A stretch of DNA of 64,000 nucleotides from the NCBI GenBank assembly GCA_020746875.1, contig JAGTJL010000003.1, positions 3,286,001 to 3,350,000 of the forward strand. Reading direction: 5' to 3'. Below are positions 1 to 64,000 of the stretch, piece by piece. A model generated the notes under the pieces. That model worked only from the letters and a program-made list of their open reading frames with translations. It did no database searches and had not been told where the DNA came from. Each line of letters begins with the position of its first letter. Position 1 is the first letter of the stretch. Made by a program: the position numbers and the translations under genes. The stretch comes from Rhexocercosporidium sp. MPI-PUGE-AT-0058 (taxonomy: Eukaryota; Ascomycota; Leotiomycetes; Helotiales).

Positions 1-229
1 GCTAAGCCGAATAAGGAAGACTATTTAACGAGCATGTGACGTGTTATTATAAATGGCGTCAGACTACGCTAAGCTCTATTAAAAGAGCCCCCGTGTATTT
101 ATACCCGAGCTCTCTCTTATAAAAAGCTCTTTTTTCCTCTTTATCTTTTCTTTTTAATTTTAAGCGTAGCCTTAAGCCTAAATATAAAGCTATTTCTTAT
201 ACCGTATTAACCTTTAATTAGCCGTAATA
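1..229 (+). repeat. 5' LTR of element C (left part cut by window edge)
   Basis: This matches 29327-29554 through the block with CTAAGCCGAATAA, AGACTACGCTAAGCT, CCCGAGCTCTC and GCCGTAATA, allowing for transition differences. Compared with the right LTR about 70 bp is missing, beyond the window start. The LTR ends at GCCGTAATA, a mutated form of the TGT...ACA-type end seen in the related LTRs. Confidence 0.8.
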
Positions 230-1304
230 TAAGAAAAGATTAATAACCCCTTCGCTATAAAGCGTTATATCTTACTAAGTCTTGCGCGCCGCGTCTTCTT
301 ACCTTTATAATAAATTAACGACGAACTTTAATACTTTAGCTTATTTAATAAATAAATACTTTTCTACTTTAATAGTAAATAGCCTTAGAAAAAGCTAAAA
401 ACCCTTTTGTCGTTAACTTGCCTTATATAACTTAACGCGCGTTATTCGACTTCGAACTTCGACTTCGACTTATATTTAATTAATAAATTAATTAATAACT
501 TTAAATACTTTTTTATTTTATATTATTATTATTTCCGACTACTTTTTCTCGTTAATAAAGCTTTAAAAAAAGAAGCGCCCCTTTACGACTAAGCTTTACC
601 GATACTCTTATCCCTTCGGTTAAAACTCTTGCGAAAGAACTTAATTACTTTGAAAAATCTAATTCCGACTTAGAAAATAAACCTCAGAACTTCTTCGACG
701 CCTTGTCAAAACTTATTATTATTATAAAGGGCTTTACCCCCGCTTAATAAGCAAAAGTAGATTAGTTAATCGAGATCTTTATTAACTTTACTATTACTAC
801 CGCTATTAAATAAGCCCTCGATTAATATATTTTTAATAACTTCCGTTAAAAGACTTATATTCCTTCTTTTTTTTTATAATTAATCGGTACGTGTTCTTAT
901 AGCGGACCTCTAGCTAATTACCGACTATTACTTATTAAAGCTAAATAATTCGGTTTAAGTTATAAAGCCTTTTAAAGTTAAATACTTCCGTATCTCTTTT
1001 AATAATTATAAAGGCAATATCGAATATAATACTTAAAAGATAAAAATAAAACTATTTATAAAAGAATACTTAGGTAATTTTAAGAATAAAGTATTATAAG
1101 TTAAAGCTTACTTCCGGTGCACCGCCGACGAAGCAAAAACTATTATCTTTTAATATATAAACCCCGAATTTATTAATACTTTTAATACTGCCGCCGACGT
1201 TTTAACGGCCTTAAATCAGCGATTCTTTAATTATAACCGAGTCCAAGCTGTTAAGAAAATATATAACTAGCTATTAATAAGCAATATAACTTATAACGAC
1301 TTCC
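230..1304 (+). pseudogene. Element C gag, 5' segment
   Basis: This is degenerate gag of the chromovirus. It aligns by eye with copy B (about 8591-9665): shared landmarks are GGCTTTACCCCCGC, GCCGCCGACGT and the final AGCAATATAA...ACGACTTCC. No open frame survives. It stops at CTTCC (1300-1304), the left target duplication of element A; the frame resumes at 8038 after A. Confidence 0.7.
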
Positions 1305-1559
1305 TATTACGGCTGGCTAGAGGTTGATACGGTGCAAGAGATAGCTTTGTATTTAGACCTAAAGCTACGCTTAAAATCAAAAAAAAAAGATAAAGAGAAA
1401 AGAAAAGCTCTTTATAAGAGGGAGCTTTAATATAAATATATAAAGGGTCCCCTTAGCCTTTCCCGATTAGGCCTAGCGCCATAGTTGCCATGTTAAAGCA
1501 ATGCTACGAGCGATATCGAGCTCGCTCGGTTAGAATACAAGGCTTAAGGAGTCGTAATA
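1305..1559 (-). repeat. 3' LTR of element A
   Basis: 255 bp, matching 7778-8032 on the same strand and both LTRs of B. It holds the block with the CGAGCTCG palindrome, GGCCTAGCGC and CCTTTCCCGATTAGG. Its outer end reads TATTACGG on the plus strand, a G-to-A change from the TGTTACGG expected from its sister copies. Confidence 0.85.
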
Positions 1560-1575
1560 TTACTCCCCCCTCCCG
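1560..1575 (-). other. Polypurine tract of element A
   Basis: Read on the minus strand this is CGGGAGGGGGGAGTAA, directly next to the 3' LTR, as required for plus-strand priming in LTR retroelements. The same position in B reads GAGGTGGGGGTAA. Confidence 0.75.
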
Positions 1576-1599
1576 AAAAACTACGTCTTCGTAATTATA

Positions 1600-4500
1600 G
1601 TTATAATAATGTCGTCCTTTAAGTCGTTATAGTCGTCGACACTAATAATATATGCCTTTAACTATTAAGGTAATACCCTTAAAAGTCTTTTAGCTGCTTT
1701 ATTATTAAAGTAGAAATTCTTAATTATATAAGGTGCGGTCATAATATTCAAGTATAAATATTATTATAAGTCCTCGTCGGCGCCTAGCCACTTAATACGG
1801 TAGAATAGCTTATTCTTTATGACCTTAAAGCCTAATATAGCCTTAATTTCCTATTTGTCTTAGTTTAATAAAAGCTAAATTAGTGCCGGCGTTTGTCTTA
1901 CTTATCTTAGTAAAGGAATATTAACGTACTTTCGTAGCGAATAAGTATAAAATATAAGGTATATAATTTAATCTGTCGGTAGCTCTACTTTTTAACTCTT
2001 TCCTTTTTTTAAAAAATACTTTAATTAGGTTATATTATTTATTAAAGAGTTTTTTTAAAAGACGGTCGACATTTTAATTCTGAGTGTCGACTAACATTAA
2101 GTCACTAACGTTTTAATCGATAGCGCGTCGACTACAATTAATTAAACGCTCCATTTTTTCTTATTAAGCCTTTAGCGACAATTATATAATTTTTATAACT
2201 TTTTTAATACGTAAGGCGACTTATAAAGTTTTCTCGCGATTAAGCTTTTTTATTGCCGTAATAAGTGGTTTTAGATTTATTAAGTCTTAAGAAGTCCTTA
2301 GCTTTACGCCGTTAAATAACTAAAAAGGCGTGAAGTTATTAAGAGACTTATAAGGTAAGGTAAGCTACGTAATATTTATAATAAACAAGAGGTCACTTTA
2401 ATTATTTTAATAATAATAATAAAAAGGGCAAAGCCGTTACTTAATATATTAGTTTATTACTTCGGTTTAGCTGTCGACATTAAGGATATATATTGTCGTT
2501 AACTTTACTTTAGTGCCAAATATACGGCAGTATTCTTTTTAAAAAAAGGAAACGAATTATAAACCCTAGTTTAAGATAATAAACTCTAATATATCAAAAT
2601 AACGAGTTTAATAAACGAGGAAGAGGATAGCTATGCTTTTGGTAGTAATTATATCGTTATAAGGTATTAAGACCGGTTTCTTAAATAGGCGGTTAATAAT
2701 AATTATAACAAAATTATAACCGCTTTTATTTAATAATAACTTCGTAAAATCTATTATAAGGTATTAATACGGCCGAGCGGGAATAGGCAAAGGGTATAAG
2801 AAATTAAGTGTTTTGTCTTTTTTAGCCTTTTACTTAAAGTAATTATAATTTATTATATAACGGCTTACGTTCGTAAAGAGGCTATTTTAATAATATTTAC
2901 GGCCTAATATAACCTTTATCTTTTTAATTCCGGCATAAGCGACTAAGGGTTATAAGTGCATATGACGTAATAACGACGTACGAAGCTCCGGCGGTTTTAT
3001 AGGCACTTTTAGACTGCCTTAAAAAAAAAGCTTGCCATTCGACAACTCGTAATCTAAGTCGTTCTCGCGGGCTCTTTGTCGAAGAGGCTTTAATAAAGGA
3101 GACTCTTTATTAACTATAAGCACTTAATTTATTACGTTATATTTAACGATATTATATATAATTATAAAATTAGGGTTTAGCTCTTCCGCGGCAGGTGCTT
3201 CCGGGTCGATTAGCACGTGATCTTATTCTAGAGCTTGCTCTGCCTCTTAATCTAGCTCTTAGTTTAGCTCCTAGTTTAGCTCTTAGTCTAGCTCTTAATC
3301 TACTTTTACGAGGGCTAAAGAGGTAATTAAAGTGGCGGCCATACGATTACTTTGCATATATCGCCTTATGATTTTTAATTGAGCATTTTACGCCGTTATT
3401 AAATAAAAAGTAATTCCGTAAGAAAAAAATATATTTAAATACTTTAATTAAGCGGCCTCGGCTAAAAGACGTTTTTTTCTTAAAAGTGTTTTATTTATTA
3501 ATTCAGCTACTTGTTTAGGAAACTATACTTAATATATTTCTTAATTAAGTAGTCGCGACGGCTTAAAGGAGTCGACGGCTATTAACTAGAGGTCAGCGGT
3601 AATTAAAGGGTCGATTTTGTTATTTATAATGAATTACTGATTATAAATAACTCGCTTATAAGCCTTTATTACCGTAAGGTCTTGATTTCTTTAAAAGAGA
3701 ATGTTAGTAAAAGTATTAATAGTCTTAATATAATATATAATCGTAAAATAAAATTCCGCGAAGAACTCGGCCTAACGTATTTACTTAGCCGTAAAATCCT
3801 TAATAATTATAAAGTACTTTAAGGCTTAGTAATCCGTATATATATACACGTTCTTTTAAATACTTAATAATTTTAGGCGGTATTATTTAAACAATTAAAA
3901 GATTATTAATATTTCTTTATTATAAATTAAGTAATTAAGCTCGGGATTTATTATAGTCTTAAAAAAGTAACTTATAAAGTAGAAAATGCCGTCCTTTTAA
4001 AATTAAAATAATACGCTAGTAACGACTCTATTAAAAGAGTCGGTCTTTAGCCGCGTCTACTTAATTAAATTATAATAGTAAAAGACTAATATAAATTAAA
4101 GGGCTTTTCGGAGAGTTTCTTACGCGTTTTTATAAGCGTTATTAAAGTTAAAGGGCACGTCCTTCCCGGTAAGTATTATAAGAGGTCGAGTAATACGACT
4201 ATAGTCTTTAATAAACCGGCGGTAAAAATTATAAAACCTAAGGTAGTTTTATACGTTACGTACGTTGTCGGCGTATTTTTAATCTTTAATTACATTAACT
4301 TTTTCTGGGTTTACTTTTATATTATTAACGTAAATAATAAAACCTAAAAACTTTGTCTTTTATATATTAAATTTAGACTTTTTAATATCGACTTATAATC
4401 CGTATACTTATAATATTATTATTACTTTTTTAATATAAATTTTATACTTTTTAAAAGTTAATAAATATATAAGGATATCGTCCATATAAGCCGCGTAAAA

Positions 4501-6200
4501 GTCGTTTAAATACTTTATTAAAATGTCGTTAATAAATCGCTAAAAAGTCGCCGGGCTATTTATAAAGCCAAAGGGAAGAACCTTATACTTATACGTATTA
4601 TACTAGGTACGAAAGGTCGTATAATCTTTGCTCTTAAGGGACATATAAATACGGTAAAAGGCTTATTAAATATTAAGTTTTATAAAGACTTTTACTTTAC
4701 AAATATAAGTCATTATTTCATCAATTAAAGGAATTAAATATAAATCCTTTTTTAATAAGGCATTTAGCTTCCGGTAGTCGACATAAAGCCGGAGGCTGCC
4801 GTCGGCCTTCTTAGCGAAAAGAATAAAGGCCGTATATAATACGCTAAAAGACTTAATAAAACCTTTATATAAGTTATTAATAATATATCGCTTAGTCTTT
4901 AATAATTATTCTTTAATTATACGCCGGAGAAGTTCGAAAAATAAGTCGTTCTTCTTAATAAGCTCGATTTAATAATCTACGCTTTAGTAATACATTAATA
5001 GTTCGTCGAAGGCTCGCTAAGAAAAGAAAAAAGTATATTTTTAATACTTTACTAAAAGCTTCTTATTTATTAACTTATTATCTTACGCGTACTTAGCCTT
5101 TAAGGCTTCCTTTAAGGTTAAGTCTTTATTTATTAATACAAGCTCGACACTTAATTAATATAAGGCCTCTCGTCGGCGGCGAGTCAGCTCTTAGTCGATT
5201 TTATATATTAATATTATAAAGGTTTTTATTTTATTCTTTTTAACCTTTTTAAGTCGAAAGTATATCGTAAATATTACCGTTATTAATATTAAGAAGATCT
5301 CCGTAATAAGCGCCTTAAGCTAGTGCTTCGCCGGGGGGCTTCACAAGCTTTTTTATCTTTAAGTAATAATCTTAAATTACGAGATGTCGAAGGGTTTAAT
5401 TAATTTTCTATAATATATAAGCGCTTTTTAACTTCTTTAATAAAGCTCGAGGGTCGAGTCGGCAAGACGTTAATTATAAATCGTATAAAGACCTTAAATT
5501 TAAGGGAATCGTTAAGTGCCGTAATCTTAACTTGCCTTTAGTAATAGTTATTTAAGTTTAAAAAGGCGTCCCTTTATTTTACATTAAATTAATAAGACTT
5601 AATAATTAATTTATCGAAACAATTAATATCGACGAAGACTCGCTAATTAAAGTACGGCTATACGAGCATATTTAACGGCCATTTTAGCCGGTTACGATTC
5701 TTTATATACGACTACTTTAAGTCGTAATGCTCGAAGAACTTTTAATTAATTAAAACGTCGGTATTTTTTAAGTTAATTATTAAGAAAAGGAAGTTAATTC
5801 GCCCGCGATTAATAATTAAAGTAAGTAAAACAGCCGTATTAATTAGCTTGCCTTTCCTATTATTATAATTAATTAGGACGATTAACTAAGGGAGTAATAT
5901 AAAAGAAATATTAAATTACTTAATAAGCCGGTATATAAGAGAGGTTTTAATTATATTAAAAATATTTACTTTACTATTAATATATATAAGTATTTTAATA
6001 AAAAATTCATTCCTTTTTAATTTAATATTAATTAAAAATTATCGTCCTTTAATAAAAATATAAAAATTAAATATTAAGTCCTTTTATAAATTATGGCTTA
6101 CGTTAAAATATAAGTCTTTACTATAGCTTAAGAGTTTTTTAATAATTTATTAATCTTTAAGTCTTTATTAACAATTAACTCAGAAATTAACTTATTAAGG
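1600..6200 (-). pseudogene. Element A pol (PR-RT-RNaseH-IN-chromodomain), degenerate
   Basis: This is the polyprotein of a chromovirus on the minus strand. The RT active site FYAAYMDDILIY is complete; YMDD lies at 4477-4488. The chromodomain is recognisable around 1795-1850 as EIKAILGFKVIKNKLFYRI followed by KW, a motif that in this family guides integration to heterochromatin. Integrase and RNase H lie between, by alignment with copy B. The frame is interrupted throughout by TAA/TAG where sister copies keep CAA/CAG/TGG, so no product is expected. Confidence 0.8.
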
Positions 6201-7480
6201 GCTTAATCTCTTCGGCGCTTAAGGCAGTTGTTAATTTAATGGCCAGTCTTATTATAATAAAGGCAAATATTAAAGAAAACGTCTTTAAAAGTAAGAAGCG
6301 GTACGAGAGACTTAGGGCGGCGGAGGAACGGAGCCGGGGATAGTAAACGCAGGCGAACCTCTAAGGTTAGTTTATAAGTTAATATTAAAAGTCTTTATAT
6401 TATAATAGCCGGCGTAAGGGAGGTTATACGCTAGCCTTCCTTCTTAAGAATGCCACGCGCGTCGTAACCGTTAAAAGTAACGTTAGCTTAAGCTTTATAA
6501 ATTATTATAACCTCTTTTAATATAATATTATAAGATTCTCGGTCCGTAATAATTAAAAATTCGTTAAAGGCTATATAATTTCCGTTTATCTTATACTTTT
6601 TTATATAAATTATATACTTAAGGGCCGGAGAAACCTTTTCGCATACGTCCTTAAACTAGCGGGAGCGAGTAATCTTATTAATAATAATATAAAAGGTAAA
6701 TTTAATTTAAAAGTCGTTATAAGTTATATTGCCTATTAATAGCTAGTTATACATTCTCTTAATAGCTTAGACTTAATTATAATTAAAGAATCGCTGGTTT
6801 AAGGCCGTTAAAACGTCGGCGGCAGTCTCGAAAGTACCGGTAAATTCGGGGTTTATATATTAAAAGATAAAATCTTTACCTCGTTAGTAATATATTAAAA
6901 GTAAGCCTTAATTTTTAATATTTCACTTTTAAAGTTACTTAAGTATTTTTTTATAAATAGCTTTATTTTTATTTTTAAATATTATATTTAATATTACTTT
7001 TATAGTCGTTAAAAGGAATACGGGGGTATTTAACTTTAAAAGGCTTTATAACTTAAATTGAATTATTTAACTTTAATAAGTAATAGTCGGTAGTCGGCTA
7101 GAAGTCCGCCGTAAAAATAAGTACCGATCGATCGCTTTAAGGGGAGGGAGTGCGAGTCTTTTAACGGGGGTTATTAAGAATATATTAATCGAAGGCTTAC
7201 TTAATAATAATAATAATAATAAAGCTAACGGAAATCTTAATTAATTAATTTACTTTTACTTATTAAGCGGGGGTAAAGCCTTTTATAATAAAGGTAAGCT
7301 TTAGCGAGGCATTAAAGTAGTTCTGAGGTTTATTTTTTAAGTCAAAATCAAATTCTTTAAAGTTATTAAATTCTTTTATAAAAGTCTCGACTAAAAAAAT
7401 AAAAGTATTAATAAAGCTTAATTATAAAAAGGCGCTTTTTTTTTAAAAGCTTTATTAATAAAGAAAAGAAATCAAAAAAG
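6201..7480 (-). pseudogene. Element A gag, degenerate
   Basis: This is the nucleocapsid-type gag of element A. A CCHC zinc knuckle is visible at 6224-6265 as C-L-Y-Y-N-K-T-G-H-stop-x3-C: the second Cys is Tyr (TGT to TAT) and the residue after His is a stop. Upstream blocks align with C and B gag. The start codon cannot be fixed. Confidence 0.65.
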
Positions 7481-7777
7481 GTAATAATATAAAATAAAAA
7501 AGTATTTAAAATTATTAATCGATTTATTAATTAAATATAAGTCGAAGTCGAAGTTCGAAGTCAAATAACGCGCGTTAAGTTATATAAAATAAGTTAATAA
7601 TAAAAGGTTTTTTAGCTTTTTTTAAGGTAATTTATTATTAATAAAAAGGTACTTATTTATTAAATAAGCTAAAGTATTAAGGTCCGTTATTAACTTATTA
7701 TAAGGGTAAGAAGACGTAACGCGTAAGACTTAATAAAATATAACGCTTTATAACAAAAAATTAAAAGTCTTTTTTTA

Positions 7778-8032
7778 TATTATAATTAATTAAAAGTTAA
7801 TATAATATAAAAAATAATTTTATATTTAAATTTAAAGCTACGTTTAAAATTAAAAAGAAAAGACAAAAAGAAAAAAAGAATTCTTTATAAAAAGAAGCTT
7901 TAATATAAATATATAAAGAGTCTTCTTAGCCTTTCCCGATTAGGCCTAGCGCTATAGTTGCCATATTAAGGCAATACTACAAGCGATGCCGAGCTCGCTC
8001 GGTTAAAATACAAGGCTTAAGGAGTCGTAACA
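7778..8032 (-). repeat. 5' LTR of element A
   Basis: 255 bp, more heavily mutated than its partner at 1305-1559 but collinear with it. The LTR begins (minus strand) with TGTTACGACTCC at 8032-8021, which gives the canonical TG start. Confidence 0.85.
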
Positions 8033-8037
8033 CTTCT

Positions 8038-8335
8038 AAGTCAAATTTACTTCTTATATTATTACTAATAAGATTACTCGCTTCCGCTAGTTTAAGGACG
8101 TATATAAAAAAGTCTTTCCGGCCTTTAGGCGTATAATTTATATAAAGAAATATAAAATAAACGGAAATTATATAGCTTTTAACGAATTCTTAATTATTAC
8201 GGACTAAGAATCCCATAATATTACATTAAAAGAAGTTATAACGACTCATAAAGCCTAAGCTAACGTTACTTTTAATAACTACGACGCGCGTAATATTCTT
8301 AAAAAGGAAAGCTAGCGTATAACCTCTCTTACGCC
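8038..8335 (+). pseudogene. Element C gag, middle segment
   Basis: This continues C gag after the A insertion. It aligns with copy B around 9665-9975 and with A on the opposite strand; the right end reads AACCTCTCTTACGCC. ACGCC (8331-8335) is the left target duplication of element B and the sequence resumes as GGCTATTATAATATAAAG at 14838. Confidence 0.8.
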
Positions 8336-8590
8336 TGTTACGATTCCATAAGCCTCGTATTTTAACCGAGCGAGCTCGGCATCGCTCGTAATATTGCCTT
8401 AATATAGTAACTATAGCGCTAGGCCTAATCGAGAAAGGCTAAGAAAACTTTTTATATATTTATATTTAAATTCTTTTTTATAAAAAGCTTTTTTTTTCTT
8501 TTTATCTTTTCTTTTTAATTTTAAGCGTAGCTTTAAGCTTAAATATAAAGCTATTTCTTATATTATATTAACTTTTAATTAATTATAATA
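8336..8590 (+). repeat. 5' LTR of element B
   Basis: Starts TGTTACGATTCC and ends ATTATAATA, the RIP-like derivative of GCCGTAACA. It is clearly more mutated than the 3' LTR, especially over the last 100 bp. Confidence 0.85.
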
Positions 8591-8894
8591 TAAGAAAAAA
8601 TTAATAATTTCTTTATTATAAAGCGTTATATTTCATTAAGTCTTACACGTCGCGTTTCCTTACCTTTATAATAAGTTAATAATAAACCTTAATACTTTAG
8701 CTTATTTAATAAATAAGTACTTTTTTATTTTAATAATAAATTACTTTAAAAAAAGCTAAAAAACCTCTTGTCGTTAACTTACTTTATATAACTTAACGCG
8801 CGTTATTTAATTTCGAACTTCGACTTTAACTTATATTTAATTAATAAATTAATTAATAACTTTAAATACTTTTTTACTTTATATTATTATTATT

Positions 8895-10165
8895 TTTAAC
8901 TTTTCCTTTTTATTAATAAAGCTTTAGAAAAAGAAGCGCCTTTTTACGGCTAAACTTTATTAATACTTTTATTTTTTTAATTAAGACTTTAATAAAAGAA
9001 CTCGACAACTTTAAAGAACTTGATTTTAACTTAAAAAATAAACCTTAAAACTTTTTTAACGCCTTATTAAAGCCTATTATTATTATAAAAGGCTTTACCC
9101 CCGTTTAATAAGTAAAAGTAAATTAATTAATTAAGATCTCCGTTAACTTTACTATTATTGCCGCTATTAAGTAAGCCCTCGACTAATATATTATTAATAA
9201 CCCTCGCCAAAAGACTAATACTCTTTTCCTTCTTTACGACCGATTAATGCGTATTCTTACGGTAGACCTCTAATTAACCACCGGCTATTACCTCCTTAAG
9301 TTAAACCTTATTATCTTTGCCGTTAAGCTTAATAAGATTAAATACCCCCGTATTCCTTTTAGCGATTATAAGGGCGAAATCGAATATAATACTTAAAAAA
9401 TAAATATAAAGCTTTTTATTTAAAAATACTTAAGTAACTTCTTTATTAACAAATCGCAGGTTTATGCTTATTTTAAATATATAATAGAAAAGGCTAAGAC
9501 TATAATCCTTTAGTAAATAGACCCTGATTTCGCCGGAGACTTTAATAAAGCCGCCGACGTGTTAAAGGCTTTAGACTAGCGCTTCTTCGACTATAATTGA
9601 GTATAAATAGTTAGGCTTAAATATAGTCAGTTATATATAAGTAATATAAGTATAACGAGTTCCGCATAAAATTCACGATATATACGACTACCGGAAAGAT
9701 TTCACTTAATCGCTAATTCGACGATATATGCGAAAAAGTCTTAAATAAACTTAAATACGACATTTATATTAAAAAGTATAAACTCGCCGGAAATTATACG
9801 ACTCTTAACGAGTTCCTAATTATATTAAATTATAAGCTAAAAAACATCGCTATTAGACGAGCTTATAGACGTGTTATTGCCGCTGCCCGCGAGCCCCTTC
9901 GAGTCTCTTTTTATAATATAAATATTAACGACTCGCGTAATATTTTAAAAAAGAAAAACTAACGCGTAACCTCCCTTTCGCCGGCTATTAACGCATAAAG
10001 ACTCTTAACCTTAAGACAGTCGTCGGATGTCCGCCAGCGTACGCCCTCTTCTTCGCCTATCTTACGCCGACTTAAGTCCCCCGTACCTCTTTTAATACTT
10101 AAAGACGTCTCCTTTAATACTTGCCTTTATTATAATAAGACCGGCCATTAGGCTAGCGACTGTCT
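8895..10165 (+). pseudogene. Element B gag, degenerate
   Basis: This is the gag of chromovirus B. Its C-terminal CCHC knuckle is at 10122-10163: C-L-Y-Y-N-K-T-G-H-stop-A-S-D-C, with the second Cys changed to Tyr and Gln after His changed to TAG. The preceding tract is rich in Arg, Pro and Ser codons (CGCCAGCGTACGCCC), as is usual before a knuckle. The start is not defined. It is useful as the reference for aligning the C fragments. Confidence 0.7.
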
Positions 10166-10199
10166 TAAGCGCCGCAAAGACTAGGCTCTTAATAAGTCG

Positions 10200-13100
10200 A
10201 TTTCCTAATTAGTCGTCGGTAAAGACTTAAAGATTAATAAGCTATTAAAAAACTCTTAAGCCGTGGCAAAGACTTATACCTCGGCGTAAGCTATAACTTA
10301 TAAAAGGACTTAATATTTAATTTCCGTACTCTTATTAAAGGACGACAATTCTTAATTAATATTAAATTAAAAAGGAATGAATTCTTTATTAAAACACTTA
10401 TATATATTAATAATAAAGTAAATATTTTCGATATAATTAAAACCTTTTTTATATATTAACTTATTAAGTAATTTAATATATTTTTTTTTATAATACTCCT
10501 TTAGTTAATTATCTTAATTAATTATAATAATAAGAAAGGCAAGTCAATCGATACGGCTGTCTTATTTAATTTAATTATTAACCGCCGGCGAATTAACTTC
10601 CCTTTTTTAATAATTAACTTAAGAAATACCGACGTTTTAATTAACCGGAAGTTCCTCGAGTATTATAACTTAAAATAGTTATATACGAAAAACCGTAATC
10701 GGTTAAAATAGCCGTTAAATATACTTATATAGCCGTATTTTAACTAGCAAGTCTTCGTTAATATAAACTATTCCGATTAATTAATTATTAAGTCTTATTA
10801 ATTTAATACGGAATAAAAGAACGCCTTTATAAATATAAATAACTACCGCCGGAAGTAAATTAAGCTTGCGGCATTCGACGATTCCCTTAAAATAAATGTC
10901 TTTATACGACTTACCGCTAGCGTCTCGCCGACTTGTCCCTCGAGCTTTATTAAAAAAGTCAAAGAGCGCTTGCGTATTATAAAAGATTAATTAAACTCTT
11001 TAATATTTTATATTTTAAAGTTATTATTTAAAGACAAGAAAACCTTTAAAGCCCCCTCGGCGAATCACTAGTTAAGGGTACTTATAACAGAGATTCTCTT
11101 AATATTAATAATAGTAATGTTTACGACGTACTTCCGACTTAAAAAAGCTAGGAAAAATAAGGTAAAAACCTTTATAATATTAATATATAAAATCGACTAA
11201 GAATTAATTCGCCGCCGGCGAGAGGCCTTAAATTAATTAAGTGTCGAACTCGTATTAATAAATAAAGACCTAAACTTAAAAGAAGCCTTAAAGGCTAAGT
11301 ACGCGTAGGATAACGAGTTAATAAATAAAAAGCTCCTTATTAAGTATTAAGAATATATTCTTCTCTTCTCTTAGCGAGCCTTTAATAAGCTATTAATATA
11401 TCGCTAAAACGTAGACTATTAAATTAAGTTTATTAAGGAAAATAACTTATCTTTTGAACTTTTCCGGCGTATAATTAAAAAATAATTATTAAAAACTAAG
11501 CAATATATTATTAATAACTTATATAAAGGTTTTATTAAGCCCTTTAGCGCGCTATATACGGCTTTTATTTTCTTCGCCAAAAAAGCCGATAATAGTCTCT
11601 GGTTATGCGTCGACTATTAAAAGCTGAATACCTTATTTAAGAAGGACTTATACTTAATTCTTTTAATTAATAAAATAATAGCACGCATTTATAAAGTAAA
11701 AGTCTTTATTAAGCTTAATATATAATAAGCTTTTTATTACATTTATATGTCTCCCGAGAGCGAAGACTATACGACCTTCCGCACTCGATACGGCACGTAT
11801 AAGTATAAGGTTCTTTTTTTTAATTTAATTAACGGTTTAGCGACCTTTTAGCGATTTATTAACGATATTTTAATAAAATACTTAGACGACTTTTGCGCGG
11901 CTTATATGGATAATATCCTTATATATTTATTAATTTTTAAAAAATATAAGATTTATATTAAAAAGGTAATAATAATATTATAAATATATAAACTTTAAGT
12001 TAATATTAAAAAATCCGAGTTTAACGTATAAAAAACAAAGTTTTTAAGATTTATAATTAAAGTTAATAATATAAAAGTAGACTTAGAAAAGGTTAGCGTA
12101 ATTAAAGACTGATAATATATTAATAATATATAAAATATATAAAGTTACTTTAGTTTTTATAACTTTTACCGCCGGTTTATTAAAGACTATAGTTGTATTA
12201 CTCGACTTCTTATAATACTCACCGGGAAGGACGTCCCTTTTAACTTCGACTACGTTTATAAAAATACATAAAAAACTTTTTAAAAAACCCTTTAATTTAT
12301 GCCGGTTTTTTATTATTACGACTTAATAAAGTAAACGTAATTAAAGATTAATTTATTTAACGGAGTCGTCGTTAAAATTTTATTTTAACTTTAAAAAGAC
12401 AATACTTTTTACTTTATAAAATACTTTTTTAAAATTATAATAAATCTTAAGCTTAATTACTTAATTTATAATAAAGAAATGTTAGCGATTTTCCGGTTAT
12501 TTAAGTAATATTAGCCGGAGCTATTAAGCGCCTAAAAGAACGTCTTCGTTTATATAAATTATTAAGCTTTAAAATACTTTATAATTATTAAAGACCTTAC
12601 GACTAAATAGGCTTAATAAGCCGAGTTTTTCGCGAATTTTTATTTTACAATTATATATTATATTAAGACTATTAATACGTTAGCTAATACTTTGTTTTAA
12701 CGGGATTAAGACCTTACGGTTACGGAGGCATAAAAGCGAGTTATTTATAATTAATAATTAATTTCAATCGATAAGATTAATTAAAAAGTCGCTAAAGATC
12801 TCTAACTTCCCGCCGGCGATTTTATAGACGCTTATATTAAGGTCGTGGAGACAATACCCTTAATACTTATTAAAGCCTTAATCTCAGGGAATAAACTAAA
12901 GCCTAAGCCAGACGCAGGAGTGCTAATAAACCCAAAGACCCTTACTACAGAAGAGCTTGACTTTAACCTTATAATAGCTTATAATATTACGGAATATAAT
13001 ATTATTAATTAAATACTCTTAGTTAATAAGTCCTCGCCTTCGCTAAAGCCTCTCCAATAAAAAACTAAAGAATAATTATTAAATTACAAGTTAATAAATA

Positions 13101-14480
13101 ATAAATTACTTTTCTAAAGACGCCTAAAAGTGCCCTTAAAACCGCCGGAGTTTTACATAATACTGATTCGACACGTATACTCTTAGCCATTAATAATATA
13201 TACGGGGATCGAAAAGATAAAAGTATTACTAAGCCGCAAATACTATTAAAATAACCTTATTACGGACGTAATTTAATACGTAGCGAATTATAATTACTCT
13301 CGGCAAAAGACTAGAAAAAATAAAACTCTTAGTTTTTTATACTTTTTATTAATTCCTACTTAATTATATTAATACTTCACAATAGACTTTATAAAGCTAT
13401 TATTAAATAAACACGGTTATAACTTTATTATAGTTATTATTAACCGCCTATTTAAAAAACCGGTCTTAATACTTTATAACGACATAATTACCGCTAAAGG
13501 TATAGTTATTCTCTTTTTTATTTATTAAACTTATTATTTCAATATGCCGGATTTTATTATTTTAAACTAAAGGCCTTAATTTATTTTCTCCTTTTAGAAA
13601 GAGTACTGTCGTATTCTCGGAATTAAAGTAAAGCTTACGACGGCGTATAACTCGAACGTCGACGGCTAAACGGAAGTAATAAATTAATATATTAAATAAC
13701 GGCTTTATCCCTTTTATTATTATTATTAAGATAATTAAAGTGACTTCTTATTAATTCTAAACATCGCCTAATTAATATTACCGCATAAATCCCTAAGTAA
13801 TTTGTCTTTTTTCCGGCTACTTAACGGCGTTAAGCCACGGACTTCTTAAGATTTACTTAACTTAAAACCTTTAGTTATAGCAATAAAGAAACTCAATCGC
13901 GAAAAGGCTTTATAAGTAATATTATAAATAAAAGAGGTTACGGAAATCGCACAATTATCTTTAAAGGATTAATAAGAAAAAATGAAGCGACTAATAAACC
14001 GGGGGCGACGCGCCGTCGATTAAGACGTTAGCGACTTAGTGTTAATCGACACTTAGAACTAGAATATCGACCGACTTTTAAAAAAGCTTTTTGACAAGTA
14101 ATATAACTTAATTAAAGTATTTAATAAAAAAGGAAAAAGTTAGAGAGTTAAACTCCTAAAAGACTGGCAAATGTATCCCGTCTTCTACTCTTACTCACTC
14201 CGTAAATACGTTAACGGCTCTTTACTTAAATAAGCCAGAGCTACGCCGGCACTTATTTAATTATTACTTAAGTAGAATAAGTAGGAAATTAAAGGTATTC
14301 TTAACTTTAAGGTTATAAAAAATAAGCTATTCTACCGTATTAAGTGGCTAGGCGCCGATAAGGACTTATAATAATATTTATACTCAAATGTTATAATCGC
14401 ACTTTATATAATTAAGAACTTTTATTTTAATAATAAAGCGGCTAAAGGACTTTTAAAAGTATTACTTTAATAATTAAAGG
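10200..14480 (+). pseudogene. Element B pol (PR-RT-RNaseH-IN-chromodomain), degenerate
   Basis: Order along the strand: a DYRKLN-like RT motif near 11607 (VDY-stop-KLN), the RT active site at 11903-11914 reading YMDN (the last Asp of YMDD is Asn), RNase H around 12240-12600, an integrase core with AYNSNVDG-stop-TEV near 13650, and a chromodomain near 14280-14360 (EIKGILNFKVIKNKLFYRI, then KWLGADKD). This is the gene order of Ty3/gypsy chromoviruses. Stops are in positions of Gln or Trp. No protein can be made. Confidence 0.82.
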
Positions 14481-14575
14481 CATATAATGTCAATATTAAC
14501 GATTATAATAAATTAAAAAACAATATAATTATAATTATAATTGCGCGGACGCAGTTTTTCGAGAGGTGGGGGTAA

Positions 14576-14832
14576 TATTATAATTTTATAAGCTTTATAT
14601 TCTAATTGAGCGAGCTCGGCATCGCTCGTAGCATTGCCTTAGCATGGCAACCATAGCGCTAGGCCTAATCGGGAAAGGCTAAGGGGACCCTTTATATATT
14701 TATATTAAAGCTCCCTCTTATAAAAAGCTCTCCTTTTCTCTTTATCTTTTCTTCTCGATTTTAAGCGTAGCATCAGGCTTAAATACAAAGCTAGCGTCAA
14801 CTCGCCGTATCAACCTCTTGTAAGCCGTAACA
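14576..14832 (+). repeat. 3' LTR of element B
   Basis: 257 bp, preceded by the polypurine tract GAGGTGGGGGTAA (about 14562-14575) and ending CCGTAACA. It is much better preserved than the 5' LTR and is the best reference copy of this LTR subfamily. It contains a CGAGCTCG palindrome and a TATATATTTATA-like box. Confidence 0.88.
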
Positions 14833-14837
14833 ACGCC

Positions 14838-15843
14838 GGCTATTATAATATAAAGACCCCCGATACTAACTTATAAACTATCGCCAGAAGTTCGCCTACG
14901 CTCGCCATCCCCGGCTTTATACCTCCGTTATCTTAAGTCTCTTATACCGCTTCTTACTCTTAGAAACGTCTCCTCCGATACCTGCCTTTATTATAATAAG
15001 ACTGGCTATTAAGCTAGCGATTATCTTAAGCGCCGAAGAGATTAAGCCCTTAATAAGTTAATTTCCGAGCTAATCGTAAGCGAAGAGTTAGAAAGCGACG
15101 AGTTAAAAAAAAACTCTTAAGCCGTAGTAAAGACTCATACTTTAGCGTAAGCTATAACTTATAAAAGGATTTAATATTTGATTTCCGTGCTCTTATTAAA
15201 ATATAATAATTCTTAATTAATAATAAATTAAAAAAGAATAGGTTTTTTATTAAAATACTTATATATATTAATAATAAAGTAAATATTTTCAGTATAATTA
15301 AAACCTCCCTTATATACCGACTCGTTAAGCAATTTAATATTTCTTTTATAATACTCCCTCAGCTAATTGTCTTAATTAGCTATAATAATAAGAAAAGCAA
15401 GCTAATCGATACGGCTATTTTACTTACTTTAATTATCGACCGCCGGCGAATTAACTTCTTTTTCTTAATAATTGACTTAAGAAACACCGACGTTTTAATT
15501 AGCCGGAAGTTCTTTAAATATTACGACTTAAAATAATTATATATAAAAAACCGCAATTAGTTAAAATAGCCGTTAAATATACTTATATAACCGTACTTTA
15601 ATTAGCGAGTCTTCGTCGATATTAATTATTTCAATAAGCTAATCGTTAAATCTTACTAGCTTAATGTAAAACGAAAGGACGCTTTTATAAATATAAATAA
15701 TTATCGCCGGAAATAAGCTAAGCTCGCGGCACTCGACGTTCCCCGGAAAACAAATGTCTCCGCACGACTTACCGCTAATAATTCGCCGACTTATCCCTCA
15801 AGCTTCGCTAAAGAAATTAAAGAGCGCTTACGTATTATAAAAG
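14838..15843 (+). pseudogene. Element C gag end and pol start, segment
   Basis: This continues C after element B. A heavily mutated zinc knuckle is visible near 14979-15020 (C-L-Y-Y-N-K-T-G-Y-stop-A-S-D-Y), then the region up to RT, aligning with B 9980-10985. It ends in AAAAG (15839-15843), the target duplication of D; the frame resumes at 23508. Confidence 0.75.
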
Positions 15844-16101
15844 TGTGACGATAGGTACACTTAGGAGCTTCTCAGCGAGTCAGGGAATCCAGGGGTTCAG
15901 AGGTAACTAAGTCATGCCGAGTCGGACCAGTACCGGAGGGGTTTCGGAGGAGCTTATATATATGAACTCACACTCCCTCCACTCTCTCTTTTCTTCTTCA
16001 TCTTCTTGTTTCCTTTATATTAGACTTATTAGCTCTCGATAGCCTTAGCTAAAGTATTACCATATACCTCTTATACCGCTCTCTTGGCTAGTGTCGTTAC
16101 A
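15844..16101 (+). repeat. 5' LTR of element D
   Basis: 258 bp, TG...CA, equal in length to the partner at 23245. It contains a TATATATA box (about 15955) upstream of a CT-rich tract (CACTCCCTCCACTCTCTC), a plausible element promoter and initiator region. Confidence 0.92.
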
Positions 16102-16425
16102 TTAAATAAGAAGATTACTTCCGGCGAAGACGGCTTTATAATACCTCACTAGAGATTTAATTATTAATATTTTAAAGAGTTAAGATTTTAAAAATCTCTT
16201 AACAATTAGGAACTAGGGTTTAATTTAATACTTTGCAATTAGTAACGCCTAGAGTAGTCTTCGCTGATTACGTTCTAAATAACCTTCTTCGCATAAAGGC
16301 CGCTGTGGATAGATTTTAAGGAAGTGTTTTTATTACACCCAGAACTTTATTATTTAAGTACAAAACCCCCCCGAATCTGCCCCGAGTTAAATACTTGTTT
16401 TTATTAAGACTTATTATGTCTTAAC

Positions 16426-17860
16426 TAACTACTGGAGAACCTATTAAATTAGGTCCTTTAATTGCTACGACCTCTTTAAAGGCGCCTCCTAATTTAAAAA
16501 TACCTACTGCCTCGCCCCTTAAAACTAGCGTCGTTACCTAAAAGAATAAAGGCAAAGCTTAGGACGACATAGACTATAATAATCTTAACGTTTTAAAGGG
16601 ACTCTTTTAAGCCGTTAATAATCGAACTAAGGACTAGGTAAATAAGCAAAGAGAACTCCAATTTAGCCTTACTAGAATTAAGGCTATACTCGTAGCCCTT
16701 ACTACCCCTCGGCCTAATTCAGTACGACTTAACAATAATTCTAAAGAAGACCCTACTCCTTCCGAGCCTTCCGAACCACCTCAGAGTCGCTTACGAACCC
16801 TTACTCTTCTTTTATTCCGATTAGTGGAATTTAATAAAAGTTCGCCAGGAGGTTATGCCTCTCTTATTCCTAGAGTTTATTTAAGCTCGTTTCGGCCTCC
16901 TAAAATTTAATTAACGGAAAAGATTACCCTACTAAATAATAGCTTAAACTCCTCGTTTAAATAATAGCGTGCTTCAGTTTAAGACTACTTAGAAGTTAAC
17001 GTTAATCTCTATTTAACGAAAAGAGCTCGTCGTGCTCTCGTTTAAGGATTAATTACCGGAACGGCATAATCTTATTTAAAACCTTAATACCTTTTAGAAA
17101 CCTATTTTTTTAAGACCGCTAAGAAAATAATCACACTTTTAGAATTTTACTTCTTAACCGGCCACGAAGCGGACAAGTTCCGGTTTGCTTTTTACGATTT
17201 ATATATAAACCTTTATTTTAAAAAGACTTTTATTAAGTTTAAAGCAAGATTTTAGAGCGCTATTATTTAAAGTGGCGTCGTTAAGTCGGAATAATTCTTT
17301 TATATATGGTAAAAGCTCTCTCTTAAGCTACGAGACGAGACCTTTATTATTAAGTTAACTTAAGAGAATAATTATAATAAAATAGTTTCTTATCTTATTT
17401 CGCTAGACTTAGAGAACCGCTGGAATCGTGTGCTTAACTTAAATTTCATTTTAATTTATATCTTAAATGTGACCCAAAAGTCGTCCGGTTTAAGTTAAAT
17501 TACCTCTTTTGCTTAAACGCCTACTTAAAAAACTACCTTCGTCTGTTAATTTTTTTTTATTCCGTTTCATCGCTCTTTTATTTCTTAATAATAGTTTACT
17601 TCCTTTTTATTGCGTTAGAGCTCTATATATTTAAGGCTCTAGACTTTTATAGGCGACAATTTAGTTAAGTGTTATGATTGCGGTAAATTTAGTCATTATA
17701 AAAGCGACTACCCCGAGACTCTTAAGGTTTAATTCGTAGATAAGGGAATTGAGGAAGAAGGCGTAAAACTAAAAGAAGAGTAGGAGGAGTTGTTAAAAAG
17801 ACAAATAAAGGAAAATAAAGAGGCCTAGGGAAAGACTCCTTTTTAGGTTTACGTAAATGT
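16426..17860 (+). pseudogene. Element D gag, degenerate
   Basis: The probable start ATG is at 16426; the frame then reads MS-stop-LTTGEPIKLGPLIATT and stays readable for about 450 codons with stops only where Gln or Trp is expected. The C-terminal CCHC knuckle at 17670-17711 reads C-Y-D-C-G-K-F-S-H-Y-K-S-D-Y, with the fourth ligand Cys changed to Tyr (TGC to TAC), which would abolish zinc binding there. An acidic/basic tail follows. Gag packages the element RNA; this copy cannot. Confidence 0.8.
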
Positions 17861-17939
17861 GATTTATTAAAGCTTAATTTAAATTCTTTTATAAAAGGAA
17901 AGCAATTCTTAGTCTTTTATATTATTAATATAAATAAAT

Positions 17940-20900
17940 GTGACGTTATATTCTTCGCTTTAATAGATACTAAAGCGAACGGTTACTTTTTTGTGAATTA
18001 GACCCTTTTCGTGCGCCTTTCGGAGGCCTTAAGAGTAAAGATTTTACCCCTCCTTTATACTATCCCAATTCGTGGTTTCCAGAATTCCGTACGAAGCCAC
18101 GCCTCTTATTATATGCGTCTTTACTTAATAATAGACGGTAGACGTATATATAACTGCCCTTTTGTCGTACTTAACTTAGGAAATTAAGATATAATAATTA
18201 ACGTTAAATAAATGAGACGCTTCCGCGTTAAACTCAATTCGGTTAATAACCGTCTTATATAGCCCTCCGTATACTCACGAACTTCTTATTAAACGAAAGA
18301 GTTAGTTATGTCATTCCTTATTAAGGCTAAAGCAAGAACCACTGGCTACTACTAGCCTAATGCTGACCGACGTGACTCAGTTATGGACTAAATTAATTAA
18401 AGACGACGACACTATTAATTCGCTATTAATTATATATAAGTATTAACGTTACCGGAGAATCCCTTTAAGGAATAAGAGCCAAAAATAACTCCGGAACTCT
18501 TATTATTAGAGCTGGTTAGAAAACTAAAGGCAAGGAAGCCTCGTCTACGACCACGCCGTCGTCCGGAACTTATTATAACTTTATAAAGAATTCCCTTTTT
18601 TATTTATGAGATTAGCGCAAACGCATTTCACTTTAATATAAAAAGTAAAAATACTAAGTTTTTTATAATTAGCATTTATAAAGTGGACTAAGTTTTATAA
18701 AAAAGATATAAAGAGGAGAATTCGGATATCCTTTGAATCGTGGCCGAAAGGCTTCCGAAGTAATATTAACTTCTTAAAAAAACATTTTCTAAGACGGAGT
18801 TAAACGTTTTGCTACCTTATTAATACTATAACTATAAGATTTAATTAAAAGCTCTATTACTTAATTCTTATTCTCCTTTATACCGTTAATTAATAAAGGA
18901 GTTAAAAGTATTAAAAGAATACCTTTTAAAGAACCTTAATAAAGGGTTTATTAAGATAAGTTAAAGTCCTTTCGCCTCTTTTGTCTTTTTTATAAAAAAA
19001 AGCGATAAAGGGTTACGTTTTTATATTAATTACCGTTATCTAAATGTATTAACGCAAAAAGACTCATACCTTATACCGAGAATCGACGAGCTCCTCTCCC
19101 GCGTGTCGAAAGCTAAAGTATTTATTAAACTCGATATTCAGGCCGCATTTAATCGCATCCGAATGGACCCCGAGTCGGAAAAGTATACGATATTTTGTAT
19201 TAAGTATGGGACTTATAAATGTAAAGTATTACCCTTTGGACTTTATAACGGATTAAGTACGTATTAACGTTATATAAACGACGTATTACTAGATTATTTA
19301 AACGACTTTTGTATGGCATATCTTAACGATATCTTAATTTATTTGGAATCGATAGAGGAATATGAAGAATACGTTAAAATGGTTTTGAAACGACTTATGA
19401 AAGCTGGCTTATAAGTCGATATTAAGAAGTGTGAATTCCACGTTACTCGCATTAAATACTTAAGTTATATTATAATTATAAAAGGAATTAAAGCCGACTT
19501 AGAGAAGGTAAAGCCGTTACGGAACTGGAAATACTTAAAGACTGTCATAATAACGAAGTCTTTCTTAAGTTTTTGCGGTTTTTATTGACAATTTATTCGC
19601 AACTTTAGACTTATCGTAAAGCCTTTTTTTACGCTTACCCGACTTACGGTTCCCTGAAATTAGACGGAAGAATGTAAAAATGCCTTTAAAAAGTTACGGA
19701 ATTAATTATTAATTATATAAAAGATTTACTATTTTAACTCCGACTTACTAACGCGACTAGAAATCGACGCTTTCGATAAAGTAATTACGGGCGTAATTTC
19801 TTAATAACACGCTGACGGACTATAGTACCTCTTAGGATTTTATTTTTACGTCCTGAATGGCTATAAGCTTAATTAGGAAATCCATAATAAAGAACTTTAT
19901 GTAATCGTGGAATCGTTTTATAAGTGGCGTCCTAAACTCATATCCATTCGGACTAGACTCGGAGTATATTTGGACCACTAATCCCTAGAGTATTTTATAA
20001 TAATAAAAGTCCTTATAAACAAGCAGGCTCGATAGATGGAATTCTTATCTAATTTTAATTTCCAGATTATATATACGCTAGATAAATAAAATCAAAAGGC
20101 TAATATTCTCAGTCGGAGAAAATAAGACTTAAAAGTCTAAGAAAAAGTAAAGTTAGATAGCCGATTTAAAGTCTTACTTACGCCTAGTCGCCTTAACCCT
20201 AGAATTAATACGGAGTTAATAGATGAATTTATAGCTAACGTTATTTCTCTTTATTTTCTTTCCCTAGAAACGGAAGACGCCGTTAATAATTCGACTCTAA
20301 AGCTACTTAAAACCTCATTCGACCTTATTAAAAAGCTTTATTAAGATAACCGCGAGTCCTTTATAAAGAAACGGAAGTCCTTACTTAAGGATTATATAAT
20401 AACGGACGGACTTTTATATTTTAAAGGCCGTTTATATATACAGAGAAATACCCCGTTGTGTATTAAACTAATTCGAGAGGCCTATAACTAGCCGTCTATA
20501 GCGCATTTAAGTAAAAAGAAGACTTACTAGCTCCTTACTCTTAAGTATTATTAATTCGGAATGGGTTCGGACTGCTTCTGGTATGTAAGAAATTGCAGAG
20601 CTTATTAATACTCTCACTCTAAATAAATTAAGTAATAAGAGTTCTTATACCCTTTACTTATTCCCGTATACTTTATATAGTACTTATATATAGATTATAA
20701 GGATTTTCTAAAAGACAAACACGGTTTTAACTGAATCTTAGTGTTTATTAACCGCCTTAAAAAGGATTTCGTTACAATTCCTTATTACTAAGATATTAAC
20801 GCTCGTGGCACTATTTAACTATTTATTTAATAGATTTACCGATTTAAATATACTCTAAAAACGATTATATTTAACCGCGGCGCTCAGTTTGTCTTCTCCT

Positions 20901-21900
20901 TTTAAAAAGAATTTTATCGTATTATTAGCGTCAAAATTAAGCTTTTCATAGCTTATCATAAGAAGACAGACGAATAAACGGAGATCATAAATCGCTATAT
21001 TAATTAAAGGCTCAGACCATTCGTCACTTACTATCAGAATAACTAAAGTGAGTTAATACCTTTAATTAATAAAGCTTAAATATTCCTGCCTCACGAATCC
21101 ATTAGTATGGCTCTATATTAATTTAAATTCGGCATGGAACCACGCAATAATTAGGACTGGAAGACGCCTAAGGCTACTACTCTACTAAAAAAGCTTAACT
21201 ACGCTAATATAAAGAAGTTAGCTTAACGTATAAAACAGGCGTGAAAAATTACTAAAAGAAACATATAAGCCGCTTAAGACCGTATAACCCGCGTAACGGA
21301 CTAAAAACGGAGGCCTATCGACTGGGAAGTTAGAGAAGAGGTCTTCTTATTAATTAAGAACCTTAAGAGCCACCGTCCTAGTCGTAAGCTTATAAATTAA
21401 TAAGAGGGCCCCTTCAAGATTCTGAAAAAGGTAAGCTACTCTTATAAGCTAGAATTACTTACAAGCTCTTAAATATACAACGTATTTACACCGGAACTCC
21501 TTTTTAAGGACCCAAAAGACCCCTTGCCAAGTCAAGAGACGCCGAAACCTCCTCCAGAGGTAATCGAGGGTTAAGAAGAGTAAAAAATCAAGGAAATCCT
21601 TAATATTAAATTATACCGCAACGTACTTAAATATTAAGTAAAATAGCTAAGCTATAACCTCGATCCACAGTAGTATAATGCCTCTGATTTAATAAAGTCG
21701 CCTCACAAATTAAGGGATTTCCATGCGGCGTATTTTAATAAACTAGGACCACCCCGAAACCTATCTGAATAGCTTAAGGCTTAGGAATCAGAAAAAAATG
21801 ATTATAATTACTTAAAAGATAATAAATTATAACTTCTTCCGAGATAACGAAACGACGACGTTAATTAATAATTATTTACCCTTTAATTTAAAGTACTAAC
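17940..21900 (+). pseudogene. Element D pol (PR-RT-RNaseH-IN-chromodomain), degenerate
   Basis: A protease motif at 17966-17977 reads DTKA (DTGA expected). RT begins near 19020 with INYRYLNVL; PFGLYNG lies near 19235 and the active site at 19319-19330 is YLND instead of YLDD. An integrase zinc region near 20480-20620 keeps NCRA; the catalytic core has DYKDFLKDKHGF near 20690. The GPF module (EGPFKILKKVSYSYKLEL, about 21400) and a chromodomain (about 21600-21770, ending SPHKLRDFHAAYFNK) close the polyprotein. D-to-N and Q/W-to-stop changes make it inactive. Confidence 0.87.
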
Positions 21901-22030
21901 GAGGCCTTGCGACCGCACCTTAATAAGGACTTAGCCACCGATTTCACTATAGACGGCTACTTTTATATAAAGGTTTAAAAAAGGTAACGGCCACAAAAGA
22001 CTACTAAAACTAATCTAAAATAGGGCCTCT

Positions 22031-22800
22031 TAATTCTCATTAAAAGGGTCCTTCTCCTCTTTTAATAAAAGCTCGGTTAACTCGTTATTTAACTCTTTAT
22101 AAAAAGGGCTAAACTTTTTCTTTTTCTTCCTTTTCTTAATAATAATAATAGCCGCCTTACGCTTAATATTATTATAACGTATGCGGCGACGAGCCACACT
22201 TATATTCTTATTCTTATCCTCCTCTCCCTCCCTATCATTAACATTACTATTACAACAAGCTATTTCAACTACCGAAATAGCGAGGACCCGCGAGAACTTT
22301 AATAGGGCCTTTAAGTGTTAAATATTAATATTATTTATAATAAACTCGACGACTTATAATAACGTTATTTAATTACTTAGACATAGTGTGGCGGAGAGCC
22401 CGAGTCTCCTCTAATACCGTAAACCTTAGCTTTTCCATAGTTTTAGGCGCCTCCGCGGTCGCTATAAGTAATACCTCGTCGATCGACGAGGCGGCAACTT
22501 AGACTTCCGCATTATTGATAGCTATTAATAACGCGTCGTATTTCGGGTCTACAAACCATAGAAGCTAAAAAGTCAAAAGTATTAGTATCGGACTCGTTTT
22601 AGAGGTTTTCCGGACCTTAACTTATAAGGCGGCAAAATCCCTTTTAGGCTGTGTAATAAACACATTTCTTTAAGCTACTCTTGTCGAAGTAATAAGAGTG
22701 GCCCGGCTCCTTTGCAATCCGGCGCACGCAGCGCACGCAGCAGTTGCGGTAGGCCGCCGCCAAGGCTCTTAATAGGGTTAGAAGAGGCACTATTATAGTC
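22031..22800 (-). pseudogene. Antisense Cys-cluster gene inside element D
   Basis: This lies between pol and the 3' LTR of D, on the opposite strand. A Cys cluster is visible on the minus strand: CVRC at 22728-22739 and, 21 residues later, C-V-Y-Y(Cys to Tyr)-x6-C at 22632-22664. After a likely 57-bp intron (GT...CTAAT...TTTTTAG) a second frame reads VDPKYDALLIAINNAEV, then acidic and basic helical stretches. The last about 115 codons, down to the stop at 22031, contain a Lys-rich nuclear-signal-like tract (KKRKKKKK). The join between the second and last frames needs another intron or frameshift. Function is unknown. The upstream start was not found. The same Cys arrangement occurs antisense in copia G (48805-48876). 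Confidence 0.6.
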
Positions 22801-23230
22801 AAAATTCGGATTTTACTATAGAAGTCACGGGATTTTACTTACTTATTATTATTTATTTGTTTTAATTGACTGGCTGTACGTGTTAATAATTATATAGCGC
22901 AAATCGACAATTTAGGGTAACTTACGGAGAAGTGTATATTATTAAAGGAAAAAGAATTAACTCCTTAGAAAGTTTAACGTATATATACGCCAATACAAAT
23001 AAACAAATCGATGGCGCTAAGACAGCATAATATAATAAGTAACGGACCAGATTCAGACGCTTATTCCACCAATCAAATAAATAAAAGCTCGCCTTCCTAT
23101 AATATATTATTTATTATTATATAAGACCTCGCTTACGCTCGCGTAACCTCGCTTGACCTTAGATAAGAGCTCTTAATACCGTAATAATACTAAACTACGA
23201 CTAATTAAAGATTAAGAACAATCTCTTTTT

Positions 23231-23244
23231 TAAGAAGGGGGTAA
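23231..23244 (+). other. Polypurine tract of element D
   Basis: AAGAAGGGGGTAA directly precedes the TG of the 3' LTR at 23245, in the position and composition expected for a plus-strand primer. Confidence 0.8.
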
Positions 23245-23502
23245 TGTGACGATAGGTATACTTAAGAGCTTCTTAGCGAGTCAAGGAATTTAAGGGTTTA
23301 GAGGTAACTAAGTCATGCCGAGTCGGACTAATACCGGAGGGGTTTCGGAGGAGCCTATATATATGAACTCACACTCCCTTCATTCCTTTTTTCCTTTTTC
23401 ATCTTCTTGTTTCCTTCGTATTAGACCTATTAGCTCTCGATAGCCTCAGCTAAAGTACTACCATATACCTCTTACACCGCTCTCTTGGCTAGTGTCGTTA
23501 CA
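23245..23502 (+). repeat. 3' LTR of element D
   Basis: 258 bp, partner of 15844-16101; differences are mainly C/T and G/A. It is followed by the AAAAG target duplication and then by C sequence in register. Confidence 0.92.
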
Positions 23503-23507
23503 AAAAG

Positions 23508-24168
23508 ATTAATTAAATCCTTCGATATTCCGTAATCCGGAGTTATTACTTAAAGATAAGAGAACTTTTAAAGTCCTTTCGGCGAATTACTAGCTAAAGG
23601 CGCTTATAACGAAAATCTTCTTAATATTAATAATAATAATATTTATAATATACCTCTGTCTTAAAAAAGCTAAAAAGAATAAAGTAAAAACTTTCGTAAT
23701 ATTAATATATGAAATCGATTAAGAGCTGACTCGCCGCCGGCGAATAGTCTTAAATTAGTTAAGTGTCGAACTTATATTAATAAATAAAGACTTAATCCCA
23801 AAAGAAGCTTTAAAAGCTAAGTACGCGTAAGACGACGAGCTAATAAGTAAGAAGCTTTTTATTAAGTATTAAAAGTATACTCCTCTTTTCTCCCGGCAAG
23901 CTTCCGACGAGCTATTAGCGCATCGCTAAGGCGTAAACTACTAAATCGAGCTTATTAAAAAGAATAATTTATCTTTTAAATTCTTCCGGCGTATAATTAA
24001 AGAATAGCTATCGAAGATTAAGTAATATATTATTAATAACTTATATAAAGGTTTTATTAAACCCTTTAGCGTATTATATACGGCCCTTATCCTCTTCGCT
24101 AAAAAAGCCGACGGCAATCTCTGATTATATGTTAACTATCGGAAGTTAAATGCTTTATTTAAAAAAGA
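23508..24168 (+). pseudogene. Element C pol, RT segment
   Basis: This continues C after D, aligning with B about 10986-11640 up to the RT DYRKLN region (VNYRKLNA near 24130). It stops at AAAGA (24164-24168), the target duplication of solo LTR E, and resumes at 24492. Confidence 0.8.
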
Positions 24169-24486
24169 TGTGAGAATAGGCGAGCCAATCAGGAATGAGG
24201 AAGCGCAGTAGGTGAGGACACGTGATCAAAGACAAAGTAGAATTAATTGCTTACTTGCTTACTTAAAGAGCTAAAAGAACTCTTCGGTAGTTATATACAA
24301 AATAATAGCTTTTTTAAAAGCTTTTACGACTACGTAACTGATTACGTAGCTTATACGAGCTACGTAATTAAATACAAGCGTAATTTCCCGGAATACAAAG
24401 GTAATTTCCGGGCCGCGTAAGCAGTGGAAATTCCTTCGGCTATTCTAGGGTAGAATCGGCACGAGTTACCGCAGTGAAATCCAACA
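24169..24486 (+). repeat. Solo LTR, family E
   Basis: A 318-bp sequence beginning TGTGAGAATAGG and ending TCCAACA, flanked by AAAGA on both sides (24164-24168, 24487-24491) and with no internal region. This is the footprint of LTR-LTR recombination of a complete element. A second copy is at 60633-60914. It contains a perfect 11-bp inverted repeat (24341-24351 with 24358-24368) that the second copy lacks. Orientation is taken from the TG...CA ends. Confidence 0.85.
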
Positions 24487-24491
24487 AAAGA

Positions 24492-27417
24492 CCTGTACTC
24501 GATCCTTTTAATTAATAAGATAATAATATATATTTATAAAGTAAAAGTTTTCACAAAACTTAATATTTAATAAGCCTTTTACCGTATTCGCATATCTTTT
24601 AAAAGCGAAGATTATACGACCTTCCGGACTTAATATAATATATATAAGTATAAAGTCCTTTTCTTTAATTTTATAAATAATCCGGCTACTTTTCAGCGAT
24701 TTATTAACGAGATTTTAATAAAATACCTCGACGATTTCTGCGCGGCTTATATAAACGATATCCTTATATATTCGTTAACTCTCGAAAAGTATAAGATTTA
24801 CGTTAAAAAGATTATAATAATATTGTAAATATACGGACTTTAAGTAAATATTAAGAAATCCGAGTTTAACGTATAAAAAATAAAGTTCTTAAGATTTATT
24901 ATTAGCGTTAATAATATAAAAGTAAACTTAGAAAAGATTAATATAATTAAGGATTAACGACACGCCGGCAACGTACGAAGCGTATAAAATTATTTTAATT
25001 TCTATAACTTTTATTGCCGGTTTATTAAAGATTATAATTGTATTATTCGATCCCTTATAATACTTACCGGGAAAGACGTGCTTTTTAACTTCGATAACGC
25101 TTATAAAAACGCGTAGAAAACTCTCCGGGAAGCCCTTTAATCTGCGCCGGTCCTTCGCTACTATAACTTAATAAAGCAAACGCAACTAAAAACCGATTCT
25201 TTAGACGGGATCGTTACGGAAATCTTATCTTAAATATAAAAAGATTGCACTTATTACTTAATAAAATACTTTTTTAAAATTATAATAAACTCCGAGCTAA
25301 ATTATCTTATTTATAATAAAGAAATACTAGCGATTTTCCGGTTATTTAAATAATATCGCTTAGAGCTCTTAAATACTCAGAAAAATATTCTTATTTATAT
25401 AAACTACCGAGCTTTAAAATACTTTATAATTATTAAAGATTTTATTATTAAATAAGCTCGATAAGCTGAATTCTTTACGGATTTCTATTTTATAATTATA
25501 TATCGCACTAAGATAATTAATACGTTAATTAATACTTTATCTTAATAAGATTAAGACTTTATAATTACAAAAGCACGTAAATAAGCTATCCGTAATTAAT
25601 AATTAATTCCAATCGACAAAATCGACTAAAAAGTCGCCAGCGACCTTTAGCTTCCCGCCGGCGATCTTATAAATACTTATATTAAAGTCGTGAAAATAAT
25701 ACCCTTAATACTTATAAAAGCTCTTATTTCGGGGAACGGACTAAAGCCCGAGCTAAACGCAGGAATACTAATGGACTCAGAGACCCTCATTACGGAAGAA
25801 CTTAACCTAAACTTTATAATAACTTATAATATCGCCGAATATAATATTATTAATTAAGTGCTCTTAATTAATAAGTTGTCGTCGTCGCTAAAGCCTCTTC
25901 GATAAAAAGCTAAGGAATAGTCGTTAAATTACGAGTTAGCAAACGATAAGTTGCTTTTCTAAAAACGCCTGAAAATGCCTTTAAAACCGCCGGAGCTTCG
26001 CATAATATTAATTCGACACGTACACTCTCAGCCATTAGTAGCATATGCGAGGATCGGAAAAATAAAAATATTATTAAGCCGCAAATACTATTAAAATAGC
26101 CTTACTACGGATATAACTCGATACGTAGTAAATTATAATTACTTCCGGCAAAAAGCTAAAAAGATAAGACTCCTGGTTTCTTATATCCTTTGCCAATCCC
26201 CGCTCGGCTATATTAATACCTTATAATAGACTTTATAAAACTTCTATTAAATAAATACAGTTATAACTTCGCTATAATTATCGTTAATCGCCTGTCTAAG
26301 AAACCGGTCTTAATACCGTATAACGACATAATTACCGCTAAAAGTATAGCTATCTTCTTTTTCGTTTATTAGACTCGTTATTTCGGCATATTAGATTTAA
26401 TCGTTTCGGACCGCGGATTATAATTCGTTTATTTTTTTTTAAAAAAAGTATTATTATATTCTTAATATTAAAATCAAGCTTACGACGGCGTATAACTTAA
26501 ACGTCGACAATTAAATAAAAATAACGAACTAATATATTAAATAACGGCTCCGTCCTTTCTGTTATTATTACTAAGATAATTAAAGCGATTTCTTATTAAT
26601 TATAAATATTACTTAATTAACGTTACCGCATAAGTCCTTAAGCAATTTATCCCTTTTCCGGCTACTTAATAACGTTAAGCTAAAGACTTTTTGAGATTTA
26701 ATTAACTTAAAGCCTCCGGCTACGGCTATTAAGAAATTCAACCGCGAGAAAGCTTTATAAGTAGCTTTACGTATAAAAGAGGTCACCGAAGTCGTATAAT
26801 TATCCTTAAAGGACTAGCAAAAGAAAATAAAACAATTAGCGAACCGTAAGCGACGCGCCGTCGATTAAGACGCTAGCGACTTAATATTAATCGACACTTG
26901 GAACTAGAATATCGACCGGCCTTTAAAGAAGCTATTCGACAAGTAATACGGCCTTATTAAAGTAATCGCTAAAGAAGAAGAAAATTAAAAAGTTAAGCTC
27001 TTAAAAGATTAATTAATTTACCCCGTCTTCTATTTACACTCGCTCCGTAAGTACATTGATAACCCCTTGCTTAAATAAGCCAGAGCTACGCCGGCACTTA
27101 TCCAGCTATTACTTAAGTAAAATAAATAAGAAATTAAAAGCATTTTTAGTTTTAAGGTTATGCGAAATAAGCTATTCTACCGTATTAAATAGCTAAGCGC
27201 TAACGAAGATCTAGAGTAATACCTATGCTCGGATGCTATAATAGCTCCGCATATAATTAAACGATTCCACCTCGAGCATCCTAACGCTAAAAGCCCGCTA
27301 AGAGCTCTTTTAAAACAGCTAAAGGCTTATAATGCTAGTATCGACGATTATAACGACTTAAAGGACGATACGGTTATAGCTATAACTGCGCGAATATAAT
27401 TCTTTAAGAAGGAAGGG
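24492..27417 (+). pseudogene. Element C pol, RT to chromodomain segment
   Basis: The RT active site at 24748-24759 reads YIND (first Asp of the pair is Asn). RNase H and integrase follow in register with B. A chromodomain is near 27120-27200 (EIKSIFSFKVMRNKLFYRI). It ends in the polypurine tract AAGAAGGAAGGG just before the TA where DNA transposon F inserted. The 3' LTR follows after F. Confidence 0.82.
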
Positions 27418-27419
27418 TA

Positions 27420-27469
27420 ACGTCTCACCCCTAGATTCCGCCCACCCCTAGATTCCGCCCACCCTCGCT
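27420..27469 (+). repeat. Left terminal inverted repeat of F
   Basis: Starts ACGTCTCACCCC and pairs with 29204-29253 in inverse orientation. The 17-bp unit CACCCCTAGATTCCGCC occurs twice in a row, as in the right repeat; such paired units are candidate transposase binding sites. Confidence 0.85.
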
Positions 27470-27597
27470 TAACTCACCGCCACTCCTACCTACTAACTTG
27501 AATAATTAATTACTCTTCCATTCTTTAATCGATTCTCTTCAAATTTGGAATTCGCATTGTTTTCATCATAAAGCCTAAACATATTGAGTATGACATC

Positions 27598-29150
27598 ATG
27601 TCTGCGCTTGAGGAAGTCGCAAATGGCAAGTCTTTGCGAAAGGCATACTTAGAGTGGGGTATTCTAAGGTCTACACTTCGTGACCGCAACACAACGACTC
27701 AACTACGTAAAGAGGCTCTTAGTCACTTGCAAAGGCTACCTACGGTAATAGAGAATCGATTGACCAATTGGATTTTAACTCAAGAGTCTCTTAGTCATGG
27801 AGTTACGCACACACAGATTAAGGTATTTGAAGAAAAGCTTTTAGCACTTCAAGGAGACCACCTACCACTAGGAAAACACTAGATAACACGATTTTTAGCA
27901 CGTAATCCTGTTCTAAAGACTAAAAAGTAAATCTACGTCGATTCTGTACGTATCAACGCCGCTTATACCGAAGTTATTAAGCCGTGGTTTTAAAAGTTAA
28001 AGATTCCGGCTATTAAGGCCATTCTAGTTTATCAACGATAAAATATAAACGAGACTGGTATTATAAAAGGCTACGGTCTTAATAAATATATTATAAGAAA
28101 CGCTAAGAGCCGCAAGATTCAAGGAAAACAGCTAGGTTCACGTGCTTAAACGACAATCATTAAGTGTATTTCTGCAATTAAAGCTTTTACGCTACTAGCT
28201 GTAATTTACAAGGGAAAATCGGTCCAATAACAGTAATTTCCGTCTCAATTAGACGTATTCGACCAATAGCACTTTACAGCCACTGAAAATAGATAGACAA
28301 CTAATCAAATAGCCCTTAAATAGTTAGAAAAGGTCTTTATCCCTTAGACGAAACCACGTGATCATTTAGCAAGACTTCTCATTCTAGACGGCCATAAGAG
28401 TCATAAGACTACGGAATTCCTTTAGAAATGCCTTAAACACAATATATACCTTTTATTTTTACCTGCACATACGTCACACGTCTTACAACCTCTGGATTTA
28501 ACGGTTTTCTCTGTCTTAAAGCGTACCTACCGAAAAGAACTACAAAAATTAAGTTCTTTAATCGATTCTACTCCAATTAGCAAGCGTAACTTCCTCATTT
28601 GCTATTAAAAGGCACGTTAAGAAAGTATTACACCTTTTAATATTAAGGCGGGGTAAAGAACTGCGGGATTATGGCCGGTATCTATAGCCAAGCCATTAAT
28701 AAGCCCTTTGCTATTAGAAAACAGTAATAAATCGACAAATCCATCTTTTCCAAAGCCTTAAGAGACGCTAATACTACCTCCGGAAGTAACTAATACTTTA
28801 ATTAAAGTTCAGACTCTAAGAGCTAAGAAAGATTTATATATATAGATTCGTACTTTAGCTAGCGGATCACATAATTAACTTCTAACGCAACGTTTGCTTT
28901 TTAAGAAGATTATAAAGGGAATTAATAAAAGAGATTACGAATTAGGAAAGGCAAATATAAAGATCAAAGAGTTAAAAGAGAGATTAAAGCAGTTAAAGCT
29001 AAAGAAAAGGCGGAAAGTCCGAACGAGTCCAAATTCCAAGTTCGCCACAACACGTGCTATTAAAAAGGCTTAAATCGCAGCTAAAGAACGCCAAATTAAG
29101 TCTTTAGAATCAGAATCAGGAGGAGAATTAAACTCTATAATATCTTGAAT
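27598..29150 (+). pseudogene. Fot1/pogo-like transposase (DDD), degenerate
   Basis: The first 94 codons are open (27598-27882): a helix-turn-helix (LEEVANGKSLRKAYLEWGI) and start of a CENP-B-like region. The same frame then continues past stops at Gln/Trp positions. The catalytic triad is visible: first Asp changed to Asn (NETG at 28048), second intact in LILDGHKSH (Asp at 28387), third in LQPLDL (Asp at 28495). A basic C-terminal tail (KLKKRRKVRTSP) and coiled region end near 29150. Total length of about 515 codons fits the family. With the first Asp lost and several stops it should be inactive. The start at 27598 follows an in-frame ATCATG and aligns with the usual N-terminus. Confidence 0.88.
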
Positions 29151-29203
29151 AAGAGTTAGCGCAATATAGAGTTATTAAGTGTTAAGTATCAAATACTAGA
29201 ATT

Positions 29204-29253
29204 AAGCGAGGTAGGCGGAATCTAGGGGTGGGCGGAATCTAGGGGTGAGACGT
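29204..29253 (-). repeat. Right terminal inverted repeat of F
   Basis: Inverse complement of 27420-27469 with a few mismatches, ending GGGGTGAGACGT next to the TA duplication. Confidence 0.85.
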
Positions 29254-29256
29254 TAA

Positions 29257-29554
29257 TATTACGACCTCCGATACGCCTCGTATTCTAACCGATATAACTC
29301 GTAGCATCGCTGATTATACAAAGGCGCTAAGCCGAATAAAGAAGACTATTTGGCGAGCATGCGACGTATTATTATAAATAGCGTCAGACTACGCTAAGCT
29401 TTATTAAGAGAGCCCTCGTGTATTTATACTCGAGCTCTCTTTAATAAAAAGCTCTCTTTTCTTCTTTGTCTTTTCTTTTTGATTTTAAACGTAGCTTTAA
29501 GCCTAAATACAAAGCTATCTCTTATACCGTATTAACTTTTGGCCAGCCGTAATA
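29257..29554 (+). repeat. 3' LTR of element C
   Basis: 298 bp, starting TATTACGACC (TG to TA) and ending GCCGTAATA. The two ends resemble the LTRs of A and B, but the middle 150 bp differs (GCTAAGCCGAATAAAGAAGA...), so C belongs to a sister LTR subfamily. Complete copy of the truncated LTR at 1-229. Confidence 0.85.
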
Positions 29555-30960
29555 AAGTATATATTTTAAGCCAATAGACTTTAGGTTTAGCGCCGTAAAG
29601 GGATAGCGCGACTCGGATCGATTTAACTTAGCTTTGTCTTCCGGCAAAAGTAATAAATTTAAAAAGTTTATTTCTTTAAAGTCAAGAGAATTATTATAGA
29701 TGTCTATCGACCTTTAATAGTAGACGAATCTAGTAAAGGTTGAGTTATAATGAATTATGTTATGCTAAAGCTTTAAGGTATTAATTAGTCCCGAGAAATT
29801 AATAAATAGATTCTTAAGACCTTAAAATGCCTTTAAAAAACTCAAAAGAATAATATATATATTAATATTATAGTCCAATAGGCCTTAAATAACTTTTAGT
29901 GACGAGAGTCTGATCGTTTAGTTAAAGCTAATGACTTTAGTCAGAAACTCCTTTAACTTAAAATAGTAATATAATATTAAAGACGACAGCTTATGAAAAT
30001 TAAAAGCATATGTAATTTCTTTTTACGCATTCTTAAGGGAGATGTTACTTAAAAATAAAGTTTTTAAGGCCGGAAATATTACCTTAAATCGATCGGCCAA
30101 TAATTTCAAAACTTAGCTTATAAAGAAATTTTAAGAGTCATTAAAGTTAAAAGAATCTTCCTTTAATTAATTAATAAAACCAAGTCGAAGTTCTTTAAGA
30201 CGTTCCGAATTATTCTTTAGAGCGCGACTAAGAGCAGTAAATTCTTCAGACTATAAATTAGTTTATGAGATGTGTCGAAAGAAGCAGAAAGCTAAAAGTT
30301 TATGGGATTTTCGCCGTCCGTATTAATGGGGCAAGCGCCTCCCGTTATAAAGGATATAAATTCGATTAAAGTCTACTTATTCGTAATGTAGCCTCGCTCG
30401 CCAAGAATCTCGAGTGGGACACAAGTGCCTATTTCTTAACTATCGAGTTCCAGTTAATTATATTACTTCGTTATTTTAAAATAATATATGAGAGGCTCGA
30501 TGTAGACCTAAATTTCCGTAGACTTTCTTCTCTTAATTACTTAAATAATGATATTAGTGACGTTGTGAGCTTCTCTAGTCTTGGCCGTCTTTTGGATTCG
30601 GGCATTTCCACATAAAATCCCATATTTTTATAGTAAAGGCATCGCTTTTTTAAAACGTAGTAAAAACTCGATTATACTTCGACGGTCTTCACATAGTCGA
30701 GGGGATTTGTCGGCTTAGAGCGGGTTCGTAAGAAAGGTTTAACCTCGACCCTCTTAAGATGCTAGTCGTCTTTAGCTCGAATGATAATAATCTCGTAGAA
30801 TTTCCGGATGACAGCGTCATAAAGTGTCTTCAAAACTTCGCACAGTTGCTTTAGATTAGTTCTATATAGAATTTATATCCGTTAAAAAGAGGAACACGTT
30901 TTACTTTAGAGCTTATACCTGTTTAATAATTAAGTAAAAGTTGCGAAGTAATGAAGTGTG
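29555..30960 (-). pseudogene. F-box/LRR-like protein gene, RIP-degraded, split by element C
   Basis: The minus strand reads as one long protein with stops only at Gln/Trp positions and about one frame change near 30260. N-terminal part (30880-30300) includes LCEVLKTLYDAVIRKFYE, PFLRTRSKPTNPLDYVKT and SKRRPRLEKLTTSLISLF. The C-terminal part has leucine-rich stretches: NFFISQVLKLL, FKVIFPALKTLFLSNISL, ITYAFNFHKLSSLIL, AFQGLKNLFINFSGL and, near the end, LLLLPEDKAKLNRSESRYPF. I recognise this pattern as a large family of fungal F-box-like, LRR-containing proteins common in Helotiales; that match is from memory. The frame runs into the right end of element C at 29555, so C probably broke the gene and the 3' end lies left of the window. 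The start codon was not found. Confidence 0.65.
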
Positions 30961-31384
30961 GAAAGCTTTATAATAGACTACCTTAGTTTGATTGATAGCC
31001 CGGACAAGGGCTGTAAAAGAGTCTGACTAAGGTTCTTGGCTAAGGTTTTTATTATTTTAATGCTTTCCTTTGTCTTACTGACTATTTGAAAGCGCTTTGC
31101 GACGTCCGAAAAGAGATGTAAAACCAAGGGAAAAGGCTTCGATATTAGCCACGGACTAGCTTTATATTTCTAGTACCGCTAGGTCTAAAAGCCACCGATT
31201 TTAGTTGAATTTGAGAGCTAGGAGGTGCTATTGTTAATAGTTTAAAGATGTAGTCCGGATGCCGCCATAATGTCCCCTTTAGCATGGCTTCTTTATTATA
31301 ATCATAACCACGGCTTTATTAATAATGTCTTTATACTTATTAAGCATTTAATTACGTTAATAAGTTAAGGAATGCCAGTTCGAT
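30961..31384. other. Unassigned stretch between F-box relic and urease relic
   Basis: Moderately AT-rich, probably holding the 5' end of the minus-strand F-box-like gene (a short readable minus frame LAKNLSQTLLQPLSGLSIKL lies at about 30990-31050). No start, promoter or other feature can be fixed. Confidence 0.4.
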
Positions 31385-32476
31385 ATGCCTTCACCTTCGC
31401 CTACTTCTGCGATTGCTATTAAACAATGCGAAGCCTCCTTATTCTCAACTACTTCCATCAAACCTCCTTACACGAAAAACCTCACGAATACCACGGAAAT
31501 CGCAGCCCGAAAACTAACCCCCCCTATACTCGGCCAGGTAGCCGGGAGAAGCGAGCGGAGGTATGACAGGATGGTGGGGGAGGGTAATGAGCTAGACAAT
31601 TGGGATTATGCCAACAGGTTGTTGATAGTGTGTGATCATCTCTCGAAGAATATCCCGGAGGATGTAGCGTTCGCCGAGTCGCGCATCCGCGCTGAAACTA
31701 TAGCCGCTGAAGACGTGCTGCATAATCTTGGTGCTATAAGTATGATGTCTTCTGATTCACAAGCTATGGGACGATGTGGCGAAGTCATTTTAAGGACGTA
31801 GAGTACGGCGTATAAGAATAAAGTGCAGAGGGGGAGTTTAGCTAAGGACGAAGGGACGGGGGCGGATAATTTTAGGGTGAAAAGATATGTGAGTAAATAT
31901 ACTATTAATCCGGCGATTAGCCAGGGGATGAGTGAGGTTATTGGGAGTGTGGAGGTGGGCAAGTTGGCGGATTTGGTGGTTTGGGATCCGGCTTGGTTTG
32001 GGATGAAGCCGATGACGGTGGTGAAGAGTGGGTTGATTGCTCAGGCTATGATGGTATGTTTTCTACCTCTTCTTCATTTCCAGCTCTTCTCCCCTTTCTT
32101 TTCCTCTGAACCCTTATCGAAAACTTCCGCATCTCTAACAATCACTGTACTACAGGGCGATCCCAACGCCTCCATCCCAACCGTACAACCCATCCTCTCT
32201 CGTCCAATGTTCGCGCCCCTCATACCCTCCACATTCATTCTCTTCGTCTCACAATCCTCCATCACAAGCGGCGCAATCGCCTCCTACAACCTCCGTTCCC
32301 GCGTCCTACCAGTCAAAAATTATAGGAATATCGGGAAGAGGGACATGGAATTCAATGATGTGATGCCGAAGATGAGTGTTGATCCGGAGAGTTATCGCGT
32401 GGAGGCCGATGGCGTGCATGTTACGGCTGAGGCGGCGGAGAGGTTGCTATTGACGCAGGGGGGGTGTGTTCATTAG
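31385..32476 (+). pseudogene. Urease C-terminal fragment
   Basis: The protein resembles the C-terminal third of fungal urease, the Ni enzyme that hydrolyses urea. Landmarks: [20 protein letters not shown] (about 31637), [15 protein letters not shown] with the Ni-ligand Asp, [39 protein letters not shown] and a terminal LTQGGCVH. An intron at 32054-32155 splits MM from GDPN. The N-terminal two thirds, including the Ni-binding His pair and carbamylated Lys, are absent. The flap motif expected as CHHL reads CDHL. A TAG at 31799-31801 replaces the Trp after VILRT. About 45 extra residues sit before LLIVCDHL. Sequence from about 31415 aligns. It is a non-functional relic, less mutated than the transposons around it. 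Confidence 0.85.
32054..32155 (+). other. Spliceosomal intron of the urease relic
   Basis: 102 bp, GTATGT donor, CTAAC branch site at 32135-32139, TACAG acceptor. Removing it joins AQAMM to GDPNASIP as in intact ureases. Its length is a multiple of three with no stop, so unspliced translation runs through it. Confidence 0.85.
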
Positions 32477-32616
32477 GGGAGGGGGGAGGGGAGGATAAGC
32501 ATGGAGGTGAGTGATAATATAATAAAGGGCGGGAGGCGGGAGGAGGGGAAAGGGGGTGGTTGATCCTCGCTCAAACGAACGCGGCGAAGAAGGAAGGAAA
32601 TCATGATTCTGCGATA
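32477..32616. other. Intergenic, G-rich then AT
   Basis: A purine-rich stretch (GGGGAGGGGGGAGGGGAGG) follows the urease stop. No gene or clear site is seen. Confidence 0.5.
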
Positions 32617-33384
32617 CTCGTATTCCCTGTTACGTGCACACCCCGGACACATGCACACCTAATTCCCCACCAAAATACCTCACTTTAAAAATATTATAAA
32701 TAAACAACCACTTTATAATATATAATAAAATAAAATAAATATATAATTGATTTACTTATATAAGTAATTAAATTTAGTATTTTTATAAATTATACTTTTT
32801 TAAGTCTTTTACATTAAAGTTGAATTAGAATACTTTAGTAATTTAATATGCTAGTATAGAAAATAATCAAGTTTTTAATTAATTATATATAATAACTTAA
32901 ATTTAAAGGTTAAGTTAATATAATTACAAATAAGTCAAAAATGGGTTTTTTTTCTTCTTTCTTATAAATAAAATCAAAATATATTAAATAAAATTAATAT
33001 TTTCAAAAATTATGAATTAAAAAATTATAATATTATTAAACGGTACTTAATTACAAATATATTTAATCAGAAGTGCTTAAATTCATTTTATAAAGATTTT
33101 TTATTAATAACTTTCTACTAGTATCTTTAAATTCGGTTTTATTATAATAGTTATATCAACTATTAAAATTACTCGTTTTTAGCTTTAAATTACGTACTAA
33201 AATAAAATAAAACACTATATTTAAAGTCTTTAATTTAATATTATTATAATCTTATGTTCAAATTATTAAAAATTACAAAATTACATTAATAGTAACAGAT
33301 ATTATTGCAGTATAAAAAAGTAGTATTTTAGTGGGGAAATGGGTGTGCATGTGTCCGGGGTGTGCACGTAACAGGGAATACGAG
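32617..33384. mobile_element. MITE-like element with about 57-bp TIRs
   Basis: A 768-bp element bounded by TA (32615-32616 and 33385-33386). Its ends are nearly perfect inverted repeats: left 32617-32673, right 33328-33384, starting CTCGTATTCCCTGTTACGTG. The TIRs are GC-rich and well preserved, while the 650 bp between them is extremely AT-rich and codes for nothing recognisable. TA duplication suggests mobilisation by a Tc1/mariner-class transposase. F has different ends and is not its partner. Confidence 0.82.
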
Positions 33385-33497
33385 TAATGCAGCGTTCTTT
33401 CTAATAGACTAGTAATTGACATCACAACAAAAGGATGGCCGCCCTCTCAATCCTATCCTCCAAGTCCATCACACCAGGTCCTCCAAGACTGCGCCCA

Positions 33498-33522
33498 ACC
33501 ATCGCCAACCATCGCCAACCAC
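33498..33522 (+). repeat. Short tandem repeat, 10-bp unit
   Basis: ATCGCCAACC repeats about two and a half times in a pyrimidine/A-rich stretch with no supported gene. Confidence 0.7.
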
Positions 33523-33670
33523 AGAAAGAGTCCAGAATCCATATCTGCAATATCGAGCTGAATATTCAAAGATCTATTTATTGCTTGTTAGCAAACTCCG
33601 AAGTAGTTTTATAACAGAAACAAATACCTACTGACATTTGAGGCATAAGATGCTAATACAGATTTGACGG

Positions 33671-33943
33671 TCATGCAGCAGGGCAACTCGCCTTAAATGA
33701 GCGTAGCAAGTCGTCTCTTACAGCAGGTGCTGGACAACCAGCATTGCAGTAGTTACACTGCTGTGTGCCTGCTGCTGCATTGAATGTACCACCACTGCAT
33801 GCTGGTGTGCAGCTTACTGAATCCACTTTGCGATACACGCAATCGAGGCAATTATTCGGGTTGTTACAGCAAATTTGGAGAGCATTTTGTCCAACTACTC
33901 CCAAGATCAACATGCTAATTGAAAGACAGCTGAGGAGTTTCAT
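33671..33943 (-). CDS. Small secreted cysteine-rich protein (effector-like), intact
   Basis: A complete 90-residue frame. Residues 1-18 (MKLLSCLSISMLILGVVG) form a typical signal peptide; cleavage is likely just before QNALQ. The mature part of about 72 residues has ten Cys (pattern CC, C, C, C, C, C, C, C, C), as expected for disulfide-stabilised apoplastic proteins. I do not recognise the fold or family. A TATA-like box lies about 115 bp upstream (34057-34066). There is no intron in the frame. The codon composition is normal (about 50% GC), unlike the RIP-degraded surroundings. The frameshifted tandem copy at 34341 supports that this is a real gene. Small size, secretion and a repeat-rich neighbourhood are typical of fungal effector candidates, but function is unknown. 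Confidence 0.8.
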   Translation of the reverse strand: MKLLSCLSISMLILGVVGQNALQICCNNPNNCLDCVYRKVDSVSCTPACSGGTFNAAAGTQQCNYCNAGCPAPAVRDDLLRSFKASCPAA

Positions 33944-34056
33944 GGTTGTAGAATTGACGTTAAAAAGATAGAGGTGGTTTATTTAAATGAATGTCTTGAG
34001 TTGGATAAGTATGTTGAAATAGAAAGTAGCAATCCGAGTTGTTGAGAATCAAGAAG

Positions 34057-34066
34057 TATATATAGG
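34057..34066 (-). promoter_or_regulatory. TATA-like box of the secreted-protein gene
   Basis: Minus strand CTATATATAC about 115 bp 5' of the ATG. The corresponding position of the duplicate also has a TATATAAA-like box. Confidence 0.5.
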
Positions 34067-34340
34067 CCTTTATCGGGATAATTAATACACTTTCCGTAAG
34101 GGACGAAACCATCACTAGGCCGAAACTTTCTCAATCTTCTCAAACATATTCCTCGTATCCCCGATTTATACTTTCAACCATTCGAGACCCGGGATCCGAT
34201 TTCCATACACATGCTATGCCCGGTAACACTCCTCGCATATTCCTCATGAAATATCTATTTAATACTTGTCAGTAAACTGAGAAGTAGTTTCATAATAAAA
34301 AGAAATACCTAATGATATTGAAGCACAAGATGCTTGACGG

Positions 34341-34608
34341 TCATACAGCAGGGCAATCCGAGTAAAACTGGCGTAATAGGTCGCCTAGTGCACCTGCTGG
34401 ACAACCAAAAAAGCAGTAGTTACACTGCTGTGTGCCTGTTGCTGGACTAATTGTACCACCATTGCATACTGCGCAGCGTGATGAATCCACGTTACGATAC
34501 ACGCAACTCCAGCAACTACCCCGGCTTGGCACAGCAGCGTTTAATGTCGGCCGCCCCAACTACGCCCAAGATCAACATGCAAAAGGAAAGGCAGCTGAGA
34601 AGTTTCAT
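34341..34608 (-). pseudogene. Frameshifted paralogue of the secreted cysteine-rich protein
   Basis: The ATG at 34606-34608 begins a signal peptide nearly identical to the intact copy (MKLLSCLSFCMLILGVVG). The frame then meets TAG just after a run of four G at 34519-34522. Relative to the intact copy there is one extra base at this run. After it, the second frame (open from 34559 to the stop at 34341) continues the homologous part with CWSCVYRNVDSSRC and the conserved GTQQCNYC. The Cys spacing is partly changed (CFFGC for CNAGC). Either it is a recent pseudogene or a sequencing error in the homopolymer. Confidence 0.78.
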
Positions 34609-34712
34609 GGTTGTAAAATTGGAAGTGGTTTTAATAAATGTCTTGAGTTAGACAGTATATTGAAATGGAAAGAATGCGTAGGTAGCAATCCGAGTCGTTG
34701 AGAATCAAGAAG

Positions 34713-34722
34713 TTTATATAGG
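34713..34722 (-). promoter_or_regulatory. TATA-like box of the paralogue
   Basis: CCTATATAAA on the minus strand, about 105 bp upstream of the paralogue ATG, in a block shared with the intact copy. Confidence 0.45.
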
Positions 34723-34901
34723 CGACAATGCCTTGGAAATTATCGGGATAATTAATACACTTTCCGTAAGGGACGAAGACTTATGACTCGGCGAAACCTT
34801 ATTATAGAGAGTTTTGCAGGCAGCATCTCGTACTTAGTGTTCGTCGAAGTTACTTCCTCCTTCCCTCACCGCCCGGCTTGAATAGTAACTTTTCTATTGT
34901 A

Positions 34902-35168
34902 CAGCCTCCACAGTGAATACTAAGAATCAAGGATTTGTGTAGGGTTTCCTGGTGTGAATCTAAACATTTAATTCGTCAGAATGTGCCCTACTTATATCAT
35001 TATGCCTTATTTAAAGATCAAATAAAGTAATTGCAAACAAAATCGTCTTGTATTTATAATTTATAAACCTAAAGGCGATCAAGTTATACCTCTTAAAGAT
35101 GCTTCCGTAGTAATTTAGCCAATAAGTAACTTGGCTTTGCACATTCTTAGTATTCGCTGTGGAGCCTG
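34902..35168. mobile_element. Small MITE-like element, 267 bp
   Basis: Inverted ends of about 26 bp, beginning CAG(C/G)CTCCACAG and containing GAATACTAAGAAT, with TA on both outer sides (34900-34901 and 35169-35170). The interior is AT-rich and non-coding. CAG ends plus TA duplication fit a Tc1/mariner-type MITE. It differs from the element at 32617. Confidence 0.72.
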
Positions 35169-35305
35169 TAGTGGGTTTAGGCCACATATTTAACATTCAG
35201 CTAAACGAGCCTCATCTCCCAAAGCACGGCCTTATTTTATTTGTGAAAAATAAATTTGGCTTTTAGTGTTTTCTTAGTTTTTGTGTACCTCTCACCTGGA
35301 GGCTG

Positions 35306-35488
35306 TGACGGCGCGAATAAGAACCTATTGCATTGCTATTAATAAAAGACTAAAAACGCAGAAGGAAGAAGATTGTAAGGATCCCCGAGTATAAATACAT
35401 ATGAAAGGGGCACTAGTGCGGAGAGCCGCGCTAGGCTAAGCGAAGCCAGCCGGTCTAGCGTGAGGCTCTGCGACGTGCTGCGACAACC
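35306..35488 (+). repeat. Candidate LTR (183 bp)
   Basis: A compact, higher-GC stretch that starts TGTGACGG and ends TGCGACA, with a GAGTATAAATA box inside, directly upstream of a gypsy pol relic. No matching second copy or target duplication is visible in the window, so the call rests on its ends, size and position only. Confidence 0.4.
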
Positions 35489-35599
35489 AGTCCCGATGCG
35501 GCCTAATATTTATAACCTCGGTTATAGCCTCACGTGATAAACACATGACAAAAACCCCTAAAAGAAAGCTATATAACTTTTAAAAAATGCGCTTCTTAA

Positions 35600-37715
35600 T
35601 ATACCCGCCTTAGTCAAGATTAATTACGGGCCTAAAGGAGGCAAAATCATTTTAATAATAGATATTAATAAGATAGACTAAGGAGCGGTCTTTTAATGAT
35701 TAAATAAAGACAAAAAGAGGCACCTTACGCGATTCGAGAATAGATTATGGACGAAAGCCGAGAGCTAATATAATATTATAAAAAGGGAGTGCCGAGGGGC
35801 TCTTAAAGTAATAAAGAAAATGCGAAGTAAGTTTTACGGAGTATATTTTATCCTTAAAACTGACGCCAAAGTTCTTATGGAATAACTTAATAATATAACG
35901 AGCGATTTACTTAAGGCGTTGTTAATAAATTAAATTACTTAAATGCAATTAATAGACTTTAAGGTTAAATACATCCTTAAAAATAAAAACAAGGTGGCGA
36001 ATAAACTATATAGATAAGACAGAGAATACTTTTAAATATTATAAAACAATAAGAGTAAGATATTAACGAATAAATTATAACCGAATTAAAAGTAATTATA
36101 ATGTTTAAAATAATAACAAAGCAATTAATAAGCCCGGACTATAACTTTTAGGAGCGAATTCTTAACTACACTTACTTTAACGATTCGGAAGAAATCGCCC
36201 GCTTTTTAATAAGCCTTAAGCGCCTAGTTATAATTAAATTAAATGATTTTAAACGCTTTAAAAATAAAGCTCTTTAATATTTCGTTTACAACCGTAATTT
36301 ATATAAAAAAGCTAATAATATATACTTAATAAAGCTAGTAATAAATAATAAGGCCAGGCGATATTAAGTTATCTCTAAGTATTATAAAGAAGGCGGACAT
36401 CGAAGAGGAAAAACAATATATTATCGCCTTATTAAGTGCTTTTTTTAATAGAATTTATTTAAAGACTATAAGGCCTTTTATACGAGTTACGTAAGCTGGT
36501 AAAAACGGAAGGCAAAAAGAGAAAAGAACTCTTTATATCTTACGTGGCTTATAAGAATATTTAAGAAAATAAGCTTAAATATTATACGAATTCTTATTAT
36601 AAATAATAAAAAGAAATGTTTTATCTTTATAAAAGAGGATTTATTAAAATAAATCGAAGGAAAAGCCTTAAGCGTAGCTATAGTAAAAGAAATAATAAAG
36701 TTCCTTTAAAAAGACCTTATTTACTGCTATAAATTATTTAAAAGAATAATTATTAATAAAAGACCGGAAAATAAAGGAATCGCTTATGTCTTTATAATTA
36801 AATATAATATTAAAAGGATTTAAATCTCGACGTATAACTTTATTAAATGGAGTTCACGGTAAGCAAAGCTTCGTAAAGGTTTAGGGAAAATATATTTACA
36901 AAACTAATCTCTAGCTTTTAAAGAAGTCTAGAGGAGAAGCGTATATATAAAAAAGATTACCCATAAGGGGAAGCAAAACGCCGGCGTAATTAAATATATA
37001 AGTAAGACTGATTTTATTAATACCGTAAAAGCCTCGGCCCCCTTATGCTACGGGCCCGATTCCGTACAAATAGAATGGATAAACATACACATGACAAACT
37101 TTAACGGTAACGAAATAATAAAAAGAGCTCATCGAGATATTCTAGATAGCCTTTTTAAAGGAATAAAAGGAGGCTTTTATTATTAAATACAAAAGTTCGC
37201 GTATATTTTATTTGCTTTATAGACGTTTATTTATTAATTAATAAAAATAATATTATTCTTTTTATTATATAAACGAGAGCTTATATTACTTTTTAAAAAC
37301 AAATTCCCGGTTTAGAGAATGTTTAATTATAAACAAATTAAAATAAGAAGTAATCTCTTAATAATAAGGTATCGATAGCTAAAATTTTATAATAAAGACA
37401 TTTAGGAAATTATCTTACGAAAAAAATAATATAAAAAAGTAAGCAAAGTACTTTAAAATAAAACGAAAAATATAAAAAACACACCGATTTAAAAAGAAGA
37501 TTTAATTTTAACGTACGATATAAAACGAGTAATCGATCTCTCGGTAAATAATAAGCTTAATTATTAATAATTAAGACCGTTTTAAGTGTCGAAAGCAATT
37601 AATAAGAAAGGTTATTACTCTCTTCGCGAACTTAATGGAGTTCTTTTACGAGGCACTTTTTTAATAAATTAATTAAAATGATTCTATTAACGAAACTAAA
37701 CCTTATTTTTATTAA
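35600..37715 (+). pseudogene. Ty3/gypsy pol relic (RNase H and integrase)
   Basis: RNase H is readable from about 35620 to 36020: RHLTRFENRLWTKAES, KRECRGALKVIKKMRSKFYG, VYFILKTDAKVLM and an LIDFKVKYILKNKNKVAN tail. Integrase follows; its zinc-binding part keeps GGHRRGKTIYYRLIKCFF (about 36390). The end reads as a RELxGxLLRGTF-like tail near 37640. RT and gag are missing at the left, where only about 110 bp separate it from the candidate LTR. This family differs from A-D and resembles relic H (55445-56900). It is interrupted by the hAT element at 37724. Confidence 0.72.
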
Positions 37716-37723
37716 ATCTTAAC

Positions 37724-38893
37724 CAGAGCGTTTAATAAGCCAGCCGACTGATCAGCTAGCCAATCAGTTAAGAGATTCTTATAAGTTAATTAGCTCAGCC
37801 CTAGCCCTAAGTCAATTAGTTAATATATTCTCAGCTAATCTTTAACTAATAAGTTGAGAGGTATTTTATTAATCGTTATAAGGTCAGTTTTAATAAGAAG
37901 TATAATATTAATTTTATATTTTAATTAAAGATTTAAAGAGCCCTAGGGCGGAATAACCCCTTTCGATAGGCTAAAACTAGGCGGTGAAAAGCGGCAGAAT
38001 ATTAAAAAGCTTGCCTTTAGCATCGTAAGCACATTACTAAGTAATAATTATAATTAGAATTGCTACCAAAATCAAGTCTCAAGTAGAGAGCACGGAATAA
38101 CGACTTCAACGACCGCATATAACAATTAATTACCTTAGCCTAAGAAAAGGCAAAAGAGTACTACATTAGGACCAACGTTTCCGTAGCGTGGCAGGCGTCT
38201 TTAATGCTTTACCCTCGTTAAAAATAAGCATATTTTAAAAATAAATAAACTGGCGCAGAGGCTCGATTTATACAGGAGGGGAAGGCAAAGCTAAAGGCTC
38301 TTTAGCAAAGCGACTATAAGTCTGAGCCTATTATACGGCGGGAGACAGTCTCTTTGGAGCCTGCGGAGCCAGTTAACTACTTAAAGGCTATATTTAATAG
38401 ACTAATACTTATAAAGATTGAACTTAGGCGTTCTCTAAGCCAAAGAGACTAATTAACATAATACTTAAAAGAGCTTATAAAGAATACTAACCTCTTAAAG
38501 TATTAAAAAAAGAGAAAGGCTTAGTGGCCACAATTAATTACTATAGCGTTTAATTTCTTAACTATCCTTACTATAAGTTCTGAATACGAGCGTGTTTTTT
38601 CCTCTTATTTAAAACAAATTATACCAAAAGTCTTTAATTTATTAAAAGAAATGCTATAGCATAAGGAATATTTAAAGAATTAAGAGCACCGGAGGGCCAT
38701 TACTATTATGAATTATTATAATATAATTTAGCTAAAAATCTAGTCTTTTTCAGCTTTATTTTTTACTCCTATAATTTATTAATAACTGATTAATTCGTCA
38801 GTTAAGTCAGTCAGTTAATAATTTATATATAAGTCAATCAATTGAGAAATCTGGCCACTTAATAACTAACTGATTGGCTTATTAAACGCTCTG
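37724..38893 (+). mobile_element. hAT element, internally reduced
   Basis: A 1170-bp element with CAGAGCGTTTAATAAGCC ends in inverse orientation, flanked by the 8-bp duplication ATCTTAAC (37716-37723 and 38894-38901). 8-bp duplications and CAG.G ends are the hallmark of hAT transposons. Only the C-terminal part of a transposase is present, so this is a deletion derivative of a larger element, sitting in the gypsy relic. Confidence 0.9.
38165..38733 (+). pseudogene. hAT transposase C-terminal part (dimerisation domain)
   Basis: The frame reads AWQASLMLYP, then EGKAKLKAL, SDYKSEPIIRRETVSLEPAE, then the hAT dimerisation signature: WPQLITIAFNFLTI..ISSEYERVFSSY followed by LLKEML and H-KEY-L-KN. 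Stops coincide with Trp/Gln positions. The N-terminal BED zinc finger and most of the catalytic region are absent. Confidence 0.82.
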
Positions 38894-38901
38894 ATCTTAA
38901 C

Positions 38902-39450
38902 CTTTAAACCAGTTCCAAAGACTCAAACGAAAAGTTAAATAATAACGAATTTAAAGATTTTAAGGCCGAAATAATATTAATAGTGACTAAAGAGCACTAA
39001 ACTTTATTTTATATTTAAATTGTCCTTCCTTTATTAACGCAAGCTTAAAAAGCCGCTTATAAAACTATTCCCTTTTAATCTTTATGTATTTTCATTTCTT
39101 TAAAGATAAGGTCACCTTCGATTATAATTAAAGATAGGTGTTTAATAGTTTTTATAGTTTTTAATTTTTATTTGTCTTTTTTATTTATTCTTTTTTAATT
39201 ATATTACGCGTATTTTTAAGTATTTTAACGCCTTATTACGTTCGTCTTTTATTTTATATTTATTTTTTAGATTTTAAAAGCTTTCTTTTTTAGACCTTAA
39301 TATAAAAGTCTAGTCTTATGTATTTTCTTTTTTATTTCTTAAATCATTAATTGTTCTCTTTTATTAATAATTATTGCCTTTTAAGCGGGGTTGGAATGCC
39401 TCTTGCTTAAGATTGTTTATTTACTTTATTTAATTTAAAGTCGCGTGTGT
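38902..39450 (+). pseudogene. 3' tail of the gypsy relic
   Basis: Directly after the hAT duplication the sequence continues with a readable FKPVPKTQTKS, plausibly the last pol residues of the gypsy relic, then very AT-rich DNA. A GGGGTTGGA purine stretch near 39396 could be a polypurine tract; no LTR was identified. Confidence 0.4.
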
Positions 39451-42400
39451 TTATTTAAAAAGTAAACATTATAAGAAGTATTAATTTCTTAATTAAAAAT
39501 AAGTTAATAATTTTATTATATGTTAAAAAAAGAGAAGTAACACTTTAAGGCGAGAGGATTAATAAGCTCGCTTAAAGAGTACTTAAACTAGCCCTCCTTA
39601 TGTCTTACTCTTAATTTCTTATATTAATTATATTAAATTTCAAGAATCCTTAATTTAGGCTAAGTCCCCGCAAAAAGCCTTAAAAGCTACTTTAAGTCAG
39701 GAAATCCAGCCGAATTTAACTTATAATCTCCGATTAAGAGTTAAATTACTTATAAAATATTACTTAAACTAGACCGAGTGAGAAGCCGATTAAAGGCAAC
39801 TTATAATCTCGGCTCCTGTCTTTCTTTTCTGCAATCGCTGGCAATAAGCACTTGCTTATAAGTTATAATTCTTATTATAAATAAGGATAATAATAGCTCA
39901 CCGAATTCCGTAAAGGTAATCTGAGCAAGTAATAATTACGGTTTAGTATATCTTTTATTAATATTATAGAGGGGAAAACACCAAGCACATAATAAGAGGG
40001 TAGTAAAGCAAGTGCCGGAAGGTAAACGTAAGAAATACTTATTTAATAAATATTAAAAATATTACATATTTAAAGAATATAATTTATTAAAGGAGAGGAA
40101 AGGTATAATTTAAATAAAAAGGAAAAGTTATAATAGTAAAAATCGTTATTATTCTTAAAGAATATTACCTTAAAGGCTATCTTTAAATATAATAAGATGT
40201 AAATTAATTACGTAATAAATAAACCTTTAAAGTTAACCCTATTATATACGTCTCCCTTTTAAAAAACTTATATTCGACCTCGAGTAAAAAAGTAAAAACT
40301 AATATTATAGCTTTAAAACTTTAAATACTTAAAGGAAAATGTATTTAAATAAAGATAAATAAGTATTAAGTGACTTATACTTTACTTTTAAAAGTAAATA
40401 ATTGTCTCGCTTAATACTTTTAAATATTATTTTTTACTTTATTATTCTTTTTTTTTCTTTTCTTTTTAATAACTTTATTATTCTTTTTTATAATACTTTT
40501 AAGGAGGCTTTACGCGTTTTTTTACACTTATATTAATCTTTTTATACTTTTTAATACTTATTATATTATTTTTATCATTTAAACTTATCTTTTTAAATAT
40601 TATATTTAAATAAACTTTAATTTTAATAAAATTAAAGTAAGTCTTTTAAAATAAATCGACGTATAATTAATATTTTAAATAAGTTCTCGACTCCTTTTTT
40701 TATAACGTAAAGACTAATTTTCCTTATAAAATAAAGATTAATCTTTATAACGCGTCGAATTTGTTAATATTCCCTTATACTTTAAATTAGCGTATTTTTA
40801 ATAATTTTACTTTTTTTTTATATTTTTACTTTAATAAATCTTTTATAAACCTTTTTAACCTTTTAATTAATATTAAAAATAAAAGGAAATATATTAAAAA
40901 TATATTAAAGAAATAAAAATATATAAATATATAAAATTAAAAGTAAATAATAATTAAAGGACGGTCTTCTTATTTTTAAAATTTAAAATATAATAAAAAA
41001 GTAAAAAAAAGCTAATTAAAGCATTTCTTTTCTTAACTTAATTAAGTCTTTTCTTTACTTTTTTTTTTTTTTTTATTTTTACTTTTTTAATAAGTTAATA
41101 TTAAATAATAACAAAGTTAATCTTAAGTGGTTTTCCTTCTTTTTATTTTAACGGTTATTATATTAGATAAAAGCGCTAATAATGTCTTAATAATTTCTTA
41201 TTATATTTTCTTATTATTTTTTAATAAATAAATAAATTACTATAAGCGGCCGAGATTTATTATATTTAAAAAGAAAAGAGAAAAGATATTATGTTTTATA
41301 TATTAACTTCAAGTTACTTAGTCTTTCTCGCAGTCTCTTTTTTTTCTTAATAATAAGTTATAAAGTAAAAGCCTCTCGAGAATAACCCTTAAAGCTTTAA
41401 TAAATTATAAGCTATTTTAAACCGCCGTTATTATCGCTTTTCTTCGACTTATTTCTTATTATTAATTAATTAAAAAGAATAAAAGGCTAAAGATAAGTTC
41501 CCTTTCGTTCGATATTATTAACTTTTAAATCTTAATAATTCTTTAATATAATTTAAAGACTTAAAACAAAGGCGCAGCTTTAATCGCTTTATTAAAATAA
41601 AAAGTGTTTTTAATTTTATTATTTATTTTAAGCCTTTATTACTTACATTATAAGTAATTTTTAAATTAATAATATTAAGCTTTTTAAAAGTCCTTTTTTA
41701 TTAAAGTAACCCCTTTTTATTTAAAAATAAAGTTCTCTTTTAAAGAACTTTATATTAATATAACTTTATAATAACTTTAAAAGTAATAAAAACATTCCCT
41801 AAACACTTTTATAAGTCGGTATAAGCTAAGCCGGATTTTAAATTTAAGAAAAAAGTAAACATATTTTAAGAGCAAAAGTAATAATACTCTTTCTTAATCG
41901 ATTAATATTTTTAATTTAAGGGTTTAAAGACTGATATTTAATTAAAAGAAGTTCTTAACTTAAAATTTAATTAATTTACTTAATAAAAAATAACTTTATA
42001 AAGACAAAGTTAAAAGAATACTTATAAATAGCTTAAGTGCTTATAATAAGACACTATTTACTCGCTTAAGTCCTTTATAAAGTTATTACCGCGACAGAAT
42101 TATAATAATAGTATTTAAATTCCGATAAGCGAGATTTCGGAACGACTAAGAAAGAGGCGCATAATTTAAATTAATTAAAATCTCCTTTTATATAAAGTAA
42201 TTTTATTTATTTTATTATTTTAAAATTAATTAATTAAAATTCTAAAGAAATAAAGTCGTTATTACTTTAATATTTTAATACGTTACTTAAAATGACTTAA
42301 GACGGGCTTGGCCTGTCATAATATTTAATTCGCTGTCTTATATTTTTACTTTTAATTAAGTTATTATTATTAATACTTAAGTAACGTAAGGGCCTAGACT

Positions 42401-44047
42401 TAGTAGCCGTCGATCGAGAAAACTCATAAAGTTTAATAATAACCTTTATATTAAACTTTAAACTTACAACAACTCGACCGCTGATTTCCGAGGACTAATA
42501 GTTTAATTAAAAATAAAGCATTTATAATATAAAAGGTTAAAGGCGTAAAAAAAATATAAAAAAGTTAAAGATTTATAATTTATTAACTGTACTTATTTTA
42601 TTTATTTTTAATTTAACCGTTACGGTCTTAAAGTATTAAGCTCCGTTTTTAAGCACGCTATATTAAAGTTATTAATATTTAAATAAACCTTTTATATTAT
42701 TAATAATAAATTTAACGATTTTTATTATTAATATAAGGCAGTTATAATAGCTTATGTTCTTTATAATAACTTATGGCCTGTCGCGCGCTTTATTATTTAT
42801 TTAAATATATAAATTAATTTTATTTATTTAATTTTATAAACTCTTTTAAATCTTAAGTCGTTTAATTACGCGTAATCTCTTAATCGTTATATATTTTCTT
42901 TTTAAATTAATAACTTATTTATTATAGCCTTAAGAGTTATTTTAATTAAAATAAATCTTTTTTATTATAAAGTGTTTAAGTAATATTAAAGAAAAAATTT
43001 TAGTCTTTAATTACCTTTAGGGACTTATTATATAAGCCTGTTTTAATAATATATTTTAAGGGGTTATTGTCTTTAGTGCTTAGCCTATTAATACATTAAG
43101 ACTGTTAACGCTTTAAAACGGCTTGTCGAAAGAACCTCGTCTAACTTATTATTTAACTTTTTATAAAATTTAATAAAAAGTAAGTACTCGATTAAATTTT
43201 ATTTTTTTATAGCGTAAATTATAATCGATTTAATTTAATTAAACTATTTCACGAAGTTAAAACTTTTTTTAAGTTTCTTAAAAGCTTCTTTAGTTTTATA
43301 AAATATTAATAATTATTATATTTATAGGCTTTTAAACTTATACGTTTAGCGTTAGTAATATTAAATTATTTAAAGGGCAGCCGCCGTAAACACACTATTT
43401 GACTCGACTGGGATGCTAGTGTTGTCGTTGCGGAACGACTTATAAATACGATCGGAGGGTATTTATAAACGTAAATAGTATTTAAAGTGCTAAGGAGATT
43501 TTTATTATTATTTAAGGAAAAGCCTTTAGTATTTTAATATATGCCTTTACTATTATGCCTTAATCTTCGTCCTCTTCGTAAAGTATAAAAAGTACGTCTT
43601 CGCCACAGTTTAGCGTTCGATAACGTTAAATAATAAATTATAAGAATTATAATAAAAAGTAATTAATAATATTAATTATAGCGATTAAGTTATTTATTAA
43701 AAGAGTAAGTAACGACTCGATATTGACTTTATTCCGTGTGAATTAACCTTTTAAGTACTTTAATAATAATTCCATCGTTTTATATAACTTATCTTATAAG
43801 CTTTTTAAAGTCTTTAAGGCTTTATAAATTTCGCTTTTTAAGAATAAGTTTAAATTAATCTTTATTATTATTATATTAAGTTGTCGTTAAAAGCTTGTCG
43901 TCTTTATAATAAATAAAGCGTTTTCGTTTATAAAATAGCTTAAGGTAATTAATTATAAAAGTATTATAAAGAAATATATTATTAACTCTTAACTTTTTTA
44001 ACTTATAATAACTCTTTTTAAGAAAGGCCTTATAAATTTCATAAGGT
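39451..44047. repeat. Extremely AT-rich, unclassified degenerate DNA
   Basis: About 4.6 kb with no recognisable protein in any frame. Composition and frequent TTAA/TATAA runs match RIP-degraded transposon DNA elsewhere in the window. It may be the far end of gypsy relic H (minus strand), because MULE and copia G would have split H here, but no motif proves this. A slightly GC-richer patch lies at 43375-43470. Confidence 0.5.
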
Positions 44048-44055
44048 TTTAATTA

Positions 44056-44108
44056 GGGGCCAGCTAAATCGCCTTGGGCAAATGGCTAAACCGCCTTGCC
44101 AAGGCTCG
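44056..44108 (+). repeat. Left TIR of the MULE
   Basis: Pairs in inverse orientation with 46710-46762, with a few mismatches (for example GGGCAAATGG versus AGGCAAATAG). Confidence 0.88.
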
Positions 44109-44334
44109 GCGTCTCGGTTATGGGGTGTGCATTTAGGATACTCGCGAATACGTATAAATTACTATTAAAGCTAGGTATCCCTGATGCAACTACTTAATTA
44201 ATAACGCCTGATCTTGCGTATTACTATTATCTTATTAGGAGTTAATATTATACGGAGCATTTGCTTCTGTCAGCTGACTCTCTATGAGTATCACGGACTA
44301 GTTTACTCGTGCTTGCATTAGAGAGGACTGTATA

Positions 44335-46550
44335 AAGAGCTTTATTTGGTAAGAAATAGGGGTTTTTGGAGTAGCCGGCTGGGGTGGTTCAGTAATAGTT
44401 AGAGTCTCGATGTCGTCGGTATCACTGAAGTCGTGATCTTGTATTAGAGCTAAAGCCTGATTAATAGCTTCTTGTATTGTATATGCAGTAAGCTTAGTAG
44501 TATCTTTAATACTATTTGACTGGTAGATTGATGATATGCTACGTTAATAACCACGCTCTTTTGCTGTTCCCGGCTTATATGAATCCTGGTGCTCACTTGC
44601 AAGTCGTTGTATAATTAAAGCAATTGTAGTCGGTGTTTGACGCATAGTAAAGACTTGCTGAGTTGATGAAGATACTGAAGGAAGGATAGCTGGCGCAGAG
44701 CTTGAAGGTAGCTCGAATTGTGAAGGCTCACGGCGAGTGTTCGAAGGTGCTATACGTGATGGTTTGTTACTACTATTAAAAGCCCCCTTAGGCTTGCCTT
44801 TGCTTTTGACCTTAAGAGGATTTAGTAAAGGCAGGGAAAGCCGATAAGTATTTAAGGCCGGCTGTATTGAAATTGGCCTGTCGTACTACTAATGAGGATG
44901 TATTTGAGCTAATAATATATATTTATGAACTCGTCGGCTCGTAAAGATTTGATGGTAGTAAGGTAAACCTAAAGACTTAGTTGTAACGCAATTATAGCCG
45001 TATTGAGGAGGCTGGTTATTAGAGTTTAGCTTGCTTTGCTCTTGCTTAATTTTTAGTAAAGCGTAAATATAAACCTGAGGAAGGACAGTAGCGAATAAGG
45101 GAGTATTCATACTGTGTTTCGGCTTCATTTTCTGTTGAGTAGTGGTAACTCGTATATTCTCATATTAGGCTTCCCAAAATAGCTGCAATTTAAGGAAAAT
45201 ATTACGTAAATCTCCATGCCTTCGCTGTAAATACCTCTTAAGAGTTGCGTGATAACTTTTAATAGGAGAGGTTATAGTAACACTAAAGTAGTAGTCTTAA
45301 TTAATCTAAAAAGCGACGAGTTTCTTCTTCTAAAGAAGCTATATTCCTGTGACATAACTCATAGCACCTGCTGGGTATTAGATATATATATTCTATAAAC
45401 GATTATCATATTATTACTTAGATATACTAGTTAGTAACTTATTCCAGGAGATAAGGAATGCTTAAAAGCGTGGGTGGCGTGTTTAGTTCTTATCGTTACC
45501 TTTGATTAGGCTAAGGAAGAACTTCTTGGTTTTAGCCAGCACGTTTATATTAATGTGTTATTAATAGAGGAGGTGACGAGCTGAGGGAAACTATGTATTA
45601 AAGCATTTGATAAGAGTTAATTCTTTATTTGTTATAATAGAAAGTAGTTCCGGAATCGTGTGCTTAGATATAATAGCTCTTAGTTGCGTGAGCGCCTATT
45701 TGTAGTCTTTTTCCGTCTTTTCTGACAGGAAGCATATTCCCAGCTGAATTATTATATTATTGCCTGTTATTCCGCATATATTTAGCAATAGCATATTGAA
45801 TTGGTTTGTTTTGTATATGCAATCGAGTAAAAGAACATCGGAATGCTGCTTTCAAAGCTGAATTAAGGCGGGGGCGATGAAAAAGAGCTGCCGGAGGTGA
45901 CTACTTTTAGGCTTATACGTAAAGGAATAATTGTTGTCTTGTAGTTCTTATATAAATTGTTAGCAAATAGCAGACGGTTATTATTAAGTTATGTACCTTT
46001 AAAAGCTAGTGTAACGGTGATATGTTATTAAGCTCTTTGGACTTTGATTTTTATACTAGATTTGATATATCCTTAGAAGTTAAAGTCACTCCGGTGTCTT
46101 CTTAGCGCAAGGTAGATATGATCTCAGTATTTGATAAGCCAGCTTTTGTAAAGGTATTAATCCGAGAAGCTGTTTCCGCCGAAATAGCAGCTAATTTGTG
46201 TGTAGGATAGGCAGAAGAGTCTGCAGACCTTGTATAGTTATGCTCTCCCTCCTTAACTTCAACTTGCTAATTCCCCGTCGTCTTATCTCGAGTCAATACT
46301 ACCTTTATCTTGTAATCTGTCTTTTTGCTACTAGTATTCTTGCGTCGATTCATCTCGTTGACGTGCTCTTTTTTGCCTTTGTTGTCGTATTTCTTAGCAC
46401 GATCGCAGACGTAGACCATTCGATTTGGTGTTTTATCGCGCCGGAGGAAGGCATAGCTATATTCTTTTGCATGCCTTTGAATAGTAGTAATCGCAGTATT
46501 AATTATAATATAAGTTTCTTTTGCAGGAGGGGGGCCGCAAGCTTGTGCGG
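44335..46550 (-). pseudogene. MULE transposase with FAR1-like N-terminus, inactivated
   Basis: Minus strand, about 735 codons. The N-terminal FAR1/FLYWCH-like DNA-binding part reads YSYAFLRRDKTPNRMVYVCD, then NRRKNTSSKKTDYKIKVVL and EGEHNYTRSADSSAYPTHKL. The MULE core has the first Asp intact in LLLDCIYKTNQF (Asp at 45822). The second motif reads ITNKELTLI with Asp changed to Asn (45627). The later HLLCxWHIN motif has become HLLY with two stops. A stop-free C-terminal block (45128-44889) is SWIM-like: CVTTKSLGLPYYH, where the second Cys is Tyr. The low-complexity Ser/Pro tail ends near 44335. Only a handful of stops, all at Gln/Trp, so RIP has just started. The start codon is uncertain. Confidence 0.88.
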
Positions 46551-46709
46551 AGGAAAACGATATGTTGAGGGCAAAAGTGGTATGGTAAGAGGGGCGCTGA
46601 AGGTGAGGCTCTGAATATGCCCTGCATTAAGGTTAAGTAGAGTCGCTAATAATTTGTATGGGTTAGTACCTTTGATAAATGTACGGGCGCAGTCAATCAA
46701 AAATTAAGC

Positions 46710-46762
46710 GAGGCCTTGGCAAGGCGGTTTAGCTATTTGCCTAAGGCGATTTAGCTGGCCCC
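46710..46762 (-). repeat. Right TIR of the MULE
   Basis: Inverse copy of 44056-44108, ending AGCTGGCCCC next to TTTAATTA. Confidence 0.88.
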
Positions 46763-46770
46763 TTTAATTA

Positions 46771-47080
46771 TTAAAAGTTAAGCTTTTTACTCCTTAATAT
46801 ATTAATTTCCTAAATAAAGTCGTACTTAAGAATTAAGTCTTTAATTTATAATAACTTATTTTAAATGTCCTTTTTTACGTTAAAAGCTTTTTTCTTTTCT
46901 TATTTACGACGTGTCTTTTAAAGTTTAACTTCTTTTATATTATTATTTTACATTTTATATTAAAGAGTTTAAATATAAATTAAATCGTTAATACTTTTAA
47001 TATCTTTTAAAAAAAGGCTTTTTTAAGTAAAATAACGTATTTTAATAAAAAGAACTGGTTTTTTACCGTAAACTATATAA
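46771..47080. repeat. AT-rich degenerate DNA between MULE and copia G
   Basis: 310 bp without recognisable coding. It is host sequence for both insertions and joins 39451-44047 on one side and 55445 on the other once the inserts are removed. Confidence 0.5.
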
Positions 47081-47085
47081 AAAGG

Positions 47086-47274
47086 TGTCGTACAGATGTG
47101 GAGCAGGCTTTTCGTGGTTCAAGAGCTTTACGATTAACGTAAAGAGTAAGAGTTTAAAAGATTTATTAAAATAAGCGTTACCCTTTACAAAAGAGGACTG
47201 TAACCCGAGTATATATATACGTGAGTGCTTACGAGAGTATATATATAACTAATAGATTACGTTAAGGCGCGACA
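47086..47274 (-). repeat. 3' LTR of copia G
   Basis: 189 bp; on the plus strand starts TGTCGTACA and ends GGCGCGACA. It matches 55251-55439, including a GAGTATATATATACGTGAG block. Confidence 0.92.
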
Positions 47275-47284
47275 CACCCCTATA
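47275..47284 (-). other. Polypurine tract of copia G
   Basis: Read on the minus strand: TATAGGGGTG next to the 3' LTR. Confidence 0.6.
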
Positions 47285-48054
47285 GTAAGGCTCCGTTATA
47301 TAAATAAGCCTTGCTATTTAAAGGCGTATAAGCAGTCGAGAGATATAATATAAACTCTTTAAATATATATATTAATTCTTAGTAAAAGTATGGCGCTAAG
47401 CAATAAATTAATATTTTTAGAATACTATAATAAATAAAAATATTAATACGCGCTTTAAAGATATAATATGCAAGGACTCTATATATTAATATAAGCAGTC
47501 TGCTAAGTAATTAATATTAATAACAAATGAAAATATAAATACGTATTTAAATTATATATAATTAAATAAATAAAATTTAAAGATATAATTAAGTTATAAT
47601 AATTAAGTAAATAAAATCTTAATTATTATGTCTAACGCGTGTAAATCGCAGGTTTTAAAAGTAAGGCTAAAGTAAGGTTCGGTCTGCAGTTAAGATCTCG
47701 TGCCGTCCCGTCTAATTATTAAGTTATTAAGTTATAATTAATAAATTTAGTCTTTTTAAAGTAATTACTATATATAGTAGGAAGCCGCAACAGTATGTGC
47801 CAGCCTTTTATTAGCTTATATAATGCGCCGCCTCCCGGGTTAATAGGTTTATTATTAATCCAAGCGTCCCGTACTATAATAACGTAATTATAATTACTCT
47901 TAGAAATGTATATATATTGACCTTTATATTACTATAATTAACCTTTACTTAATATTAACGCACTTTATACTCGCGTGCCTGCCTACCTGCCTATTTCTTT
48001 TTCTTATTTTTTAATTTTTTATTTTTTTTAGTAAATTCTCCTCAATTACTAGCC

Positions 48055-49245
48055 ATGCCTCCTAAAGCTTTTAGAGTAGCGACTGCGCGCATTAATAATT
48101 AAATCGCAGCTCGCTAGGTAAGTTCTTTTTTAATTTAATTTCTTAATTTTATTTTTAAGTGACCTTAATACCGTTAAACTAATTATTAATAATTATATTA
48201 TAGGATTTTAAAGATGAGTTCGATGACTAAGAAGTGTTTAGTAATAAGCTTATTAATAAGCTTCTTAATAATCCTCTTCTTACTCGTTCGGTCGTCAGAA
48301 TAAATCTTAAAGATAATTAATAGTATTTTTTTTTACGCGAATATAAAAATGCGCTTATTAATAACTTTAATAATAAGTTAATTTTCCCTTAATCTTTTCG
48401 TATTAAGCTAAGCTCGCCATTTAAGAAGACTCTTACGCGTTCTTTTAATGTTTTACTATTATTAATTATATTAAGTAAAAGCGTTATTATATTAAATAAA
48501 AATGGCTTTTAATATACCTCCTTTACTTCGCGCGTCTCGCGTCTTAGTTTAATTCTCTTTCTTGCCCCTTTTCCTGCTTTTAAGACTTGCACTCATTTTT
48601 TATTAACTTTAAAAAAGCGTAAATCGTCTCGTACTCCATTTAAGCCTCGCTCTTCTATTAAGCGCGCTCGAGGTATATATACATTATTTTAAAGCTTACT
48701 TTTTATTAATAACTTATTTTATTTATATTAATTAAGATTTAAGAAAGGAGTTTACGGATCCTTATTTATTATATATTCGCGCTATTATTTATAGCCGTAG
48801 TAATTGTAAACACTACTTCGCTAATACTTTCGCTATTAAAAGTCGATGTTATAATTATACCTCTGGTTATAAATGCGATTCCGTTATAAGAAATGTACTT
48901 AAGTATAATAAAAGATTAATTATAGTTATAAACTTTAATAATAAAAAGGTATAATAATTGTATTATAATTAATTAAGTATTTTATTAATTAATTTATAAA
49001 GTATTAAAAAGTATAAAATTACTTTAAAAGCCTTAATAAAAGACTTAGTAAGTAATAATAAGTTTAATAAAGACATAAAATTAAATCTTTTGGTGCGCTT
49101 TTAAAAGCTAGGTCTAAAGCGTAATAAGAAGGTTAATTTTAATAATAATATTAGTATTAATGCGAGATCTTTAGCGGAGTTTAGTAATTTTATATAGGGT
49201 TTAAAGAAATTCGCGAAGGTTTTAAAGACAATAGTTACTTATTAA
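48055..49245 (+). pseudogene. Antisense Cys-cluster gene inside copia G
   Basis: Three exons on the plus strand, opposite to pol. Exon 1 begins ATG at 48055 (MPPKAFRVATARINN) and ends before GTAAGT. Intron 1 is 48118-48203, intron 2 is 48673-48736 (GTATAT...ATTAAG); both keep the frame. Exon 2 is about 156 codons with only four stops and ends in a basic tract (KKRKSSRTPFKPRSSIKRAR). Exon 3 has the Cys cluster at 48805-48876: C-K-H-Y(Cys lost)-x10-C-Y-N-Y(Cys lost)-x5-C, then VLKYNKRLIIVINFNN and a long helical tail to the stop at 49245. Function and family are unknown. Same arrangement and location as the antisense gene of gypsy D. Confidence 0.65.
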
Positions 49246-49290
49246 TTTAAACTTAAGTGAATTTTTGCGCTTTTAGTGGATTGTTTATGA

Positions 49291-49401
49291 GCTCGGACTG
49301 GATTTAAACGGACTTTACTTAGGCTCAGGCCAGATTTAAATAGTCTTTACTTAAGCTTAAGCTAAATTTAAGTAGACTTTACTTAAGCTCGGGCTGGATT
49401 T
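49291..49401 (-). repeat. 32-bp tandem repeats in the 3' interior of copia G
   Basis: Three full units and a partial fourth, each beginning GCTCGG/GCTCAG/GCTTAA and ending TTTACTTA(A/G), at 49291, 49323, 49355 and 49387. They lie between the ends of the two convergent genes. Confidence 0.88.
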
Positions 49402-49519
49402 CGCGTTTACGTTCGGCGTTTTTAAAGCGCGAATACCTAAAATATTAAATTAAAAAAGTTTTTATAAATAAAAAATCGTATAAAAATGTTTTTAATATAC
49501 TTTTAATAAATGTATTTAA

Positions 49520-52500
49520 AGCTTTTTAACTTAAAATCAATAATTACTAAAGTTTAAAAGTGCTTTAAAAAGCTCGAATTTCTAGTAAAATAAATTCTTT
49601 ATGAGCCTATTAATAAACATATTAATAATTAAAAGATATATTACTTTAAATAATCCACGAGTATATTCTTATTTAAGCCACATATTTTAAATATTTATAT
49701 AGCGAAGCTTAATAGTAATCCTCTTAATATTATTTATAATTAATTTAATTATTTATTAATTATTATAAAAGATTTCTTAAGTTTTATTAATATTAAGAGT
49801 TAAGTTTTAAAAGAATTATTAAAAAGCTATAGCTTTTTTTCCGGTGTATTTTAATATTAATAATTTCGTTTTAATAGTCGACGTAATAATCGTAAATTAC
49901 TTTAATGCTTTTTAAATTATTAGCCCGCTAAATAATAAGATTATATAACTTTAAGATGACTTCTGAGTTTTAATGTCATTCGCGAAAGATATATTTAAAA
50001 TAATATAAAGCGCTTTCTTTTAATTACTTCTATATATAATGCTTAAAAAGCGCGTATTAAATAAGTAATAAATAAGTTAATATATAATTGTGAAATGCTT
50101 TAGATTAGGATTTATTGCGAATTATAAAAGCTAGGCAATCGCAAAGGCTACGTCTAGTTTTATAATAATTGCTATATATAATACCGACTTAATTCTCTTT
50201 TAATAAGCTTTAATATGTTTTTTTAAAGCTTATCCCTTATATTTAACAAGATTGATTTAAGGGAGCGGTGTCGTAAGACACTTTTTATTAACTTATTCAA
50301 ACTTTTAAGTAATCTTCTTAATATATTAATTATAAATTAAAGAAATAGTCTTACGCTTTTTATTACGTATTATCTTAATCCTTAAGAATTATTTAATATT
50401 TTTAAGATTATATATATTGTACGCTTAATTTAGTCGCTTAATGAAATTTTATCCGAGCTTTAAGTCGTCTCGATAATAAAGCACTTAAATGTTATTTACG
50501 TAAAAGAGAATAAGGATTTTATAAGTAAGGTTTATGAATATATACGGTTTCTTTAAGTATAAAATTAGCCTTAAATTTATTAACGTTTTATTAATATATT
50601 TATATTATAAATACGGAGAGTCACGCATCTCGTAAAAAGCGCGATTAATTTATAATATATGTCTAGGCTTATTAAAACCTAAAGGGAATTTATAATACAC
50701 GGTTTTATTGTCTATATCTTAAAGAGCGTTAATAAACGCGTTAATTACGTTAAAGCACTTAACTTTTAAGTTAAAATAAGCTGTAAGCGCCATAGCGATT
50801 TAAAAGGATTTAATTAAAAGCGTGTTAGCGTATGTAAAGACAATTATTAATTTACTTTAGAAATTACCTCGCATAATAATTCGAGATTTATATTTTAAAA
50901 TGTATCCCTTTAGATCTAGCTTATACTTAAAAACCTATATAAGCGGAATAAATATTTATATAGTGTTTAAATTAAACACTTTTAAGGTTTAATAACCTTA
51001 TTTATTTATTGTCTTTATTTTTAAGTTCGTATCTTCTTTAAATTACTCTTTTATTAAGTAATTCTTAAAATCGTTTTATTATTTTAATTTAAATAAAAGA
51101 TTTTAGACTTTAATTTTTAAAAGTGAAATCTTTTCTTTTAGTAATTAGCGGCTCAATTGTATTACTATTGTAATTATATAATATATAATCTTTATTAAAT
51201 CTCGAAGATTATTTTACTCTTTTAGTAATATATATTAATTAAGCATAAGTCCTTAAAGCATTTAATTAATTTCGGACCGAAGATTATTATATTAGTCGAG
51301 GATTTAATTACCCCCGAAATTAGGCTTACCCCTAAGCTTAAGGTTGTCTTTATTAAGGCGTGTTTATTTAAAGATAACTATAAGTATAATAAATACTTTA
51401 TTACTTTAATTTTTTTATAATCTTTCTCTTTTCCTTTTACTTTTAATTAGCTTTTTTACTTTTGCCGAGCTTTTAATAAGTATATTTAATTTTAATTAAG
51501 CTTCTTTTATTATAATTTAAAAGTGTATTACTCTTGCTTATCTTACTTCCGTCGTCCGAGTACTTTATGCTTTAGTTTAGGAATGCGGTGTTAAAATTAT
51601 TATTAAAGACTCCTTTTATAATCGAGGTCTTAACGGTATTTAAATCTTAATGCGTAATAATTAAGACGAATCCCGCGCTTAATCTTATAATACGTTCGAA
51701 TCTCGATTAATGAGTTATATACTCTTACGCGAGTCGAATGCCTTTAAGTCATACTTTATATTTAAAGTAGACTTTCGGTTTAACGCACTTTTTTTTAATT
51801 TCTTATTTTATTTAAGAGGGCCCTTTAAAATAAGAATATATTCTGAAGTTAAAAGTCTATTTGCTATGCTTAGGCTATTAATATGCTTTTTTACCCTCGA
51901 GTTCTGACTCTCGAAGCTTTTAATTAATTTTTAAATTCGTTTAATATATAATTAAGGCAAGTCTTTACTTAAGAGATTTATATTATTTTCTCCGACAATT
52001 ATATTTTTAATAATGTTTTTAATGATTTCAGCTTAATTTACGACAGACTTATCCTCCTCGATGAGATCGTAAATAGACTTGGCTTCTTAAATTGTAATCT
52101 TTATTTTTTTACTTAAGGTAATATAAAAGCTATTTTTATTAAAGCGTACGTTACGCGTAATAATTATTTTATTAAGACGTGGCACTTAAATCCTATAAAT
52201 ATTAAAAGCGTGAAAACTTATAAAATATTTAATATATATACGCGTAATTATTTTAAACGCTTTTTTATTTTATCCTTTAGCTTTCTTTATTATTAATAGG
52301 TACGCTTTATAGCCATATACATAAATATTATTTTAGTTTAGTTTAAAATCTATAGTAAGTTTTATAATAAGCGCTAAGTCATATCACCGAAAATAATTCT
52401 AAAACCACTTATTATTAACTTTAATAGGTAACAGCCAGTCATTTGCTCGCCTTAGGCTTTTATTATATAAATAAATCTTTATAAGTATACATTTAATATT

Positions 52501-53650
52501 CAAATTCACGGGAAGATTAATTAATAGTCTTATCTTAATGCCTTTATTAATTGCTTTTTAACTAATTCGTTCGGCTCCGTCATTTGACTTATAAGTTGCC
52601 GTTAGTAAGAGCTCGAGGTTAATTCCGAGCTTATTAGCCTATCTCTCATATTTCGTAAATCCTCGAATTATAATGACTGCTTTTTCTTAATTATATTTAA
52701 ATTTATATATTAAGAGTTTAAATTGCTTTCGAACTTAAGCTTTAAAGCTCTTAATATATTAAAACACTTTATTATACTCTTTTATTTGTAATATATAATT
52801 AACGAGTAAGCCGCTGTATTCGCATTTAAGTATAAAGAGCTAAGAGTAATTATTTTAATATTTTAAATAATTAAATAAATCTTAAGTAACTTTTTAAAAT
52901 AGTTTAAAGAATTTCCTTTTTAGTAAACGTTTAAAGATTACTTAAGTAATATAAGTTAAAGCATATTATTTATACTTAATCTTCCTTATTACTTTAATAA
53001 TTTTAATATTTTTCGCCGTGTTTATTAATTTCCTTAAAGCATCCGGGCTTAAATAACTTATTCGCAGATATTAAATACGCTTTGAGTCTATTTTAAGGTA
53101 CTTATAATCTTTAAATAGTTTATACGGCTTATTTATTTTTTTAAAAAGCGTTAAAAATATTATAATTTCTATAACGCTTAAGAGTATGTTACGAGTGCTT
53201 AAAGAGTAAATTAAACGTGGTTTATATTTAAAGAAAACGAGGTTTTATTTACGCTTTATTTATTACATTATATAATATTCACTAATTAATAAGCCTTCCT
53301 CATTCTATCTTAAAGTGTAATTTATATTATAAAACTAAAGACTAGTCTTATAAAGACAAGCTTTAAAGATAATATTAATATAAAAGTTTTCTATAATTAC
53401 GACGTCGTAAAGCGTGAAATTAAATAATTTTTTATTTAAACTCTTAAGCGCTCCTTTTATGACTCGAGTTCCGCGCCCGATAATAAGCAATTAAGAGCTC
53501 CTACACTTAATTAAATCCTTAGGAGTAGATTTTATAAAAGATTTTTTTAATAATATTAAACGATTATTAATTAAATTAATCGCTTTATAATTATTTAATA
53601 AAATAAAGTTTAATAAAGGATAAAGTGAATTTTAAAGGGAGTATATACTT
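49520..53650 (-). pseudogene. Copia G pol (PR-IN-RT-RNaseH), degenerate
   Basis: On the minus strand: a protease-like stretch ending RGTRVIKGALKSLN (about 53450), GAG-pre-integrase (LSPDALRKLINTAKN near 53020), an integrase core ending TYKSNDGAERI (about 52560), the copia SH3-like part RIYIKYFISFHAFNIYRI near 52220, RT with SFQIAMALTAYFNLKVKC-type text (Q is a stop) near 50750 and an active site YVNN at 50491-50502 (YVDD expected), and RNase H ending KLRYINI.NMWLK and FINRLIKNLF near 49600. The order PR-IN-RT-RH defines Ty1/copia. Both catalytic RT Asp are Asn, so it is inactive. Confidence 0.87.
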
Positions 53651-53799
53651 ATAGCTAAATGCTCGACTAAATTAGGCAAGAGCACCGGGTACGCGTGGGT
53701 CCCGCTTATTCCTTTTTTATTTAATAAGTTTCCGGAAAAAATAGACTTCTTTTTATTTAATTTATTAAATCCTTACTTATTTAGTTTTACTAAGAGATT

Positions 53800-55230
53800 T
53801 TTTATTAATTAAGGGAAAGGCTTATTTAAACTTATTTACCCGCGAAAAGCTTTTTATTATAGCGTAACAAACCGTTACTAAATCTTATTATAATACTAAT
53901 TATTCATTTTTAGGTTTAGACGAGCTGTTTTATTTTAATATTTAATAAACACTTTTTTATAAACTGTTATTTAAAAATAAATATAATTTAAAGGAAACCA
54001 ATGGTGAGTTTTATTCTTTAAATATAAATATGCTTTCTTTATAGGTTTTCCTTTTGTTTTAAATTAATTTAATTTTTAGCTATATAAATTAAAAGCTTCC
54101 GAGTCGGGTATCTTATTATTATTAAAGCGTAAACTAAAAGTTAAAAAATGACTATACCTTAATTTTCTACCGATAAGTTATTAATACTAACGATTGACTT
54201 AATTAAAATAAAACAGTCGTGCGAGCTATTTTAAGGAGTATTTAAGAGGTATCTCGAGTTCGTTAACTTCCTTAGTCTTAAAAAAGTATTTTTAAGCCCA
54301 TAAGTTATTAAAGTTATTAATTACAATTAAGAAAAGGTTAATATTAAGGGTACCGAGCACTTCCGGCACATAATATAAATTCTCTTTATGAATTAGTTTT
54401 TAGTGTTATATAATTTAAACTTTTAGGTTTCGAACGTTTTTTGTATTTAGGGATTATAAGTAATCTTAACGAGTTATTATTTAAATTATTATATTTATTT
54501 AATATAAAACTATTTTAAGTGTGTAAATTAATACTTAAATGTTAGCTCTTTTCTTAGCGATAAGCTATGTAGCCGCTATACTGAAGAATTAGCGGCTTAT
54601 AGTTTTCTTAATTTATTCGTAAAGCTTAAAGTATACCGTAGTTTGTAATTATTATATTACGTACTTTATAATATACGCTTTAGCTTCGGCCTTAGCTTTC
54701 TTTTAATAAGATTCTGCGGTTATTTTAATAAGCTTATGCGGTCGAGTAGGAAGAGGGGTAATAAAAGCGTTAAAGCTTATAATTATTTAGTTTAAGGAAG
54801 ACGTAGCTATTACGTGACGATCGAGTGCCCATTTCTAAAGTTATTTATTATATTCGTTTGTCTTTATTATATAATTTAATTTAACGAGATTATTTTTTTA
54901 TTAAGCGATTTACTTGGCGGTCCGTGGATTTTTATTAATAATTTTAGCTAGTGTTTTTATATTAAGAATATTTAAGTTAACGAAAAGCTAAAGTCCGAAC
55001 ATTTAAACGCTAAAAGTTAAATAATTTATTTATAATAGGAAGTCTTTAGGCTTTAAATATATAATGTTTACGTTAAGACCGCTAAGACTGTCGTGCGATA
55101 ACATCTTAATAATTACGCCAAGAAGTGTATTAGGGTTTAAGCGTAAAAAAAGGAAACAAAGATTATAAAGTTGGAATTAAATAAGCTTAATTAAAACTCG
55201 AAATCTATATATATTAAAAGTAACTTGTAA
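53800..55230 (-). pseudogene. Copia G gag region, poorly resolved
   Basis: A zinc-knuckle-like trace (YLYLKNKTHH, with Cys lost) is readable on the minus strand near 54020, preceded by IPDSEAFNLYS. The rest is the expected place of gag, but stops are dense and a competing plus-strand frame exists at 54148-55240. The call rests mainly on position between PBS and protease. Confidence 0.4.
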
Positions 55231-55250
55231 AAATAAATATGGCTCTTAAC
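55231..55250 (-). other. Primer-binding site of copia G
   Basis: The minus strand next to the 5' LTR reads GTTAAGAGCCATAT, close to the initiator-Met-type PBS (GGTATCAGAGCCAT) common in copia elements. It confirms the minus orientation. Confidence 0.6.
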
Positions 55251-55439
55251 TATTGTATAAATATAAAGTAGGCTTTTCGTAGTTTAAGAGCTCTACGATT
55301 AACGTAAAAAATAAGGGTTTAAAAGATTTATTAAAGTAAGCGTTACCTTTTATAAGAGAGGACTATGACCCGAGTATATATATACGTGAGTGCTTACGAG
55401 AGCATACACATGACCAGTAGACTGCGCTAGGGCGCGACA
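55251..55439 (-). repeat. 5' LTR of copia G
   Basis: 189 bp, partner of 47086-47274. The plus-strand start TATTGTATA is a mutated TGTCGTACA; the GGCGCGACA end is conserved. Confidence 0.92.
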
Positions 55440-55444
55440 AAAGG

Positions 55445-56900
55445 GGTATAACTTATAAGTCCATAGATTATAATATAATTAATAAATAAAACCGCTAATA
55501 AGTTGTTTATTTAGTCTTCTCTTATTTTAAATAAAGTATTCTTAATAAGGCCATGTCTTCGTTTAATTAAGTTATTAGCTTTTACGTTATAAGTTAATAT
55601 TTAAATTCGTTAAATTTCCACTTTATTTAATAAATTAACGACTTCACTTATGTTTTCTATGTTTTTATTAACTATTAGTTTTTAAAACAGCTTATATTAA
55701 TAAATAATATTTTATTAAATGAAATCAGCAATGCCTTTAGCCTCCTTTAAAATAAGCGCCTTAACTTCGACTTAACCGCTTATATTATTTTAAGCGACAA
55801 CACAATACTTCTTTTTGTTTTATATTAATATAAAAGTAATATTTAACGCTTACTTTTTTATAAATTCATTTAAAATAATTAAAATTATAAATTCTTTTTA
55901 TTACTTAATACTACGTAATATATATTTATTATATATTTTAACGAATTCCGCGGAGTCCTTAAAATAACCCTTTTAAAAATAACGTTAAGAGATGCGGTAA
56001 TATATGCTTTCCTTTTCTTTATAATTAAAGTTATTATAATAACTTTATAAAATATATACTTTATTTTTATTAGTATTAATAACGAGTTTAATAAGTGCGC
56101 CTTTTAATAAAAGTCTTTAAATACGTTAATTATAAATTTTATATAATAATGCTTTTTTTTTAAATATATAAAAGACTTTTAAATTTATACTTTTCGAAGT
56201 CTTAAGCGTAATTAAATAAATAATTATCTTTTAATAATACTTTTTATAATATTTTAAAAATATTAATAAGTCTGCCTCGCTCTCTTAATTTATACTCGAG
56301 TCGCCGCTAAGTATTACTTAATTATTCGACTTATTTATAATTCTTAAACTTTTTATTTTATATTAATAAGGATATCGCGTCTTCGGGTTAACTTAAGGTC
56401 ATCGAAAGTCTTTAGCTTTTTAATTAAGTCTTCTATGCTCTCCGCTTCCATTAAGTAAATTTCAATCGTATTAAGCTTAATTAAAATCCAATCTCTATTG
56501 TTTATATTTTCAATATCTTTTTTAATATCCTAAAGGTGTTTAAGTCTCCTTAAGAAAACATTTATTATTATATACGTAGCACCTTTAATATAACGCACTT
56601 CGAAGTCGAAAAGCCTAATTTAGGCGAGCCAGCGAGTGAGCATTATATTAAAGTAGTTATAAGCAGCTCCTTTAAGTTAAGTAATAAAAGTGTTTACGTC
56701 AGTCTTTATAATAAAATAGACTCTTATAAGCCAGATTTTAAGCTTCTTAAGGATTAAGAACATACCTTTACATTATAGTGGGGTTGACCTCAGAGGTCCA
56801 TTTGTTACGTAATTAATCTGCATCTTATTATATTTAAAGATAGCCTCTAAGATAATATCCTTTAAGAATAATAACGATTTTTATTATTATAACTTTTCCT
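55445..56900 (-). pseudogene. Ty3/gypsy relic H (integrase and RNase H)
   Basis: On the minus strand, RNase H text lies at about 56555-56765: LKIWLIRVYFIIKTDVNTFI, MLTRWLA-stop-IRLFDFEVRYIKG. Integrase core follows at about 55765-55550 with LIVNKNIENISEVVNLLNKVE (Asp sites changed) and NNLIKRRH. This order on the minus strand is gypsy. Copia G inserted just downstream. The relic resembles the pol piece at 35600-37715. gag and RT were not found. Confidence 0.68.
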
Positions 56901-57249
56901 TTTTATTTAAATTATACCTTTTTTTTCTTTTAATAAATTATACTTTTTAAATATATAATATCTTTAGTATTTATTAAATAAGTATTTCTTACGTTTACCT
57001 TTTAGCACTTATTTTATTACCCTTTTATTATATACTTAATGTTTTCCTTTTTACATATTTTAATAACCGACGTAAAAAGCAAATAAAAAGGCTAAAATAA
57101 AGTACGTAAAAAAGCCTAAAGGCCCCTTATGTTAACTATAAAGACTAAAACTAATAAATACTTAAATTAATATAAACTTATTCATTTAAAGATCTCCTAG
57201 CCCTTAAAATAAAACTAAATACGGCACCTCAATAGTCTCTTATAACTTA
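56901..57249. repeat. AT-rich, unassigned
   Basis: Junction between gypsy relic H and copia I. No motif, LTR or duplication could be placed. Confidence 0.4.
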
Positions 57250-59802
57250 ATAAAAAGCATAAGAAGTCTAAAAGGAAACTACTTACTTTTAATATAAAAA
57301 TACTTAGATTATTAAAAAAGCCAGCTTTAATACGTAAAATATTAATATTAAAAAGGTCGGACTGAAAATAGCTAGATTACGTTATTAAAAACGCCTTAAT
57401 TAATATTAATATATTTAATAATTTAAAAAACGAAAAGTAAACTATTTAAAATAAATCCGGTAAATTTTAACGTTAACCACACTTTTAATAAGCGTATTTA
57501 TTACTCTTTTTCTCTTCTTTTTCTATTAAAGGCCTACTTTAAGTTAATAAAATAAAGTTTAATAAAAAAATATATAAGGTTTTATTTTATGCCTTTTTAA
57601 TTAATTTTAATCTTAAGTCATTTTATACCGAGATTAACTTTAATAATAATAAAGCTTTAACATTTAACGAGATTTATTTACTTTACTTAAGCTTATACAT
57701 TTATTTATTATAAAAACAAAAGGCTTAAACTTTAGCGTCTTTCGGGCTTTATTACTTTAAAAGGAGCCTAAAGCTATAAGCTCTTTAACTTAATATTTTA
57801 CTTATATATTTCCATTGTTTTCTCGAGCTCGTGTATTCTTCTTTCTTTAATATAATATATTATATTTTTTACTCTTTTATTAATAATATTAAACGTATTT
57901 ACTCTTTAATAAATTATTAATTTTATTAAAAAAAATTAATTATATTTAAAAACAATATTAAAAACAACGCCTTTAGCGGCAACCTAAAGGGCAAAGAGCC
58001 TAAACGACTTATTAATAACTTCTTTATAACTCAGGGAAACTCTATAACCCCGACTATAAATTATTTTATTACTAAGACTAGTTTTACAGGCTCTGCAAAC
58101 TCTTTTACCTTCGTACTTATTAAACCTTTAATAAAGCCTAATATTACTAGAATTACTAACTTTACCTTATTATAACCACCGGGAACACTTATAAACAATA
58201 CTTTAATTATTAATAAAAAAAAGAAGAAAAATAAAGAATCGACTCTTTATTTATATATACTAGCCTCTTATAATAAAAGTCTAGCAGCGAATTAGAGTTT
58301 ATCTAATATATTATAGGTTTAAGAGCGTCATTATTAACTTCCGCTTAAACGTAATAAGCGTCATAATCCTATTTAACTTATAATTAGCCTTTTTTATACT
58401 TTAATAAAGCACCGTTCTCGATAAAGTTAATTGACTAGCTTTTCTTAATTATTTCCTTTGAGTTTAAAAGGGTCGTTTTTAGCCCCGGAATATAATTTAC
58501 CCGTTAAATAACTACTTCTATGCCGTTATTGCCCTTAATAAGAATATCTCCCGTGTCTAGTATTAGTAATACGTCGCCATTAGCGATTATGACCGATTTG
58601 TGAAAGGTAAATTAATAATTAAGTAACCATCCCTTATTAAGCGTATAGTACTCGCTAGCACCGGAGTCTAAAACTAGTTTATAATTATAGACGGTTTTAA
58701 AAGTTTGATTTGTAATATCTCCCTCTAATTAGTCAGAATCGGACTCGCTTAATTCTTCTATAGTATTTACAAAAGTACTTATAATTAGAGGTTTAAGCTG
58801 CACTTTAGGCTTCACATTTGACTTACCCTTTAGTAAGGGTAAGTGATTTGTGTGTGCCTTTATAGGCTTTCTAGTCGTCACGTGCTTATTTGGCGGTGTA
58901 ATAGTCTTAGATACGGCCATAATAGCCTTTGTAGACTCTGTTTTTGATTCGCTTTTTAACTCCTTAGCCTTTTTAGCCTTATTATTAGGCCTTTTATTCG
59001 GGTTTTCCGAATTATTATGCCTTAGCTCAGGGTGTAAGACCTAGTACGTAGACGTTATATGTCCCGTGGCTTTACACTTATTATAGTGCTTTTTATTATT
59101 GCCTTTACCGCCTTTAAACGCTTTATTAACGTTAAGGTCGGCGTTAGCGCTTATACGAGCTTCTTATAAAATTAAGTCGTTAATTAAACCGTTAATATTA
59201 ATATTCTTAAGATTACCTAATATTTTCTTATATTTACGAGACGAAAAGGCGTTAAAAGAGTTCGGCAAGCCTTTTAGTATTAAGCTAGCTATTATAGGCT
59301 TAGGAATCTCGTAGTCTAGTTGCTTTAAGTATATGGCGCTTAATTGGATTACGTTAGTGTATTCGTTTATGCTCTTATAAGAGCTATAATTAGAATTGAC
59401 GATTTAATTTATATAACGGCCGACTAACTCGAGCGTTAATTAGCCGAAAGTAGATTAAATAGCGTTTTATAGCTTTTTAATTATATTTTTGTCTTTAAAT
59501 CGCTCTTAGTTTTCTAGCGATATAATCGACTTTAACGCTCTTAGCGCTTTTTGGCTTTGCGTCTTAAAGTAGTTTAGCTTCTCGTAATATTTTACGGCTA
59601 GCTCATGAGAATAAGGAGTTAATACGGCTTTACCTCCTTTAGTACCTCTAGAGTAATATAAGAATTAGTCCGGAGGCAAAGCTTTGCCGGAAATATAAGG
59701 CATATAGTCGTTAATTTCTAAGAATAAACTAGCGGGATTTATTCACTTAATATAATTAGACTTCCTTACTAGCTTCTCTCCCTTAAAGGCAATAGCAGCC
59801 AT
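57250..59802 (-). pseudogene. Ty1/copia element I gag-pol (gag, protease, pre-integrase), degenerate
   Basis: The ATG at 59800-59802 opens a minus-strand frame readable for about 520 codons with Gln/Trp-type stops. Gag: MAAIAFKGEKLVRKSNYIK at the start, then IPKPIIASLILKGLPNSF. Zinc knuckle at 59044-59085: Y(Cys)-N-K-C-K-A-T-G-H-x4-Y(Cys). A stop-free linker (58920-58729) is basic then ends EELSESDSD. Protease active site DSGAS is intact at 58664-58678 within LVLDSGASEYY. Pre-integrase text SNSLLDFYYKRLVYINKESIL lies near 58240. The part below 58200 is uncertain. It is less mutated than relic H. Confidence 0.8.
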
Positions 59803-60632
59803 TTTAAGCTTGTCTCGATTAAGTTTAGCTTTAATTCCTTTAAGCGATTATTACTTATAGTGATTTATTAGACTATTCTAGTCTTTAAACTTTATTTAAG
59901 TCTTTATAACCTCACAATGAGGCTACCCTCCTTAATTTAATATGCCTTAAATCGATATAAAATCGATATTTAAGGTAAAAAGTCTTGCCAAGGACTTATA
60001 TATTACTTTACCGAGGGTTTCGCTTAATTAATATTATAACAGGGTTCCCAGCGGTCTGCTTAGGCTCTTATTATAACGCTAGCGCCACTACTAGCTCAGT
60101 TTTCTCTCACAAGAAGTAAATAAGCTTAATTAACTATAACCCTCTCCGAGGATGGCTTTTTATACAGCTAATAAAGCCTAAAAACCACTGTAATTTGTGC
60201 TAGACTAGTGACGATTCGGACAGCCACTCCCTAATACAAGCCACGCTAACACGCTACTTATAGCTACTACTAGCGCCGTAAAAGGTATAGGCGCCTAAGA
60301 ATAAGAAATTTATTATAAGACCAAAACCGCAATTTAGGTGGCTACGCGCACTTATAACGTCTAAGGACCGCTAGGTTATGATTTCCTTAGGGTTTAGTCT
60401 TAAGGTCAAAGGCCTCGAGTCCGTAATACGTCCTAATCGAGTTAGTAAGGGCTCAAAGGAGTCTAGCTTACTTTAGTCAAGAGAAGCTAATATAGCTTTA
60501 TCGACAAGCCTTTGAACGAAAGCAGCCGAAGCGGTATTAGCCGAGAAAGCTCAGCTTAGTCGTCTCGATCGGGAAGTATGTGTCGGTAACTGATATTATT
60601 GGCCGCCTTAGCGAATTGCCGAATTGCTACTA
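59803..60632. other. Probable leader and 5' LTR region of copia I, unresolved
   Basis: About 830 bp with mixed composition and no gene. Position upstream of the copia I start suggests leader and LTR, but no TG...CA pair or second LTR was recognised. Confidence 0.35.
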
Positions 60633-60914
60633 TGTAATAATAGGCGAGCCAATCAGGAATAAGGAAGCGCAGTAGGTGAGGACACGTGATTAAAGAGAGA
60701 GAATTGCTTTGCTTGCTTGCTTAAAGAGTTAAAAGAGCTCTTCGGTAATTATATACAAAATAATAGCTTCTCTAAAAGCTTTTACGACTACGTAATTGAA
60801 TACGAGCGTAATTTCCCGGAATACGAAGATAATTTCCGGGCCGCGTAAGCAGTGGAAACCCCTTCGGCTATTTTAGGGTAGAATCGGCACGAGTTACCGA
60901 AGTGAAATCCAACA
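60633..60914 (+). repeat. LTR, family E, second copy
   Basis: 282 bp, matching the solo LTR at 24169-24486 from AATAGGCGAGCCAATCAGGAA to GTGAAATCCAACA. Its start reads TGTAATAAT instead of TGTGAGAAT. It lacks the 30-odd bp that form the perfect inverted repeat in the first copy. The flanks (TACTA and CTGTA) do not match, so it is either a rearranged solo LTR or the end of a lost element. Confidence 0.8.
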
Positions 60915-60917
60915 CTG

Positions 60918-61032
60918 TATTAGAAGCAGCACAATCTTCTACAATTAGCGCTGCTACGCTAATGCGCTCCGTAAAGGAGGGCATAGCAGCTGCGAAAGCT
61001 AAGCTAAAGAACAGAGCGAGAGTAATAAAGTA
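60918..61032 (+). pseudogene. C-terminal protein fragment, unknown
   Basis: An open frame directly after the E LTR reads LEAAQSSTISAATLMRSVKE and ends with a basic KLKNRARVIK before TAA. It looks like a helical, basic C-terminus of a longer protein cut off by the LTR. Family not recognised. Confidence 0.35.
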
Positions 61033-61879
61033 AGCGAGCATATGCATATTAGCGATAAACGAATAGACTTGAAAAAAATTTATAATTATATAAGTAAAAG
61101 ATGTAAAGTAAATTGATATAATAATTAGTATTCAGTACGCCATATTAAAGACTATAAAAGGTCTACTTATACTTCCTAATATAAGTATAATTATAATATA
61201 AGAGTCGGACTATCGGCAGATACTTTCTACCTTTTCCTTTGTACGAGTTTTATATCGCAAGAATATAAATAATAAAGTAATTTATAAATAAAAGCTGATA
61301 TGATACGAAGTTGAAAAAAAGAGATTTGGTGTGAATGATGATTCTATTGTACGGGGGATTTCTAGGTCTATATAACTACTTTAGCTAATCACGTGTATAT
61401 TCGCTTATATAACTTAATTAAGTATTTGCTTGCGAGCTTACGAGCTGGCGTAATCTCTTACTAGAAACCAGAGCTTCCGGGGTTTTAAAACACGGAAGCT
61501 AAGGCTTCCGAAAGCCACTGTTTTAGCCCTGAATAACCTTTTATCGGAAGCTTAAAGCTTCCGAGGTTTAAAGCACGGAAGCCGAGGCTTTATGCGAAGC
61601 CAGAGCTTTATGCAAAGGTAGTTGAGTTATGGAAAGGTATGCTTAATATAATCTTATAGAAGTCACAGAACATACGCAGAAGTATAGTTGTCTATATTTT
61701 CGTCTCGGCCGAAAGACTTATTTTATTATACTATATAGCATTTAAGAAGAATTATAATTATAAAGAAAAGAATAATTCACCTCGAAGTAGTTGCGTCTGA
61801 AATAAGATACTTTAATATATTATAAGATTATATATATGCCTTATTTATACTTTAAGCTAAAGCAGTCCGAATTGCGTTA
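61033..61879. other. Non-coding stretch with GGAAGC palindrome cluster
   Basis: No gene seen. Between 61473 and 61582 the motif GCTTCCG(A/G)GGTTT...CACGGAAGC occurs twice (61473-61499 and 61557-61582), with a GGAAGCTTAAAGCTTCC palindrome between them (about 61546-61562). The rest is AT-rich. Confidence 0.55.
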
Positions 61880-63860
61880 ATCTCCTAGCGCTTCTTAAAG
61901 ATTTATTTGCGAATATTATTATTCAGATTACTCTTGATCGCAAGTAAGACTGCAGCAGCTTAATTATAGCCTCGTCCTCGCTACTTGCAGCTTACGAAAG
62001 CGGCGTCCGATTATATTCGTCTATTGCATTCGCGTTAACCTTGCTAATAATATGGAGTATTATTTAATGAAATCGAATTTTATAAGTTTATTAGCTTTAT
62101 ATTTTAACTATTAAATAAATAATTCTGATATATTTCTTAGCTTTAATTACTGCCTTATCGTGAATTATTCGTTTAAACTTTAGTTTTATAAAATGAAGTT
62201 AATTAGATATTCTTTACCTTATATAAAGTTTATATTATAATCTTTTTTATCTTAAATAATATTTATTCCGTAAAGATTAGTAAAGAAATATTACTTAGAA
62301 ATTAGACTTTTTATAAAATTACTTTTTTAATATAACGTACTTTAATTAAAATCCTATCTTTATTTTTAAATTCTTTATTATTATTAAATGCTTTATTATT
62401 CTTATCGAGATAAGTTAAGTAAAATATAATAATTTTAATATATATCTTACTTATTAAATTCGGTAAGCGTGATCTGGCCATCTCGACAAAAATAGTCTTA
62501 ATATCTCCTGCTGCTTTACGTTAATCTTTCATCTTAATAATTTAAGCTTAAGCTTAATAAGTTTTTACTTTTTTAAGTAATTAATAAAAGAACTTTAAAG
62601 ATTAATCTTTAATAAATATACGCCGATATTATAAATGTTATATAATATTATATATTAATCTTTTAAATAAAGACTTTAACGTTTAAGATACTAATATAAG
62701 TTTTTCTTTTAAAAGATATCGCTAAATATATATATTTGACTTTTAATAAGGCGGAATTACTTAAAGCTAATTAAATAAGGCGTTTTAAGTTTATCCGACG
62801 ATAATTAGAGGACGATAATATTCTTTAAAGAAATGCTCTTATATACGAAACTAAAGAAGTGAAGGAATATAATCGATCGAATAAGAGATATTATTAGAAG
62901 AAAGCGTTTATTTAGCGAATACTTTGTCTTTTCGTTTAAAAAGAGAGACCGAAGGCTGCAAGGAATTATTTAATTTAATTTAAGTGGGATAAAGAAAATG
63001 AAATTAAATTTAATAATCTTTTTAATAAATAAGTCTTATATTTTAAGAATACTTTAGTAAGAAAGAAGACTAAAGAGCGCTGGATTAATCTTCGAGAGAA
63101 TACGAGCTAAGTCTCGGATATCTTTTATTATAGTATCGAGACCGACTTGCTCTCTTACTAAGATATATTTAATAATAATTCGCTGATTTAAGATTCGGCC
63201 GATAAATATAAAAAAAAAATGCGATAGATTCTTATTTACTTATATTATAAGCCTTTTAAAAGAAGATAAGAGTTAATAAATCTAAACTTTTCTTATTTAC
63301 TTTATATGCTTGCCGTAATTATATTATAGTCGATATCGCTTTACTTTTAGTAGTCGTTTTCTTTATAAGTTATTAATTAATCATTAGGATAGTAATATAA
63401 GTAAGGAAGAACTACGACGAATCGAATATTTTCTGTTACTTCTTTAAGTTATCGATAATGCTATCAAGAGCCGCTTTTATATATATAATATATTTTAGCC
63501 TTTTCGCGCTGCTTTTTTTTATAAATAATCTTATCTTAAATTAAGATTTCTTTTTAAATACCGACGAGGCCGTCGAGTTTATTAATTTTAGAATTTGCTT
63601 TAAAGTATTTATAATATTAAATTCTAATATATTTAAAGCTTTTTACTTAAAGCTTCTTATACGATTCGGACTGCTGAGATTTAACGTTTTATTTTTATTT
63701 AATAATCCCGGATATATAATACGGCTTTTCGCAATTATGTCTCAGCTTTTTATAAGCCTGACAGCGTGCGTAAAAGTCTTTTTCATACTTTTATTATATT
63801 AGCTTCTTAAATCTAAAGTTATATAAATATACGAAAGTAATAAACGTTAAAAATATTAAA
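61880..63860 (-). pseudogene. NLR/ankyrin-like gene relic
   Basis: Minus-strand coding traces run from about 63860 to 61880. A long readable frame at about 63480-63010 includes LDSIIDNLKK, TTTKSKAIST, FIGRILNQRIIIKYILVREQ, GLDTIIKDIRDLARILSKIN and PALFSLLSY. This resembles the N-terminal effector-like region of fungal STAND/NLR proteins, by memory. Further down, at about 62060-61930, an ankyrin repeat is clear: VNANAIDEYNRTPLS-stop-AASSEDEAIIKLLQSYL. The two parts fit one gene with ankyrin repeats at the C-terminus; the middle (NTPase) is too mutated to read. Stops are mostly at Gln/Trp positions. Confidence 0.5.
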
Positions 63861-64000
63861 ACTTGCCGTAAGATCTCGATAACTCATTTTATATATATAT
63901 TAATTATTAAAACGGCCGTAAAAGCGAATAATACTAATAATACAGGATCTATAACCTTAATTAGCTAGTAGTATTTTGTTCGGTTGCAGCGATTTTGAGC

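Follow-up and report, generated by a model that had tools for sequence, protein, structure and literature searches.

The window, a 64,000-nucleotide stretch of contig JAGTJL010000003.1 of the fungus Rhexocercosporidium sp. MPI-PUGE-AT-0058, contains two LTR retroelements, D and G, each of which carries a spliced gene antisense to pol (Table 1). Each gene lies in the interval that separates pol from the 3' LTR and is oriented tail to tail with pol; both recur in tens of decayed copies. D is a Ty3/gypsy element by its Pfam matches to RVT_1 at 18965-19264 (E 2.8e-13) and 19268-19411. None of five decayed G pieces matched Pfam, and G is classed as copia because its sibling copies adjoin RVT_2: this domain lies on the opposite strand, 1.5-3.8 kb downstream, in at least 25 of 99 genome matches to the G gene (a count that drew on the 150 RVT_2 matches listed out of 152 and excluded the two weakest of 101 G matches). 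The description given by the first-pass annotation, namely spliced, multi-copy antisense genes with a cysteine module that occupy one and the same slot in a gypsy element and a copia element, is supported.

Table 1. Features of elements D and G in the window.
Feature	Position	Strand	Details
Element D, Ty3/gypsy	15844-23502	+	LTRs 15844-16101 and 23245-23502, 91% alike
D target duplication, 5-bp AAAAG	15839-15843 and 23503-23507		element ends read by eye
D antisense gene	22033-22790	-	three exons: 22790-22626, 22564-22358, 22308-22033
D six-cysteine module	22632-22741	-	exon 1, codons 18 to 53
Element G	47086-55439	-	LTRs 47086-47274 and about 55254-55439
G target duplication, 5-bp AAAGG	47081-47085 and 55440-55444		element ends read by eye
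G antisense gene	48055-49245	+	exons 48055-48117, 48204-48672, 48737-48948, 49000 to stop near 49245
G cysteine module	48763-48876	+	exon 3, codons 187, 190, 204, 215, 218, 224
First G cysteine of the first-pass motif	48805-48807	+	mostly CGT across copies

In the window copy of the D gene both splice donors read ATAAG; copy L050 has GTAAG. Three of 37 D loci were discarded for covering less than 85% of the query, and the frame test was run on 35 copies, a part of the total. In the spliced frame no codon reaches 90% stops among these copies, against 4-15 such codons in the other five frames, and a three-phase base composition is present in the exons (p 2.8e-8) and absent in the introns (p 0.68). 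The cysteines are spaced C-x2-C-x11-C-x9-C-x2-C-x6-C, and an extra cysteine column adjoins the module at codon 17.

The D domain and the phase-0 donor of exon 1 recur in two more gypsy families, E and F. The spacing of F is that of D, and E has x2, x12, x9, x2, x6; in D and E the module is N-terminal and followed, two residues past its last cysteine, by the donor, which was read in L050, L097, L023 and L079. Only 0-2 shuffles reach the score in the D-E, D-F and E-F similarity tests, and 17 of 17 decayed F copies are recognised against E. D, E and F share residues, module spacing and donor and form one family of gypsy genes, to which the D gene, an old one, belongs. An open copy of the E gene lies next to a chromodomain pol ending in SH3_Tf2-1 and Chromo domains, with about 110 bases between the stops of pol and of the antisense gene. 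The 91 genome matches of D type were parted by rank into 64 for D and 27 divergent ones for F, the second group including one of 54% identity. With 150 of 387 RVT_1 candidates scored, RVT_1 was found on the opposite strand, 3.2-4.05 kb downstream, in at least 30 of the 64 D matches and at least 16 of 44 E matches; on the same scoring it was in place in none of the 27 F matches, which counts against F being gypsy. The assignment of F to gypsy is made because its DNA resembles D beyond the gene (L079, 1266-1444). RVT_2 was also seen near one of the 44 E and one of the 27 divergent matches, and RVT_1 near one of the 99 G matches; our guess is that these are nested insertions. Exon 1 differences between D and E number 19, 25 and 25 by codon position, third positions showing no clear excess, and such counts (D, E, F) are by themselves no proof of selection; within families the differences are nearly all transitions.

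The introns of the G gene have phases 0, 1 and 0, the phase-1 intron preceding the module and none lying just after it. This gene is known from the G family and one related fragment, L098. No antisense cysteine module is present in the 2.2 kb behind an intact copia RVT_2 at C7. The shared motif as first written fails in G, where the codon of its first cysteine, at 48805, is CGT in 11 of 20 copies, TGT in 4, TAT in 4 and TTT in 1, for which the simplest account is that RIP-like change converted an arginine codon into a cysteine one. Single RIP-decayed copies can show cysteine motifs made by mutation (CGY to TGY). TGY and never CGY occurs at codons 190, 204, 215, 218 and 224, and codon 187 is TAT in all 20 copies and cysteine only in L098. 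The register obtained is a different one, C-x2-C-x13-C-x10-C-x2-C-x5-C, similar but not equal to that of D, E and F. The G frame has 321 codons, and every safe cysteine column in it falls within this one module, spaced like that of D, and the chance of such clustering or spacing under random placement is 4.7e-6 to 5.6e-4, with limits chosen after the pattern had been seen. An R two places after the second cysteine is common to D, E, F and G.

The first-pass annotation had also proposed that one domain, in one mobile gene, was carried by both D and G. In the profile-profile comparison that it suggested, D-G scores stand at chance level: three set-ups were run with 200 column shuffles each, of which 72, 93 and 103 reach the score. 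In the other tests the score was reached by 1011-1503 of 3000 shuffles for cysteine-anchored loops, by 42-343 of 400 for whole proteins, and by 341 (D-G), 788 (E-G) and 513 (F-G) of 1000 in a mutation-tolerant column-set test. As controls pass and only the cysteine spacing is alike, the very outcome that the annotation had set against its proposal, one shared D-G gene is not supported, and these sequence comparisons do not show a common domain in D and G. The quoted hydrophobic stretches are alike when compared alone (their score is attained in 29 of 2000 shuffles, or in 13 of 2000 when two less decayed copies are used), but the D stretch sits behind an intron and the pair had been picked for its likeness. 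Intron positions differ between D and G, and the domain, N-terminal in D, lies past codon 186 in G. G is heavily decayed and ancient kinship could be erased.

Separate origins are favoured because the residue tests are at chance and introns and module placement differ. In our main reading, to which we give a probability of roughly 0.6 on the sequence evidence, the antisense accessory genes of D and G would have been acquired separately; the zinc-type six-cysteine modules that they encode would be convergent, or any link between them would lie too far back to be traced. The modules might instead be true relatives, a single zinc module having been captured by, or passed between, gypsy and copia lineages and having diverged until little was left but its cysteines and a handful of other residues (C-x2-C-[VAI]-R). 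Cysteine spacing, slot and orientation, the downstream hydrophobic stretch in isolation and the profile set-up kindest to a shared gene, whose score just 20 of 150 shuffles match, all point that way. We nevertheless hold such kinship to be unlikely, given residue tests at chance with passing controls, the differences in introns and domain placement, and a genome search with the G module exon whose 101 matches comprise the G family and a few fragments, with no D, E or F place recognised among them.

A quite improbable alternative is that the antisense RNA matters rather than the protein, pairing with gag-pol RNA and leaving the frames as by-products. In its favour, the genes run antisense and stop a short way from pol, and an RNA role is discussed for plant antisense ORFs (PMC7264820, in excerpt); against it, residues, cysteines, frame and splice donor are kept across D, E and F, and a gene beyond pol would pair little with pol itself.

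In tests on 20 copies, a part of the total, the G frame has the fewest fixed-stop codons of the six frames (6 against 9-57, at the criterion of 90% or more). At each of these 6 codons, 19 or 20 of the 20 copies have a stop; the exception is CAG at one codon and a different non-stop variant at two, and three codons have no exception. Three-phase composition is present in the G exons (p 5.9e-12, last exon to 49218 only) and absent in the introns (p 0.45). With few or no fixed stops and three-phase composition in exons only, the D and G frames are gene-like. That the G frame is a chance frame in a decayed stretch would suit its six stops, the failure to find an intact copy and a poor fold model (pLDDT 47.6, left unused), but is very improbable beside its stop count, frame-keeping introns, exon-limited three-phase pattern and cysteines limited to one module.

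Searched against a large protein collection, the spliced D protein gave 4391 candidates, none at E <=1, and Pfam gave this protein no match; the E protein had two weak matches below cut-off and one G piece had one. The three module domains had no Pfam match at E up to 10. No believable match came from the PDB sequence search (the profile's best was the nuclear receptor NR5A2, E 0.49), Foldseek and VIA-align returned nothing, and no PDB fold matched. In the fold model of the E domain (pLDDT 73.5) a short helix stands at each C-x2-C. The fungal Zn2Cys6 cluster, C-x2-C-x6-C-x5-12-C-x2-C-x6-8-C, is similar in its two C-x2-C...C halves, at which the E model places its helices. Identity with it was rejected, the first loop being x11-12 (x13 in G) against x6, with no Pfam or PDB fold match. 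The retroviral CCHC zinc knuckle (C-x2-C-x4-H-x4-C) was rejected as well, its pattern being absent from the module.

An antisense gene in the slot between pol and the 3' LTR is already published, namely brtn of the Boty-like (BcGypsy1) gypsy elements of Botrytis cinerea (Zhao et al. 2011, Virology 417:248, as cited in excerpts of PMC8365987, PMC7264820 and PMC4227169), and Boty is named among elements with antisense ORFs in this slot (PMC7264820, in excerpt). D and E are like it in their position in a gypsy element, and the CHROMO domain of Boty-like pol (PMC4227169, in excerpt) is also found in E pol; G, a copia element, differs. Plant antisense ORFs (Grande gene23, RIRE2, Retand TRP28) occupy the slot and orientation of the D and G genes, and excerpts of PMC7264820 and PMC11963269 suggest nuclear or DNA-binding roles for them; the D and E proteins, however, have no Pfam match, TRP28 included. 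Additional ORFs common to diverse retroelements of bdelloid rotifers (PMC5408684, in excerpt) are described as a case in which unlike retroelements have an extra ORF in common, whereas such sharing is not shown for D and G.

Each module is predicted to bind zinc, probably two ions, and if the two genes were acquired separately, the like cysteine spacing would reflect convergence on a compact zinc module. The D and G proteins may be small nuclear proteins that bind nucleic acid or chromatin; they would be made from a transcript that starts near the 3' LTR and opposes gag-pol, and might adjust how the element itself is expressed or how it gains access to host chromatin. Similar roles are suggested for plant antisense genes and HTLV antisense proteins. 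The acidic tail of the E protein, which has no long basic tract, counts against this reading.

To our knowledge, the antisense genes behind pol in some plant elements and Boty have no known function. In this genome one such gene keeps its domain and splice donor across three gypsy families, an argument that the element benefits from the protein, and a short, defined domain becomes available for testing. The copia element G has an antisense gene of its own. It is conceivable, although rather doubtful, that antisense proteins of fungal LTR elements make recurrent use of a six-cysteine zinc module, found in the same slot of gypsy and copia elements by common descent or repeated recruitment; if true, this would point to a common way for elements to steer their own transcription or host chromatin.

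The antisense gene of the Ty3/gypsy element D, so classed by its reverse transcriptase, lies between pol and the 3' LTR, as does that of the copia element G, and both are spliced (see table). The copy of the D gene at another locus, L050, is open from end to end and encodes 216 residues: a six-cysteine domain, an A/L/E-rich middle, a basic tract and an acidic end. Its donors are both GTAAG and its acceptors TAG and AAG; the window copy has lost the G of both donors. Alone among the six frames, the spliced D frame has no codon (0) that is a stop in at least 90% of 35 copies.

Coordinates of the two LTR elements and their antisense genes in the window
Feature	Position	Strand	Remarks
Element D	15844-23502		258-nt LTRs; AAAAG target duplication; ends read by eye
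D gene exons	22790-22626, 22564-22358, 22308-22033	minus	
Element G	47086-55439	minus	AAAGG target duplication
G gene exons	48055-48117, 48204-48672, 48737-48948, 49000 to stop near 49245	plus	

The G gene has introns of phases 0, 1 and 0, preserving a single frame, and base composition shows a strong three-phase pattern in the exons that the introns lack. The spliced frame carries fixed stops at 6 of 321 codons, the fewest of the six frames (9-57 of 320-321 in the others); these six may be decayed CAA or CAG codons, a copy with CAG being seen for one of them. Five pieces of the window G copy gave no Pfam match. For at least 25 of 99 genomic matches to the G gene, RVT_2 was located 1.5-3.8 kb downstream on the other strand; of the 236 RVT_2 candidates, 150 were scored.

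Searched against the genome, the D domain gave 91 matches, which were divided by rank: 64 belong to D and the other 27 are more distant. At least 30 of the 64 have RVT_1 on the opposite strand, 3.2-3.6 kb downstream, as have, at 3.3-4.05 kb, at least 16 of the 44 matches of a second gypsy family, E, both counts being lower bounds because just 150 of 387 RVT_1 candidates were scored. Family E was found at locus L023, with an open copy at L097. Its exon 1 (MASICCRCARHLASGVVDHVCAFSKANSTKCDRCRDQKSRCVA) ends, as in D, at a phase 0 donor two residues past the last cysteine, and its second intron is also phase 0. SH3_Tf2-1 and Chromo domains form the end of the E pol, and about 110 bases separate its stop from that of the antisense gene. 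On contigs C6, C12, C23, C20 and C18, five of the 44 E domains are 95-100% alike and free of stops, so that family E looks young beside its decayed kin. A third family, F, was sampled from L079 and 17 of the 27 distant matches (L080-L096); the same donor is visible in L079. None of the 27 had RVT_1 in place among the 150 of 387 candidates scored, and F was assigned to gypsy on the strength of a DNA resemblance to D elements that extends past the gene itself.

The surrounding genome assembly comprises 62.7 Mb in 60 contigs, and its introns and RIP-like decay suggest a fungus. Much of the window has a GC content of 0.18-0.30, and its dinucleotide ratios resemble those left by RIP. Among the 35 D copies, transitions occur in 373 of 648 exon columns and purine-pyrimidine differences in 15, only one of the 15 showing such a difference in two or more copies; this pattern indicates that the D copies were nearly identical prior to decay. 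Several other features were observed. The repeat at 44051-46773, which is 2.7 kb long and has inverted ends of some 54-61 bases, is likely a DNA transposon; it recurs at L002 (91%), near an F-type antisense gene, and at L003 (87%). The less decayed segment 31364-32476 (plus strand) contains open frames resembling pieces of a putative urease alpha subunit. Two cysteine-rich open frames on the minus strand, 33674-33982, with a signal-like start, and 34344-34559, are perhaps a tandem pair encoding small secreted proteins, as suspected from a 92-nt piece repeated there at 82%. A short sequence present twice (24251-24486 and 60709-60914, 91-94%) is perhaps an LTR or small element; a similar-looking frame lies behind an intact copia element (L100:849-1040).

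In decayed copies, TGY may represent an old cysteine or an arginine codon CGY after C->T change. Cysteine columns were accordingly considered safe where TGY was present and CGY never: codons 17, 18, 21, 33, 43, 46 and 53 in the D gene, plus the single-copy column 191, and codons 190, 204, 215, 218 and 224 in the G gene. To the latter we added codon 187, beyond this rule; it is TAT in 20 of 20 copies and cysteine in the G-gene-related fragment L098 (C25:323400-323800). This fragment retains both first cysteines and departs from the G family past the first part of the module. The safe columns and codon 187 give G a module of its own, C-x2-C-x13-C-x10-C-x2-C-x5-C. That of D and F is C-x2-C-x11-C-x9-C-x2-C-x6-C, and that of E is C-x2-C-x12-C-x9-C-x2-C-x6-C. 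The first G cysteine proposed in the first-pass annotation (48805) reads CGT in 11 of the 20 copies; it also belongs to a different register.

Residue-level likeness among D, E and F is far above chance. The proposal that D and G share one domain is not supported at this level, no comparison of complete modules or complete proteins rising above what shuffling gives. Profile-profile comparison between the D/E/F domain and a G set made up of L098 and six less decayed copies gave a score of 10.1, which 72 of 200 column shuffles also reached; 93 of 200 reached the score with all 20 G copies and L098, and 103 of 200 with L044 and L098. The set-up kindest to the claim, in which the D and E sequences ran on into exon 2 and those of G into exon 4, yielded E 0.12, a result matched by 20 of 150 shuffles. 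Cysteine-anchored loops of four G copies performed no better than shuffled ones (1011-1503 of 3000; controls D-E 0, D-F 0 and E-F 1 of 3000). This test retains power despite decay, since all 17 of 17 F copies were recognised against the distant E, each beating at least 991 of 1000 shuffles. When any residue found in any copy of a column was allowed, shuffles reached the score in 341 (D-G), 788 (E-G) and 513 (F-G) of 1000 cases (controls D-E 1, D-F 0, E-F 2), and whole-protein comparisons with G in 42-343 of 400 (D-E 0 of 400). The hydrophobic stretches put forward as common to both are indeed alike in isolation (29 and 13 of 2000 shuffles) but had been selected for that likeness. Chance is an unlikely source of the similar cysteine spacing, which is rare when six cysteines are placed randomly in 70 codons (4.7e-6 to 5.6e-4, with limits fixed after the spacing was known). 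Convergence on a compact metal site and a very old common origin remain as explanations.

Antisense genes have been published for other elements: in Botrytis cinerea, Boty-like elements carry brtn (Zhao et al. 2011, as cited in PMC8365987 and PMC7264820), and plant Retand elements carry TRP28 genes (PMC11963269). A Monilinia transcript is similar to BRTN (PMC5987419). Among the papers listed by searches of open-licence literature, none was devoted, by its title or the opening of its abstract, to a cysteine-type antisense gene carried by a copia element of fungi. In its fold model the E domain forms two short helices, one per C-x2-C pair (pLDDT 73.5), as a two-zinc cluster would be expected to; the model matched no solved structure, and the best PDB sequence match to the D/E/F profile, a stretch of the NR5A2 nuclear receptor zinc finger, was not significant (E 0.49). 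The antisense transcript would start in the interval separating the gene from the 3' LTR, comparable to the upstream promoter of maize Grande gene23 (PMC7264820). The basic tract is long in D and shorter in G, where it lies in the second exon, and the E protein has an acidic tail. Our likeliest guess is that the antisense proteins act in the nucleus as binders of nucleic acid or chromatin.
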